This document shows positions 1 to 64,000 of a stretch of DNA of 64,000 bases, piece after piece. How positions within the stretch are numbered: the stretch's first letter is position 1; the number at the start of each line of letters is the position of its first letter. The translations under genes and the position numbers were made by a program. Origin of the DNA: Thelephora terrestris (lineage: Eukaryota; Basidiomycota; Agaricomycetes; Thelephorales; Thelephoraceae); the NCBI GenBank assembly GCA_015956445.1, contig WIUZ02000003.1, forward strand, positions 1,860,001-1,924,000, in the 5' to 3' direction. Below the pieces are notes generated by a model. It saw only the letters and a program-made list of their open reading frames with translations, did not search any database and was not told the DNA's origin.

Positions 1-2
1 CT

Positions 3-419
3 ACATTGTTACCGCTCCCGCTAGGCCAAGTCGCTAGTTTCTCCGTCGATATGCGGGAAGCTTCCGATTTCGAGGTGGATTCAGACCACGTGAGGGGAAG
101 TCTCGCGGAGGCGTTCGAAAAATGCAAAAACCTGCGGGCAGTGGTGTTGGAAAGCTATAGCCCTGGTCTCTTTCCTGACATCTCAGGAGAAAAAATGCCG
201 CCCATTCGGGTTCTAGTCGTCAAACATCCCGAAGGAGTTGGATGGGAGGAGTTTGTCAACAATGTGACGGAGGCGGCACAGGCACGGCATTCCAGAGGCG
301 CTCCACTCGACCGAGTCGAGATCATCACGACGGAGGAGCACCCCAAGGTGGAGCAGCTGGAGATTTTGGCCCAGGAAGTTGAGTATCGAGTAATCGAGAG
401 TAACTATCCCTATCCCTAG
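3..419 (+). CDS. F-box protein, C-terminal part (cut by window edge)
   Basis: The reading frame is open to the left edge of the window and stops at 417-419. It encodes about 137 residues nearly identical to the C-terminal quarter of the complete F-box protein on the minus strand at 16957-18740; only about three or four residues differ (for example D-H-V for D-R-V). This part of the protein is the leucine-rich-like tail, with the ending SNYPYP shared by both copies. The F-box itself would lie left of the window, so I cannot tell whether this copy is complete. It sits at the outer end of the left arm of a large inverted duplication, tail-to-tail with the broken DUF6697-like copy at 1382-2945. 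Confidence 0.75.
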   Translation, partial: TLLPLPLGQVASFSVDMREASDFEVDSDHVRGSLAEAFEKCKNLRAVVLESYSPGLFPDISGEKMPPIRVLVVKHPEGVGWEEFVNNVTEAAQARHSRGAPLDRVEIITTEEHPKVEQLEILAQEVEYRVIESNYPYP

Positions 420-1381
420 GAGCACCCCATGCCCAAGCCTCTGTCTGTTTCTCGCGTGCTGGTGCCTTTTGCGTTTCGTCTAATTTGGAGGAGCGCATCG
501 ACTTGTAACATTTATGTTTCCCGTACGTTATCTCCTGTTCCATCATGTTCCTCTTGTTTGTATTCGTCCATGTGGCTGTACGTTTTCGTGTTTTGCGAAT
601 TTCTTGAAACAATTGGCCCACCGCACACATTGGCAGTACCGGCCCAGTCGAATTCCACTGTTCATTTTCCGGAATACTGTTTGCGGTTCCGTCAGGAATG
701 GGAGCTGAATGCTGCACGGATTCATCACAATGCGAACGCTTTTTCCTGCCTTTCCTGAATTGTCAGCCAATGCTCAAATATGTACATGTGCAACTGGGGA
801 GAGGGTTTTTGGCGAAGGACGGATGTAAGAGGAGGAGCTCGAGATAAAACCAAAATAACGTGGGACATTGTGAGATGAAGTGAAGAATGTCGGCGGGTTG
901 TAGGCCCGGGAGTGGAATGTGCGCATCAAGGTCCGATTTGCAGGCCTCATGCATATGCATCGGACAGTTCGCGTGGTACAACGTGAATCTGGGTGAAGTA
1001 TTCTGAAGTCCTGACTCAGTGACCAACGGGCCGGAATCGACCCCATCATGACGGTCACTGCTGCCACCGGTTCAACGTGAGGATGGGCTGTGGATACCGC
1101 GGGACTGTCAATCCCATCTCGAGAATCGTGTTAACTCGTGCCCACTTTCGTTGCGGTGGCAGAGGCGAAGTGGGGAAAGCCGAAGGCCAAGACGGACGTC
1201 AAGCTCCATCTGATGATACTACCCTGGCGCACAGGAACTTGACATGGCCTTCACCGTCGCCCCCGGAGCCATCATCGGGATGGAGCAACTTTGTGTACTT
1301 TGTCACCTCTCGACGCTGGATGGCCGTGCATGAGTACGCTGTGCGCGCCCCGGCTACAACCGAATGCCTAGTGGACGGTCT
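420..1381. other. Intergenic part of left duplication arm
   Basis: This is the shared 3' intergenic region of the F-box gene and the DUF6697-like copy. It matches 16010-16956 in reverse complement. I see no convincing gene; the short open frames on both strands are not supported by any family resemblance. Confidence 0.6.
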
Positions 1382-2945
1382 TCACAGTTTAGTCGCCGAC
1401 ACAGAGTCTCCGCGCGAAATGGTAGGTTTCTTGCCCTTGGCTTTCCGTGAGAGGTGACCTCGCGACCTACTTGTCAGAACTTCATCCTCTTCAACCTCAT
1501 CATCCGAAAGTTCAGAGCCGGACGCCGGCATATTCAGCCCCCATCGAGCCTTCAATTCCACTTGCGAGGTACTCTTGTGGCGCTCTTGCCATTTGGTCGA
1601 TAGATCGCTTTCAAATTCGTAGTCGTACGAAACGCATTTCATTCCCCAAACGACTATTCCCTGAATATCAGACCCAACCATGCGTCAACAATTCAAATAG
1701 AGCAAAGAATCGAGAGAGTTGTCGTGCCTCTTCTCCACGATTGAAAGCTCTGCGTATCTCGGCCTCCATCTTTTCTGCCAAGGCTCTTCTCGCACCTGGA
1801 GCCTTGATTGATTCGCATTTGGCTATCACTTGTGCTTCCGTTGGCTCCTCCTTCTGGGATTTGCGGAGTACGATTCGAGCGAGAGTGCGGTTTGCGAGCA
1901 GTGTGTCACCGAAGAACTTCAACCAAATTTCTCTCGTCTGCAATGGAACCGTTAATAATGATGGCTCGTGAATCGGGTAGGGTGTGTGCAGCACCTTTTC
2001 GGGCAGCTCCCTCCACTCTCGCCCGGAAATGCCCTCAAGCTTGGTGAAAGTATACTGACCCAGATATACGCATCTACTGTCCGCATGACGAGCGAATGCC
2101 CGATACACGATCGGGTTCCCCTCCACATCCTGGTGGTCGTTCAACTCATCCAGCCTGAAGAATAACCCAGGCCAGCCAGGTTCCGGCGGCATGAATGGGT
2201 TGTGTTGAAAGTTTCCGTGAAGGAAGTTCCGGTAAGTGTGTTCTGCTTGTCGTTTGCTGCTTATCCTTGGGAAGGACTCGGAGACGGATTCTCCGCCGTA
2301 ATAGAGGCGATATCCGTTCTTGTGATGATGAACTGGTCGTGGGTGATCCGACTTCGGTCTACGTCGAGAGGCCGGCCGAGCTGGTCTAAACGTCTATAGA
2401 GGGGCCTTTGATCCTCCCCGTAGGTTTCCACCTTGGCATCTTCGTGTGGTTTCCACTTGTACTTCACGGGTGAAGGCTACAGATCAGAAAGGACGAGTTA
2501 GAACAGCACTGAAAAGTTTTAGAAACACCAGTACTGGTTCATTGGGTAAACCCACGGCTTCGATAGTGAAATGAATGGGAGAAGCCACGAGCGGGTCGGC
2601 CCGATCCTTGGACCCAGACGCGCGATCTGAGCTTCCTGATTTCAGACGTTTTCCGATGCTTCTGTCCGTCCGGCGGTCGCCCTGACTTCAGCGTCTCAAC
2701 GAGGCCCAACGGATGATGCACAGCATACCCACCTTTCATCTTCCTCTTAGCAGGCGTGACGGGGGACAGAACCATCCCGTCATCAGAGTCGACAATTGCT
2801 GGCACCGGGTTCTCGAGGGATCCTGCGGGCGGAAATGCTGCCATCTCTCCGGCTCCTCCTTTATCGCTGCTTGCGTTCGTACTGCTGAGGTGGGTGGTAT
2901 GTCAATTGGAGGCTTGAGTATGGGTTTGGGAACTTCCTGTATATA
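1382..2945 (-). pseudogene. DUF6697-like gene copy, 5'-truncated and frameshifted
   Basis: This is the left-arm copy of the gene at 13839-16009. The block 1668-2192 encodes the same central domain starting MPPEPGWPG and running to the GEE motif, and 1382-1681 encodes the C-terminal VWGMKCVSYD module. Exon 1 is missing because the duplicated segment ends at about 2945. A one-base loss in a T run near 2300 (CTATTACGG here, CTATTTACGG in the right copy) shifts the frame just after the ITRTDIASI motif. The C-terminus is also changed: SATKL here, SATIEELY in the right copy. I read it as a dead duplicate of a host gene. Its closest intact relatives are the right-arm gene and the diverged paralogue immediately upstream at 3036-5215. 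Confidence 0.75.
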
Positions 2946-3035
2946 CGAAAACAATACATGACATAACAGATGTATCAAAACATTAAACCAACGCAACATC
3001 TGATACCGTGTGTGATCAAAAGAAAGCAAACGGCC

Positions 3036-5215
3036 TCAGCCGGATGCTGGTATGTAATCCTCATCCTGACTGTCACCATGATTGTTTGCGTCAGACCAGT
3101 CGAACCGTACGAGCCTCGCCTTGCCCTTAGCCACCCGTTGACGCTTGGATGAGGGCTGAGGGACCTCTGACTCTGCACTTACTCTCCTCCCTTCTTCTTC
3201 ATCCTCACTCACTGCACCACTACCCTTGGTGACCGGTTTGCGCTTCTTCGATGAGGCAGACGGTGAAGGTTTGATTGTTTTCAGGGAACGAGCAAGGTGT
3301 TTCTCGAACCTCCAATCATACCCCACGCACTTCATCCCCCAAACCGCGATGATCTGATGAGTGGAGTTGGCATTGAGTTCTGATTGAGGAGCAACAAGAA
3401 GGATGTACCTCTTCCCCCTTGCAGAAGGCTGTTTCAATGTCGTCCTTGAGGTCTTTGGCCAGCTTTGTGTAGTTGTCAGCAGTAAGGTGTTTGGAATACC
3501 TCATGAAATCCTCTGTTGACGGTTCTCTCCCCAGATCCTTCCTCAATGCAACACGAACAACAGCTTCCTTCCATGATTGTCCGCCTCCCAGGACTTGGGT
3601 CCACCTGTTCTTAACCTTCTGAAAGGTATCAGCTCCCTGAAACAAATGAGGGTGAGTTAACAACAAGACCTTGGCTGGCTGCCGCTTCCACTCATCCCCA
3701 GTGAGATCACCCAACCGAATGATTTCATACTGGCCAAGGTACTCGACAAAGTGTGGTTCCTTTTTAGTGACCACCCGAAATTCCGCCCCCTCTTCAGGTT
3801 TCCAGTCTTCAACTTGGTCATCTAGCTGAAGCACAAGCCCCGGCCAACCCGGCTGTGGTGGGAGGAAGGGGTGGAAGTCCATGTTTGGAATCATCCAACC
3901 GACAAAATTGTGTTTCGGATAGTAAAGTTTGGGGGTAAGACCAGATCCGACCCCATAAATCGACCGAAGATCGGATTGCGTTGCCGGGTAGGTATTGTGA
4001 GTTATTTTTGCTGTGTCTATGTGGAATGGGGGACCTATACAGTCGAGACTGTTGAACCTGCGATCTTCGTCCATTTGGAAATCATTGGAACGGATAGGTC
4101 TACGGGGTTCCCAGTATTTGTTGGCAGAAGTCTACGGCGGGATTGGAAATTCATAAGCGGAGTGCGAGGGAACAAAAAGTCATACATAGTTTCTCCTAGG
4201 GGACAGCGATACCGGGGTCTGGGTGGTCGAGGATCCCCCCTGCAGGCCGCTGTACTGGTAATACTCCGATGAGTCCACAGAGTCTGCCTGGGAATAACAT
4301 TGAGTACCTGCAAGGAAGAAAAGGCGTTCTGAGACGAGTGAGCGTCCGGATGGTTGCGCTTTCGGTTAAGAGGCAGCCTTTCTGATTCTATTCCCCAGGT
4401 CGGTCATTATCCACGCACCGAACGATGGGAAGCTTACGCACCGCTGATGATCAGTTCCCGTGGAAGGTTGAAGGTGAAAGCTTTTCGGGGAGCCGGGATT
4501 CTGGTCGTCTCGACCGACAGCTTCGTGCCCTTTGGAATTGGAGCAAGTCGGGACGAAGTGGGACCGCTCGGCGTCACGATCACGGCCCGCGAAGTAGGAG
4601 CATCACCTTTCTAGCAAGAATGATAGCACCGACTGTAATTGAAATATGTGATGGGTGTAAACATACCTTTGATCTTGGCTTGGGAGGAGGTAGATCGACT
4701 GCTGGTGTCGGCGGGCGTGGCACACCACGCTTCAGTTGCACCGGATCAACGAACGTGGGTGTAATGTCTTCCCTCTTGATTCCACCCAGTTCGTTTTCAT
4801 AGTCCTCTGACTGGTATTCCAACGGGGAAGGCGACCTCTCCGATGGCCGAGTCCCGTGCACAGACGAGTCACCTGCCCCATTCGCTTGGGACGTCTCATT
4901 CTCGGATGCAGCTCGGAGTTTCATCCACAGCCTCCGACAATTATTTGACTGTTCCTCGTATATGGAATAGGCCCCATCTAGCTTGTTCCAGCCAGAAGGG
5001 TCTCGGCGGATCTTCTCGACCGTGTGTTGGAAGTGATACATGGAGATGTCCGAGTTGACGGAGGAGAGGGTGAGGAACAACGTGAGCAAGGACTCGCTGA
5101 TCCTCTCTACAAGTTCCATTTGGCCTGGCTTCTCTTGGCGACGGCCGGGGTGCATGGCGATTGAGACTGGTGGGGAAGGAACGGCGGGCGAAGGCATGTG
5201 GCGCTGGCTGATCAC
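3036..5215 (-). CDS. DUF6697-like protein (diverged paralogue)
   Basis: This is a multi-exon gene read from 5215 to a stop at 3036. Exon 1 (5215-4667) is a polar N-terminal region ending PPPKPRSK at a GTATGT donor. Middle coding blocks lie around 4320-4030. The main block, about 4070-3440, has the shared domain: AKITHNTYPAT, SIYG, then PPQPGWPGLVLQLDD and YLGQYEIIRLGDLTGDEW. A GT-AG intron after GEE leads to the C-terminal module with VWGMKCVGYDWRFE, then a basic, acidic, serine-rich tail ending YIPASG. The pattern PG-x-PG followed by YLG-x-Y resembles the basidiomycete DUF6697 family, whose function is unknown; that assignment is from memory. Its start lies about 140 bp from the divergent deacylase gene, so they probably share a promoter region. 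Confidence 0.7.
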
Positions 5216-5354
5216 CAGTGCCTCCGAGATCGATCATCATCCGCATCGACACCGCCTTTCCGACTCCTTCTGGACTCCTTCCCCTCGGAAGAGGCACTGG
5301 TCACTGATCACTGCATTTCGAGATCCCCCACAGCCCTTGACTCTATTGTTAATC

Positions 5355-6271
5355 ATGCGCGCCGTCCTACAACGAGTGGCATCGGCTTCAGTTACCGGTG
5401 CGGCCAGCCTAGTATCGCCATAAACGATCATCAACAAGTATCCTACACACAGTGGACGGGGCAGTTGTTTCCGAGATCTCCAAGGGCTTAATGGTCTTGG
5501 TGGGGATAGGGACAGGTCAGCACCCCACGCTTTCCACGCTTTCGCCCTCTGACACGCATCGACAGCGTAGATGATACCGTAGCAGACATTGAAGTCTTGA
5601 CGAACAAGATGTACGGCGTCCTCTAACACCCGCCGTACTATTCTCACCCATGCCACCGCTGCAGTCTCCAAATACGCGTATTCGACGATCCCGCGACCGG
5701 ATCCATGTGGAAGCAAAGCGTGAAGGACATAAACGGAGACCTGCTCTGCGTCTCCCAATTCACCCTCTTCGCAAACACGCACAAAGGCAACAAGCCAGAC
5801 TTTCACCGTGCCATGGTAAGCTGCAACCCCACCCTTTTTTCACGCCTTTTGTGGATCTCACGTCGTTTTTCCCTCGAAGGGTTCAGAAAAGTCGAAGGAG
5901 ATGTACGCTCTTTTCCTAGAACGGATGGGAAAACTCTACAAGCCAGAGAAGATCAAGGGTCGGTCCGTTCACGCACTCAAAAAACGCTTCCATTCATTCC
6001 AACAATTCACAGACGGGAAATTCGGCGCCATGATGAACGTCAGCCTCACAAACGAGGTAAGCGGTAGGGGACAGACCCCTCGAACATATTGACTTACGAT
6101 GGTGGATCTCTTTGACTTCAGGGTCCAGTGACGCTTACTCTCGACTCACGAAAGTTCGAATACGTCGAACAATCTCAACCTGCAAGCCGGAAAGGGAGTG
6201 GGAAACCGTCCCGCTCATCAATCCCGACCCCAGCCCCTACCACGACGTCCGTGGGGCCGCCCGAGGTGTAG
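5355..6271 (+). CDS. DTD1: D-aminoacyl-tRNA deacylase (DTD)
   Basis: The enzyme removes D-amino acids (and glycine from tRNA-Ala) wrongly attached to tRNA, working in the cytosol as a homodimer. The N-terminus MRAVLQRVASASVT at 5355 is the canonical family start. Seven short exons follow, split by small GT-AG introns (for example after the block MVLVGIGT, after LTNK and after HRAM). The two signature motifs are present: SQFTL at about 5755-5770, and NEGPVTL around 6057-6135, the Gly-cisPro motif that enforces chiral proofreading. FGAMMNVSL precedes the second motif as usual. After the family core there is a 40-residue serine/proline/threonine tail ending PPEV, longer than in most homologues. 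The gene is divergent from the DUF6697-like gene upstream. Confidence 0.93.
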
Positions 6272-6835
6272 TCCCCCAGTGATTGGAGCAACATCGTATT
6301 TTGTCTGTCGTGGGACGCCCGCGTTTGCCAAGGGGAGAAATCAGGGTCATCCAACATTCCCCGTGCCATAATGTAGAATGTTTCTTACCGTCCATCCGAT
6401 CATGGGTGCATATATATACATTTCGTAGCTAGTCGGGGGGAGACACAGTCCCATGGACGTACGAACAGAGAAGAATAGCCGCAATAATAAACGGGGTAGG
6501 GGGAAAAATCAAGGGGATGGGAGGCTAAATAGGAAAAAAATGAAGCGGCATGCGCTGGCAACAATCGGCGGGCTCACGACCATTATAATCGTACAGAAGC
6601 AAGAAGCACAGGTGAACAGGATAACAACAGATTTCATGGACATGACGGAATCCGCGTAAGGCCCTCTTCAACCGTCTCATAGTTTAGCGTACCGAAAACC
6701 CCAACATCCACGGGGGCTGAGATCTTGTCTTGTGACACTCTAAAGGCTGAAACCCCATACCACAAGACCAGATCGAGTGGGAGCCACGGATTCCACCGCG
6801 CATCCTCCCGCTTGGACAGCAAGTTCAACTTGAAT
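6272..6835. other. Intergenic region between convergent genes
   Basis: This lies between the stop codons of the deacylase gene (plus) and the transcription factor gene (minus), so it should hold both 3' ends. There is a purine-rich A/G tract at about 6460-6560. I see no gene; a short open frame at 6453-6659 is just this tract. Confidence 0.5.
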
Positions 6836-9800
6836 TCAGCATCGGATGTCTTGTTGCCTCGGGTCGAGGGCCATCTGATGGGCGTGCGATTGCATCATGT
6901 GGTCAGTGGAAGCTGGGATGCCGGAATGGTGCGGGCTGTTTAGCCCAGATTGGTCAGGAGTCCCGAATCCTGGAGTGATCAACCCGCTGATACCAGAGCC
7001 ATACGCGAAACCACCACAGAGACCCGCCGGAGAGCCCGAGGTTCCTGAGAGTATCAAACACCCGTAAGAACAACATAGCGGTTAACAACCCTGTGGTGAA
7101 ACCGGACACACCTGGAACAAGAACATTATCCCAAAAGTTTTGGGCGAAGATGTTCTCAACAGACACCGGAGGCCAAGCTTGATCTTGATCTGCCATCGTG
7201 GGTGGGAAAGTTGTGATGTCCACCGCAGGACCCATCTCTCCATCGTTCTGGAAGGGGTAGAAGTCGTAGGCGTAAAAGCCGTTTGTGAGTGGAGGTGGGA
7301 CGGTGGGAACCAATTCCCCAGCGGAGAGATTAGGGGAGATAACCTCCATCTGAGCGCCGGCATGCTGTTGCGGTGGTGGTTGCAGATGAGGTGATTGAAT
7401 TGACGCCGCAGGGGAGGTATGGATCGAAGGAGAGGTATGAGTCGAAGGAGAGGTGGGAGCTTCACTTGGCTCTTCATAGTCAAAGCCTTCCCTCTCTCCG
7501 TTCACAGTAACTCCAGTCTTACTGGCGATGACGGCTTTCAAAAAGGTTGAGTATAGTCTTGGAGTGTGGAGTGGTCCAACAGCGACATTTTCCAGAGTGT
7601 TTGCCAACTCTTTCACTAGCTTTATCGTCTTCTCTTCCTCCATATATGATTTGAGTTCTGGTCGTCGTAGAAGCTGTGATAAAATCGGTCGAAATCAAAC
7701 GAGAGGTAACGCGTGGAAAGATCGTCAGGTACCTTGAGGAGGGTCAGAACCGCGTAGGACCCTTGAACGAAGACCGAGTCTGGGGAATATTTCAAGTACC
7801 CCTTCGCTCCCCAGTAATCCTTCATCACGCTGATACACGCGACGGCGCTTTTATGTACCCTTCCAAAGAAATTCCCGATATTAACGGGGTTCCTCGCGAT
7901 GGCGTCTTGGAGTCCGAAGGAGTTGATGACTAGCATTCCGTAATGCAAGAAAAATTTCCCGTTATACGCCACATACTCGTCCGCGTGGGCAACGACGACC
8001 GGAAGCCATTCTTCATACCACCCGAATAATTGAGACTCGACGTTTTGAATGACCGTCGGGTAGTCACAGTCCATCTGGAGCCCAGATGGCGAAGTTGTGG
8101 CCGAATAAAGAAGATCCATACAACGAGACATGATTCTTTGATACTCCTGTGGAATCAAGGGTGGGTCAAGAATACCCAGCGTCAGCGCCTGATAGTGCGG
8201 GGACTCGGAAAGCAGAAGGGAGGTACAAACGAACTTACCACGTAGGCCGTGATCGCGGCGTCATCAGGAATGGCCATCTTGGTCTTACACCACTTCTTAG
8301 CGTTCCGGATGATATAACTGTATAATGGAAAAGAAACAAAGTCACCCGGTTGTTTGTCAGTACCGGTCCGCATGCATATGCACCGCTCAATTCACCAGGG
8401 TTAACCGGGAATTGATGGTGGTTAAAATAGAAAAATGCAACGAGGCAAACGCACTCTTCTCGAATTGCATAAGGCTTTCCCATCTGAGCACTGATGCTGC
8501 GATCCAGGGCGTAGCATACAAGCCAAGTCCGCTCGCGGTTATGAACCTCGAAGTTTCTTGCCCGGTCTTCCTCTGAGTTACCATCGGAGAAATTGGACTT
8601 GCGGTGGATATTCAGGTCGGTTGCCATCCTGTCGGAGTCATCAATATGAATAATAGGAAGCCTGCACTGGATGGAAAAAAGTACCTGATGGCCATACCGA
8701 GAAGCATCCATGTACGATCCTGTTCATAACGCTCCACAGCACCGCTTCCGTATAGACTGAGTAAGAGGTATGCCTGTACAATTTCGAGCGACTTGTAGCC
8801 GTGTTCGGGAACGCTGAATGCGAGTTTCTTGGAAATATCAGTGAGCTTTGAGTGCAGTTGAGGTTTTTCCTGGTAAAACTTCGCGGCGATGGCGCAGACT
8901 AGAGATAATGAGTAAGAGGTGTCGAATAAATTCAAGAGATCGGAACTTACTGGTCGTTAACAAGAATGGGGAGCGCGAGCAAACAAGTGAAGGGGTGTGG
9001 AATTTGCGGTCGAGGAGTTTAGAGTGACCCTGTGGGAACCAGATCAGTGAATGGGTCACGGATAGCGCTCATTGCAGAGGGACAAGGGCTAACATTCATG
9101 TGATCGAAGTAGCTTCAGGAACAGCCATTGTTAACACAGCCGAACACGAGAAATAATAGGAAACGAACATGTTGAACAGCGCCAAAACGTCCTCAGTGTT
9201 TGTGAAGGTAAGCATCTCAGGCTGTACACGATTTTCAATGTACAGCCTCCGAAGTGGTAGGATGTTGATTGGACCTTTATGACTCCTGCTGAGTATGACG
9301 CCTCCGGGTACAGGATTGAGAACTTACCAGGTTTAAAATAGACCTCACTTGCAACGCCAACTTTGGGTGTCCCGGTATCGTCAAATGGCCTTGGATACAA
9401 ATGTCCATGGTGTTCAGCGGTGGCCTTACGTGTCGCCAAGCTAGTTTCCGCCAGTAATCCAAGGGGGTTTAGAGTGTCACCTGGAAGGGAGTGAAGTTTG
9501 GGGGAATTCTGTGCAGCCGGTTCTTGCGGGGTCTGAGCGGGAGATTCGGTATCAGAATCTATCAGCTCTCGTGTTACGACTATTTGTTGGGGAGTTATCG
9601 CGGCACCCCTACCATCACCAAAGCCAACGGGTGATGGAGAGCGCGAAAGCATAGCAGACGACGTATTAGGGTTTCCGAGAGAGCGAAGGACGGTGTCGAG
9701 GGTTTTTTCAATCTTACGCATAGACCGTGCCAAGACCTCATGTTTTCTGGGACTGTGATAACTATCAATCGCGGGGAATTTTTCGAAGGGGTTGACTTAC

Positions 9801-10321
9801 TTGTTTGATCGTTTTCCGCGATTAGATTCCTCAAAAACGCAGTCGTGGTTTCCTGATTGGCAACGTTTGCAAGGAGGACCTTGTTCAGCCCCGACGCACT
9901 TCATCTTGAGGCGACGACAGTTCGTACATGCTCTGGAAGATGCGTGAGAAGAGGACCGTTAGGGATGGGCTCAGGAGCTAGAGTGGGGGACACGGGGGAC
10001 ACACCTAGAACCTCGCGTCGACTTTGCCTTTGGTTCCTTTTCGGTCGCCTGGTCTCTGCCCTCGTCCTTTCGAGGACGTTTGTTGCCGGAGCCGGAGCCC
10101 TCATTGTTTCCGACGACCGAGGAAGATCGCTTGAGGTTGAAGGAGGTGTCGGAGGGAGTGCCGACCGATTCTGACCCGGAGGGGGACGATAAACCTGGTA
10201 CGAACTGGGCAGTTGGCGGATAAGGGTAGAAACCCTGGTTCTGCTGGTTCGCGAGGGAAGGATCAATCTGCTGAGGAGGCTGCATGGCTCGAGAGGGACC
10301 GCCAGGACGTGAGGGATACAT
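6836..10321 (-). CDS. Zn(II)2Cys6 fungal transcription factor
   Basis: This is a DNA-binding regulator expected in the nucleus. The start chosen is ATG at 10321 (MYPSRPGGPS), followed by a proline/glutamine and serine-rich segment and a basic stretch (NKRPRKDEGR). An intron separates this from the zinc cluster at about 9930-9800, read as C-x2-C-x6-C-x8-C-x2-C-x6-C with the core CRRLKMKC. A linker with MRKIEKTLDTVLRSLG (likely short coiled coil) follows. Then comes the fungal-specific regulatory domain (Fungal_trans type): ILPLRRLYIENRVQP near 9260, YGSGAVERYEQDRTWMLLGMAIR near 8700 and NRERTWLVCYALDRS near 8530. At least eight small introns interrupt it. The C-terminus (7480-6840) is proline/serine/glutamine-rich and could be an activation region. 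The regulated pathway cannot be told from sequence. Convergent with the deacylase gene, divergent from CDC4. Confidence 0.88.
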
Positions 10322-10511
10322 GGAGGTGAACGCCCAGAGTTTATACCAAAGAATATTTGCAAACCCGTTTAAGAAAAATAAATAAATAAATAAAAAATTC
10401 ACAGCCCACAGGACGGCTGTTACCGTGACAGATTGTCACGTGTCACTCTCTCGTTCCCGCCCCTCATCCAATTCGAGGCAAGTCCAAGGTTCCTCTTCGT
10501 CGTCTGCTACA
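10322..10511. promoter_or_regulatory. Divergent promoter between transcription factor and CDC4
   Basis: This 190-bp gap separates the two start codons and must hold both promoters. It contains an AATA-repeat tract (about 10376-10396) and a small inverted repeat at about 10427-10442 (GTGACA...TGTCAC). No other motif is recognised. Confidence 0.5.
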
Positions 10512-13341
10512 ATGGCGTCTGGCCACCGACCAGTTCTACATCTCGCCCCCTCTGAAACTACGACAACGTGAGTCTCTGCTTCCTGTATAATCTTCTCTAC
10601 TAATGAAGTGTCTGACAGTGTTGTTACGACTACAACCACGACCACTACTTATGCACCAATCACGCTTCCACCTCTCCCCTCACCCGTCGTCCCTTCAAAT
10701 TTGAAGGACTATCCACTCCTACACGCAGAGCTTCCCGATTCTTTACGCGCGTTTCCTTTGGAACTCCCGGGTGGCACCCAGGCCACCTACCGACACGATG
10801 AGTTTGATTCAGAATCTGACCTCAAGGGAGAAGTTATCGGCGGCCGTGGCTGGAGGATGCTACGCCGGGATCAAGACGTAGACGCCCCAAGGATTATCGG
10901 TCTCGCTGACGCGGTAGAACGCTATGGCAGGAAGCGAGCTTTCGTAAATGAGCAGTCGATGGAGGGGGTCGAGAATACCGCCGACTTCACCCTCACTCCC
11001 CCACGCAAAAGGTCAAAAGCGACGCCATTGCCCCCGATATCTATGCCGCCGGCCGCGCCACCATCGCCCTTACCCTCTCCTGGTGGCTCCCCATCTCCAC
11101 AGACCGTCAACATCTGGCCATCCGCGCCTCCGAGTGGCGCATCATCCCCTCAACCTCAAGTACCGGTCCAACCAGATTTCTCCCTCACAACCCTTCTGGC
11201 TTTACCATCCATGCTCTCTCACTTTTCCGCTCTCCCCCCTCAACTACAAACTCACGTACTGTTAACCTTCCTCCGGAACTCCCCGCTCTCAGTTATCAGG
11301 ACCATTCATTCAGTTCTCACCCCTACAATGTCCAGGGACTTCCTTACGTTGCTACCCCCAGAGCTCTCCTCTCACATACTAAGTTTCCTCCCTTTCACCA
11401 CGCTCGCTCGAGCCTCTCGCGTTTGCAAGGCCTGGCGGAATATCATCGACACTGACCACGTCCTATGGAGAGATTTGTTGAAAAGCACCAAAATCTGGTT
11501 TGGAAGGGACTCTGAGCGGGCGTTCGCAAGGGAGTTATTTACAAGGCGACGGCGAGCAGGACTTCCGGCCCCTAATTCGCTCGCTGGTCCCCACCCGTAC
11601 AAAATCTTGTTCAAGTCACGCCACCTTACCCGGACAAAATGGATCAACAATCTCAACCCCAAGCATGTTTCGTTCCCCGCCCACGGTCGCGCAGTGGTCA
11701 CCTGTCTCATCTTTTCCCACGAACGTATCATCTCTGCTTCCGATGACCACTCCATCCACGTCTACTCGCCACACACAGGCCAGCTCACGATGTCACTGGA
11801 CGGACACGAAGGTGGTGTGTGGGCCTTATCGGCAACCAAAGACGTCCTTGTTAGCGGCTCGACCGACCGGACCGTTCGCATCTGGGATCTCAACACCGGC
11901 CGTTGTACACACGTTTTCGGCGGTCATACAAGCACTGTTCGTTGCCTCGCGATCGTCAAACCGGAGTGGGTGGAGACTACAGGTGAAGATGGGGTGGTCC
12001 AGCGCGAAAAGTGGCCTAAACGACCGATGATCGTGACCGGCAGTCGTGATCACACTCTTCGCGTTTGGTTACTCCCAAGGCCAGATGAAGACGAATACAG
12101 GTGTTTTGGGAACGGCGAAGACGAGGTCGACCCTGCCGAGGTATGGTCTTCCTTCGCTCCTGCGCCGCCTGACCGACTTACATCATGATGTCACAGGAGG
12201 ACGTAGACGAAAACCCGTACCACAAACTTCATTTAGAGGGACATGAGCACGCAGTTCGTGCTCTTGCTGCTCGAGGACGAACACTGGTCTCCGGGAGTTA
12301 TGATACCCATGTGCGGGTCTGGGACATCATCACTGGAGAGTGCAAGTGGATTCTCACCGGCCACACTCAGAAAGGTCTACCTTTTGTTGCCCTTGCCAAC
12401 GTCCGCTGCCGTTCTGACTCCTGTCACTTTTAGTTTACAGCGTGGTCCTTGATCCCACACGAAATATCGCTTGCTCCGGTTCAATGGACGGTACGGTTCG
12501 GGTATGGGACCTCAACACCGGCACGGAACGTTTTATGTTAACTGGGCACACTTCCCTTGTCGGACTGTTGGGACTGTCGGCTTCGCACCTCGTTTCTGCG
12601 GCTGCGGATTCGACACTGCGTATCTGGGATCCCGACACCGGTGACATAAAGCACACGCTCGCTGCTCATAACGGTGCCATCACCTGCTTCCAGCATGATG
12701 AATTCAAGGTTCTCAGTGGTTCCGACGGCACCCTCAAGATGTGGGACATCAGGGATGGATCAGTCGTTCGCGACCTTCTCACAGGAATTGTAGGTGTCTG
12801 GCAAGTCGTGTTCGAAGGTCGGTGGTGTGTAGCTGCAAGTAACAGGCAGGATGCTACTGTCCTGGACGTCTGGGACTTTGGAACGGAGGAGATCGAGAAC
12901 GAAGACGGGACCAAGGAACTCAAGGAGGTGTCCGATTGGGTAGGGGAACCACCGAACGGCTTCTATGAAGACACCACCGATGACGAGTACGAAGAAGAGG
13001 AAGCAGTGATGATGGACGTCATGGATCAGGACTCGCTCGAAGTCGCACCTAGTGATCGCGACCCCGACGAGAAGATGGACGAAGACGAGGAACATCCGTC
13101 CGCGTCCCGTGCTGAGTCAAGCAGAAGCAGCGGGAGCGCTCTGAGTGGGTTGGGAGATTCTGGGGGTAGAGGGAACCCAAAGGCTCGGGAAGAGTTGGCG
13201 AGACAGGTGAGGGCACAGATGCTTTCGACATCAGGGTCTCGCCCTGGGTCCTCAACAATGAGGGTGAGGTCATTGCCACTAAATGACGAGACACCAACAC
13301 GGCCAAGGATCAAGAATATGTTACCCAATCGAAGGCACTGA
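10512..13341 (+). CDS. CDC4: SCF ubiquitin ligase F-box/WD40 subunit Cdc4 (FBXW7/Pop1 family)
   Basis: Cdc4 binds phosphorylated targets such as CDK inhibitors and cyclins and brings them to the SCF ubiquitin ligase. Exon 1 begins MASGHRPVLHLAPSE at 10512. Introns are 10568-10618, 12141-12196 and 12375-12433. After a low-complexity N-terminus (threonine run, proline-rich part, basic PPRKRSK) come the dimerisation segment (LQTHVLLTFLRNSP), the F-box (LPPELSSHILSFLPFTTLARASRVCKAW, near 11355-11435) and seven to eight WD repeats (11690-12890). Arginines equivalent to the phosphodegron-binding residues of FBXW7 are visible in STDRTVRIW, HTSTVRC and GSRDHTLRVW. GHTSLVGLLGLS and VSAAADSTLRIWD match yeast Cdc4 closely. 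An acidic tail, then a serine/arginine-rich end finish the protein. All introns keep the frame; it looks intact. Confidence 0.95.
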
Positions 13342-13838
13342 CGCTTCGCCAATCGCCCACCCTCCTCGCGTTCTACCACCTCGACTCGCCGATTCTACTC
13401 ACTCTCTTCTTTGCGACTTGCCTGCCTTTCATGGACTGTCGACAACCATCAATCATTTTCATATCGCAACCTCGAAAGCACATACATATATTAATCTTCA
13501 CCTTTCGTTTCCTTCCATGTTCTCGCTATCCCCCTCAATATTCACATGTGCACCATTGAGCTTGTTGCCCTGGTCTTGATCTTTCTTTTTGGTTGTAGGC
13601 ATGAGCGCATAATCTGTTAATCATACCCCCCTCCCCCCACTTTCCCTCACCCCCCTTCCTCGTCTATTTCTTCGTCTGCGGGATCTGTAGACTTGGTGTA
13701 TTTTGGTACGGTGTACAATGGATAGCGAAGCAAATCAAAATGGGTGTTTTTTTCCTTGACACTCACGTCCCATCTATCTAGACCTTGCGACGCCGTTAAC
13801 CCCGAGGTGACGACCGTTGAATACGTACCGGCGTTTTC
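13342..13838. other. Intergenic region, CDC4 3' side
   Basis: This is pyrimidine-rich and probably contains the CDC4 3' untranslated region and the promoter of the next gene. No gene is seen. Confidence 0.5.
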
Positions 13839-16009
13839 GTGGCCTCGAAAAGCACTCAATCAGCATTCAACATTCAATATCCAATGCCTAAAGTTAAAGG
13901 TCGATCTCCTGGGGGCGCGGTGGCTGTGCCCGGTAAAACGGAGGCAAACCAAGTTCCCATGCCGTATTTTCCCACGTACCTCAGGTCTGTGGTGGCACTC
14001 CATCCACCAACGGCGAACGGAAAGATGACATCCGACGAACCAGCCCCTGAGGGAGCCGGAAAACTCATCTACCATGTGTACCACACTATCCTACAAGCAA
14101 ACACGGGCTTAGAAAAGCTTCTGGCTTCGGCTGGATTTGGCCGGGGGACGGACCTGAGGCAGCGCCTCCCTCCGCACTGCCTGATGACGGTGAAGTTTAT
14201 CGTGCGGCAAGAGAGGATTTTCCGCGAGAATTGGGAGATCTTCGTTTCGGTTCTGGATGATGCGGATTCGACGAGCGTTGGTGGTACGGTGCCTCAGAAA
14301 GCGGTGGCGGAGGCCGAGCCTGCTCCTGCTCCGCTGCCGGAGATTCCAGCTGGGGAGCCAGGAGATACATTGGTGATACAAGATACGGTCCGTTGCTTTA
14401 TTAATCCAATATTTTCGCTGACTTGCGGCAATTCAGCATCAGGAAGTCCCCGAACCCGTACTCGAACCTCCGATTGACACACCACCCACCTCAGTGGTAA
14501 CAACGCAAGCAGCAATAAAGGAGGAGCCGGAGAAATGTCAGCATCTCCCGCCCGCAGGTTCTCTCGAGAACCCGGTGGCGATTGACGACTCTGATGACGG
14601 GATGGTTCTGTCCCCCGTCACGCCTGCTAAGAGGAAGATGAAAGGTGGGTATGCTGGATGTTATCTGTTGGGCCTCGTTGAGACGCTGAATTCAGTGCGA
14701 CCGTCGGACGGAGAGAATACCGGAAAACGTCTGAAATCAGGAAGCTATCGCGCGTCTGGGTCCAAGGATCCCGACCCGCTCGTGGCTTCTCCCATTCATC
14801 TCACTATCGAAGCCGTGGGTTTACCTAACGAACCAGTACTGGCGTTTTTAAACTTTTTGATGCTGTTCTAACTCGTCGTTTCTGATCTGTAGCCTTCACC
14901 CGTGAAGTACAAGTGGAAACCACACGAAGATGCCAAGGTTGAAATCTACGGGGAGGATCAAAGGCCCCTCTACAGACGTTTAGACCAGCTCGGCCAGCCT
15001 CTCGATGTAGACCGAAGTCGGATCACCCACGACCAGTTCATCATCACAAGAACGGATATCGCCTCTATTTACGGCGGAGAATCCGTCTCGTCCTTCCCAA
15101 AGATAAGCAGCAAACGACAAGCGGAACACACTTACCGGAACTTCCTTCACGGAAACTTTCAACATAACCCATTCATGCCGCCGGAACCTGGCTGGCCTGG
15201 GTTATTCTTCAGGCTGGATGAGTTGAACGACCACCAGGATGTGGAGGGGAACCCGATCGTGTATCGGGCATTCGCTCGTCATGCGGACAGTAGATGCGTA
15301 TATCTGGGTCAGTATACTTTCACCAAGCTTGAGGGCATTTCCGGGCGAGAGTGGAGGGAGCTGCCCGAAAAGGTGCTGCACACACCCTGCCCGATTCACA
15401 AGCCATCATTATTAACGGTTCCATTGCAGACGAGAGAAATTTGGTTGAAGTTCTTCGGTGACACACTGCTCGCAAACCGCACTCTCGCTCGAATCGTACT
15501 CCGCAAATCCCAGAAGGAGGAGCCAACGGAAGCACAAGTGATAGCCAAATGCGAATCAATCAAGGCTCCAGGTGCGAGAAGAGCCTTGGCAGAAAAGATG
15601 GAGGCCGAGATACGCAGAGCTTTCAATCGTGGAGAAGAGGCACGACAACTCTCTCGATTCTTTGCTCTATTTGAATTGTTGACGCATGGTTGGGTCCGAT
15701 ATTCAGGGAATAGTCGTTTGGGGAATGAAATGCGTTTCGTACGACTACGAATTTGAAAGCGATCTATCGACCAAATGGCAAGGGCGCCACAAGAGTACCT
15801 CGCAAGTGGAATTGAAGGCTCGATGGGGGCTGAATATGCCGGCGTCCGGCTCTGAGCCTTCGGATGATGATGAGGGAGACGATGGGGTTGAAGAGGATGA
15901 AGTTCTGACAAGTAGGTCGCGAGGTCACCTCACACGGAAAGCCAAGGGCAAGAAACCTACCATTTCGCGCGGAGACTCTGTGTCGGCGACTATTGAGGAA
16001 CTTTACTGA
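13839..16009 (+). CDS. DUF6697-like protein (right-arm copy, complete)
   Basis: This is a multi-exon host gene of unknown function. Exon 1 (13839-14387) encodes an N-terminal region containing IYHVYHTILQAN and VKFIVRQERIFRENWEIF; a 49-bp intron (14388-14436) follows in phase 0. Exon 2 has KEEPEK and DDSDDGMVLSPVTPAKRKMK, a possible sumoylation or phosphorylation-rich linker with a nuclear-type basic patch. One or more introns lie between about 14645 and 14892. The main domain (14893-15639) has RITHDQF, SIYGGES, MPPEPGWPGLFFRLDE and YLGQYTFTKLEGISGREW. The last intron (15640-15706) appears to use a GC donor; the paralogue at 3036-5215 has GT at the same place. The C-terminal module has VWGMKCVSYDYEFE, an acidic stretch and a basic tail. 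DUF6697 resemblance is from memory. An alternative start is ATG at about 13884. Confidence 0.72.
15640..15706 (+). other. Probable GC-AG intron
   Basis: The coding frame GEE is followed by GCACGAC and resumes after ATTCAG with GIVVWGMKC. The homologous intron in the paralogue (minus strand, about 3345-3400) starts GTACATCC and ends CATCAG at the same two codons. The match in position and phase supports a GC donor here rather than an exon end. Confidence 0.65.
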
Positions 16010-16956
16010 CTGTGAAGACCGTCCACTAGGCATTCGGTTGTAGCCGGGGCGCGCACAGCGTAGTCATGCACGGCCATCCAGCGTCGAGAGGTGACAAAAT
16101 ACACAAAGTTACTCCATCCCGATGATGGCTCCGGGGGCGACGGTGAAGGCCATGTCAAGTTCCTGTGCGTCGGGGTAGTATCATCAGATGGAGCTTGACG
16201 TCCGTCTTGGCCTCTGCTACCGCAACGAAAGTGGGCACAAGTCAACACGATTCTCGAGATGGGATTGACAGTCCCGCGGTATCCACAGCCCATCCTCACG
16301 TTGAACCGGTGGCAGCAGTGACCGTCATGATGGGGTCGATTCCGGCCCGTTGGTCACTGAGTCAGGACTTCAGGATACTTCACCCAGATTCACGTTGTAT
16401 CACGCGAACTGTCCGATGCACATGCATGAGGCCTGCAAATCGGACCTTGAGGCGCACATTCCACTCCCGGGCCTACAACCCGCCGACATTCTTCACTTCA
16501 TCTCACAATGCCCCACGTCATTTTTGTTTTATCTCGAGCTCCTCCTCTTACATCCGTCCTTCGCCAAAAACCCGCTCCCCAGTTGCACATGTACATATTT
16601 GAGCATTGGCTGACAATTCACGAAAGGCAGGAAAAAGCGTTCGCATTGTGATGAATCCGCGCAGCATTCAGCTTCCATTCCTGACGGAACCGCAAACAGT
16701 ATCCCGGAAAATGAACAGTGGAATTCGACTGGGCCGGTACTGCCAATGTGTGCGGTGGGCCAATTGTTTCAAGAAATTCGCAAAACACGAAAACGTACAG
16801 TTACATGGACGAATACAAACAAGAGGAACATGATGGAAAAGGAGATAACGTACGGGAAACATAAATGTTACAAGTCGATGCGCTCCTCCAAATTAGACGA
16901 AACGCAAAAGGCACCAGCACGCGAGAAACAGACAGAGGCTTGGGCATGGGGTGCTC
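16010..16956. other. Intergenic part of right duplication arm
   Basis: This is the convergent 3' region between the DUF6697-like gene (plus) and the F-box gene (minus), duplicated at 420-1381. No gene is supported. Confidence 0.6.
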
Positions 16957-18740
16957 CTAGGGATAGGGATAGTTACTCTCGATTACTCGATACTCAACTT
17001 CCTGGGCCAAACTCTCCAGCTGCTCCACCTTGGGGTGCTCCTCCGTCGTGATGATCTCGACTCGGTCGAGTGGAGCGCCTCTGGAATGTCGTGCCTGTGC
17101 CGCCTCCGTCACATTGTTGACAAACTCCTCCCATCCAACTCCTTCGGGATGTTTGACGACTAGAACCCGAATGGGCGGCATTTTTTCTCCTGAGATGTCA
17201 GGAAAGAGACCAGGACTATAGCTTTCCAACACCACTGCCCGCAGGTTTTTGCATTTTTCGAACGCCTCCGCGAGACTTCCCCTCACGCGGTCTGAATCCA
17301 CCTCGAAATCGGAAGCTTCCCGCATATCGACGGAGAAACTAGCGACTTGGCCTAGCGGGAGCGGTGACAGTGTTGAGATTGCTTGGTCGAAGAGAACAGG
17401 GAACGGCCACATGTCGTCCGGAACGGGTTGGAGTGGGTCATGATTGAATGTTTTGCGAGTGGTTCGGAACGTAGTGCCAGAGGGGTCACGGAATTCCAAG
17501 GAACAAAGTTGACATTCGTTTCGGTCGACAACGCGCATGATGACATTGATGATTTCCTTGACCGAGTATTGTCCTAACAACCGCTGCAGCTCCGGCGGGA
17601 AAAGGCTATCATTAGGGTCATCAGGAAGCGCGTCTGTCAATTTCGTGTATGTTATGGACGGGCAAGTCAGGTGTGAGGCAATCCGTGGTGCGCCCCCAAT
17701 GAAGAGATCGATCCGCTGGACATGTGAGAGGGTCACTTTCCTGTTCGGGGGTGGAAATTCGTATACCATGGAGGATCCAATCGAGACGTCCTCCAGGGAA
17801 GGGGCGGCATCGAAGAAGTCGAAAAGCGCCACGACAGAGAGGGGTGTGTAAGAGGAGTCCCAGAATTTGAGCACCGTGAGGTTTGGTGCCTTGATGTTGT
17901 GCAACCCTGGAGCCGCAAACCCCGCCAGCGTCAGGCTCCTCAAAGCGTCCCAAACAAAGGTCGTGAGCGTGGATGGGGGTGGGTGCTCTTCATCGGTAGT
18001 GAGCTCCAGTTCCTGGATCTGGGAGAGCGCGTCAGTCCACCCTCTCAAGAGTCCCTGGGTTTGGCCCCAAGTAGGCTCTGAGGCGAAAAGGGACCTTATC
18101 CGTCGTTCGGATGCAAGCTCTGGGATGACCAGAAATCTTGGCGCTAGTGGTATCCGCTTGCGCCGCTTGGGGATGAATTGTGCGAAAGAAACGTGCACGT
18201 CCAACGCGCACTGCTGCGCGCGTTCGAAAAACAGGCTCGCGATGGAGCTTGTCATATCCGCTCCCCCAAATCGGATGTGAGTCCAAAATGTTGGACAGGC
18301 TATCAGGACATGACGCCATTGAGCGCAAACGTGAGTGAGATGGATCAACATCTTGTAGCAGGTGCGGTCTTCAGCAGTAACGTAGATTGCGATAAAAATG
18401 AAGATCTCCCGTGGCAGACGGTTGACGGGGGGCTGAAAATCATTCTGTACCTGGAGGTTCATGGGAGCGACCGACGGAGCAGTCCCTTCGGCGGCACTGA
18501 CCTATGCTTTTTGTCAGACAACAAGAAAAGAGATGACCATGCTGGCGTGATATTAACCAACCTCCACGGGTGTAAGCCTGAAGCAGGAGTAAGTCGTCGT
18601 TTCGTAGATCTGCTCAGGGGCTTCAACAAGACTACTTACGTTGCTGTTGCAAGCGAGTCTTGAGCATCGAGCTTCTCGCTCGATGCGAGTATGGGCTGGG
18701 AAATCGGCCGTCCCGCCTCGGGCTCTGTGTCTGTGCTCAT
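16957..18740 (-). CDS. F-box protein, Agaricomycete expanded type
   Basis: A likely substrate receptor of an SCF ubiquitin ligase. Exon 1 (18740-18640) encodes MSTDTEPEAG...SLATA; a GT-AG intron (18639-18497) follows and exon 2 begins AAEGTAPSVAP and runs to the stop at 16957, giving about 546 residues. The F-box is near the start of exon 2: NRLPREIFIFIAIYV, then LTHVCAQWRHVLIACPTFWTHI. This arrangement of LP-x-E, VC-x-W and a following P-x-W is typical of the large mushroom F-box families. The rest resembles degenerate leucine-rich repeats (LTLAGFAAPGLHNIKAPNLTVLKFWD). The last 137 residues are duplicated at the left edge of the window (3-419). No target can be inferred. Confidence 0.85.
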
Positions 18741-19129
18741 CTTGGTCGTGGGGTGGTGGAGGCGGCGAGCAAAGCGGGGGCCCACCGCAAAGGGGAAAGC
18801 ACCGAGCTCCACGTGACGTGGATCTACAGGAGCTATAGTAATCTTTGCTTGGGAGCAAAAGCGATCAAAATGATTCATACGAGGAGATGAAGGCCACAAA
18901 AAGATGGAGAACGGATGTCTCCAGGCTCTCAAATGAATGCAAGCAAACGAAGAAATGAAGAAATGAAAACCGGAACGGACAAGCACAACAAGCAAAACAA
19001 ACAAGTCCTCGTTACTTCGCTGGTCTGACGCCCCCACTTAATTCCCCGCCGTTGGCGTTGACGTTCCCGATTCGAGAGTTCCCCGTCATCCTCCGCAAAC
19101 GACCCACTAGCCGTCGCCATCGTCCGATC

Positions 19130-19276
19130 CATTGATCGACTTAACTTTGGATGCGCAATGGTTTTCGCCTCACATCACCACGCTCTACCGCTCCAACTAC
19201 AATCACATTTCGTACGACAATTTCCTAGATCTCCACGAAATAGGCGATATCAAGAGAGTTTTTTAGCCCTCATCGA
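19130..19276 (+). repeat. Inverted repeat flanking the esterase gene, left copy
   Basis: The segment running from TTGATCGACTTAACTTTGG to AGCCCTCATCGATGCG matches the reverse complement of 22788-22935 at roughly 85 percent by eye. The shared core includes TCGTACGACAATTTCC and AGGCGATATCAAG. The family is not recognised; it may be the remains of a DNA transposon or of a duplicated gene. Confidence 0.6.
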
Positions 19277-19277
19277 T

Positions 19278-19333
19278 GCGTCGACGCTGATGGTTTGAAC
19301 GAAGCTGTTAGTTCAAACCATCAGCGTCGATGC
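19278..19333. repeat. 23-bp perfect-but-one hairpin
   Basis: 19278-19300 and 19311-19333 are reverse complements with one mismatch, separated by a 10-base loop. The arm core is GACGCTGATGGTTTGAAC. It lies immediately after the left inverted-repeat copy. It could be a transposon end scar or a transcript hairpin. Confidence 0.75.
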
Positions 19334-19788
19334 AAATCTTTACCTTAGCAAAAACTCTTATAGAGCTCGCACCTCTCGTAGGACTCATGCGGATGCTCAG
19401 CTGGTCGATACTCCTCACAGGGTCATCCAGTCGCGATTGCGTACAACATGCAAGCAATGGGCGCTTACTGCGTCGCGTCCATCAGCCGCCCATATTCCTT
19501 CTGACCACACACTCAAATTCAATTCGCTGTCATAATTGGTAACAGAACTGGATGTGGACAGCGGACTTTCCGTTTCCATCGTGCCAATGCTTAGATGAAC
19601 CGTCGCTTCCGCCCGCCCTTTTTTTCTTATTGGCCGAGGCGTTCGGTCAGAAGCTCGGGGGGGAGTCGGTGAACGATTCCGCAGGCCGAATCAGCACTGG
19701 AACGGGTACTACTTAAGCCTGCGCGTCGAGTGTGAGCATCGTTAACACCCTCCCCCTCTACGACCCCAGGTTATCGACGCCTTTGAGG

Positions 19789-22267
19789 ATGTTGTTCAAC
19801 GCGCTCGTGCTTCTTGGTGCATTCCTCCAGGTTGGCGTTCACGCCGCAGCAGTCGCAAACAAACGCGATGGAAGTCCTGTGGTCAGCCTGAGCTATGCGA
19901 CCTTCCAAGGAAATTCGACGGGTGGGGTAGAGAGTTTCTTGGGAGTCCCCTACGCCCAGCCCCCAGTTGGTAACCTTCGATTCCGTCGCCCTCAACCCCC
20001 GCTTCCGTCACCCGGTATAACGCTCGTGAGTGATCCCGTGCTCTGCCGCAGTGATTGTTTGATCATCTGTCGCGTCTCTGTCAGGCCACAAAGTACGGAA
20101 ACGCTTGCTCGCAACAGAACTACACCCTGCCTTACATTCCGAACCTCAACTATTCCGCGTTGGCCACCTTTGTTTCAAAAGCCAACGCGTCTGAGGATTG
20201 TAAGTCACGCGTCTCTTTTTGCCGATCTATTGAATTCGCCGTGGCGTGGGACAAAATTTGACGAGACAAAAAAAAACTATCAACGTTTCAGGTCTTTACG
20301 CAAATGTATTCCGCCCCGCTGGTGTCACGGCAAAAAGCAAACTTCCGGTCGTCGTCGTGAGTATTCCCTTTGTGTGGTTTTAAATGACGCAATGATGGTG
20401 TCTGAACTCTTGCTACCAGTGGTTCTTTGGTGGTGCTTTCACGATTGGCGATGGATCGTCATATGATGGCAGCACTGTCATACAGCGTTCGGTTCAGCTC
20501 GGTGAACCGGTCATCTACGTCAACTTCAACTATCGCGTGAACGCTTTCGGCTGGTTGGCCGGGAAAGAAGCTCTAGCTGGAGGGGCAGCTAATCTCGGCT
20601 TGTACGATCGTACGTGATCATATCGATCGACAAACCTCCATGTCTTCTAACTATAGCTCCCAACTGTCGTCACAACCCCAACCACCAACGATCCGGGAAT
20701 CTTACAGAATCGTTCCTCCTGGACTGGGTCAAGACCTATGTTTCACAGTTCGGCGGTGATCCGAACAAGGTCACTGCGTGAGTTTAATTCCGCGGGGCGC
20801 CCCCTCCATCATCACCCCACATCGCTGACACCTCCGCGTCTGCACAGATGGGGACAAAGTTCCGGAGCGATATCCATCACTGCTCAATTAGTCACGAACC
20901 CTGTCAACCCTCCATTCAAGGCTGCGATCATGGTACGTGTTTGCCCGTTCTAAAACTTGTTTCGACGCAAGCTGATATCCCTATTTACTTCCAGCATTCG
21001 AGTTATTCGTCCATGATGTACAAGACCGATAGTCAGAAATACCAAGCGATCTACGATCACCTGGTCCAGTACACTGGATGCTCTTCAGCCTCAGACACTT
21101 TGGAATGCCTCCGTGCCGCTCCGTACGCCACCCTCAAAGATGCTATCAACACCACCCCATCATTCCTCTCTCCCAATGGATTGGACATCACCTGGGGCGT
21201 TAGCATCGACGGACAGCTCGTCCAGAAGTCCTTCAAGCAGTACATCAATGAAGGGTGCTATGCTAGGGTCCCTATCCTTGGTGGTCAGGTTGATGATGAA
21301 GGAACGTACGTCGGGTTCCTGCTTTTCCTGGCTCGAGTGGAGACGTGATGTTCGATCGCTTACACCACGAAATTCTAGTCTCTTCAGTCTTTACAGCCAG
21401 TCAATCATGTGGGTCACCTCGTAGACTGATTACCCAGTCACGCAGTTCTAACCATTCTTACAGTACCGATGCCAATGTCAAGACTTTCATGGGGGCACAC
21501 GTCTTCCTCGGGGCCTCCGAAACTCAGGTCGATTCGGTGGCTGACAAGTATTCACAGGATCCTGCTGCAGTGAGCCCCTTTGCCTGACCCCTCCAAGACC
21601 ATCTCCAGACTGAGTTTCCCAGGGTTCTCCATTTGGTACCGGAAACCTCAGCGCTTTGACGTGAGCCAATCACACGCTCCAAGCTCACGAATTGGGGCTG
21701 ACACACCTATCCCACAGTCCTGAATTCAAGCGCGTGGCTGCTATCCAAGGAGACAACACCTTCCAGTCTGGCCGTCGCGCCGCGTTCTCGAAGTGGGCTG
21801 CTACTCAGAACGTTTGGTCATTCTGTTCGTAGCTTCCTCCGGCCCACGATCGTAATTTCCATGGGGAGGTGTGCTGACTTGTGGACCTGTTTTAAGTGTG
21901 GAAGCGTAGGAAGGACCTTCTCTACATCGGCTCCGTTCATGGCGGCGAACTCCCTGAGATGTACGGTGTCACAGGCGACTACCTTGGCACGGACGCTATC
22001 CGTTCGTATCCCTCTCTTGTGACAATTTCGGTCGCTGATGGGATTCAACCAGTGAACTTCATCAACCACCAAGACCCCAACTACCCAAAGGGATCGACAG
22101 CCCCGAGCTTGCTATCGAGCGTCACCTGGCCTAAATACACCCTCGACAGCAAGAAGATGCTCTTGTTCAGCGACAACGCCACCGAAGAGTACACCACGAT
22201 TCCAGACACTTACCGCGCTGACGCCATCTCTGCCATCATTGATGTCCAAACGGCTTTGGGAGTCTGA
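19789..22267 (+). CDS. Secreted type-B carboxylesterase/lipase
   Basis: An alpha/beta hydrolase that splits carboxylic esters, probably secreted. ATG at 19789 begins a signal peptide (MLFNALVLLGAFLQVGVHAAA). The family marker FLGVPYAQPPVGNLRFRRPQ follows. About nine short introns interrupt the gene. The oxyanion region reads WFFGGAFTIGDG (about 20420-20450). The nucleophile motif is GQSSGAIS (around 20850) rather than the usual GESAG, but the serine is in place. The acidic residue is in GGQVDDEGT (about 21280) and the catalytic histidine is in SVHGGELPEMYG (about 21935), so the Ser-Glu-His triad is complete. The stop is at 22265-22267. Such enzymes in fungi act on lipids or plant-wall esters; the substrate cannot be told. 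It stands alone, flanked by an inverted repeat pair. Confidence 0.9.
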
Positions 22268-23897
22268 GAATCGGTTCTCTTTCGTTTTCTTTTTCTGAAC
22301 CGGCTGTTGATCGAGAGTTTTCGTTTTTCTTTTCCACGCTTTGTGACTTTCTTCCGATTTTTTGCCCGAGATAGTTGGCTACACACGAACTGTCAGGTCA
22401 AACAAGATTTTATCATTCTCGGGGTGTACTTTTGTACCCCCGACATACCCACCGTCGTTTCCCGTACCCGCATTCGTGCATATGGACTACTATTCAATGA
22501 CGACCACCTCAGAGCATGACCAATCTGCTGGATGAGACATGGCAGGCTTCACCCTGTGCGGTTCCTCAAGGCCGCTGCTCGGAAAAAAGACGGCTGAGAC
22601 CTGGGCAAGGTATGCTCTACCGTTCCGTCCCCTGCATCGCTGACCCGAGTTCGAGATAGGTGAGTTTTTTAATTCTGATTCAGAGCGGACAGATAAATAC
22701 ACTGGAGGTTCAAGCACACAACCGTTAGCAGTACTCCGGGATATTTCCGAGACAATGCTCGCCGGGCTCCATCCCCTGATGCTCGATGAGGGCTTCAGAA
22801 CTCCCTTGATATCGCCTATTTTGTGGAGATCTGGGAAATTGTCGTACGAGATGTGATTGTCTTTGGAGCGGGAGAGCGTTATGTTGTGAGGCGAAGAACC
22901 ATTGCGCATCCCAAGTTCAGTCGATCAATGGATTAATCGATTAGGCTGGAATCCAGCCTCGGATTTCAGAGCGAATTCGGAGGAGGATTTGAGGGGGGGG
23001 GACTGCTGTTGGGGGGACGCTCCAATGGATCAAGGAATTGAACGGTCCATGTCGGTGACGAGTCTGCTGCTGACGGGAGACGGTTCGGGTTCCTGCTGGC
23101 AAGGCTTTGCGCGAAAAAATATCGCACAAGTCGTCGACGCAGCCGAGAGTGAAGAAGGAATCGTATTACGGGGTGTTTCATTCCGTTTGGGATATTTGCT
23201 TTTCTGTACCTTTATGTACCCTCTTTTACTACTTCCCACCGTCCTTCAGCGTCCTTCTCGGGCGCAATATGTCGGTACTGGCTCCTCACTCCCAGATTTA
23301 CACCACAGGGGGTGCGGTTTGGCTCAGACTCGCTCTTGCCTTCCGTTCAACTCGTGACTTGAGTACCTTGCACGTCCTCGAGGCCCCTTATCCTGGCTTT
23401 GACATAACCAGAATGCGCTGTGCCGTCGAGAGCGATACATTCGCGCATATACTTTACTTTTTTATTCGGGGTTTCTTACGTTGTTTTTGATTGTTAGCCG
23501 AGCTTGCGAGGCTCTATGTCTGCGCGGTTTCGAAAAACGTAGATTAAGTAAGCAAACATAGTACCTTTTATGGTAATACGCTTTGCTTAGCTAATTTCCG
23601 CGAGTCGGCTAAGTTAGCATGGGTTCAAGTACATTGGCAGGACTTTGCGCCTTTTGCGACCAAAAAATTCCAAGTCTTTACAGCAAAAAAAATTGTATTT
23701 AACACAAGTGAATTTCGGAATTGATGAGCTCGGCTCTGCCATGAGGGATACCCTCATAAATAATATTTTTTAGTAGTTGCAATATCAGAAGAAGCCGAGA
23801 AACGGGATATGAACAGGATGTAGCCCAACATTTTGGGCACGATGATCACCCTCACTGTCAGGTGACATCGCTTGCGCAAGACATCCTGAACACCATG
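22268..23897. other. Gene-free region with repeat remains
   Basis: It contains the right copy of the esterase-flanking inverted repeat and open frames without family resemblance (about 22490-22909 minus, 23107-23490 plus). The part after 23480 is AT-rich. No tRNA or other RNA gene was recognised. I consider it decayed repeat sequence. Confidence 0.45.
22788..22935 (-). repeat. Inverted repeat flanking the esterase gene, right copy
   Basis: Reverse-complement partner of 19130-19276. On the minus strand it reads as part of an open frame starting MRNGSSPHNITLSRSK, possibly the remnant of a coding region carried by the repeat. Confidence 0.6.
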
Positions 23898-24736
23898 CAC
23901 TGGGGGCAAGGGGTCACTTACACAGCAATTACATTGTGATTACATTGTGATTTTTTAGACAATGTGTCCAGCCTGTAGCCATGAGGTACATGCTGAGTTC
24001 TTTTACAAAGTACCTATCAATGTGACCACAATGTTGCCAGTGGGTCCATCTTGATCACTTTTACAAAGTACCCATCAATTCAATCACAATGTGCCCTGTG
24101 GGTCCATGCAGGATACATTGTAAAAGTATCCATCAAAGTGGCCACTGGGCACTTTGTGAAAGAAACCCCTGGGTTCTTTCACAATTTTGCCTACAATGTG
24201 TCCAGCATACCCTTGAGCCACTCATTGAGAGTTCTTTCATAAAGTATCCAGCAATATGTCCACAAAGTATCCAACCAGATACTCAATGGTTTCTTTGAGA
24301 GTTTGTTATGAAATCCAACCACATTGAGAGTTCATTGTGAAAACATTGAAAAGAACCCCCTGGGGACATTGTGGTCACATTGCTGGGTACTTTTTGAAAG
24401 AACTCTTAATGAGTGGCTCAAGGGTATGCTGGACACATTGTAGGCAAAATTGTGAAAGAACCCAGGGGTTTCTTTCACAAAGTGCCCAGTGGCCACTTTG
24501 ATGGATACTTTTACAATGTATCCTGCATGGACCCACAGGGCACATTGTGATTGAATTGATGGGTACTTTGTAAAAGTGATCAAGATGGACCCACTGGCCA
24601 CATTGTGGTCACATTGATAGGTACTTTGTAAAAGAACTCAGCATGTACCTCATGGCTACAGGCTGGACACATTGTCTAAAAAATCACAATGTAATCACAA
24701 TGTAATTGCTGGGTAAGTGACCCCTTGCCCCCAGTG
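23898..24736. mobile_element. Foldback DNA element 1 (CACTA-like MITE)
   Basis: The 839-bp element is a near-perfect palindrome. It begins CACTGGGGGCAAGGGGTCA and ends with the reverse complement TGACCCCTTGCCCCCAGTG, and each half repeats the other in reverse through the whole length. It is flanked by the 3-bp duplication ATG (23895-23897 and 24737-24739). CACTG ends with a 3-bp duplication fit the CACTA/EnSpm superfamily. There is no coding capacity, so it must rely on a transposase from elsewhere. Subfamily differs from elements 2-4. Confidence 0.85.
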
Positions 24737-24739
24737 ATG

Positions 24740-25113
24740 AATGACGCCCAGTACACACTTCAATGACTGACACGAATGTCCCAAGTCAATCGTTTACACT
24801 GTTTTGGAGTCATGGTATTGAGGATCCAGCGCACCGGGATCGCTGCACTAGCCAGTTTGTACGATGGTCTCCAGCAGATCTGAAATCATCCAGTTCATTC
24901 AATCTTTGTTATTCAGGGTCGCCAAAGACCCACAGTTACATAACGTGTTGTAGTTGTTCTGGGAGGGATCTGTTCAATGCCAGGAGTTGCTGCCTGGGGA
25001 CTGGTGCAAATGGCGTCAAAAACTGGAAAACCTGTATAGATCCATCAGGAAAATGCCGAGTCAGCTTCTGCGAAATTGGAAGCGCTTGGGAACAGTAAAA
25101 TCACCTGGAGCGA
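24740..25113. other. Short unassigned segment
   Basis: Lies between foldback element 1 and a fragment of LTR family C. It includes a 111-codon open frame at 24763-25098 rich in cysteine and serine which I cannot match to any family; probably not a gene. Confidence 0.35.
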
Positions 25114-25276
25114 GTGTCAGGGTTGTGGGCCTGCTTACTGTTTGTGGGGCGCTAGAGGATTAGCGGAGGGGTGAGGAGTGTCGGGTCTAGTTTTGAAGGG
25201 AGTTCTGGGTGTGGAGACGAGAGGAGGAGGGATATCAAGAGAGAGAGGTGCTTCTGTTGAATACGGATGGACGGGT
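25114..25276 (-). mobile_element. LTR family C, terminal fragment
   Basis: Starts TGTCAGGGTTGTGGGCC and matches the first 160 bp of the family C copy at 37626-39945. It stops abruptly where an LTR of family B begins, so the B copy probably inserted into it or recombined with it. It is a broken relic. Confidence 0.75.
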
Positions 25277-28090
25277 TGTCAGGAACATGGTATTTTTTAA
25301 AACTTTTTATAACACGCTCTTTCGTTGAACTCTTCTTACCAATTCTTATGTTTGAATGATTCACTCTCCTTATCCTTCACACCAATCATTCGAAACACAC
25401 ACACGCACGTACTATTCCCAGCGAATCCACAACGAGCTATACAAGTGCTATCCCAATCCCATCAAAAGTCGACTCTATCTACGGCAGGCCTGAAGGTCAC
25501 CAAACGTCCATCTCGGAGATCGTAGTGCTGGCCCCTCCTCGCTAGGACCTCCCCGAACATGGCGTCACCATCTTCGGCACTCAGCTGAACGACTAGTTCA
25601 AGCCGATAGGAAGAGAGACCTTCGAGCGGACCGATCAACCTCCCAGATGTCACTGAACTCTGGAACACCTGGTCCCACATCGCCATCACCGGGTGACTGC
25701 TCGACAGCACTATCGACGTAGTCGGCAAGCGACCCTCCGTCTCCCTCGTCGGACCCCTGGGTGGGATCCTGTCTTGCGAGTCGTAGCTGGTGGCGAAGCT
25801 GGATCTCCGACTCGACCTGTCGGTAGGGACGGTGGACCCGATAGCGGAACTCTCGTCCTCCACCTCGACCAGACTGGTCACCATCCGACTCAACTGGTCG
25901 AGGATAAGGATTAGCCGATGGAGCCATGCGATGAGCAGGACGGCGTCGAGAGCGTTTGCAACGTTGCCCCTTAGTCACCGGACGTACCTCGGCGACCCTC
26001 GGAGCATCTTCGGCTCGGTCAACCTCCATGACCTCATCCTCGATCTTCACCAACTGATGGATCGGCTGCAAGACGCAGCGCCCACAGTTCTCCTTGTCGG
26101 AAGCGGCCAAGGTGGAAGCCGGACCTGGTGTCGGAACGGGAACCGCGTTCTCGATTGGAGGCGTCGCATAGGACGACGGGTTAGGCGATGGCAGTACCAC
26201 CTCGTCGGCGTACTCCAACTCGAACGGAACCTCGGCTGTCCCCTGACCAACCAACTTGGGGCCCTCCTTACAGTTGCAGGTTTTGTCCTGCAAGGACTCG
26301 ACCTGCGCTGTCAACACAGCCACCACGTTTTCGAGTTCTTCGGTCTAGAAGAAGTGTCAGCTTCCCTCATTTCGTCTTCGAGATGAGGAAAGCTACCTTT
26401 TCATCCCTCCTGGCCAACGCCCCCTTGATGTTGTTATCCCTGACCTTCAGACCGGCGATCAACTCTTGATGGTTAGCCACCATTGCCTCCAACGCCTCGT
26501 TCGTCCCCTGCTGGAAGGCCGCCAAGGTCTCCTTCAATTGAAGACCCTCTGCTGATAGACGAAGGACGTCTGCCTTCGCTTCCTTTACCTCCCGCTCCAA
26601 TCGTTCAACCTAGGCAGTCTGATTAGTCGAGAGTCATACTCGAATATTCAGACAGAAAACCTACCCGGCTTTCTCCCTCCCGAACGAGCGACCACAAGAG
26701 GCTAGTGGAAGCGGTAGCATGACGGACGGCCCGAGGAACGGTAGCTCCGTGCTCCAATAGGTCCTGATCGTAGATTCCCCTCTGAAGGGTGTACCAGAGC
26801 TCCTTCTTGATTGGATGCTCCAACTCCCCGAACCTACCCCTCATCTGGAAGGCCACCTTCTCGGCAATGATCGTACGAACCCAGAGCTCATCGTCCCAGG
26901 TCAATCCCTTCAAATGAGGCATCGTCTCCCTGAGACGTTCGGCGTCCACTTCCGCAATGACCTCCAAGATCTAGAAGCCGTTAGCTGGACATCAACGCCC
27001 AAAAGAACGTAACCTCTACCTAGAGGAAGGCGTTAGTGCTGGCACAGAAAGCTCTAAGTCTCCCCCATACCTGGTCATCCGTGGTCTAGGGAGTCCCAGC
27101 CGCACAGGCATAGGTCTTGCGAGCGGCGGCACGACGGTCGATGCGAGAAATGGTGGAGATACCATTGGCGACTTTGTAGGTATGGTTGTTGGGGAAGGAC
27201 ATGTTTTGGTAAGATGATGGGGAAGTTGTTGGTGTTGCTGATCAAGGATGGCTCCAAGAAGACGTCCTTCTTATAGCCTAGATCGGTGATCCTTCACGTG
27301 ACCTACCTCGACGAACCTCATTGGTCCGGGTCACATCAACTTCCGCCCCTGTACCATCATCGTTGGCTTACTACATCAAGCTGACACCTCGGCCCGCGGG
27401 ACGGCCTTGGAAGAACTTCGTTCCGGAAAGCCTAGAACGCGCGCGCACTAAAAATAGGTCTCAAGACCCTGATGACCCCTTTATGACATCACGAACCCCT
27501 TTTACGACCCCTCATGACTTTACGATTATGATCAACCCTGGACCCTGATCACACACGTGGACAGTCACATCACAGTCTCCTAACCGGAGGAAGGAATCGC
27601 CGTTATTCGGAGGGAGTGCCTTAGACTCCTTTTGTTTAGCCCAGCGAATGTGGAGTAGCCGTTAGCGTGAAACGCCGGCGAATCTGTAATCCCTCATGTC
27701 CCATGAGTCTAGGCCCGACCTCCTCATGTTCGGACGTACGTTGAGGTTGCCACTAGTCCGTGATGCTGTTACCGCCTACAGACAACAAGGGATGTTGAAT
27801 GTCTCTACTCCCGAATCCAGCTGGCAGAGGCCATGTAAAGGGAGATTGACACCTGGCCCTTGGGTGAGATCCCCAGGTACGAACTTTCACGACCCCATGC
27901 CCCTAATTCTTTTAGGACTAGTGTTATCTTTACCCCTATGTTTCATGAAGACATTTCTTATCTCTTATGCAATCCTTCACACGCTAGTAAGGCCCTTTGT
28001 CCTTTATTCTCCCACGTGTCACCTTTGTTCGCTTCCCTTACTTAGCGTTCTCACACTCCTTATCTCCCTTTGTTCTGGCTTGATAACGGG
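25277..28090 (-). mobile_element. LTR family B, copy ii (incomplete)
   Basis: This is an LTR of the gypsy-related family B in reverse orientation. The true end TGTCAGGAACATGG is at 25277. Its body matches copy i (31680-41588, un-nested) and copy iii (49356 onward) closely. The outer part of the LTR (about 500 bp including the TGTCAGGGCCACTC head) is missing where LTR family D begins at 28091. It lacks nested insertions, so it shows the uninterrupted arrangement and serves as the empty-site reference for foldback element 2 and the family C insertion in copy i. Confidence 0.8.
25462..27202 (-). CDS. LTR-borne coiled-coil protein gene, family B copy ii
   Basis: This gene lies wholly inside an LTR. 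It starts MSFPNNHTYKVANG at 27202, about 70 bp after a TATA-like CTATAAGAAG. Exon-like blocks follow with short intron-like gaps: a block with DDELWVRTIIAEKVAFQMRG (26950-26680), a heptad-rich block with LEREVKEAKADVLRLSAEG (26600-26390), a block with VAVLTAQVESLQDKTC (26330 on) and a 3' region rich in proline, serine and charge. At the 3' end two frames overlap: one ends at 25598, the other runs on to 25462 and contains LELVVQLSAEDGDAMFGEVL. The protein is related to the one in the LTRs of the chromovirus at 49986-61674. Function unknown; it is not gag or pol. It runs antisense to the inferred direction of the element. Confidence 0.6.
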
Positions 28091-30509
28091 TGTGATGATT
28101 TCGCCGTTTACCCTCTTTCATTTCCTTTATTTAACGACTCATCACCACTAAGTCAGTTGGTGCCTTGCCCTAAACACGGCGGTAAACTGTTTATTATGCA
28201 GTATGCCCTATGCTTAACGACTCAAAGTCCAATACGTGGAACGTGCTACTAGTCAAGATACCCCAGAAGACCCGAGGTATAATACGTGAACATGTACCGG
28301 CGGACCTTTGTACGAAGATCCCCCCTACCTGGCCCTCCGTTGCCCCTGGACGACTAGTAGATATTCAGGCTACCGACAACAAGGGATGTATTAATAAGCG
28401 TCGCGCGCTGACCTCTCGCAGAAGTCAACCGGCTTATTAATCTGACCCTTGGATTGGACTTATGAAAACCATTATGTTTTATGACTCATGGATCACGCGC
28501 AATAGACAAGATAGAAAGAAGATTCATTGGAAGCCGACAGTACAAAAGAGTTATTAATCAATATCTCTGCGGATCCTTTGTACTACTTCCAATGCCGATC
28601 TCACCAACTCCTCATTCACCCAGTTCTGCTCCCGGATCTCGTTCGGGTCTACGTCCGACAGGTCGTCGTAATCTGGAAGCTCTGTGTCAGAGTTCGGTTC
28701 GCTATCAGGAACGAACTCGGCATACGGATCGTACTCCAGAGCAGGCCATTGACGGCGACTACCCCAAGGAGTAGATACGAATCCAGGACGAGGGGTGTCC
28801 CGACGAACGACTCCCAAGTTCTGATAGAACTCGTCGCTCCCGATCTCGATAACCTCATCATCAACAGGAACCAACCTGTTCTCGTGACGGACCAACAAAC
28901 GAGCAGGTGGCGATTCAGCCCGGTTAGGGATGATCGGCGACCCGGCCCGATGCAGAACCTCCTCTCCTTCTTCTTCTTCGACTCGGACCTCCGGCTCGTT
29001 ACACCTCCTCTGGAGATCCCGGACCTCTCCGGTCAACTCGGAGATACGACGAGTAAGGCGAACCTAAAACGAATAGGGTTAGAAGACATTAAAAACCTTC
29101 AACCCCTACCCGTTACCTTATCGTCCTCCAATTCTCCGGTTTTGGTAACCAGAGCCCGAACCAAGTCCTTGAGAGTAGTCACCTCTCCCTAGAAGAAAAT
29201 GTTGGGTTAGAAAAGTCAATTATCTTCCGACCCCACATTTACCTTCAGCAAATCAATGTCGGCCCCCTGTCGGACAACACTATCCTCCTGTCCATGAATA
29301 ACTCCCTGCATGTCCTCCTTCCAGTTCTCCAAGGCCTCAATCTCCTCACGACGTCCATCGATACGCTCGTTAACATGAGCCACTTCGTCCATTAACATGG
29401 ACCCAACGTTCCCCGTATGGAGAACGCTGGCCTCCAACACGGAGTTGAAGGTTTCGTTGGCCTCAGTCACGAACTCAACACCCCTATTGAGGAGTTCGTT
29501 CGCATATGGGTTAGTCTCGATACGCGCCAACTTGCGCCGAGACACCCTACGAGCGGCCTGGAGAAAGTCCCTGAAACCTAAAAGGAGTTAGCTTGGTTTC
29601 CTAAATCGGAATGCGCAAGCAGGGCCCCCACCTAAATCAGAGAATCCCTCATTAGGGTCGGCGGTGGCGGTCCGGTCCATAACAGCTCCCAAAGTAGGAT
29701 AAGGGCGGGACGGATCACGGCGGGCATGGGAAAAGCGGTCGATGTTGTAATTGTTCTCCTGAACAGGAGAGTAGGAGGAGGAACGACGAGTGGGATTGCG
29801 AGTAGAGGCACGTGGCATGTTGGCTGTGTAACAAAGGTGGGTTTGTTGGAAGACCAGTCATCCAACCCCCTTTGGTTATATACCAAATACCACGCCCCTT
29901 CCACGACTCAGGAGTTGAGTCATCATTTCCATTGTTTACTGCGCATGACCCACATGACATCATATGCCCCTATCTTTAGTCATATGCTCCCCTTTTGCTA
30001 TTGGCTGTTAGTCAGCCATACCCACATTCCTTCCGAACATTCTCAGGATACGTCATGCTTTGTAATTGCTCTATAATGCTCTCAAATTGCTATTGGCCGC
30101 CACACTTTCGTTTATCAGCTGATAATTTGTAGCATTAGTCACCACGTAACGCACAGACCATGCAGTGCTGTGCACGGACCATGTTTGTCTGTGTTTGTAT
30201 CCATAGTGTAGTTATATGTCACTGTCACGTCACAAATCTAAGTAGTATATATACTCCGAGTAGTTTAGCCTGTACTCCTTAGATTTGTTATCATCAGACT
30301 CTCCGTGACCTCTACTGCTGTGTGCTTAGAGCAAGAGTGCCTGAAGACCCTTGTCTCCTTCTTTCTCCTCTTCTCCAATCTAGTCTGTGAAGAGACTTCC
30401 GATATCCCTGGGTTTGCAACAGGGTTATAACTGTGTGTTTGCCCCCTGCGTGTGTAAGGTTTGGATAGCAAGAGTGCTATTGAACTGTAGAGGTCGCGTC
30501 GGCCTGACA
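28091..30509 (+). mobile_element. LTR family D, copy 1
   Basis: The 2419-bp LTR runs from TGTGATGATTTCG to GGCCTGACA and matches the copy at 44072-46489 over its whole length. A TATA box for the element itself (GTATATATACTC, about 30245) lies 260 bp from the right end. The flanks (ACGGG on the left, TCATC on the right) do not match, and the two sides belong to different sequences: LTR B on the left and the FunK1 gene on the right. The copy therefore marks a recombination or deletion junction rather than a simple insertion. Confidence 0.85.
28554..29818 (-). CDS. LTR-borne coiled-coil protein gene, family D copy 1
   Basis: This gene lies inside the U3 part of LTR D and points away from the element promoter. 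It starts MPRASTRNPTRRSSS at 29818, about 60 bp after a TATATA box at 29877-29882. The first block has MDRTATADPNEGF. A second block (29545-29240) has ETNPYANELLNRGVEFVTE and GRREEIEALENWKEDMQGV, a clear coiled coil; a short block near 29180 has TLKDLVRALVTKTGELED. The last block (29036-28554) has SELTGEVRDLQRRCNEPEV, IGSDEFYQNLGVV and an acidic end with DYDDLSDVDPNE. Short intron-like gaps separate the blocks. The same organisation is kept at 44527-45788. No known domain; function unknown. Confidence 0.6.
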
Positions 30510-31679
30510 TCATCTGGAGAGCCTCCGAGGTATTGGTGGTTTTTTAGGTCGGCCACATACGAAGTCTTGAGGCTAAAGCTTTTCATGAATTGGAATTGGA
30601 GGGGTTGTAACCATGCACGAAAGTCCTTGAAGCACAGGGACAACTCAATGGGGCTTGAGGACGAAAAGAAGGCAAACTTCTGGCTTCCAAGTATGTCATA
30701 GTCCTGTTGCTTAAACCAGCCCTGATACGGACGGTAACCCCCTCGCATGACCATCTGCAATGGTCCTGTTGTGGACTCGACTTTCTCATTAGCCAACTCG
30801 TGGCGCCTGCACATCAGCAACATGACATAGAAGAGCGATTCCAGGTCATGTCAATACAGGTGAGTGGCGCTCGCTCCCATCAGCAACTCATGAGCCATAT
30901 AGGGAGGCGTTCCGGTCTGCTGCTGTGGCGTTTTGCCACAGTTGGTTTTAAGGTGCTCCATCCACGACAAAAGGTCATAGTCGGTAAGGACCCCATAGAC
31001 TCTCCGACTTGGTTTCCCTTCTGCGCTCGGTTCCTCGCTAATACGATACATGATGTTGTTTGGGCTAGGGTCGCGATGAAGGATCCCAGGGTGATTGTGG
31101 AGCCAACGGTGAACTAGGAGGGTGTGAGGGGATGGTAGATGAAAAGCAAAGGGGGCACGCACCACATGCAACGTCAACAAAAACCTGACCAATTTCATCA
31201 GAAAAGGTGGCACAAAGTTATTGCAGTTATTTAAGGTTATCCGAAGTTATTTGAGGTTATTCCTTACCTAGTTTTTTGACCTACATCAAACAATCACGAA
31301 ATAACCGAGGAAAAGGTGAATAAGGTGAAATAATCAACAAATAATGTCACTGCCACCTATTCTGATGTTCCTTCACATCCCCGAGCGACTTGAGAGGGTG
31401 CAGCTCTTCCTGAATGATAACCCAGAGGACACACTTCTCATACACAAAATTGCCACCCCCACCCACAAGTGTGGCGCTCTCAAACAGATTCGCAACCGAC
31501 TCAAAAGTTGAGTCCTTGCCGAAATTGATGTCGCCTGCCCACAAGACCTTGGGGAGGTGCTTGGTGGCCCATGTCAGTCCCTCCTTCTCTGCCTCCTCAG
31601 CAGCCTTGTTCAGGAAGTTTTTCTTGCAAAAATGCCTGACGCTCGGCCAGCTGACCTTGACAACTATCTTTTTCCCCTG
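30510..31679 (-). pseudogene. FunK1 piece 5: kinase catalytic core and C-terminus
   Basis: Carries the N-lobe block (31679-31380: KIVVKVSWPSVRHF, LPKVLWAGD, ELHPLKSLGD), an intron-like gap, then LHRDPSPNNIMYR, GVLTDYDLLSWM, QQTGTPPYMAHELL and the C-lobe block (30823-30510) with GPLQMVMRGGYRPYQGW. It ends at the LTR D boundary after GGSPDD. Confidence 0.85.
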
Positions 31680-32003
31680 TGTCAGGGCCACTCTACCCCA
31701 ACAACTACCAGTGCACTGAGCCGACTCCGCAGAGTACTCACTAGTCCAACTAGCTTGTGAGAGAACGATCATGTCTCTATTCTTCCGGTAGGTTGTCCGA
31801 GGTCACTACAAGTCAGGTCGAAATCCTAAAGAGAAACCCAACCTGAACCGTACTTCGTTCGGTTTAACCAACAAGGGTTTATCACTACAACAGGATTGTG
31901 TCACAAACGCGTGACATAGTAGCCAAGATCACACAAGTAATTCAAGACATTGGTCTTATTCGCAGTAGTAATAATACAAAGGCAACTAACAAGAACTACA
32001 AGT

Positions 32004-32907
32004 TTAGACAAGGACGAAAGGATCTACGTCACAAGTACATTCCTGAGCAAACGGGCAGCGATGAGCGAAGTGGTGAGGGTTATGAACACTCTCAGGGCAG
32101 TACGAATACGCTCGTGTCACCGGATCTTGCCAACACTCCCTACACCCCAACACATTATGATATAGACTATCATGCATCTCCCGCTTCACATCCGACAAGG
32201 CTGCGCTCACTAAGGCGAACCCATAGCGGTCTTGGAGACCCGCCACTTCCACCTTCAACTTCATCTGAACTTGACGTGACTTGTCGGAGGGACGACAGCG
32301 TTGACCAGAACGAGTCATCGGACTCTTGCGGTTCTTCTTCTTCTGGGACCTCTCCACCATCTGACGAACTGGGGCAGGACTCCAGGGAGGGGATGGAGGG
32401 AGAGGAACGCCCTGATCCTGGCGGTGGCGAAGGGACGACTGGGGACTTGCAAGGGGGGTCGGTGCAATAAGCCCCATGGCACTGGTGTCCGAAATATCGG
32501 AAGAGAGATGCCTGGAAAGGTCCCCAATGTTCCAAAGCAAAGTGAGAGAAGTCATCATTCAAACTATTCATGATGACGTACATGAGGTCCACACGCTTCT
32601 CCAACTTGGCAATTCTATCCTCCCTCTCCCTCTCCATGGCGTCCAACAAAAGGACGGCCCCAGGATGTTCAGCTCGAACCCGAGGTCCAGAAAGCCTGGG
32701 ATCTTCGTACCCAGCTTGTTCCCAGAACTCGGCAGGAGCATTATGAGCGGTGAGGAAATTGATGGCAACTTGGTTGTCATGAGCAATGTTGGCGGGGGAG
32801 TCATACAAATGTTGCTCCATGTCGTAGGGAGCATCCGTCTCGAAGGACGGAGTGAAGGGGGTGGCGGCAGCACTGAGCACGGCGTTGTTAGCAACGAAGG
32901 CAGACAT
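32004..32907 (-). CDS. LTR-borne gene A, family C copy 1 (two overlapping frames)
   Basis: Starts MSAFVANNAVLSAAATPF at 32907, about 90 bp after a GTATTTAAG box. The first frame (32907-32170) encodes an acidic protein with EQHLYDSPANIAHDN, FWEQAGYEDPRL, a coiled-coil stretch REREDRIAKLEKRVDLMYVI and CHGAYCTDPPC. A second frame (32558-32004) overlaps it by nearly 400 bases and continues past its stop; its end is cysteine-rich (GCRECWQDPVTRAYSYCPE, FAHRCPFAQECTCDVDP). Both frames are retained in the copy at 38931-39840. No known family is recognised. Part of an LTR element; function unknown. Confidence 0.55.
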
Positions 32908-33567
32908 AGTAGTAATGAATATTTGAGAGAGGAGAGTAGTGCTGGTGATTATGGGTGGAAAAGAGGCGATGGAGGGAACGATCATTAATCCCCCTGACTT
33001 AAATACATCCTGACTCAAGGAAAGAACCGGAAAGAGAAAACAATAACCCATTATCCATTAAAGTCCTAATTAGGATAAACAAACCCTCAGCCCCGATCGC
33101 GATCCCATCAAACCCTGAGAAATCCCCCTCGATCATGAGAAATCCCCACCACGCTTCTATTACTACCGTTGATCCAGAGAAATCCCCATCGATCATGGGA
33201 AATCCCCACCACGCTTCTATTACTACCATGAAACACGAGAAATCCCCGAATGCTCCCATCGACTCGCGCCTCTACTGTTCCCGTACTAGTAAATTACCAT
33301 CTGTCGTTCTAAGTCCTCTCATTCTGACTCATCTACCCTACCCTAAATTACGCACAGACCATGTTGATCCCTGTTTGACTCGTTGTAGAATAATGACTCC
33401 TGTAGAGGATTGGGTATATAAGGAAGAGTGTTCGCTCCTTCTTTTCCCCATTCTCAATCTCTTCTGTACTCCTCTACCCACAACTTGAATAAACAAAGTA
33501 AGCTGAGAAATTCTTCTCACGTCCTACCTTATCTGACTCATTCAAGCAGGAATTCTCCTGCTAGTGT
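32908..33567. promoter_or_regulatory. Bidirectional promoter region with minisatellite, LTR C copy 1
   Basis: Lies between divergent genes A and B. A minus-strand GTATTTAAG box (about 32998-33006) serves gene A and a plus-strand GTATATAAGG box (33414-33423) serves gene B and probably the element RNA. Between them, 33115-33250 holds about 2.2 copies of a 60-bp unit with the core GAGAAATCCCC and CCACGCTTCTATTACTACC. The same layout recurs at 38270-38930. Confidence 0.6.
33115..33250. repeat. Minisatellite, about 60-bp unit
   Basis: Tandem units start at about 33114, 33175 and 33236 with GAGAAATCCCC followed by CGATCATG. The related copy at 38578-38735 has its own slightly different number and spacing of units, so it changes independently. 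Confidence 0.75.
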
Positions 33568-34191
33568 ATGTTCAGTCCCCCAAACCCTTTCCCCTCTACC
33601 AGTCCAGTCCAACGACCAAGCGTTCCTGACGCCAGGAGATCTATCTGGGAGTATAAACTCATTAGAAGTCTCCAAGTAAACCGAACAGCCGGTTTACTCA
33701 CCCATTTCCCTTACTACCGACCCTTTTCAGCTCTCGACGCCGGAGTCATCACTCCTCCTTTTCTCCTAGGAGCAGATCACCAATTCCTCTGGAATTCAGA
33801 TCTTACGGAAAGTGTCCTTGCAACTGTTTACTTCAGTATCAGCCCGGCCTTTTACTTCCCCTCCCCACGTATTCATCTTACTACTAACATCCACACCCAC
33901 TCTCCTGCGATCATCGTTCTCTGGTGGGAAGTTCCAACTGAATTACCTTACTCAGTCATAGAATATCTCGTCAACTTCGAATGTCTTAGCGACCAAGACT
34001 TTGAACCCTTTGTGCAACACCTCAATCGGTTCTGCCAAGACTACCACTCACCCGTCCACCCATATCAGACAGAGTCACCTCTCTCCCTTGACATTCCTCC
34101 TCTCCTCGTCTCTACGCCCGGAACCCCCTTCAAAGTCAGACCCGACACCCCGCACCTGTCCGCTAATCCTCTAGCGCCCCACAAACAGTAA
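33568..34191 (+). CDS. LTR-borne gene B, family C copy 1
   Basis: A single uninterrupted frame of 207 codons beginning MFSPPNPFPSTSPV, ending LAPHKQ only 20 bp before the LTR end. The protein has a hydrophobic and aromatic central part (LLTHFPYYRPF, ESVLATVYFSISPAFYFPSP, PAIIVLWWE) and an acidic segment (LSDQDFEPFVQ), with a proline-rich tail. It follows a TATATAAG box and lies where the leader (R-U5) of the element RNA would be. The second copy (37646-38269) also keeps the full 207-codon frame, with roughly 90 percent identity. No family is recognised. Confidence 0.6.
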   Translation: MFSPPNPFPSTSPVQRPSVPDARRSIWEYKLIRSLQVNRTAGLLTHFPYYRPFSALDAGVITPPFLLGADHQFLWNSDLTESVLATVYFSISPAFYFPSPRIHLTTNIHTHSPAIIVLWWEVPTELPYSVIEYLVNFECLSDQDFEPFVQHLNRFCQDYHSPVHPYQTESPLSLDIPPLLVSTPGTPFKVRPDTPHLSANPLAPHKQ

Positions 34192-35296
34192 GCAGGCCTA
34201 CAACCCTGACAGATTGATGACTCCACCAGGTGATCGACTGGACGCTCGAGATGTTCTAATATGAACGCTGGGGTTCTATAGTTATGAGGCGCAGTTGACG
34301 CGCAGAGCGGGAGGGAGAGCAGATGGGGGATGTCTTGGATCAAACAAGAAACTCAGACTTGTCCTTAACTGCAACTGGGCTGAGAAGGGCAGAGGATTTC
34401 CTGAGGTAACAAAACTAAGGTACTACGATACAGCCACAGTTGCTACTTATACTAAAGGAGTGCCCATGACATCAATACCCTAATATACCCTTATCAAGTC
34501 TGAACAAAGGGAGATAAGGAGTGTGAGAACGCTAAGTAAGGGAAGCGAACAAATATGACGCGTGGGAAGATAAAGGACAAAGGGCCTTACTAGCGTGTGA
34601 AGGATTGCATAAAAGATAACAATAGTCTGCATGAAACATAGGGGTAAAGATAACACTAGTCCTAAAAGAAAGAGGGGCATGGGGTCATTAAAGTTCGTAC
34701 CTGGGGATCACACCCAAGGGTCAGGTGGAAACCTCTCATTGCTTCGTGCAATTTTTGAGCGGCTCTGAGATAAGGGACCATGCATCATCCCTTGTTGTCT
34801 GTAGGCGGTAACAGCACCATGGACTAGTGGCAACCTCAACGTACGTCCAAACATGAGGAGGTCAGGCCTAGACTCATGGGACATGAGGGATTACAGATTC
34901 GCCGGTGTTTCACGCTAACGGCTACTTCCACATTCGCTGGGCTAAACAAAAGGAGCCTAAGGCACTCCCAATGATCAACAGCGATTCCTTCCTTCCGTTA
35001 GGAAGACTGTGATGTGACTGTCCACGTGTGTGATCAGGGTCCAGGGTTGGTCGTTATCGTGATGTCATTAATGAGTCATCAGGGTCGTAAAGGGGGTTTA
35101 TCAAGGTCATGAGACCTATTTTTAGTGCGCACGCATTCTAGGCGTTCCGGAATGAAGTTCTTCCAAGGCCGTCCTGTGGGCCGAGGTGTCAGCTTGATGT
35201 AGTAAGCCAATGATGATGGTACAGGGGCGGAAGTTGATGTGACCCGGACCAATGAGGTTCGTCGAGGTAGGTCACGTGAAGGATCACCAATCTAGG

Positions 35297-35304
35297 CTAT
35301 AAGA
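35297..35304 (+). promoter_or_regulatory. TATA-like box of LTR B gene
   Basis: CTATAAGA about 70 bp upstream of the ATG at 35370. It is conserved in the other family B copies (minus strand near 27270, plus strand near 62360). Confidence 0.6.
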
Positions 35305-35369
35305 AGGACGTCTTCTTGGAGCCATCCTTGATCAGCAACACCAGCAACTTCCCCATCATTTTACCAAAC

Positions 35370-38300
35370 ATGTCCTTCCCCAACAACCATACCTACAAAG
35401 TTGCCAATGGCATCTCCACCATTTCCCGTATCGACTGTCGTGCCGCCACTTGCAAGACCTACGCCAGTGAGGCGGGGACTCCCTATACCACTGATGACCA
35501 GGTATGGGGGAGAGCTAGAGCTTCTTGTGTTTGCACTAACTCCTTCCTCTAGGTAGAGGCACATTCTTTCGGTGTTTGATGCCAAACTAACAGCTTCTAG
35601 ATCTTGCAGGTCGTTCAGCAGGTGGACGTCGAATGTCTCAGGGAGACGATTCCTCATTTGATGGGGTTGACCTGGGACAATGAGCTCTGGGTCCGTACCA
35701 TGATCGCCGAGAAGGTGGCCTTCCAGATGAGGGGTAGGTTCGGAGAGTTGGAGCATCCAATCAAGAAGGAGCTCTGGTACACCCTGCAAAGGGGAATCTA
35801 CGATCAAGACCTGTTGGAGCACGGAGCGACTGTTCTTCGGGCCGTCCGCCACGCCACTGCTTCCACTTCGCTGTTGTGGTCACTCGTTCGAGAGGGGGAA
35901 AGCCAGGTAGGTTCTCCGTTTGAATATTCGAGTATGACTCTCGACTAATCAAACTGCCTAGGTCGAACGTTTAGAGCGCGAGGTGAAGGAGGCAAAGGCA
36001 GACGTCCTTCGTCTGTCAGCGGAGGGTCTTCAAATGAAGGAGACCATGGCCGCCTTCCAGCAGGGGACGAACGAGGCATTGGAAGCGATGGTGGCTAACC
36101 ATCAAGAGTTGATTGCCGGCCTGAAGGTTCGGGATAACAACATCAAGGGTGTGTTGGCCAGGAGGGATGAAAAGGTACCTTCAGCCTTTGCAGGTTTATG
36201 CAATGACTGAGACACTTCTTCTAGACTGAACAGCTCGAAGACGTGGTGGCTGTGTTGACGGCGCAAGTCGCGTCCTTGCAGGACAAGACCTGCAACTACA
36301 AGGAAGGTCCTGTGCTGGTCGGTCAGGGGACTGCCGATGTTCCGTTCGAGCTGGAGTATGCCGACAAGGTGGTACTCCCATTGCCAAACCCATTGTCCTA
36401 TGCGACACCTCCGCTTGAGAATGCGGTTCCCGTTCCGACTCCAGCTCCGGCTTCCACTCTGGCCACGTCCAACAAGGAGAACTGTGGGCACTGCGTCTTG
36501 CAGCTGATCAGTCAGTTAGTGAAGATCGAGGACGAGGTCATGGAGGTTGACCGGGCTGAAGATGCTCCGAGGGTTGCCGAGGTACGTCTGGTGACACTGG
36601 GGGCAAGGGGTCAAATACCCAGTGGGTACATGCTGAATACATTGTGATCACAGTCCAAAAGTGATCACAATGTGCTCAGTGGGGAAAATTTGAATACATT
36701 CAAAATGTACCTGGCCATGTGAACCCAATGTGCCCAGTGGGCACATTTTGATTGTGATCACAATGTACCCATCAATGTGATCTCAATGTGCCCACTGGGG
36801 ACATTTTGATTGCGATCACAATGTACACATCAATGTGATCTCAATGTGCCTGCTGTGCACATTTTAATTTCTTTCACAATGTCCCCATCAATGTGTTCCC
36901 AATGTACCCAGCTCATTACATAATAGTTTCTTTCACAATGTTGTCCACAATGTGTCCAGCATGTGGCTGAGCCACTCATTCAAAATTCTTTCACAAAGTA
37001 TCCAGTGATGTGTCTAGAATGTGTACAGCCATACACATAGTGATTTCTTTGAAAGTTCATGATGAAATTGAACAATATTGAGATTACATTGTGATTACTT
37101 CAAAAAGAACCCCCTGGGGACATTATGGACACATCACTGGATAATCTTTGAAATAATTTTGAATGAGTGGCTCAGCCACATGCTGGACACATTGTGGACA
37201 ACATTGTGAAAGAAACTATTATGTAATGAGCTGGGTACATTGGGAACACATTGATGGGGACATTGTGAAAGAAATTAAAATGTGCACAGCAGGCACATTG
37301 AGATCACATTGATGTGTACATTGTGATCGCAATCAAAATGTCCCCAGTGGGCACATTGAGATCACATTGATGGGTACATTGTGATCACAATCAAAATGTG
37401 CCCACTGGGCACATTGGGTTCACATGGCCAGGTACATTTTGAATGTATTCAAATTTTCCCCACTGGGCACATTGTGATCACTTTTTGACTGTGATCACAA
37501 TGTATTCAGCATGTACCCACCGGGTATTTGACCCCTTGCCCCCAGTGTGACTAAGGGGCAATGTTACAAACACTCTCGATGCCGTCCTGCACATTGCATG
37601 GCTCTGTCAGCTAATCCTTACCCTTTGTCAGGGTTGTAGGCCTGCTTACTGTTTGTGGGGCGCTAGAGGATTAGCGGATGGATGAGGGGTGTCGGGTCTG
37701 GTTTTGAAGGGGGTTCCGGGTGTAGAGACGAGAGGAGGAGGGATATCAAGAGAAAGGGGTGACTCGGTTTGATAGGGGTGGACGGGCGAGTGGTAGTCCT
37801 GGCAGAACTGATTGAGCTGTTGTACGAACGGTTCGAAGTCTTGATCGCTAAGGCGTTCGAAGTTGACGAGATATTCTATGACAGAGAAAGGAAGTTCAGT
37901 TGGGATTTCCCACCAAAGGACGATGATAGCAGGGGAATGGGTGTGGATGTTAGTCGTGAGATGAACTCGTGGAGAGGGGAAATAGAAGGCCGGACTGATA
38001 CTGAAGTAGACAGTCGCAAGGACGCTCTCAGTAAGATCTGAATTCCAGAGGAATTGATGATCCGCTCCTAATAGAAAGGGGGGAGTAGTGACTCCGGCGT
38101 CGAGAGCTGCGAAGGGTCGGTAGTAAGGGAAGTGGGTAAGTAAACCGGCGGTTCGGTTTACTTGAAGACTTCTGATGAGTTTATACTCCCAGATAGATCT
38201 TCTGGCGTCAGGGATTACTGGTCGCTGAACTGGGCTAGTAGAGGGGAAAGGATCCGGGGCGCTGAACATACACTGGCAGGAGGATTCCTGCTTGGATGAG

Positions 38301-40388
38301 TTAGAAGGAGTAAGACGTGAGGAGAATTCCTCAGCTTACTTTTATTCAAGTTGTGGGTAGAGGAGTACAGAAGAGATTGAGAATGGGGAAAAGAAAGGAG
38401 CGAACGCTCTTCCTTATATACCCAATCCTCTACAGGAGTCATAATTCTACAAGGAACCAAACGTGTATAAACATGGTCTGTGCGTACTTTAGGGTAGGTC
38501 GAATGAGTCGGAGAAAGGGGACTTAGGACGATGAGCGGTAATGACTAATACTAAAACAAACAGGAGGAATGACTAGGGGGATTTCTTCCGATCGACGGGG
38601 ATTTCTCTGGGTTTCGGAAGTAGTAGAAGTGTGGCGGGGATTTCTCCTGATCGATGGGGATTTCTCTGAGTTTCGGAAGTAGTAGAAGTGTGGAGGGGAA
38701 ATTCCCTGATCGATGGGGATTTCTCAGGTTTTGATGGGATCGCGATTTGGGGTTGAGGGTTTGTTTATCCTAATTGGGACTTTAATGGAAGATAATTATT
38801 GTTTTCCCTTTTGGGATTCTGTTGAGTCAGGATGTATTTAAGTCAGGGGGATTAATGATCGTTTCCCCCATCGTCTCTTTTCCATTCCCACCAAACCAAC
38901 CACCACTCTCCTACTCAACCTTTGAATACTATGTCTTCTTCCGTCGCCAACAACGCCGCACTCAACGCCGCTGCCACCCCCTTCGACTTCACTCCGTCCT
39001 TCGAGACGGATGCTCCCTTCAACGTGGAGCAGCACCTCTATGACTCCCCCGCCAACATCGCTCATGACAACCGGGTTGCCATTGACTTCCTTGCCGCTCA
39101 CAATGCTCCTGCCGAGTTCTGGGAACAGGCTGGGTACGAAGACCCCAGGCTTGCCATGCCTCAGATGCAGGCTCAACACCCTGCGGCCTCTCGCTTGTTG
39201 GACGTTATGGAGAGGGAGAGGGAGGATAGGATCGCGAAGTTGGAGAAGCGCGTGGACCTCATGTACGTCATCATGAACAGTTTGAATGATGACTTCTCTC
39301 ACTTTGCTTTGGAACATTGGGGACCTTTCCAGGCATCTCTCTTCCAATATTTCGGACACCAATGCCGCGGGGCCTATTGCACCGACCCCCCTTGCAAGTC
39401 CCCAGTCGTCCCTTCGCCGCCGCCAGGATCAGGGCGTTCCTCTCCCTCCATCCCCTCCTTGGAGTCCTGCCCCAGTTCGCCAGATGGTGGAGAGGTCCCA
39501 GAAGAAGAAGACCCGCAAGAGTCCGATGACTCGTTCTGGTCAACGTTGTCGTCCCTCCGACAAGTCACGGCAGGTGAAGATGAAGTTGAAGGTGGAAGTG
39601 GCGGGTCTCCAAGACCGCTATGGGTTCTCCTTAGTGAGCGGGGCCTTGCTGGACGTGCGGCGAGAGATGTATGAGAGTCTCTCTCATGATGTGTTGGGGT
39701 GTAGGGAATGTTGGCAGGATCCGGTGACGCGAGAGTGGTCCTACTGTCCTGAAAGCGTTTATAATCCTCACCACTTTGCTCATCGTTGCCCTCTTCCCCA
39801 GAATTGTTCGTGTGATATCGACCCGTTTGTTCTTGTCTGAATTTGTAGTTCTTTTTAACCACTTGTGTACTATTATTACTGCGAATAAGACCAATGTCTT
39901 GGATTACTTGTGCGATTTTGGCTACTATGTCACGCGTTCGTGACACCCTTGACCAGTTGAGTCGGATGGTGACCAGTCTGGTCAAGGTGAGGGACAATCC
40001 TTCCGATACTGGGTCCACCGTCCCTACCGACAGGTCGAGTCCGAGATCCAACTCCGACACCAGCTTTGCCTCGCAAGACAGGATCCCACCCAGGGGTCCG
40101 ACGAGGGAGACAGAGGGTTGCTTGCCGACTATGTCGATAGTGCTGCCGAGCAGTCACCCAGTGATGGAGATGTGGGATCAGGTGTTCCGCAGTTCGGTGA
40201 CATCTGGGAGGCTGATCGGGCCGCTCAAAGGCATCTCTTCATATCGGCTTGAACTAGTCGTTCAGCTGAGCGCCGAAGATGGTGACGCCATGTTCGGGGA
40301 GGTCCTTGCGAGGAGGGGCCAGCACTACGATCTCCGAGATGGACAGTTGATGACCTTTAGGCCTGCCGTAGATAGAGTTGACTTTTGA
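35370..40388 (+). CDS. LTR-borne coiled-coil gene, family B copy i (interrupted)
   Basis: Same gene as at 25462-27202, in plus orientation. Blocks seen are MSFPNNHTYKVANG (35370), VDVECLRETIPHLMGLTWD (35620-35910), LEREVKEAKADVLRLSAEG (35965-36175) and VAVLTAQVASLQDKTC (36243 on). Foldback element 2 and LTR family C copy 2 are inserted in the 3' part, after which the frame containing LELVVQLSAEDGDAMFGEVL continues to 40388. It is broken by two large insertions. Short GT-AG-like gaps between blocks match those of the other copies. Confidence 0.6.
36595..37547. mobile_element. Foldback DNA element 2 (CACTA-like MITE)
   Basis: A 953-bp palindrome, CACTGGGGGCAAGGGGTCAAA to its reverse complement, with a 3-bp duplication TGA (36592-36594, 37548-37550). 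The empty site is present in LTR B copy ii (minus strand, about 25965-25985), confirming the ends and the duplication. The arms carry many copies of ACATTGTGATCACAATGT and CAATGTGCCCACTGGG-like motifs, comparable to the subterminal repeats of CACTA elements. Confidence 0.92.
37646..38269 (-). CDS. LTR-borne gene B, family C copy 2
   Basis: A 207-codon frame starting MFSAPDPFPSTSPV, the counterpart of 33568-34191. Differences are scattered and the length is exactly kept, which suggests the frame was under selection before these copies were made or that the copies are young. Function unknown. Confidence 0.6.
   Translation of the reverse strand: MFSAPDPFPSTSPVQRPVIPDARRSIWEYKLIRSLQVNRTAGLLTHFPYYRPFAALDAGVTTPPFLLGADHQFLWNSDLTESVLATVYFSISPAFYFPSPRVHLTTNIHTHSPAIIVLWWEIPTELPFSVIEYLVNFERLSDQDFEPFVQQLNQFCQDYHSPVHPYQTESPLSLDIPPPLVSTPGTPFKTRPDTPHPSANPLAPHKQ
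38270..38930. promoter_or_regulatory. Bidirectional promoter region with minisatellite, LTR C copy 2
   Basis: Same layout as 32908-33567: a GTATTTAAG box (38833-38841, plus) for gene A, a TATATAAG box on the minus strand (about 38413-38420) for gene B, and a minisatellite at 38578-38735 with GGGGATTTCTC cores. Confidence 0.6.
38931..39840 (+). CDS. LTR-borne gene A, family C copy 2 (two overlapping frames)
   Basis: Starts MSSSVANNAALNAAATPF at 38931. The first frame (to 39674) keeps EQHLYDSPANIAHDN, FWEQAGYEDPRL and REREDRIAKLEKRVDLMYVI. The overlapping second frame (39286-39840) keeps VEVAGLQDRYGF and the cysteine-rich end GCRECWQDPVTREWSYCPE with FAHRCPLPQNCSCDIDP. The layout is the same as in copy 1 at 32004-32907, so the overlap is a shared feature. 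Whether the second frame is reached by splicing, frameshifting or its own start is not shown. Confidence 0.55.
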
Positions 40389-40572
40389 TGGGACGTTGAT
40401 AGCACTTCGTATAGCCATGTTGTTTTGATTCGCTGGGAATAGTACACGCGTGTGTGTGTTTTGAATGTTTGGTGTGAAGGATAAGTAATGTGAAGCATTC
40501 AAACATAAGAAATGGTAAGAAGAGTTCGAAGAAAGAGTGTGTATAAAAAGTTTAAAAATACCATGTTCCTGA

Positions 40573-41583
40573 CACTGGGGACAAGGGGTCAAATACCTGG
40601 TGGGTACATGCTGAACACATTGTGATCACAGTCAACAAGTGATTGTAATGTGCCCAGTGGGGGAAAGTTAAATACATTCAAAATGTGCCCAGCCATGTGA
40701 GTTCAATGTGCCCAGTGGGCACATTTTGATTGTGATCACAATGTACCCATCAATGTGATCACAATGTGCCCACTGGGGACATTTTGATTGGGATCACAAT
40801 GTACACATCAATGTGATCTCAATGTGCCTGCTGTGCACATTTTGATTGTGATCACAATGTTCCCATCAATGTGTTCTCAATGTACCCAGCTCATTACATA
40901 AAAGTTTTTTTCACAACGTTGTCCACAATGTGTCCAGCATGTGCCTGAGCCACTCATTCAAACTTCTTTCACAAAGTATCCAGTGATGTGTCCATAATGT
41001 CCCCAGGGGGTTCTTTTTGAAGTAATCACAATGTAGTCTCAATATTGTTCAATTTCATCATGAACTTTCAAAGAAATCACTATGTGTATGGCTGTACACA
41101 TTCTAGACACATCACTGGGTACTTTGTGAAAGAAGTTTGAATGAGTGGCTCAGCCACATGCTGGACACATTGTGGACAACGTTGTGAAAAAAACTTTTAT
41201 GTAATGAGCTGGGTACATTGAGAACACATTGATGGGAACATTGTGAAAGAAATTAAAATGTGCACAGCAGGCACATTGAGATCACATTGATGTGTACATT
41301 GTGATCGCAATCAAAATGTCCCCAGTGGGCACATTGAGATCACATTGATGGGTACATTGTGATCACAATCAAAATGTCCCCAGTGGGCACATTGAGATCA
41401 CATTGATGGGTACATTGTGATCACAACCAAAATGTGCCTACTGGGCACATTGGACTCACATGGCCAGGCACATTTTGAATGTATTTAACTTTCCCCCACT
41501 GGGCACATTGCAATCACTTGTTGACTGTGATCACAATGTGTTCAGCATGTACCCACCGGGTATTTGACCCCTTGTCCCCAGTG
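40573..41583. mobile_element. Foldback DNA element 3 (CACTA-like MITE)
   Basis: A 1011-bp palindrome with ends CACTGGGGACAAGGGGTCA and reverse complement, and the duplication TGA (40570-40572, 41584-41586). It sits two bases from the end of LTR B copy i, splitting the terminal TGACA. Same subfamily as elements 2 and 4. Confidence 0.92.
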
Positions 41584-41588
41584 TGACA

Positions 41589-41797
41589 CCCTGCCATTCG
41601 TTGGAGGTTGCTCTTAGCACCACCATAGACCGCCTGATAATCGCTGGATCACACAAGATGACATCGCCCAGGGTCACAGTGAACTCTTTTGATTCCTCGT
41701 TCAAGAACTTCAGCTTGTTACCATGCTGAACGGCCTTGTGGTCCGGTGAGACCTGTGGGTTTTTCACCAGACTTTCGAGGTTACCCTCTACAAACGT
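41589..41797 (-). pseudogene. FunK1 piece 4
   Basis: Encodes LVKNPQVSPDHKAVQ, LKFLNEESKEFTVTLGDV and IIRRSMVVLRATSNEW, the segment just before the ATP-site block of the kinase. Bounded by LTR E copy 1 (duplication ACGT) and LTR B copy i (duplication CCCTG). Confidence 0.8.
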
Positions 41798-42789
41798 TGT
41801 CGTGACTGTATTTCGGGCACTATCCAGAATCGTGACCTTCTCTCGACTATTGACAACCGCTGCACAAGGTCTAGATGACTTCCCTCAGCATTCTCGACTG
41901 TCCCAATGAGGATTCGCTGTCCCTTCACTTCGCCACACTTCCCTCTCTCCCTATTCTTCCTTGCGACTTCCTGATGTTTTCCCTTTCGACCTGCGACTTA
42001 GACCTGCGACCTGCGACTTGCACCCTTCGACCCCAGACCTGTGACCTGTGTTCCCCAGTAGATAGTTTCCCTTAGACTCTCTTTCCCTCATGTCTCATCC
42101 CGATTGTGTCCTGACCGTTTCCTGACTCTCTACTGCGTCTTGTTTCTTTAGTTTACATTTCCCTATCTCCATTCCCTGCGTCCTGATCATGTCTCAATCG
42201 ATCGCTTCGCTCTCAACTCTAGGCCTCTCTCTGGTTTGTTTTCCAACCACATTCCTTTCCCTCGCTGTTCCCTTCGATCCCTTGCCTTCCCTATGTCATA
42301 GCCGCATCATTAGGTCTTTCGACATCACTTTGGTTCGTTTCCTTTGGTCCCTTCGTTCTCAGAGTCCCCAGTATTGTCTATAAAGGCCCCTGTATTCGAT
42401 AGACCTAGCAATTACTCAGCAGTGTTCCCTCTCTCTCTCTTCCTCTCTCTCTCTCTTCTGAGGCCTAGCAGCGTTGCTACAGTCCTCCCTTTGGTTCCCT
42501 CATCACCTCGCCCTCGTTCTCGTCGTCCCTCTGGTCTCTCGTGTCCCACTGGTGTCCCGATTTCTGACTCTCTTGTCCCGATGTTTCCCTTAGTTGACTA
42601 TTGGTAGTTTCGTGCCCTGGCTTTCCTGTTGCCTTCTGCCTTGTTCTCCTGTTCTCTTCCCGACTTTCTCTCTCACCTTTCGTTAGCTTCCTGCAGATTT
42701 CCTAGAGGCTCGCGCCTCTAAACCGAGGACCCAACCTTCTAACTGCCATCTCTGCCCTCTTGGACTCCGAAGGCTTTGTGGCTAGTTCA
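41798..42789 (+). mobile_element. LTR family E, copy 1 (solo LTR)
   Basis: The 992-bp LTR runs from TGTCGTGACTG to TAGTTCA, with a 4-bp duplication ACGT (41794-41797, 42790-42793) in the FunK1 gene. A TATA-like CTATAAAGG is near 42380. It matches 46756-47756 along its length at roughly 85-90 percent. No gene is carried. Confidence 0.85.
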
Positions 42790-43570
42790 ACGTGTCCAGG
42801 ATTCCGTTCTGCTTGAAAGAAAGACAGTGAAAAGCGATGATGACACCAATGAATTGGTCCAACCCCTTGCCCTCGTAAACGCTGATCACTGAGGACACAA
42901 GGATTACCAATTGATTGGCGTGATAGAGCTGGAGACGATCGCGGTTGACAAGTTTTGGTTTCTGGAGCTGACACAGAAGAACTTCTTTCAGGAGGCAAAC
43001 ACAAGGTGAATGCCGTCTTGCTCTTCTTCAGCGCCGGCTGACTGTTTGGGTCCGATTCCTCAGGAAGTTGTTTCCTAGGCAAAGAAGATTTGGAACCGGT
43101 TGTCGACTTGTTAGGGGGAGTAGACCTGCTTTTCTGCCTGAAGGAACTCGCATGGTTCAAAATCAGATCGACATCTGTTCCCCATGTAAGTCATCACCTG
43201 CCATGGTGGGAACTTGGTACATGCTTACTGTTGACGATCAACCTGGTAATGCTCTCACTGTCCCATATGGCGGTATCGTTTGCTTTGACCTCAAGTGCAT
43301 GGAGGGCGTTGGCCCAGTTGAGTGGAGAGGTGAGGGGCTTGTTGGCCTTGGGCTTGCTGTCCTCGGCCTTGCTGTCCTCAGCCTTGCTGTCTTCAGCCTT
43401 GCTGTCTTCAGCCTTGCTGTCTTCAGCCTTGCTGTCCTCAGCCTTGCTATCCCTGGGCTCGCCTTTCTTGGAGGATCCAGGCAGCTGGCAGTCGCTGTGA
43501 AGAACAACCAAGTCGGGAGAGAGGTGGGCCTTGTTCATGACCCCGCCCCGAAGCTTGTCATTGCGGCTGA
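42790..43570 (-). pseudogene. FunK1 piece 3
   Basis: Carries HLSPDLVVLHSD, the SKAED repeat tract, ALEVKANDTAIWDSE, then after an intron-like gap a basic serine-rich region and DRLQLYHANQLVILVSS with FIGVIIAFHCLS, all typical of the FunK1 N-terminal half. Confidence 0.8.
43351..43455 (-). repeat. 15-bp tandem repeat coding SKAED
   Basis: Six to seven units of GCCTTGCTGTCTTCA on the plus strand give repeated D-S-K-A-E on the minus strand in the FunK1 reading frame. An expansion of this kind keeps the frame because the unit is a multiple of three. Confidence 0.85.
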
Positions 43571-44071
43571 CACTGGGGGTGAGGGGTCAAATGTGTCCAC
43601 TGGGGACATTTTGATTGCAATCACAATGTACACATCAATGTGATCTCAATGTGCCTGCTGTGCACATTTTAATTTCTTTCACAATGTTCCCATCAATGTG
43701 TTCCCAATGTACCCAGCTCATTACATAATAGTTTCTTTCATGATGTTGTCCACAATGTGTCCAGCATGTGCCTGAGCCACTCATTCAAAATTCTTTCAAA
43801 GATTACCCAGTGATGTGTCCATAATGTCCCCAGGGGGTTCTTTTTGAACTAATCACAATGTAGTCTCAATATTGTTCAATTTCATCATGAACTTTCTAAG
43901 AAATCATTATGTATATGGCTGTACACATTCTAGACACATCACTGGGTACTTTGTGAAAGAAGTTTGAATGAGTGGATCAGCCACATGCTGGACACATTGT
44001 GGACAACATCATGAAAGAAACTATTATGTAATGAGCTGGGTACATTGGGAACACATTGATGGGAACATTGT

Positions 44072-46489
44072 TGTGATGATTTCGCTGTTTACCCCCTTTT
44101 ATTTCCTTTATTTAACGCCTCATCACCACTAAGTCAGTTGGTGCCCTGCCCTAAACACGGCGGTAAACTGTTTATTATGCAGTATGCCCTATGCTTAACG
44201 ACTCAAAGTCCAATACGTGGAACGTGCTACTAGTCAAGATACCCCAGAAGACCCGAGGTATAATACGTGAACATGTACCGGCGGACCTTCATACGAAGAT
44301 CCCCCCTACCTGGCCCTCCGTTGCCCCTGGACGACTAGTAGATATTCAGGCTACCGACAACAAGGGATGCATTAATAAGCGTCGCGCGCTGACCTCTCGC
44401 AGAAGTCAACCGGCTTATTAATCTGACCCTTGGATTGGACTTATGAAAACCATTATGTTTTACGACCCATGGATCACACGCAATAGACAAAAGATTCATT
44501 GGAAGCCAACAGTACAAAAGAGTTATCTAATCAATATCTCTTCGAATCCTTTGTACTACTTCCAATGCCGATCTCACCAACTCCTCGTTCAACCAGTTCT
44601 GCTCCCGGATCTCGTTCGGGTCCACGTCCGACAAGTCATCGTAATCTGGAAGCTCCGTATCAGAGTTTGGTTCACTATCGGGAACAAACTCGGCGTACGG
44701 ATCATACTCCAGAGTAGGCCATTGACGGCGACTACCCCAAGGAGTAGAAACGAACTCAGGACGAGGAGTGTCCCTACGGACAACTCCTACGTTCTGATAG
44801 AATTCGTCGCTCCCGATTTCGATGACCTCATCATCAATGGGAACCAACCTATTCTCATGACGGACCAATAAACGAGCGGGCGGCGACTCAGCCCGATTAG
44901 GGATGATCAGCGACCCGGCCCGATGCGGAACCTCCAACTCCTCTTCCTCGACTCGGACTTCCGGTTCGTTGCACTTCCTCTGGAGATCCCGGACTTCCCC
45001 GGTCAACTCAGAAACACGACGAGTAAGGTGGACCTAAAAAGGAACAGGGTTAGAAGACGACAATTATCTTCGATCCCAGTCCCAGTACCTTATTGTCTTC
45101 CAATTCTCCGGTCTTCGCAACGAGACTCCGGACCAAGTCCTTCAACGTGATCACCTCTCCCTGAAAGAAAGTTTGAGTTAGAAGGTAAATTACTCCTGAC
45201 CCAAACTTTCTTACCTTCAACCTGTCAATCGCCATACCATGCTGCTCCTGCTCATCTTCAATCTTCAAGATGCCCTCATGACATCCGAGGAACTCCTTCT
45301 CCAGCTTCTTGATCTCTTCTCAACGACCATCAACTCGCTCATTTACATGAGCTATCTCATCCATCAACATGGACCCAACGTTACCCGTATGGATAACGCT
45401 GGCCTCCAACATGGAGTTGAAGGTCTCATTGGTCTCAGTGACGAACTCGACACCCCTATTAAGGAGTTCGGTCGCATAAGGGTTCGTCTCGATACGCGCC
45501 AACTTGCGCCGAGACACCCTACGAGAAGCCTGGATGAAATCCCTGAAACCTAAAGCGGAACGTCAGTAGACACGCCAAATATGTCAACCGACATCCCGAA
45601 CCTAAGTCGGTAAAACCCTCATTAGGGTCGGCGGTGGCGGTCCGGTCCATGACGTTTCCCAAAGTGGGATAAGGACGGGAAGCATCACGACGGGCATGGG
45701 AGAAACAGTCGATGTTGAAATTGTTCTCCTGAACAGGAGAGTAAGAAGAGGAACAACGAGTGGGAACACAAGTTTGAGCACGAGGCATGTTGGCTGTGTG
45801 TGTGTGTAACAAAGGGAGGTTTGTTGAGAGACCCAGTCATCCAACCCCCTTTGGTTATATACCAAATGCCACGCCCCTTCCATGACTCAGGAGTTGAGTC
45901 ATCATTTCTATTGTTTACTGCGCATGACCCACATGACATCATATGCCCCTATTTCTTAGTCATATGCTCCCCTTTTGCCATTGGCTGTTAGTCAGTCATA
46001 CCCACATTCCTTCTGAACATTCCCAGGATACGTCATGCTTTGTAACTGCTTTGTAATGCTCTCAAATTGCTATTGGCCGCCACACTTTCGTTTATCAGCT
46101 GATAATTTGTAGCATTAGTCACCACGTAACGCACAGACCATGCAGTGCTGTGCACGGACCATGTTTGTCTGTGTTTGTATCCATAGTATAGTTACATGTC
46201 ACTGTCACGTCACAAATCTAAGTAGTATATATACTCAGAGTAGTTTAGCCTGTACTCCTTAGATTTGTTATCATCAGACTCTCCGTGACCTCTATTGCTG
46301 TGTGCTTAGAGCAAGAGTGCCTGAAGACCCTTGTCTCCTTCTTTCTCCTCTTCTCCAATCTAGTCTGTGAAGAGACTTCTGATATCCCTGGGTTTGTAAC
46401 AGGGTTATAACTGTGTGTTTAACCCCTGCATATGATAGGTTTGGATAGCAAGAGTGCTATTGAACTGTAGAGGTCACGTCGGCCTGACA
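44072..46489 (+). mobile_element. LTR family D, copy 2 (solo LTR)
   Basis: The 2418-bp LTR runs from TGTGATGATTTCG to GGCCTGACA, flanked by the 5-bp duplication ATTGT (44067-44071, 46490-46494) inside foldback element 4. A TATA box for the element lies near 46225. It is about 95 percent identical by eye to copy 1 at 28091-30509. Confidence 0.92.
44527..45788 (-). CDS. LTR-borne coiled-coil protein gene, family D copy 2
   Basis: Starts MPRAQTCVPTRCSSS at 45788, after a TATATA box at 45856-45861. Blocks match those of copy 1: MDRTATADPNEGF, ETNPYATELLNRGVEFVTE, TLKDLVRSLVAKTGELED and the long last block with GEVRDLQRKCNEPEV, IGSDEFYQNVGVV and DYDDLSDVDPNE to the stop at 44527. The middle coiled-coil block is less well kept than in copy 1. 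Gene unrelated in sequence to the family A/B gene, though both encode heptad-rich proteins. Function unknown. Confidence 0.55.
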
Positions 46490-46728
46490 ATTGTGAAAGA
46501 AATTAAAATGTGCACAGCAGGCACATTGAGATCACATTGAGATCACATTGATGGGTACATTGTGATCACAATCAAAATGTGCCCACTGGGCACATTGGAC
46601 TCACATGGCCATCCACATTTTGAATGTATTCAAATTTCCCCCACTGGGCACATTGTGATCACTTGTTGACTGTGATCATAATGTGCTCAGCATGTACCCA
46701 CTGGGTATTTGACCCCTTGCCCCCAGTG

Positions 46729-46755
46729 TGACACGATAATACTGGGGAGTTCCGG
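46729..46755 (-). pseudogene. FunK1 piece 2 (tiny)
   Basis: A 27-bp remnant of the kinase gene between foldback element 4 and LTR E copy 2. It reads in frame with both neighbours (TPQYYRV). Confidence 0.75.
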
Positions 46756-47756
46756 TGTCGTGACCGTATTTCGGACACTATCCGGAATTGCGACCTTCTC
46801 TCAACTATTGACAACCGCTGCGTGAGGTCTAGATGACTTCCCTCAGCATTCTCGACTGTCCCGATGAGGATTTGCTGTCCCTTTGCTTCGCTACACTTCC
46901 CTCTCTTCTTATCCCCCTTCGCGACATCGCGACGTCCCGACGTTTTCCCCTTTCGACCTGCGCCCCCTCGACCTGCAACCTGCAACCTGCGTTTCTTAGC
47001 ATTTAGTATCCCTAGGACTTTGTTTCCTTCACATTCCGTCCCGATTACGTCCCGATCAGTCCCGATCGTGTCCCGACTTTTCAGTACGTTTTATATCTTT
47101 AGTTTTTCATCTCCCTATCTCCATTCCCTGCGTCCCGATCACGTCTCGATCGATCGCCCTGCTTGCGACTCCAGACCTCCCTCTGGTTCGTTTCTCAACC
47201 ACATTCCTTTCCTTCATCATTCCCTTCGATCCCCCGCCTTCCCTATGTCATAGACTCATCATAAGGTCTCTTGACATCATTTTGGTTCGTTCCCTTTGGT
47301 TCCCTTCGTTCTCAGAGCCCTTAGCATTGTATATATAAGCCCCTGTATTCGATAGACCAGAGAATCAATCAGCAGCGTTCCCTCTCTCTCTCTTCCTCTC
47401 TCTCTCTCTCTCTTCTGAGGCCTAGCAGCGTTGCTACGGTCCTCCCTTCGGTTCCCTCGTCGTCTCGCCCTCGTTCTCGTCGTCCCTCTGGTCTCTCAAG
47501 TCCTGCCGGTGTCCCGATTTCTGACTCTGTTGTCCCGACGTATCCCGACGTTTCCCTTTGTTTGTTATCGGTAGTTTCGTTCTCTGGCTTTCCTGTCGTC
47601 TTCTGTCTCGTTCTCCCATTCGTATCCCGACTTTCCCTCTCGCTGTTCATTTGCTTCCCGCAGATTCCCTAGAGGCTCGTGCCTCTAAACCGAGGACCCG
47701 ACCTTCTAACTGCCATCTCTGCCCTCTCGGACTCCGAAGGCTTTGTGGCCAGTTCA
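46756..47756 (+). mobile_element. LTR family E, copy 2 (solo LTR)
   Basis: The 1001-bp LTR runs from TGTCGTGACCG to CAGTTCA, with the 4-bp duplication CCGG (46752-46755, 47757-47760). A TATA box (GTATATATAAG) is near 47330, and CT-microsatellite runs follow at about 47385-47415. Confidence 0.85.
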
Positions 47757-48082
47757 CCGGAGATGCCGTCGAACTTGGACGGAAACATGACCCTGAGAAC
47801 AGTGTCTACATATGCCACCAACGGTTTGTAGTACAGCTTCTCCAACGTGCTGCTCGCTTTGCAAAGCTTGCGGTACGCGTTGTGGTGGCCGATGAAACCC
47901 TCGTCCGCTTTTACCGCTTCGATCGCCAGACCCCATTTGGTCTCCCAGTCAGGGGGAACATGCAAGGCGTAGTGCAAGAAGACTTCGAAATTGACAAAGA
48001 CTCGACTTTCAAGATCTTTGGTGATGTAGTCGTTGTAGTCGATGCGGTCATATCCCTCAGCTCAGTCCGTGTCGCCTTCTAG
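47757..48082 (-). pseudogene. FunK1 piece 1 (N-terminal)
   Basis: Encodes YITKDLESRVFVNFEVFLHYAL, ETKWGLAIEAVKADEGFIGHH and VDTVLRVMFPSKFDGISG in one frame. The upstream start is not clear; a possible LTR begins 70 bp further out. Confidence 0.75.
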
Positions 48083-48151
48083 ATTCTTAACAACTGCTGA
48101 GCTGTGACTGCTGGGGGTGCTCTGCGGTCCACTGAGAGAGATAAGAAGCGC

Positions 48152-48644
48152 TGTCGGACCCCTGGATTAATCATGATTTATTTATGATTTTTCGCACAAT
48201 CAATAGCGTACTTACAGCCCAAGCAAGAATATTCTATGGATAAAAGAGTGTTTATTCATTTGATAAGATAAGGACAAATAGATAAGATAAGGGATAAGAT
48301 AAGCCTGGAAAATCATGGAAAATCATGGAATTCCTTGGAGCCTACTGAAGAACACTGGAATGTATTAGAAGGTAATGGAACATTCTAGAAGGTGACAGAA
48401 TGTCACAGATGTGACCACTTGTCACCCAAGGGAACAAGGCGGAATGCCATGGAACATGATGGAATGTTATGGAATAATGTGGAATGCGTTGGAATGTTCT
48501 GGGACATTCTCCTGTAAATTAGTATATATAGACCTCAACCACACTTCTAAGGGACAATCAGTTCACCCACTGCTCAGGGAGAATCACCAACAGCTCAGTC
48601 TTCACCTAGACTGAGGCTCTCTTTGCTAAGTTTCCCCCCCAACA
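48152..48644 (+). mobile_element. Possible solo LTR of another family
   Basis: Begins TGTCGGACCCCTGG and ends CCCCCCCAACA, giving near-inverted TG...CA ends, with a TATA box (AGTATATATAGACC) at about 48518 and runs of TGGAATG-like motifs. No target duplication is visible (AGCGC left, ACTTT right) and there is no second copy in the window, so this rests on layout only. Confidence 0.35.
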
Positions 48645-49355
48645 ACTTTGCATCTACCCCCTACCCCTTAGGACTCATCAGAGTCAAGGAAAAAGACTTT
48701 TCTGTGCCTTTTTCGAAGCTTTTCCATAAGAAAAGGTGAAAAAAAGAGAAAAGTACGTACTTATAGAAGCCATGTCGTGAATAAATAAAAGTTGGGCTTC
48801 CAAATATGGTAATAAGTGTCCGATAAGCGAAGGAAAAGAAGTGAAAAGTCACGTACAAAAATAAGTTCTTTGCCATCTTGCTGATGCTGATTGGTTGAGT
48901 GATTTTGAGTAATCACATACCACTTTCAGCCTCATCCTCTGTGTGAAGAAGCACTAAGTCAGAAGTACTGATAAAGCCTAGCACACTTGTGACGTCGGAG
49001 TTTTTGGTGTCTGTATTGCTGAAGTCTGATACTTTAGGCAGATAGCCCTCCACCTCAGAAGAGTGATTGTCTAGGTAACAGCCGGATTTAGCAAGTACCA
49101 CAAAGGTCTCCGACATATTCTACAACATACTGTTTTATCCCAAGTTTATTTGAAGTTATATTTGTTTGACATGCTAGGCGTCATCTGTAGCAAGTTTAAG
49201 GTATCTAACATACCTCTATAAGCTCTACGACATATCTTGTCACTTTTACGACATATCAAGCACAGCCTCAGGTGTAAGCATACACCTTCCTTATTTGGTT
49301 TAGCTTCATGACACAGCCTCAACACAGCTTTAGGTACAGCCTGTCACAAACATGT
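48645..49355. other. Unassigned region
   Basis: AT-rich sequence with a 67-codon minus-strand frame at 48913-49116 (MSETFVVLAKSG ... LVLLHTEDEAESGM) of unknown kind. It might be an eroded piece of another kinase-like gene, but I cannot support that. Confidence 0.35.
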
Positions 49356-49985
49356 TGTCAGGGCCACTCTACCCCAACAACTACCAGTGCACTGAGCTGA
49401 CTCCGCAGAGTACTCACTAGTCCAACTAGCTTGTGAGAGAACGGTCACGTCTCTATTCTTCCGGTAGGTTGTCCGAGGTCACTACAAGTCAGGTCGAAAT
49501 CCTAAAGGGAAACCCAACCTAAACCGTACTTTGTTCGGTTTAACCAACAAGGGTTTATCCCTACAGCAGGATTGATGACTCCACCAGTTGATCGACTGGA
49601 CGCTCGAGGTGTTCTAATATGACTGCTGGGAGTCTATAGTTACGAGGCGCAGTTGACGCGCAGAGCGGGAGGGAGAGCAGATGGGGATGTCTTGGATCAA
49701 ACAAGAAACTCTGACTTGTCCTTAACTGCAACTGGGCTGAGAAGGGCAGAGGATTTCCTGAGGTAACAAAACTAAGGTACTACGATACAGCCACAGTTGC
49801 TACTTATACTAAAGGAGTGGCCATGACGTCAATACCCTAATATACCCTTATCAAGTCCAGAACAAAGGGAGATAAGGAGTGTGAGAACGCTAAGTAAGGG
49901 AAGCGAACAAAGGTGACGTGTGGGAGAATAAAGGACAAAGGGCCTTACTAGCGTGTGAAGGATTGCATAAAGGATAAGGAATGTC

Positions 49986-52916
49986 TGTCAGGGCCACTCT
50001 TCGCCCTTCAGGTGCCAGTGCTGTTGGTGAGTCGCAACTCCAACCAACAAGAAACAATGGGGCAAAGGGGGAACGACTTCCCTATATCCACCCAAAGTCT
50101 ACGTGGTCCAAAACGCGATGGACGAGCGTTCTCCGGTAGGTTGTCCGAATTCACAGCAGGAGTGCCGAGCCTCTATCAGGTAAATCCCTATCGTCTTCTG
50201 AGGGCAGATACAAGAGCCCGAGGATGGCGCCTCAAACTGATGACTTGATCCAAAGAGCAGTGCGGAACTCGATGTCGTGTCCGAGCTCGCTTCAAACACC
50301 GGTTAAGGATCAAGACTGAGTGAGAGAGGAGAGCGAACGGTTCAAGGAGTTACTCGATAAGCTCTTCAGTGGCCTACAGCAAATACACCGATGCTGCAAG
50401 GAGAAGAGGACTTCCCGAGATATCAAAGATGGGGAGTCCTCAGCTACTCTACTGGTACTTATATAGGAGAGTGGCCGGGACATAGATAACCCTATCTAAT
50501 AGTAACTCGGAGCAAAGAAGGGCCGAGAGTAAGCACGAACAGTAAGCGGCCCGGAGTATAGAATAGAATGATAAAGGAATGACTAATGGGTCAGGGTTCG
50601 TGAGAAAACATGAAAGGGGTCATGACGTCGTGTGGGAAAGGGATGACAAAGGATAATATCACATGTAAGGGTGAACCAATGAGGGGACGACGCGTCAGCT
50701 CGTCCGATCGGGACAACGAAGGACCGAGTGGGGCCTGAATGTCGAAGGCGAATGTATGAGAAGTCTGGGCCGGTGAAACGATGGGCCGAGCCAATGGCGA
50801 ATAGGACGCGGGCGCTGTCGAGGGTCGAATAAAGCGTAGTGCGAACCGGCCATTGGATCCATCGAACTCCCTTCTTCCAAATCAACAATCCCACCAACCA
50901 ACTACTCATCCATTATGCCCATGATCTCCGATCGTGTCTTCCGTGCTGAGAATAGTACTGCCACCATTGAGTCCGCGGATCCTCGATCCGTGCAGAATAA
51001 GGGCTACTTCTTGCCGAACGCCAACGTGGCGTACCCTAGTTACCGAGAGGCGCGTTGTCACGCGTCGCCGTTGTTGGCAACCACTGACAACGCTTTCATA
51101 GATCTTCGCGGTTGCCGATAAGGTGGATGCTCGACAACTGGAGGCAACGATAGCCAAGCCTCCCAGCTATTTGACTATGGATGACGAGTTGTGGTACCAC
51201 AACTTGATCGACCATAAGCTGCAGGAGTCGATGCGAGGGGTCACGTTCAACATCGAGTTACGGATGCCATATGAGACTCCTGTGGCTTCGTCGCTGTGGG
51301 GACTCCTGCGAATGGGAATCTATGACTTGGGGAACGGGGAAGGAAGGTGGCCTGGAGCGACTCGCTCCCAACACTACACAGCAGCCGTTGGTCACCGCCT
51401 TTGGTTCCTCCTGAGGACGGAACAGAAAGCGGTGAGTCGGTCTGTGCATCCCGCTTGTGGGATAACACTGACGGACTTATAGAATGAGCGACTGAAGCGT
51501 GAGGTGAAGGAAGCGAAGGACGACGCCCGTAGGATGTACTCGGAGGCGTTGGACATGAAGAAGACGCTTTTGCTGATGAACGACACGCTCCGCGTGACGT
51601 TTGAGAGCGAGATGCTGGCGTTGCGCGAAGAACACAATCGGTTGGTCGAGTCCTTGAAGGAACGGGACGACACGATTCAACGAGATCTGATTGAGGTCGA
51701 CCGACGACTCAACCGTCATCGAAGGGCCTTGAACGAGCTCGACACCAAGGTCGGTGCGACTTCTCCTGGTCCTTATCCAAGAGAGCTCACGCCACTTCTA
51801 GGTTGACACGTTGGACGACGCCTTGCCGTTGCTGGGTGCTCGGGTCGAATCGATGAGTGAGCGGTTGTGCCACTGCCGTACTCGTTCGGTGGCTGCGGTT
51901 CGCGACGAGTCCGGGGACGAGTCGATTCCGGATCGGATGGCTTCTCCCATAGGTGGGATGTCGGTTGACATATTTGGCTTGTCCACTGACATCTCTTCTT
52001 AGCTTCCGATGGGTCGTACCGCACACCTGCGCACACTGATGGCGGGGAGGAGGTCGTTCGCGAGACGTCTGAGGAGACGGCCGTGAATCCGGTTAGCAGT
52101 TCTCCCGAGTTGGAGTACGCGGGGGAGAACGAAGTGGCTGTTCCGATTCCGCCTCCGTCGATCTCGCCGGTGCGTGGGCAACGTTCTATCCGTGCTCGTC
52201 GTTGGGTTCCTTATCGCGGGGCACTTCGTCCAGCGCACCGCATGCGTCCCAGTAATCCCAACGTTGTCCGCCAGGGTGGAGACATTGAATCCACCGTCTT
52301 ATTCCGATGCGACGATGCTACAGTGTCGCGTGGATCGCGGCGAGCTGATTCCGGTGGAGTCCGTCGACGTGAACGGCTTAACCGACCTTACGCTCTTGTC
52401 GGTCCAGCGTGCAGCGGAGGCCGTTCGCCTGGTGGCTCAACTGACCGAGAGAGTGGAGGGTTGGTCAGTCCAGAGGACTCTGGATCAGACTATGGTCGAT
52501 TCAGCGAGGAACCGCCTTCGCGCCGAGGTTCAGTTGGCCGTCGCTCATCGTCTGGAGGAAGCTCAGGTCGTCGAGATGGTCGACGAGGAAGTCGACGAGA
52601 ATGCCTCGGAGGGGACGGAGGAGGAGGTTGCCAGTGCTGAGGAGTACTGGCAGACCAGGTCTTGACGACCAGGGTTTGTACGCCTTAGTCCTCCTTCATA
52701 GAGTCTGGGCGGATTCAACTCCGTCGGTTTGGTAGTCTCATGTCTTCGCCGCGCGCCTTGTGTAATATCATCAGTGTCCTTGTCTGTGTTTCTTGATGAC
52801 GTGTGAGTCGTGATAAAGGAAACGATAAGATAAGAAAGGGGTATAGGTAAGGAAAGTGGGCGAAAGTTGGGTGTGAAAAACGGTTCAAAAAGGGAATAAA
52901 AGTCAGCACGCTGACA
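49986..52916 (-). repeat. 3' LTR of chromovirus A
   Basis: 2931 bp, TGTCAG...CTGACA. Most of it is U3 holding an antisense gene. The element TATA box and predicted RNA start lie near 50460 and 50430. Confidence 0.95.
50915..52665 (+). CDS. LTR-borne coiled-coil protein gene, family A (3' LTR)
   Basis: Gene inside the U3, antisense to gag-pol. It starts MPMISDRVFRAENSTATIE at 50915. Blocks: an N-terminal block; a block with TMDDELWYHNLIDHKLQES and LWGLLRMGIYDLG (51090-51430); a heptad-rich block LKREVKEAKDDARRMYSEA with LREEHNRLVESLKERDDTI (51484-51750); a small block near 51810-51935 with LPLLGARVESMSERLC; and a 3' region. There two long frames overlap: one to 52640 (AHRMRPSNPN, serine/arginine/glycine-rich), the other to 52665 (LLSVQRAAEAVRLVAQLTE, acidic end). 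GT-AG-like gaps of about 55 bp separate the blocks. It is a homologue of the family B gene: DDELW, LWGLLRMGIYD versus LWYTLQRGIYD, and EREVKEAK are shared. Confidence 0.6.
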
Positions 52917-52920
52917 GGAT

Positions 52921-52929
52921 CCTCCTTCT
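52921..52929 (-). other. Polypurine tract of chromovirus A
   Basis: On the minus strand AGAAGGAGG lies four bases before the 3' LTR, immediately after the pol stop codon, the expected place for the plus-strand primer. Confidence 0.7.
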
Positions 52930-55900
52930 AGATTGGCGCGTCTCGAGTCAATGGTCCAGTAGGCCAACTTGAGACTTCTGTGAGGGGACGTAAGGGGACG
53001 AATTCCATATCGATAGCGTTGATCTTTTTCTTCCCTCGTCTTCGTCGCTTGGTAAGCTGTTGACCGGATTTGGAACCGTCGGCTAGTCGTCGCGGGGCGC
53101 TCGGGTGTTCCTGGTAGAACTCCGAAACCATGTCCTGAGCGTTCTCGAGATCGACTTCGTCTTGCCACGAGTTTTCCGAATCTGGCCAGCCCAACCACTT
53201 GACCAAGAACTTGAGTTTCTTCCCAATGAACTTTGCGTCGAGAACCTTTTCGACTTCCCATTCTGGTTCTCCTTCGACAATGTCTGGAGGTGGACTGGGA
53301 TGATTGGGGTTCTTTGGGTCTTCGTGATAGGCGTCAAGCTTTGAGACGTGGAAAACGGGGTGAACATTCTTCCATTGTTGAGGTAACTCGAGTCGGTATG
53401 CGTGTGTTCCGACTTTGGCGAGGATCTTGAAGGGGCCAGATCTTCGCTCGGCGAGTTTCCGGGAAGGACGATTGATTGAAAGATCAGCGTTATCGAGCAG
53501 GACCTTCTGACCTATTTCGAACTGAGGGGTAGGACCTCGGTGTTTGTCATAGAAGCGCTTCATGTCGACTGCGGCTTGTTCGAGAGCTTTGGCGGTATCC
53601 TTCTGTACTTGGTGAAGGTGTTCCACAAAGTCTTCGACCGATTCGATGGGAGAGTCAATCCGGGGTAGAGAACCAATGTGAGGGTGGTAGCCGTAATTCG
53701 CATAGAAGGGGGTGGTCTTGAGTGACTTGTGATAACGATTGTTCAGTGCGAACTCGATCACAGGTAACCAGTCGACCCAGTCGTCCTGATGAAAGGAGAT
53801 GACTGTGCGTAAGGCTTGTTCGACTTCTTGGTTGGTTCTCTCGGATTGTCCATCGGTCTGCGGGTGGTAAGCCGTAGAAAGAGCAGTCTCGATTTGAAGG
53901 TTGCGGTTGGCTTCTTTGGCAAAGCGCGATGCGTACTGAGGTCCTCGATCAGAGATGATCTTGTCCGAAATTCCATGGAGTCTCCAGACGTTCTGAAGGT
54001 AAAGGTGGTACAGGCCTTCGGAATCCAGGGTAGTGGTGGTGGGAGCTACGTGAACGATCTTGCCACGTTTATCCGTAACGGTCCAAATTGCGTCATAGCC
54101 TTTGCAGGGGGGCAAGCCGGTGATGAAGTCGGTGGTGATAACTCCCCAGGGTCGTGGAGTAGGATCAATCGGCTTTAATTCTCCGTGAGGCTTCCTACGA
54201 TGGATTTTGGTCCGTTGACAAATATCGCAGTTACGTATCCACTCATCCACATCGTTGTAGAGACGCGGCCAGTAATAATCTCGTCGTACGGCCTGGAGTG
54301 TTGCGTCTCGTCCTGGATGTCCTGCTTCAGGTTCGGAATGGAGGGCGCGGAAGACAGTTTGTCGAAGGTGTTCCGGAATGTAGATCTTTCCTCGATAGGT
54401 CCATAGATCATGTGCTTTTCCCCAACCATCAGGGATCTTTGCAGTCTCTCCTTCCTTAGTGGTATTAAAGGAAAGGATGAGAGGGTCCAATGCTTGAGCG
54501 TTGTACAGCTCTGTGAGTATGGTGGACTTGACTATTCGTAAAGCTGCGATGCGATGGTCGGTGGTGATCTTTTCCGGGGGGATCATGACGATTTCCGGTT
54601 TGGGTACGTCTTCCCGTTTGTGGTCCATGCGTCGTGAGAGGTGGTCAGGGACTGAAGATTGTTTTCCGGGACGATAGACTAGCTTGTAGTCGAACTCCGA
54701 TAGTAGATGATACCATCGGGTTTGTCGGTCGTCCAGTTGTTGCTTGTCCATAAAATAAGTTAAATTCTTGTGGTCCGTAAGAATCATAAAGGGGGTCTTG
54801 GTTCCAGACAGCCAGTGTCGGAATTCCTTGAGGGCGTTAATGATTGCGAGTAATTCGCGGTCGTGAACGGCATAACGTGTTTCTGCATCATGGAATCCTT
54901 TCGATAGGCAACCCACTGGACGCCATTTGCCATCGTCTTGTAGCTGAGAAAGCATCGCTCCCCAGGCGTACGCCGAAGCGTCGGTCTCTAGGAGGAACGG
55001 CTTTTCTTGGTCGGGGTGAGCAAGGCAAACGTCGTTAAGCAGGGTGTCCTTGAGTTTCTGATAACTCTGTTGTTGGGTAGGGGTCCAGGACCAGAGTACG
55101 TCTTTTCGTAAAAGGTCGTTAAGGGGTCTTGCGACGTTAGAGAAATCGCGGATAAAACGTCGATAGTAGTTCATCATTCCCAAATAGGAACGAAGTTCGG
55201 AGACGGTGGTGGGGATCGGCCAATCGCGAATACCAGAGAGTTTGACGGGGTCGGGACGGATACCGTCACCGGAGATTATGTGACCAAGGTAAGGGATTTC
55301 CGATTGAAGAAATTCGCACTTTTCGGCTTTTAGCGACAAGTGGTGTTCTCGGAATACCTTTAAGATCTCTTTGACGACTTCGATGTGAAAGTCTTCGTCC
55401 GAGAGTTTTCCGGTGGGGTCAGATCCAGTTCCGATTCCGACGTCGTCAATGAACGTGCTGGTGTCGCCTCGACGAATGTAGACAATGAAGATGGAATTCA
55501 TCATTGCCTGGAAGGTAGCCGGCGCATTGGTAAGACCAAAGGTCATGACCAGTGATTCGTAGAGTCCTCGGTTGGTAATGAACGCGGTTTTCCATTCGTC
55601 ACCCTTCTTCATACGGATGTTGTAGTATCCCGACCGAACGTCCATGGCGGAGAAGTATTTGCAGCCTTTCCATTTCTGGATAAGCTCGTCTATTCTCGGC
55701 AGGGGGTAGACGTTCTTGACGGTGATGTCGTTCAACTTGCGATAGTCGATGACCATCCGTTTCTTTCCGTCTTTCTTGTTGATGAAGAAGACCGGAGAGG
55801 CAAGGGGCGAATCAGAAGGTCTGATGCGTCCGTTCTTGAGGTTCTCGTCGAGGAATACGTCGAGTTCCTTTTGTTCGTCGTAGGAGAGGGGGTAGATTCG

Positions 55901-56764
55901 GGGTTTCCACTTCTTGGTTTCCCAATCGTCTTTGAGCTTGATCTCGTGATCGTATTCACGGTGTGGAGGGAGAGCCTGATAATTGGATTCTTCGAATACG
56001 TCTACGAACTCTTGAAAGGGGCCGGCTCGGATGTCTTCAACAGTTAGAACTTTCTTTTTCTTGAAGTCTTCCATAGCCCAGGTTGTAGCGTTGTGGCCTT
56101 TCGAGTGAGGATCGTGATAGACGTGTCGGATGTACTCGGAGACAGCAGGTTCTGCCGTGATGGAAGCTCGATCTAGTTGTTCCTGGAAACGTTGGAGTGG
56201 GGATACACCGTTTCTGCAGCTGGAAGGACAACGGGTGAATTCCAACTTTCCTGAACGCCAGTCGATAAGAGGATTGTGGGAGCGAAGCCAGGTCATTCCA
56301 ACGATCAAGGGTTTGGTACCGATGTCAGTGACGAAGTACCATTCCTGTGAGGTGTGTCCTTGGATCTTGGAGGTAAGTCTAGCCTCATGGGTGATAGCGG
56401 AAGCGTTAGGCGAATCATCGGCGTTAAAAGCATACACCGGGTAGTTCAGCTTGCGAGTGGGGATAGAGTTGTCTTCAACGAACGATTTGGAAATGTAGAG
56501 GGATTGAGCGCCTGAGTCGAGGAGCGCTTCGGTGATGAACTTGTGACCACGAGTATCTGTGATCTCGAGTTTCAACGTAGGAAAATCCACGGTGTGTCGT
56601 GACGGTGTTCTGTAGAGGGCTTTGGAGGCAATCGCAGCGAGTTGTGTGGAGAGGGGAAAACATGATTGCAATTTCTTTTCCATAGCGGATACTAGTACAT
56701 CGGGAGTGGGAAAAGAATCATATAACGCGCGCGATTGTATAGATAAAGTGGAGGGGGGACTCAT
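52928..56764 (-). CDS. pol: Chromovirus pol polyprotein
   Basis: A frame of 1278 codons that looks whole. Domains in order: aspartic protease (LDSGAQSLYIS, Asp at about residue 83), reverse transcriptase (YPLPRIDELI, FSAMDVRSGYYNI, catalytic FIDD near residue 440), RNase H (LLETDASAYAWGAMLSQ), integrase with the HHCC zinc module (ALHSEPEAGHPGRD...CDICQRTK) and catalytic core (ITTDFITGLPP, AYHPQTDGQSERTNQ). A C-terminal chromodomain (EWEVEKVLDAKFIGKKLKF, VKWLGW) closes it and is expected to guide insertion into heterochromatin. Pol begins just after gag, in another frame. Confidence 0.95.
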   Translation of the reverse strand: MSPPSTLSIQSRALYDSFPTPDVLVSAMEKKLQSCFPLSTQLAAIASKALYRTPSRHTVDFPTLKLEITDTRGHKFITEALLDSGAQSLYISKSFVEDNSIPTRKLNYPVYAFNADDSPNASAITHEARLTSKIQGHTSQEWYFVTDIGTKPLIVGMTWLRSHNPLIDWRSGKLEFTRCPSSCRNGVSPLQRFQEQLDRASITAEPAVSEYIRHVYHDPHSKGHNATTWAMEDFKKKKVLTVEDIRAGPFQEFVDVFEESNYQALPPHREYDHEIKLKDDWETKKWKPRIYPLSYDEQKELDVFLDENLKNGRIRPSDSPLASPVFFINKKDGKKRMVIDYRKLNDITVKNVYPLPRIDELIQKWKGCKYFSAMDVRSGYYNIRMKKGDEWKTAFITNRGLYESLVMTFGLTNAPATFQAMMNSIFIVYIRRGDTSTFIDDVGIGTGSDPTGKLSDEDFHIEVVKEILKVFREHHLSLKAEKCEFLQSEIPYLGHIISGDGIRPDPVKLSGIRDWPIPTTVSELRSYLGMMNYYRRFIRDFSNVARPLNDLLRKDVLWSWTPTQQQSYQKLKDTLLNDVCLAHPDQEKPFLLETDASAYAWGAMLSQLQDDGKWRPVGCLSKGFHDAETRYAVHDRELLAIINALKEFRHWLSGTKTPFMILTDHKNLTYFMDKQQLDDRQTRWYHLLSEFDYKLVYRPGKQSSVPDHLSRRMDHKREDVPKPEIVMIPPEKITTDHRIAALRIVKSTILTELYNAQALDPLILSFNTTKEGETAKIPDGWGKAHDLWTYRGKIYIPEHLRQTVFRALHSEPEAGHPGRDATLQAVRRDYYWPRLYNDVDEWIRNCDICQRTKIHRRKPHGELKPIDPTPRPWGVITTDFITGLPPCKGYDAIWTVTDKRGKIVHVAPTTTTLDSEGLYHLYLQNVWRLHGISDKIISDRGPQYASRFAKEANRNLQIETALSTAYHPQTDGQSERTNQEVEQALRTVISFHQDDWVDWLPVIEFALNNRYHKSLKTTPFYANYGYHPHIGSLPRIDSPIESVEDFVEHLHQVQKDTAKALEQAAVDMKRFYDKHRGPTPQFEIGQKVLLDNADLSINRPSRKLAERRSGPFKILAKVGTHAYRLELPQQWKNVHPVFHVSKLDAYHEDPKNPNHPSPPPDIVEGEPEWEVEKVLDAKFIGKKLKFLVKWLGWPDSENSWQDEVDLENAQDMVSEFYQEHPSAPRRLADGSKSGQQLTKRRRRGKKKINAIDMEFVPLRPLTEVSSWPTGPLTRDAPI

Positions 56765-56790
56765 CGGGGCCTCTGTGACGACAAGTCCTT

Positions 56791-58449
56791 TTAAAAATCC
56801 TGTTCTTCGACGGGGGTGTCGAAGGGTCCTTCTTCAGCGAGGTACGTGCTGTAAGGATCTTCTTCTTCGTCGACTTGTGAGATGGGGGCTTCTTCTTCTT
56901 CCTGATCCTCCTCCTGGGCTTCGACATCTCCTACTTCAGCCGCCTCGAACCTTTCGACCAGTTGAGCGATATGGTGCTCGGAAATCTGGGCGAGGGGCGT
57001 GGTGCAGGCGTTCTTGAAGTGGCCGGGTTGACCGCAGCGATAACAGACAGATCTGTTGGCAGAGTCTGGACGCTGGTATCCGGTCTTTCCTGGCTTGGAG
57101 GAATCCTTGCCTTGGGAGGGTTTGAACTGTCCTTTCTCTCGTGGCTTCGAGGTCTGCTGAGGACGTTGCGGACGAGAGTAGCTTGGGCCTGGTGCTCCGA
57201 CTTTCTGAGGGGCAGGACGACCTTTCCTGTTGAACGTGTGTTTTATGTGGGTGGACTGCACCGCACTAATGTCCATGGGTTCACCGTAGTGAACCTGGTC
57301 ATTCTGAGGAGCCGCACGTCGAGGAGTGTATTGGAAGCTTTGTCCTCGGTTAAGATTGTCCCTGGAGGTCCCATGGTTGAACGTCTTCATCTGCCGCTCC
57401 GACATGATGTTTTGGTAATGCGAATTGGCGCGGGTGCACCAATCGAGATAGGTGGTCGGAATTGGGAGCTGTCGACAGATGAGGGCTTTCAAGTAGGGGT
57501 TGGTAGCCGCCTTGAGGTACATGAAAGCTTGAGCCTGCTGGGTGCCCGATTCGCGTGTGAGTCGATCGAACTCGGCTTGGAAGGAGGGCCATGGCATCTT
57601 CCCTTGTTGAAGCTGGGTAAGCTGTACGAAGTAATTCTGCTTCTTTTCGGGGACGCCAAAGTGTTCGTCGAATGCTGCAGCGAACAAGGACCAGTCGTCG
57701 AAGTAGTAGTCGTTGTCTCTCATACTGGTGACTGCTCCAGCGACTTGTTGAGCCCATTGAGATTCTGGCCATCCGTTGATCAAGGAACAGGCCGTAAGGA
57801 TCCGGGTTTTGGCTGCCTTCATCGATTCCGGCTTCTGAGCGAAGTAGGTTTCGAGGGATTGGATGAAGGGATCGGCATGGTTGGCTCTACCGTTGAAAGG
57901 GTCTGGTAGTTTAATCGCCTTGATGTCCTTGCCGGTGCCAGGGTATTCCTTGAAGTTCGTGGGGACGCCCAGTCGTGCCGTAGTGATAGGATTTGGTACA
58001 GGAGCGGGTGGCGCACGTCCTTGTTGAAGCGCAGTAAGGAGGTTTTGCCACTGGTCGGGAGCGGGAGGGTTAGCCGCATTTAGTTGTTGTTCTAGCCCTT
58101 CGATGCGTTGGCGGGCTTGCTCGGCTACGTCCGCATGGCCTATTAGTCCTGCCTCGAGTTGTCTCCTGTGTCTGGTTTCTTCTGCCAGGGTCTGCCCAAG
58201 TAAGCCTAGGAGGGTTACCGACTGTACGGGGTCTCGGAGGTCGTATCGTTGGCCTTGACTATCTTCGAACTCGTAAGGTTGCAGTTCTGGGCGTTCTGGT
58301 CGATCCATGGCAGGTGGTAAGGAGGTGGTACGAACGAGAGGGGTAGGAGCTCTTGACGTTTGTTGGGAGGAAGGAAGTCCGGTGCGTAATCGCCTCGAAG
58401 TGGGAGGTTGCCCGGTTTGATAGGGGTTTTCCCACGGTCTGTCTGACAC
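56791..58449 (-). CDS. gag: Chromovirus gag
   Basis: A frame of 552 codons that looks whole. It has a polar N-terminus, a helical stretch (EETRHRRQLEAGLIG), the capsid-like retrotransposon gag region (PFIQSLETYFAQKPESM, YYFDDWSLFAAAFDEHFG, MPWPSFQAEFDRLT) and a CCHC zinc knuckle CYRCGQPGHFKNAC near residue 470. An acidic tail follows. The RNA-binding knuckle and capsid together package the element RNA. Confidence 0.93.
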   Translation of the reverse strand: MSDRPWENPYQTGQPPTSRRLRTGLPSSQQTSRAPTPLVRTTSLPPAMDRPERPELQPYEFEDSQGQRYDLRDPVQSVTLLGLLGQTLAEETRHRRQLEAGLIGHADVAEQARQRIEGLEQQLNAANPPAPDQWQNLLTALQQGRAPPAPVPNPITTARLGVPTNFKEYPGTGKDIKAIKLPDPFNGRANHADPFIQSLETYFAQKPESMKAAKTRILTACSLINGWPESQWAQQVAGAVTSMRDNDYYFDDWSLFAAAFDEHFGVPEKKQNYFVQLTQLQQGKMPWPSFQAEFDRLTRESGTQQAQAFMYLKAATNPYLKALICRQLPIPTTYLDWCTRANSHYQNIMSERQMKTFNHGTSRDNLNRGQSFQYTPRRAAPQNDQVHYGEPMDISAVQSTHIKHTFNRKGRPAPQKVGAPGPSYSRPQRPQQTSKPREKGQFKPSQGKDSSKPGKTGYQRPDSANRSVCYRCGQPGHFKNACTTPLAQISEHHIAQLVERFEAAEVGDVEAQEEDQEEEEAPISQVDEEEDPYSTYLAEEGPFDTPVEEQDF

Positions 58450-58730
58450 GTTGGAAGAACAGGGGGTGAGAGGGTTGTAAAGGAGGTGGGAGCCGAATTT
58501 AGAAAAAGACGAGTGCTCCGATAGTTAGGAAGAGAAACGTTGTGGAAAGAGGGGGGGGGGTTGAGAAGGTTGTTGCCCTAGATCAGTTCTAGTGGACTGT
58601 TGACGTGTTCGATTCCTCTCGAGCTATTCCTAGCAGCGATCTGCTTCTTCTGCTACCAGTCGTTAGTCGTCGACCGATTTATCTGCAGTGAGCGTGATCC
58701 AGTAGTTTGGTGAACAGGGTACCGGCTGGT

Positions 58731-58741
58731 ATCTTTGATAT
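58731..58741 (-). promoter_or_regulatory. Primer-binding site, self-primer type
   Basis: On the element (minus) strand the 5' LTR is followed by TT and then ATATCAAAGAT. No TGG typical of tRNA priming is present. The 11 bases are the exact reverse complement of ATCTTTGATAT at 59188-59178 in the same LTR, which lies where the RNA should start. This is the arrangement known from Tf1/sushi-type elements, where the RNA's own 5' end primes reverse transcription. Confidence 0.7.
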
Positions 58742-59177
58742 AATGTCAGGGCCACTCTTCGCCCTTCAGGTGCCAGTGCTGTTGGTGAGTCGCAACTCCA
58801 ACCAACAAGAAACAATGGGGCAAAGGGGGAACGACTTCCCTATATCCACCCAAAGTCTACGTGGTCCAAAACGCGATGGACGAGCGTTCTCCGGTAGGTT
58901 GTCCGAATTCACAGCAGGAGTGCCGAGCCTCTATCAGGTAAATCCCTATTGTCTTCTGAGGGCAGATACAAGAGCCCGAGGATGGCGCCTCAAACTGATG
59001 ACTTGATCCAAAGAGCAGTGCGGAACTCGATGTCGTGTCCGAGCTCGCTTCAAACACCGGTTAAGGATCAAGACTGAGTGAGAGAGGAGAGCGAACGGTT
59101 CAAGGAGTTACTCGATAAGCTCTTCAGTGGCCTACAGCAAATACACCGATGCTGCAAGGAGAAGAGGACTTCCCGAG

Positions 59178-59223
59178 ATATCAAAGATGGGGAGTCCTCA
59201 GCTACTCTACTGGTACTTATATA
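59178..59223 (-). promoter_or_regulatory. Chromovirus A promoter and predicted RNA 5' end
   Basis: On the minus strand TATATAAG (59223-59216) is followed 28 bases later by ATCTTTGATAT (59188-59178). That is the normal TATA-to-start spacing, and the 11-mer pairs with the primer-binding site. The same pair occurs in the 3' LTR (11-mer at 50420-50430). Confidence 0.65.
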
Positions 59224-59672
59224 GGAGAGTGGCCGGGACATAGATAACCCTATCTAATAGTAACTCGGAGCAAAGAAGGGCCGAGAGTAAGCACGAACAG
59301 TAAGCGGCCCGGAGTATAGAATAGAATGATAAAGGAATGACTAATGGGTCAGGGTTCGTGAGAAAACATGAAAGGGGTCATGACGTCGTGTGGGAAAGGG
59401 ATGACAAAGGATAATATCACATGTAAGGGTGAACCAATGAGGGGACGACGCGTCAGCTCGTCCGATCGGGACAACGAAGGACCGAGTGGGGCCTGAATGT
59501 CGAAGGCGAATGTATGAGAAGTCTGGGCCGGTGAAACGATGGGCCGAGCCAATGGCGAATAGGACGCGGGCGCTGTCGAGGGTCGAATAAAGCGTAGTGC
59601 GAACCGGCCATTGGATCCATCGAACTCCCTTCTTCCAAATCAACAATCCCACCAACCAACTACTCATCCATT

Positions 59673-61423
59673 ATGCCCATGATCTCCGATCGTGTCTTCC
59701 GTGCTGAGAATAGTACTGCCACCATTGAGTCCGCGGATCCTCGATCCGTGCAGAATAAGGGCTACTTCTTGCCGAACGCCAACGTGGCGTACCCTAGTTA
59801 CCGAGAGGCGCGTTGTCACGCGTCGCCGTTGTTGGCAACCACTGACAACGCTTTCATAGATCTTCGCGGTTGCCGATAAGGTGGATGCTCGACAACTGGA
59901 GGCAACGATAGCCAAGCCTCCCAGCTATTTGACTATGGATGACGAGTTGTGGTACCACAACTTGATCGACCATAAGCTGCAGGAGTCGATGCGAGGGGTC
60001 ACGTTCAACATCGAGTTACGGATGCCATATGAGACTCCTGTGGCTTCGTCGCTGTGGGGACTCCTGCGAATGGGAATCTATGACTTGGGGAACGGGGAAG
60101 GAAGGTGGCCTGGAGCGACTCGCTCCCAACACTACACAGCAGCCGTTGGTCACCGCCTTTGGTTCCTCCTGAGGACGGAACAGAAAGCGGTGAGTCGGTC
60201 TGTGCATCCCGCTTGTGGGATAACACTGACGGACTTATAGAATGAGCGACTGAAGCGTGAGGTGAAGGAAGCGAAGGACGACGCCCGTAGGATGTACTCG
60301 GAGGCGTTGGACATGAAGAAGACGCTTTTGCTGATGAACGACACGCTCCGCGTGACGTTTGAGAGCGAGATGCTGGCGTTGCGCGAAGAACACAATCGGT
60401 TGGTCGAGTCCTTGAAGGAACGGGACGACACGATTCAACGAGATCTGATTGAGGTCGACCGACGACTCAACCGTCATCGAAGGGCCTTGAACGAGCTCGA
60501 CACCAAGGTCGGTGCGACTTCTCCTGGTCCTTATCCAAGAGAGCTCACGCCACTTCTAGGTTGACACGTTGGACGACGCCTTGCCGTTGCTGGGTGCTCG
60601 GGTCGAATCGATGAGTGAGCGGTTGTGCCACTGCCGTACTCGTTCGGTGGCTGCGGTTCGCGACGAGTCCGGGGACGAGTCGATTCCGGATCGGATGGCT
60701 TCTCCCATAGGTGGGATGTCGGTTGACATATTTGGCTTGTCCACTGACATCTCTTCTTAGCTTCCGATGGGTCGTACCGCACACCTGCGCACACTGATGG
60801 CGGGGAGGAGGTCGTTCGCGAGACGTCTGAGGAGACGGCCGTGAATCCGGTTAGCAGTTCTCCCGAGTTGGAGTACGCGGGGGAGAACGAAGTGGCTGTT
60901 CCGATTCCGCCTCCGTCGATCTCGCCGGTGCGTGGGCAACGTTCTATCCGTGCTCGTCGTTGGGTTCCTTATCGCGGGGCACTTCGTCCAGCGCACCGCA
61001 TGCGTCCCAGTAATCCCAACGTTGTCCGCCAGGGTGGAGACATTGAATCCACCGTCTTATTCCGATGCGACGATGCTACAGTGTCGCGTGGATCGCGGCG
61101 AGCTGATTCCGGTGGAGTCCGTCGACGTGAACGGCTTAACCGACCTTACGCTCTTGTCGGTCCAGCGTGCAGCGGAGGCCGTTCGCCTGGTGGCTCAACT
61201 GACCGAGAGAGTGGAGGGTTGGTCAGTCCAGAGGACTCTGGATCAGACTATGGTCGATTCAGCGAGGAACCGCCTTCGCGCCGAGGTTCAGTTGGCCGTC
61301 GCTCATCGTCTGGAGGAAGCTCGGGTCGTCGAGATGGTCGACGAGGAAGTCGACGAGAATGCCTCGGAGGGGACGGAGGAGGAGGTTGCCAGTGCTGAGG
61401 AGTACTGGCAGACCAGGTCTTGA
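59673..61423 (+). CDS. LTR-borne coiled-coil protein gene, family A (5' LTR)
   Basis: Identical in layout to 50915-52665; a single amino-acid difference (EEAQVV versus EEARVV) was noticed in the 3' frame. It is antisense to gag-pol and lies within U3, upstream of the element promoter and divergent from it. Having one gene in each LTR gives each full-length element two copies, and leaves one behind in every solo LTR. Confidence 0.6.
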
Positions 61424-62433
61424 CGACCAGGGTTTGTACGCCTTAGTCCTCCTTCATAGAGTCTGGGCGGATTCAACTCCGTCGGTTTGGTAGTCTCATG
61501 TCTTCGCCGCGCGCCTTGTGTAATATCATCAGTGTCCTTGTCTGTGTTTCTTGATGACGTGTGAGTCGTGATAAAGGAAACGATAAGATAAGAAAGGGGT
61601 ATAGGTAAGGAAAGTGGGCGAAAGTTGGGTGTGAAAAACGGTTCAAAAAGGGAATAAAAGTCAGCACGCTGACAATGTCCGCATGAAACATAGGGGTAAA
61701 GATAACACTAGTCCTAAAAGAAAGAGGGGCATGGGGTCATGAAAGTTTGTACCTGGGGATCACACCCAAGGGTCAGGTGGAAACCTCTCATTGCTTCGTG
61801 CAATTTTCGAGCGGCTCCGAGATAAGAGACCATACAGCATCCCTTGTTGTCTATATGCGGTAACAGCATCACGGACTAGTGGCAACCTCACGTAGGTCCG
61901 AGCATGAGGAGGTCGGGCCTAGACTCATGGGACATGAGGGATTACAGATTCGCCGGCGTTTCATGCTAACGGCTACTCCACATTCGCTTTGGCTAACCAA
62001 AAAGGAGTCTAAGGCACTCCTTCCGAACAGCGGCGATTCCTTCCTCCGGTTAGGAGACTGTGATGTGACTGTCCACGTGTGTGATCAGGGTCCAGGGTTG
62101 ATCGTAATCGTAAAGTCATGGGGGGGGGTCGTAAAAGGGGTTCGTGATGTCATAAAGGGGTCATCAGGGTCTTGAGACCTATTTTTAGTGCGCGCGCGTT
62201 CTAGGCGTTCCGGAACGAAGTTCTTCCAAGGCCGTCCTGTGGGCCGAGGTGTCAGCTTGATGTAGTAAGCTGACGATGATGGTACAGGGGCGGAAGTTGA
62301 TGTGACCCAGACCAATGAGGTTCGTCGAGGTAGGTCACGTGAAGGATCACCGATCTAGGCTATAAGAAGGACGTCTTCTTGGAGCCTTCCTTGATCAGCA
62401 ACACCAGCAACTTCCCCATCATCTTACCAAAAC

Positions 62434-63521
62434 ATGTCCTTCCCCAACAACCATACCTACAAAGTCGCCAATGGTATCTCCACCATCTCTCGCATCAACC
62501 GTCGTGCCGCCGCTCGCAAGACCTACGCCTGTGCGGCGGGGACTCCCTATACCACGGATGATCAGGTATGGGGGAGACCTAGAGCTTTTGTGTGCTAGCA
62601 CTAACGCCTTCCTCTAGGTAGAGGAACATTCTTTTGGGCGTTGATGTCCAGCTAACGGCTTCTAGATCTTGGAGGTCATTTCGGAGGTGGACGCTGAACG
62701 TCTCAGGGAGACGATCCCTCACTTGATGGGATTGACCTGGGACGACGAACTTTGGGTCCGTACGATCATCGCCGAGAAGGTGGCCTTCCAGATGAGGGGT
62801 AGGTTCGGGGAGTTGGAGCATCCAATCAAGAAGGAGCTCTGGTACACCCTGCAGAGGGGGATCTATGATCAGGACCTATTGGAGCACGGAGCTACCGTTC
62901 CTAGGGCTGTTCGCCATGCTACCGCTTCCACTAGCCTTTTGTGGTCGCTCGTTCGGGAGGGAGAAAGCCGGGTAGGTTTTCTGTCTGAATATTTGAGTAT
63001 GACTCTCGACTAATCAGACTGCCTAGGTTGAACGATTGGAGCGCGAGGTGAAGGAGGCGAAGGCAGACGTCCTGCGTCTATCAGCGGAGGGTCTTCAGAT
63101 GAAGGAGACCTTGGCAGCCTTCCAACAGGGAACGAACGAGGCGTTGGAGGCAATGGTCGCCAACCATCAAGAGTTGATCGCAGGGTTGAAGGTTAGGGAT
63201 AACAACATCAAGGGGGCGTTGGCCAGGAGGGATAAAAAGGTCGTCTTTCAGCCTTTGCAGTTTGTGCAAAAACTGAAAGACCTTCTAGACGGAAGAACTC
63301 GAGAACGTGGTGGCCGTGTTGACAGCGCAGGTCGAGTCCTTGCAGGAGAAGACCTGCAACTGTAAGAAGGGTCCCAAATTGGTTGGTCAGGGGACAGCCG
63401 ATGTTCCGTTCGAGTTGGAGTACGCCGACGAGGTGGTACTCCCATCTCCTAACCCGTCATCCTATGCGACGCCTCCGATCAAGAACTCGGTTCCCGTTCC
63501 TCCAGGTCCGGCTTCAACTTT
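62434..63521 (+). CDS. LTR-borne coiled-coil gene, family B copy iii (interrupted)
   Basis: Starts MSFPNNHTYKVANG at 62434, preceded by a TATAAGAAG box near 62361. Blocks: VDAERLRETIPHLMGLTWD (62669-62970), LEREVKEAKADVLRLSAEG with FQQGTNEALEAMVANHQ (63030-63240) and VAVLTAQVESLQEKTC (63307 on). Foldback element 5 cuts it at 63521. The sequence before 62434 (61680-62433) is the LTR B leader already seen at 34600-35369. Confidence 0.6.
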
Positions 63522-64000
63522 CACTGGGGGCAAGGGGGTACTTACCCAGTGGGTACATTGTGAGTTCACTGTGGGTTTTGAAACCATTCGCCCAGTCGTT
63601 ACCCACTGGGTACTTTTTGAGTACTTTCTGAAAAATACCCATCAATTCACCCGCATTTTACCCACTGGGTACATGGTGGGTTCTTTGTAAAAGTACCCAC
63701 TCAGGAATCCAGTGGGTATTTTTTGAGTGAAACCCCTGGGTTCTTTCACAATTCACTTTCCAATGTGCCCATCACAAACTTGAGCCACTCATTGAGAGTT
63801 CTTTCACAAAATACCCACCAATCTGATCAAAATGTACCCAGTGGGTTTTTTCCAAAGAACTCACAAAGAATTAACAGTGTGGCTCAGTTTTACCACAAAC
63901 TCTCAAAGAACCCATTGAGTATCTGTTTGAGTACATTGTGATCAGATCAGTGGGTACTTTATGAAAGAACTCTCAATGAGTGGCTCAGGTTTGTGATGGG
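63522..64000. mobile_element. Foldback DNA element 5 (CACTA-like MITE), left part
   Basis: Begins CACTGGGGGCAAGGGGGTAC in the LTR B gene. Within the window one arm and the start of the returning arm are seen (TTGAGCCACTCATTGAGAG near 63780 mirrored by CTCTCAATGAGTGGCTCA at the end). The right end is beyond the window. It is a subfamily of its own, with repeated CCCAGTGGGTAC motifs; the segments between are nearest to element 1. Confidence 0.8.

Follow-up and report, generated by a model that had tools for sequence, protein, structure and literature searches.

Families A and B carry a conserved antisense gene within their LTRs

Two families of Ty3/gypsy chromoviruses, A and B, carry within their long terminal repeats (LTRs; 2.93 kb in A and ~3.3 kb in B) a conserved protein-coding gene that is homologous between the families, is present in each of an element's two LTRs and stays intact in solo LTRs. 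The A and B LTRs reach ~3 kb because their U3 part holds this complete gene on the strand opposite to the element. The sequence analysed, hereafter the window, is a 64,000-nucleotide stretch of Thelephora terrestris DNA. An earlier note on it had described four LTR families; the four occur there as terminal-repeat units of 2.3-3.3 kb, with coding sequence in every one.

Family A is represented by a full-length element, flanked by the target-site duplication (TSD) GACAT, with the following features:

49986..52916, minus strand: 3' LTR, 2931 bp, TGTCAG...CTGACA, 99.93% identity with 58744-61674
58744..61674, minus strand: 5' LTR, mate of 49986-52916
56791..58449, minus strand: gag, 552 aa, with a CCHC zinc knuckle and a Retrotrans_gag match slightly below the curated cut-off
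52928..56764, minus strand: pol, 1278 aa, comprising protease, RT, RNase H, integrase, SH3_Tf2-1 and chromodomain
50460..50465, minus strand: element TATA box CTATATAAG, LTR position 2452, with a self-complementary core
50915..52665, plus strand: U3 gene in the 3' LTR, 456 aa, antisense to the element, called by gene-model score; seven predicted exons (50915-51025, 51102-51431, 51483-51749, 51802-51952, 52003-52295, 52345-52539, 52642-52665)
59673..61423, plus strand: U3 gene in the 5' LTR, position transferred from the 3' LTR

Family B LTRs end in TGTCAGG...CCTGACA and are ~490 nt longer than the block visible in B1. Three lie in the window:

25277..28089, plus strand: B1, first 2813 of ~3303 bp, abutting the family D unit D1; element direction plus
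25462..27202, minus strand: U3 gene of B1, 472 aa, homologue of the A gene; six predicted exons (27202-27106, 27019-27009, 26961-26665, 26609-26397, 26344-25851, 25768-25462)
31677..40574, minus strand: B2, in pieces 40574-39947, 36595-34212 and 31898-31677, interrupted by the family C unit C1 and also by C2 together with a palindromic repeat
49356..63521, minus strand: B3, interrupted by element A, in pieces 63521-61674 and 49986-49356

Both families have paired LTRs with TG...CA ends, a gag with a CCHC motif and a pol ordered protease-RT-RNase H-integrase plus chromodomain; the 5-bp TSD is established for A. The earlier note had placed element A on the minus strand with its gene on the plus strand, and had expected the same layout in B by homology. 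Full-length copies bear out both, with B read as element plus and gene minus. The RT strand is opposite to the LTR gene in both A LTR pairs and in all four B pairs enclosing an RT; the latter, found elsewhere in the genome as the note had suggested, fix the direction of B. A further B pair on one strand, the fifth (C14; 13 kb apart), has no RT between its LTRs. This pairing used 37 A, 38 B, 40 C and 44 D places and 120 RT places, with 7, 4 and 5 partial rows of three copy listings left out, and the gene strand was read directly at copies on C5 (A), C11 (B), and C4 and C56 (B).

The element TATA box lies ~450-480 nt from the LTR end and is directed at gag-pol, and the LTR gene begins behind it and is oriented away from gag-pol. 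The divergence of U3 gene and element promoter holds for both families, and the note's refuting case, gag-pol running with the LTR gene, was absent from the RT-bearing pairs. The element box is present in 28 of 29 aligned A copies. On the gene side, an AATAAA-type box with one mismatch to TATAWA lies 87 nt upstream of the ATG in 29/29 A copies, and a TATAAG lies 73 nt upstream in all six B rows that reach that far.

The LTR genes are coding and under purifying selection

By gene-model scoring, the antisense strand reached 222.6 in A and 123.0 in B, family C scored 140.2 and 74.3 on its two strands, and D scored 96.3; the highest values among 40 column shuffles per family were 4.9 (A), 3.5 (B), 5.2 (C) and 9.9 (D). 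Opposite strands scored 52.1 (A), 12.0 (B) and 8.8 (D), and the opposite-strand shadow in A and B, although above the shuffles, was far below the true strand. Purifying selection was stronger for shared changes than for changes found in a single copy, in A (dN/dS 0.06 shared, 0.21 singleton), in both C genes and in D. The two values were similar in B (0.08 shared, 0.09 singleton). All copy sets were picked by best match and are thus skewed toward well-preserved copies.

The A gene is intact in all 29 copies aligned, 25 of them solo LTRs; two of the rows (L015 and L016) are both LTRs of one element. An exact 5-bp TSD marks 25 of 30 A loci as solo LTRs, the remainder being the four LTRs of two full-length elements and one locus without a TSD. 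The B alignment has eight rows, of which L004 (1695 bases) and L008 (1638 bases) are incomplete; the gene is intact in five of the six complete rows and broken in the sixth, with L005 and L006 representing identical LTRs of one element. A B exon was open in 150/150 scored places, the best 150 of 598 candidates, all 93-100% like B.

The A and B proteins align by hhalign with a probability of 98.8 (E 4.9e-17; 36% over 228 columns). By tblastx, the match is antisense and mostly collinear, with one of six pieces out of order.

A possible regulator encoded in the LTR

The A product contains a coiled-coil-like part and an acidic, proline-rich stretch. Pfam returned only weak coiled-coil-type matches below curated cut-offs, and profile searches of the PDB with the A/B exon-2 stretch and the 207-aa protein of family C gave nothing up to E 1. 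Structure models of the two were poor (mean pLDDT 46.8 and 36.6, respectively).

We give even odds to the proposal that the product of this antisense U3 gene is a trans-acting regulator of the element, in a role like that of HTLV HBZ or of the antisense ORFs in the plant elements Grande and Retand. The gene would be spliced as predicted and driven by its own promoter. Solo LTRs would transcribe it too, so that past insertions would leave working gene copies. With its conserved, coiled-coil-like and acidic, proline-rich parts, the product may, by analogy, act in trans; candidate targets would be the expression of the element, its copy number and its silencing by the host.

The LTR genes could instead encode accessory replication proteins, serving assembly, nuclear import or cDNA stability, with conservation reflecting element fitness alone and solo copies intact merely through youth. 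We regard this as a serious but less probable explanation. The lower dN/dS of shared than of singleton changes in A, both C genes and D is what selection on active lineages would produce, and the exact TSDs at 25 of 30 A loci suggest recent insertion; however, shared and singleton values are alike in B, and an accessory role would not account for the location of the gene inside the LTR, with two copies per element and persistence in solo LTRs.

Families C and D carry unrelated genes in single units

The earlier note had assigned one architecture to all four families. It is observed in A and B and is plausible in D, whereas C differs in detail. The D units are as follows:

28091..30509, no strand assigned: D1, single D unit adjoining B1, no TSD seen
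28555..29818, minus strand: D1 gene, predicted exons 29818-29632, 29577-29303, 29188-29117 and 29063-28555; copy not intact
29875..29883, minus strand: TATA box of the D1 gene, GTATATAAC on the minus strand, in 8/8 copies
30246..30253, no strand assigned: TATATATA near the unit end, self-complementary, in 8/8 aligned copies
44072..46489, no strand assigned: D2, single D unit, TSD ATTGT from the flanks
45788-45602, 45549-45275, 45160-45089 and 45033-44527: predicted exons of the D2 gene, with a stop in this copy
46226-46233: second window copy of the self-complementary box of D

The D gene encodes 347 aa, with its box 66 nt upstream of the ATG in 8/8 copies. It is intact in six of eight rows, both broken rows being the D copies of the window. 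The TATA boxes that the note had placed near 30245 and 46225, and the second box pointing the other way toward the gene, are thus conserved, and these boxes, one of them palindromic, make a divergent layout plausible for D.

Family C units are likewise single:

31899..34211, plus strand: C1, TSD GATTG from the flanks
33568..34191, plus strand: C1 gene 2, 207 aa in a single exon, score 140.2
32004..32907, minus strand: C1 gene 1, predicted exons 32907-32440 and 32324-32004, 262 aa, score 74.3
37626..39945, minus strand: C2, TSD AAGGG from the flanks
37646-38269, minus strand: C2 gene 2, intact
38931-39404 and 39520-39840, plus strand: predicted exons of C2 gene 1, intact

Gene 2 is intact at 207 aa in 8/8 copies and stop-free in 140 of 150 scored genome places, with stops in the other ten. 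Gene 1, whose product has a Cys/His-rich end, is intact in 7/8. A sense TATA box is present in 8/8 copies (TATATA, 152 nt upstream of the gene 2 ATG in the reference copy), and an antisense TATA-like box ~100 nt upstream of the ATG in 8/8 allowing one mismatch but exact in only one. The note had described a C gene opposite to the end-proximal TATA box. C has two genes, and that box precedes the 207-aa ORF and is therefore more than an element promoter. The two genes point away from each other out of a central region, so either direction of the element would place one of them on its own strand.

As the note had stated, the C and D genes are not recognisably related to the A/B gene, and profile comparison reveals no relationship among them. 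C and D are probably LTRs of A/B-like build with unrelated cargo, present here as single units only.

Full-length copies were not found among the 40 C and 44 D places matched to RT places or in the pairs sampled, so we infer both the directions of C and D and their very status as LTRs. Same-strand C or D pairs examined had no RT in between. Comparisons of same-strand units (10 C and 10 D) gave none with at least 98% identity; the D samples were drawn from a conserved stretch near the unit end, where 96-98% identity is usual, leaving room for older D pairs, and the lowest C identities may reflect an insertion within the sampled stretch. A partial comparison by eye with Copia-type RT (PF07727, 99 places) revealed no partner. 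The motifs mark 201 C and 217 D places genome-wide, the first ~100 of each among the matches listed.

Several candidates were discarded. The putative full-length D on C56 and full-length C on C23 consist of units with their own TSDs inside a different giant element, E, and the two members of each pair share only 95.2% and 87.2% identity, respectively. E has a gag-protease ORF of ~1900 aa, without an RT in that ORF, which extends into these units on C56 and C23. On C5, a C-like unit upstream of E had appeared to mark direction, but E's own TGTCGGAC end lies inside it; E thus begins within the C unit and inserted there, and the direction argument for C was dropped. The D unit at C23:2702267, 10 kb away from an RT, lies among nested D and C units. 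Finally, three same-strand C pairs spaced ~3.3 kb apart might have enclosed a small internal region, but the 250 bases that follow are mutually unrelated; in two of the three, the sequence after the upstream unit is itself D or C.

These observations bear on whether C and D might be mobile units in their own right, carrying genes between TGTCA...TGACA-like ends and perhaps moved by integrases of the A/B type. Direct 5-bp duplications flank 8/8 C and 8/10 D copies checked, and the copies so flanked are single units with TG...CA ends; the lack of RT between same-strand pairs, of any match at 98% in the 20 comparisons and of related sequence after the spaced C pairs also fits, as does the high proportion of stop-free C places. 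However, A and B look just like C and D apart from a few surviving full-length copies, and the examination covered a subset of the 201 C and 217 D motif places. Elsewhere, solo LTRs are often all that is known of an old family. We consider self-standing units unlikely, and prefer to view C and D as LTRs. Recruitment of the LTR genes by the host, with host selection maintaining them, is highly improbable. Low dN/dS and the abundance of intact copies would fit it, but the dispersal of many copies flanked by target duplications fits the spread of an element better; the 150 best places, the range in which a host orthologue was looked for, are all close to B.

More tentatively, gene-bearing LTRs could be a recurring strategy: an element would place a trans-acting gene with its own promoter within the repeat, so that recombination between LTRs, normally fatal to an element, would leave a lasting expressed gene, and several unrelated cargoes would have been acquired in one genome. 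In its boldest form, C, with its divergent gene pair, and D would now move as LTRs only.

Comparison with known systems

Solo LTRs are usually dismissed as defunct promoter remnants. Should many of them hold an intact, promoter-bearing gene, together they would amount to an active gene family with possible control over the spread of the element, and recombinational loss of an element would spare its regulator. This would offer a tractable fungal case of antisense LTR-encoded control, so far known mainly from HTLV, with the plant elements lacking an assigned function.

Our literature search found no described equivalent of an antisense gene inside an LTR. In two papers, maize Grande gene23, rice RIRE2 and Retand TRP28 are conserved antisense protein genes of plant LTR retrotransposons with a suggested regulatory role, and maize gene23 is reported to have its own promoter (PMC7264820; PMC11963269). 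These genes are antisense to gag-pol, as in A and B, but sit internally, between pol and the 3' LTR, whereas the A/B gene lies within the LTR, so that each element has two copies and solo LTRs retain one, and has predicted introns. No TRP28 domain was matched by Pfam up to E 10 in the LTR gene products.

An antisense promoter in the HTLV 3' LTR is mentioned in one of these papers (PMC7264820) and the nuclear location of HBZ in the other (PMC11963269). The A/B gene would resemble HTLV-1 HBZ in having an antisense LTR promoter and in encoding a nuclear regulator, both of which are putative for A and B. HBZ has a leucine zipper, whereas no Pfam bZIP match was found in the LTR gene products, and most HBZ coding sequence lies outside the LTR. 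MMTV sag, a superantigen gene, lies inside U3 as the A/B gene does, but is in sense orientation and encodes an unrelated protein. In gag-pol domain order, including SH3_Tf2-1 and the chromodomain, A and B match Tf2/Tcn-type fungal chromoviruses, but differ in their ~3-kb gene-bearing LTRs; Tf LTRs measure a few hundred bases.

Composition of the window and its long-repeat families

The window belongs to a 40.6-Mb assembly of 60 contigs; its content looks fungal, with F-box and WD40 genes and a Tf2-like chromovirus. Comparison of the window with itself gave four mutually nested families of long gene-bearing terminal-repeat units, A to D. The stretch from 24000 to 63500 is an insertion cluster: element A has landed within an LTR of family B, and units of B, C and D and of the palindromic repeat are nested mutually. 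Element A is complete.

Components of element A in the window
LTRs: two of 2931 bp, 99.93% identity, with the target-site duplication (TSD) GACAT
gag: minus strand, 552 aa
pol: minus strand, 1278 aa, with protease, RT, RNase H, integrase, a Tf2-type SH3 and a chromodomain

The B block visible in window copy B1 measures 2813 bp; about 490 bp beyond it are common to the other window copies, B2 and B3, and to a full-length B copy, and we therefore put the B LTR at about 3.3 kb. Its end, ...GAGTGGCCCTGACA, is identical to that of A. The C and D units are about 2.31 kb and 2.42 kb long. The C start motif occurs 201 times in the genome at up to two mismatches and the D end motif 217 times at up to three, with 0 occurrences of either reversed control pattern. 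A 99-aa B exon was open in all 150 places scored from 598 first-look candidates, and a 207-aa C protein had no stop in 140 of the 150 places scored from 414 candidates.

Genes within the repeat units

To gain evidence of coding, we aligned copies of each family (A, 29; B, 8, including two truncated rows; C, 8; D, 8) and searched for a frame with mostly synonymous changes, the median omega across all frames being 0.92-1.05. A gene finder based on the synonymous-change signal, with stops barred and GT-AG introns permitted, returned five models.

Gene models, with omega for changes common to several copies and for single-copy changes
A, antisense: 7 exons, 456 aa, score 222.6; omega 0.06 and 0.21
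B, antisense: 6 exons, 472 aa, score 123.0; omega 0.08 and 0.09
C, plus strand: 1 exon, 207 aa, score 140.2; omega 0.07 and 0.17
C, minus strand: 2 exons, 262 aa, score 74.3; omega 0.14 and 0.27
D: 4 exons, 347 aa, score 96.3; omega 0.16 and 0.29

Column shuffles (40 per family) reached at most 4.9 in A, 3.5 in B, 5.2 in C and 9.9 in D; on the opposite strand the scores were 52.1 for A, 12.0 for B and 8.8 for D, so that the A and B shadows surpass the shuffle maximum. The gene is intact in 29/29 A copies, 5 of the 6 complete B rows, 8/8 (207-aa gene) and 7/8 (262-aa gene) C copies and 6/8 D copies, counts that are tilted towards intact copies because the sets were drawn from the best matches. 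Both window copies of the D gene are broken.

Direction of the genes and their putative promoters

The earlier note had placed the LTR gene against the element, directly for A and by homology for B. Full-length copies, which it had named as the means of checking, bear this out for both. RT lies inside 2/2 same-strand A LTR pairs (37 LTR places) and 4/5 same-strand B pairs (38 LTR places), each set against 120 RT places. With the LTR in window orientation, RT is on the minus strand and the gene on the plus strand in both A pairs; in the four B pairs, RT is on the strand of the B1-oriented LTR and the gene on the other. The gene strand was read directly at an A copy on contig C5 and at B copies on contigs C11, C4 and C56, and two further B cases with opposed RT and gene were seen by eye on contig C12. 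The latter contig may also hold a third full-length A, marked by an RT at 1331701-1332210 that shares its score and frame length class with the two A elements.

The A element TATA, CTATATAAG, is found at LTR position 2452 of 2931 in 28/29 copies, and GTATAAG occupies the matching place in B2, B3 and a further B copy, L040. On the gene side, an AATAAA-type box precedes the A ATG by 87 nt (29/29 copies), and TATAAG precedes the B ATG by 73 nt (6/6 rows reaching that far). The corresponding boxes lie 152 nt before the C plus-strand ATG (TATATA, exact in 8/8), 100 nt before the C minus-strand ATG in the reference (TATATA, 8/8 with one mismatch allowed, 1/8 exact) and 66 nt before the D ATG (TATA-type, exact in 8/8). 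The element box proposed earlier for D, TATATATA, does stand near the unit end in 8/8 copies; being palindromic, it does not by itself give the direction that had been read from it.

The 30 A loci comprise 25 solo LTRs, each with an exact 5-bp TSD, four LTRs that belong to two full-length elements, and one locus, L032, that has no TSD. We take it as shown for A and B that U3 contains a conserved antisense gene, which diverges from the promoter of the element and outlasts solo-LTR formation.

Status of the C and D units

RT was found inside none of three same-strand C pairs (40 C places) and none of four same-strand D pairs (44 D places), against the same 120 RT places. A TSD flanks 8/8 C copies examined, including C1 and C2 of the window, and 8/10 D copies, the two without being window copy D1 and L053. 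In 372-400-base samples, ten same-strand C comparisons gave 43.8-92.1% identity, the lowest of which may reflect an insertion in the sampled stretch, and ten D comparisons gave 85.4-97.8%. None reached 98%, while the two A pairs stand at 99.93% and 100%; the D samples remain compatible with an older pair, since they come from a conserved end stretch in which 96-98% is usual. On the simplest view, C and D units are solo LTRs of families in which full-length elements are rare or no longer present in this genome. Oddly, although the copies diverge mutually by 5-16%, the genes and target duplications are mostly intact, which suggests that these lineages were active until recently, with no full-length copy left in the part examined. 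That combination also leaves room for the rival reading that C and D move as LTR-only units, which we consider improbable.

Relations of the gene products and known systems

The proteins of A and B are homologues: hhalign aligns them at probability 98.8 (E 4.9e-17), with 36% identity across 228 columns, and the homology also appears, mostly collinear, in antisense tblastx. As the earlier note had supposed, the C and D genes stand apart from them: hhalign matched neither D nor either C protein to A/B, nor D and the two C proteins to one another. In Pfam, the C proteins had no match, and the A, B and D proteins had weak ones, all below the curated cut-offs and many of coiled-coil type. PDB profile searches with the A/B exon-2 stretch and the C 207-aa protein returned no matches, and structure models of both were too poor for use.

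The A/B gene would be transcribed and spliced as modelled, and its product may regulate the element in trans. Of the systems already described, those nearest to it are the antisense ORFs of plant elements, suspected of a regulatory role (PMC7264820, PMC11963269), and the HTLV antisense gene, mentioned in both papers. The plant ORFs lie between pol and the 3' LTR, whereas the A/B gene is wholly within the LTR, as the HTLV gene is not. A survey of LTR elements in fungi (PMC3248453) does not use the word 'antisense' in its main text. Among the open-access papers listed in our searches, no title or displayed abstract described such LTR genes; most subscription literature falls outside these, so a description may exist in print.

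Other repeats

Palindromes of about 0.8-1 kb, with arms 94-98% complementary, form one repeat family in the window (23898-24736, 36591-37551 and 40572-41587), and D copy D2 is located inside one of them. An inverted repeat of about 2.95 kb (1-2939 and 14440-17373; 95% identity) has WD40/F-box coding sequence at 10608-13341 between its arms. A further giant element type, E, met at L041 and L039 (C23:1055508-1064228 and C56:1774372-1780276), has a very long gag-protease ORF without RT inside, of 954 + 835 aa in one copy and at least 1909 aa in another; at L041 it is broken by a palindrome of about 1.2 kb (6800-8024). At many E loci a weak RVT_1 match could be seen by eye, on the strand of the ORF and several kb downstream of it. 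On contig C59, fragments of families C and B and of E recur with equal spacing at about 630-642 kb and 671-683 kb, 40.8 kb apart, which suggests a segmental duplication.
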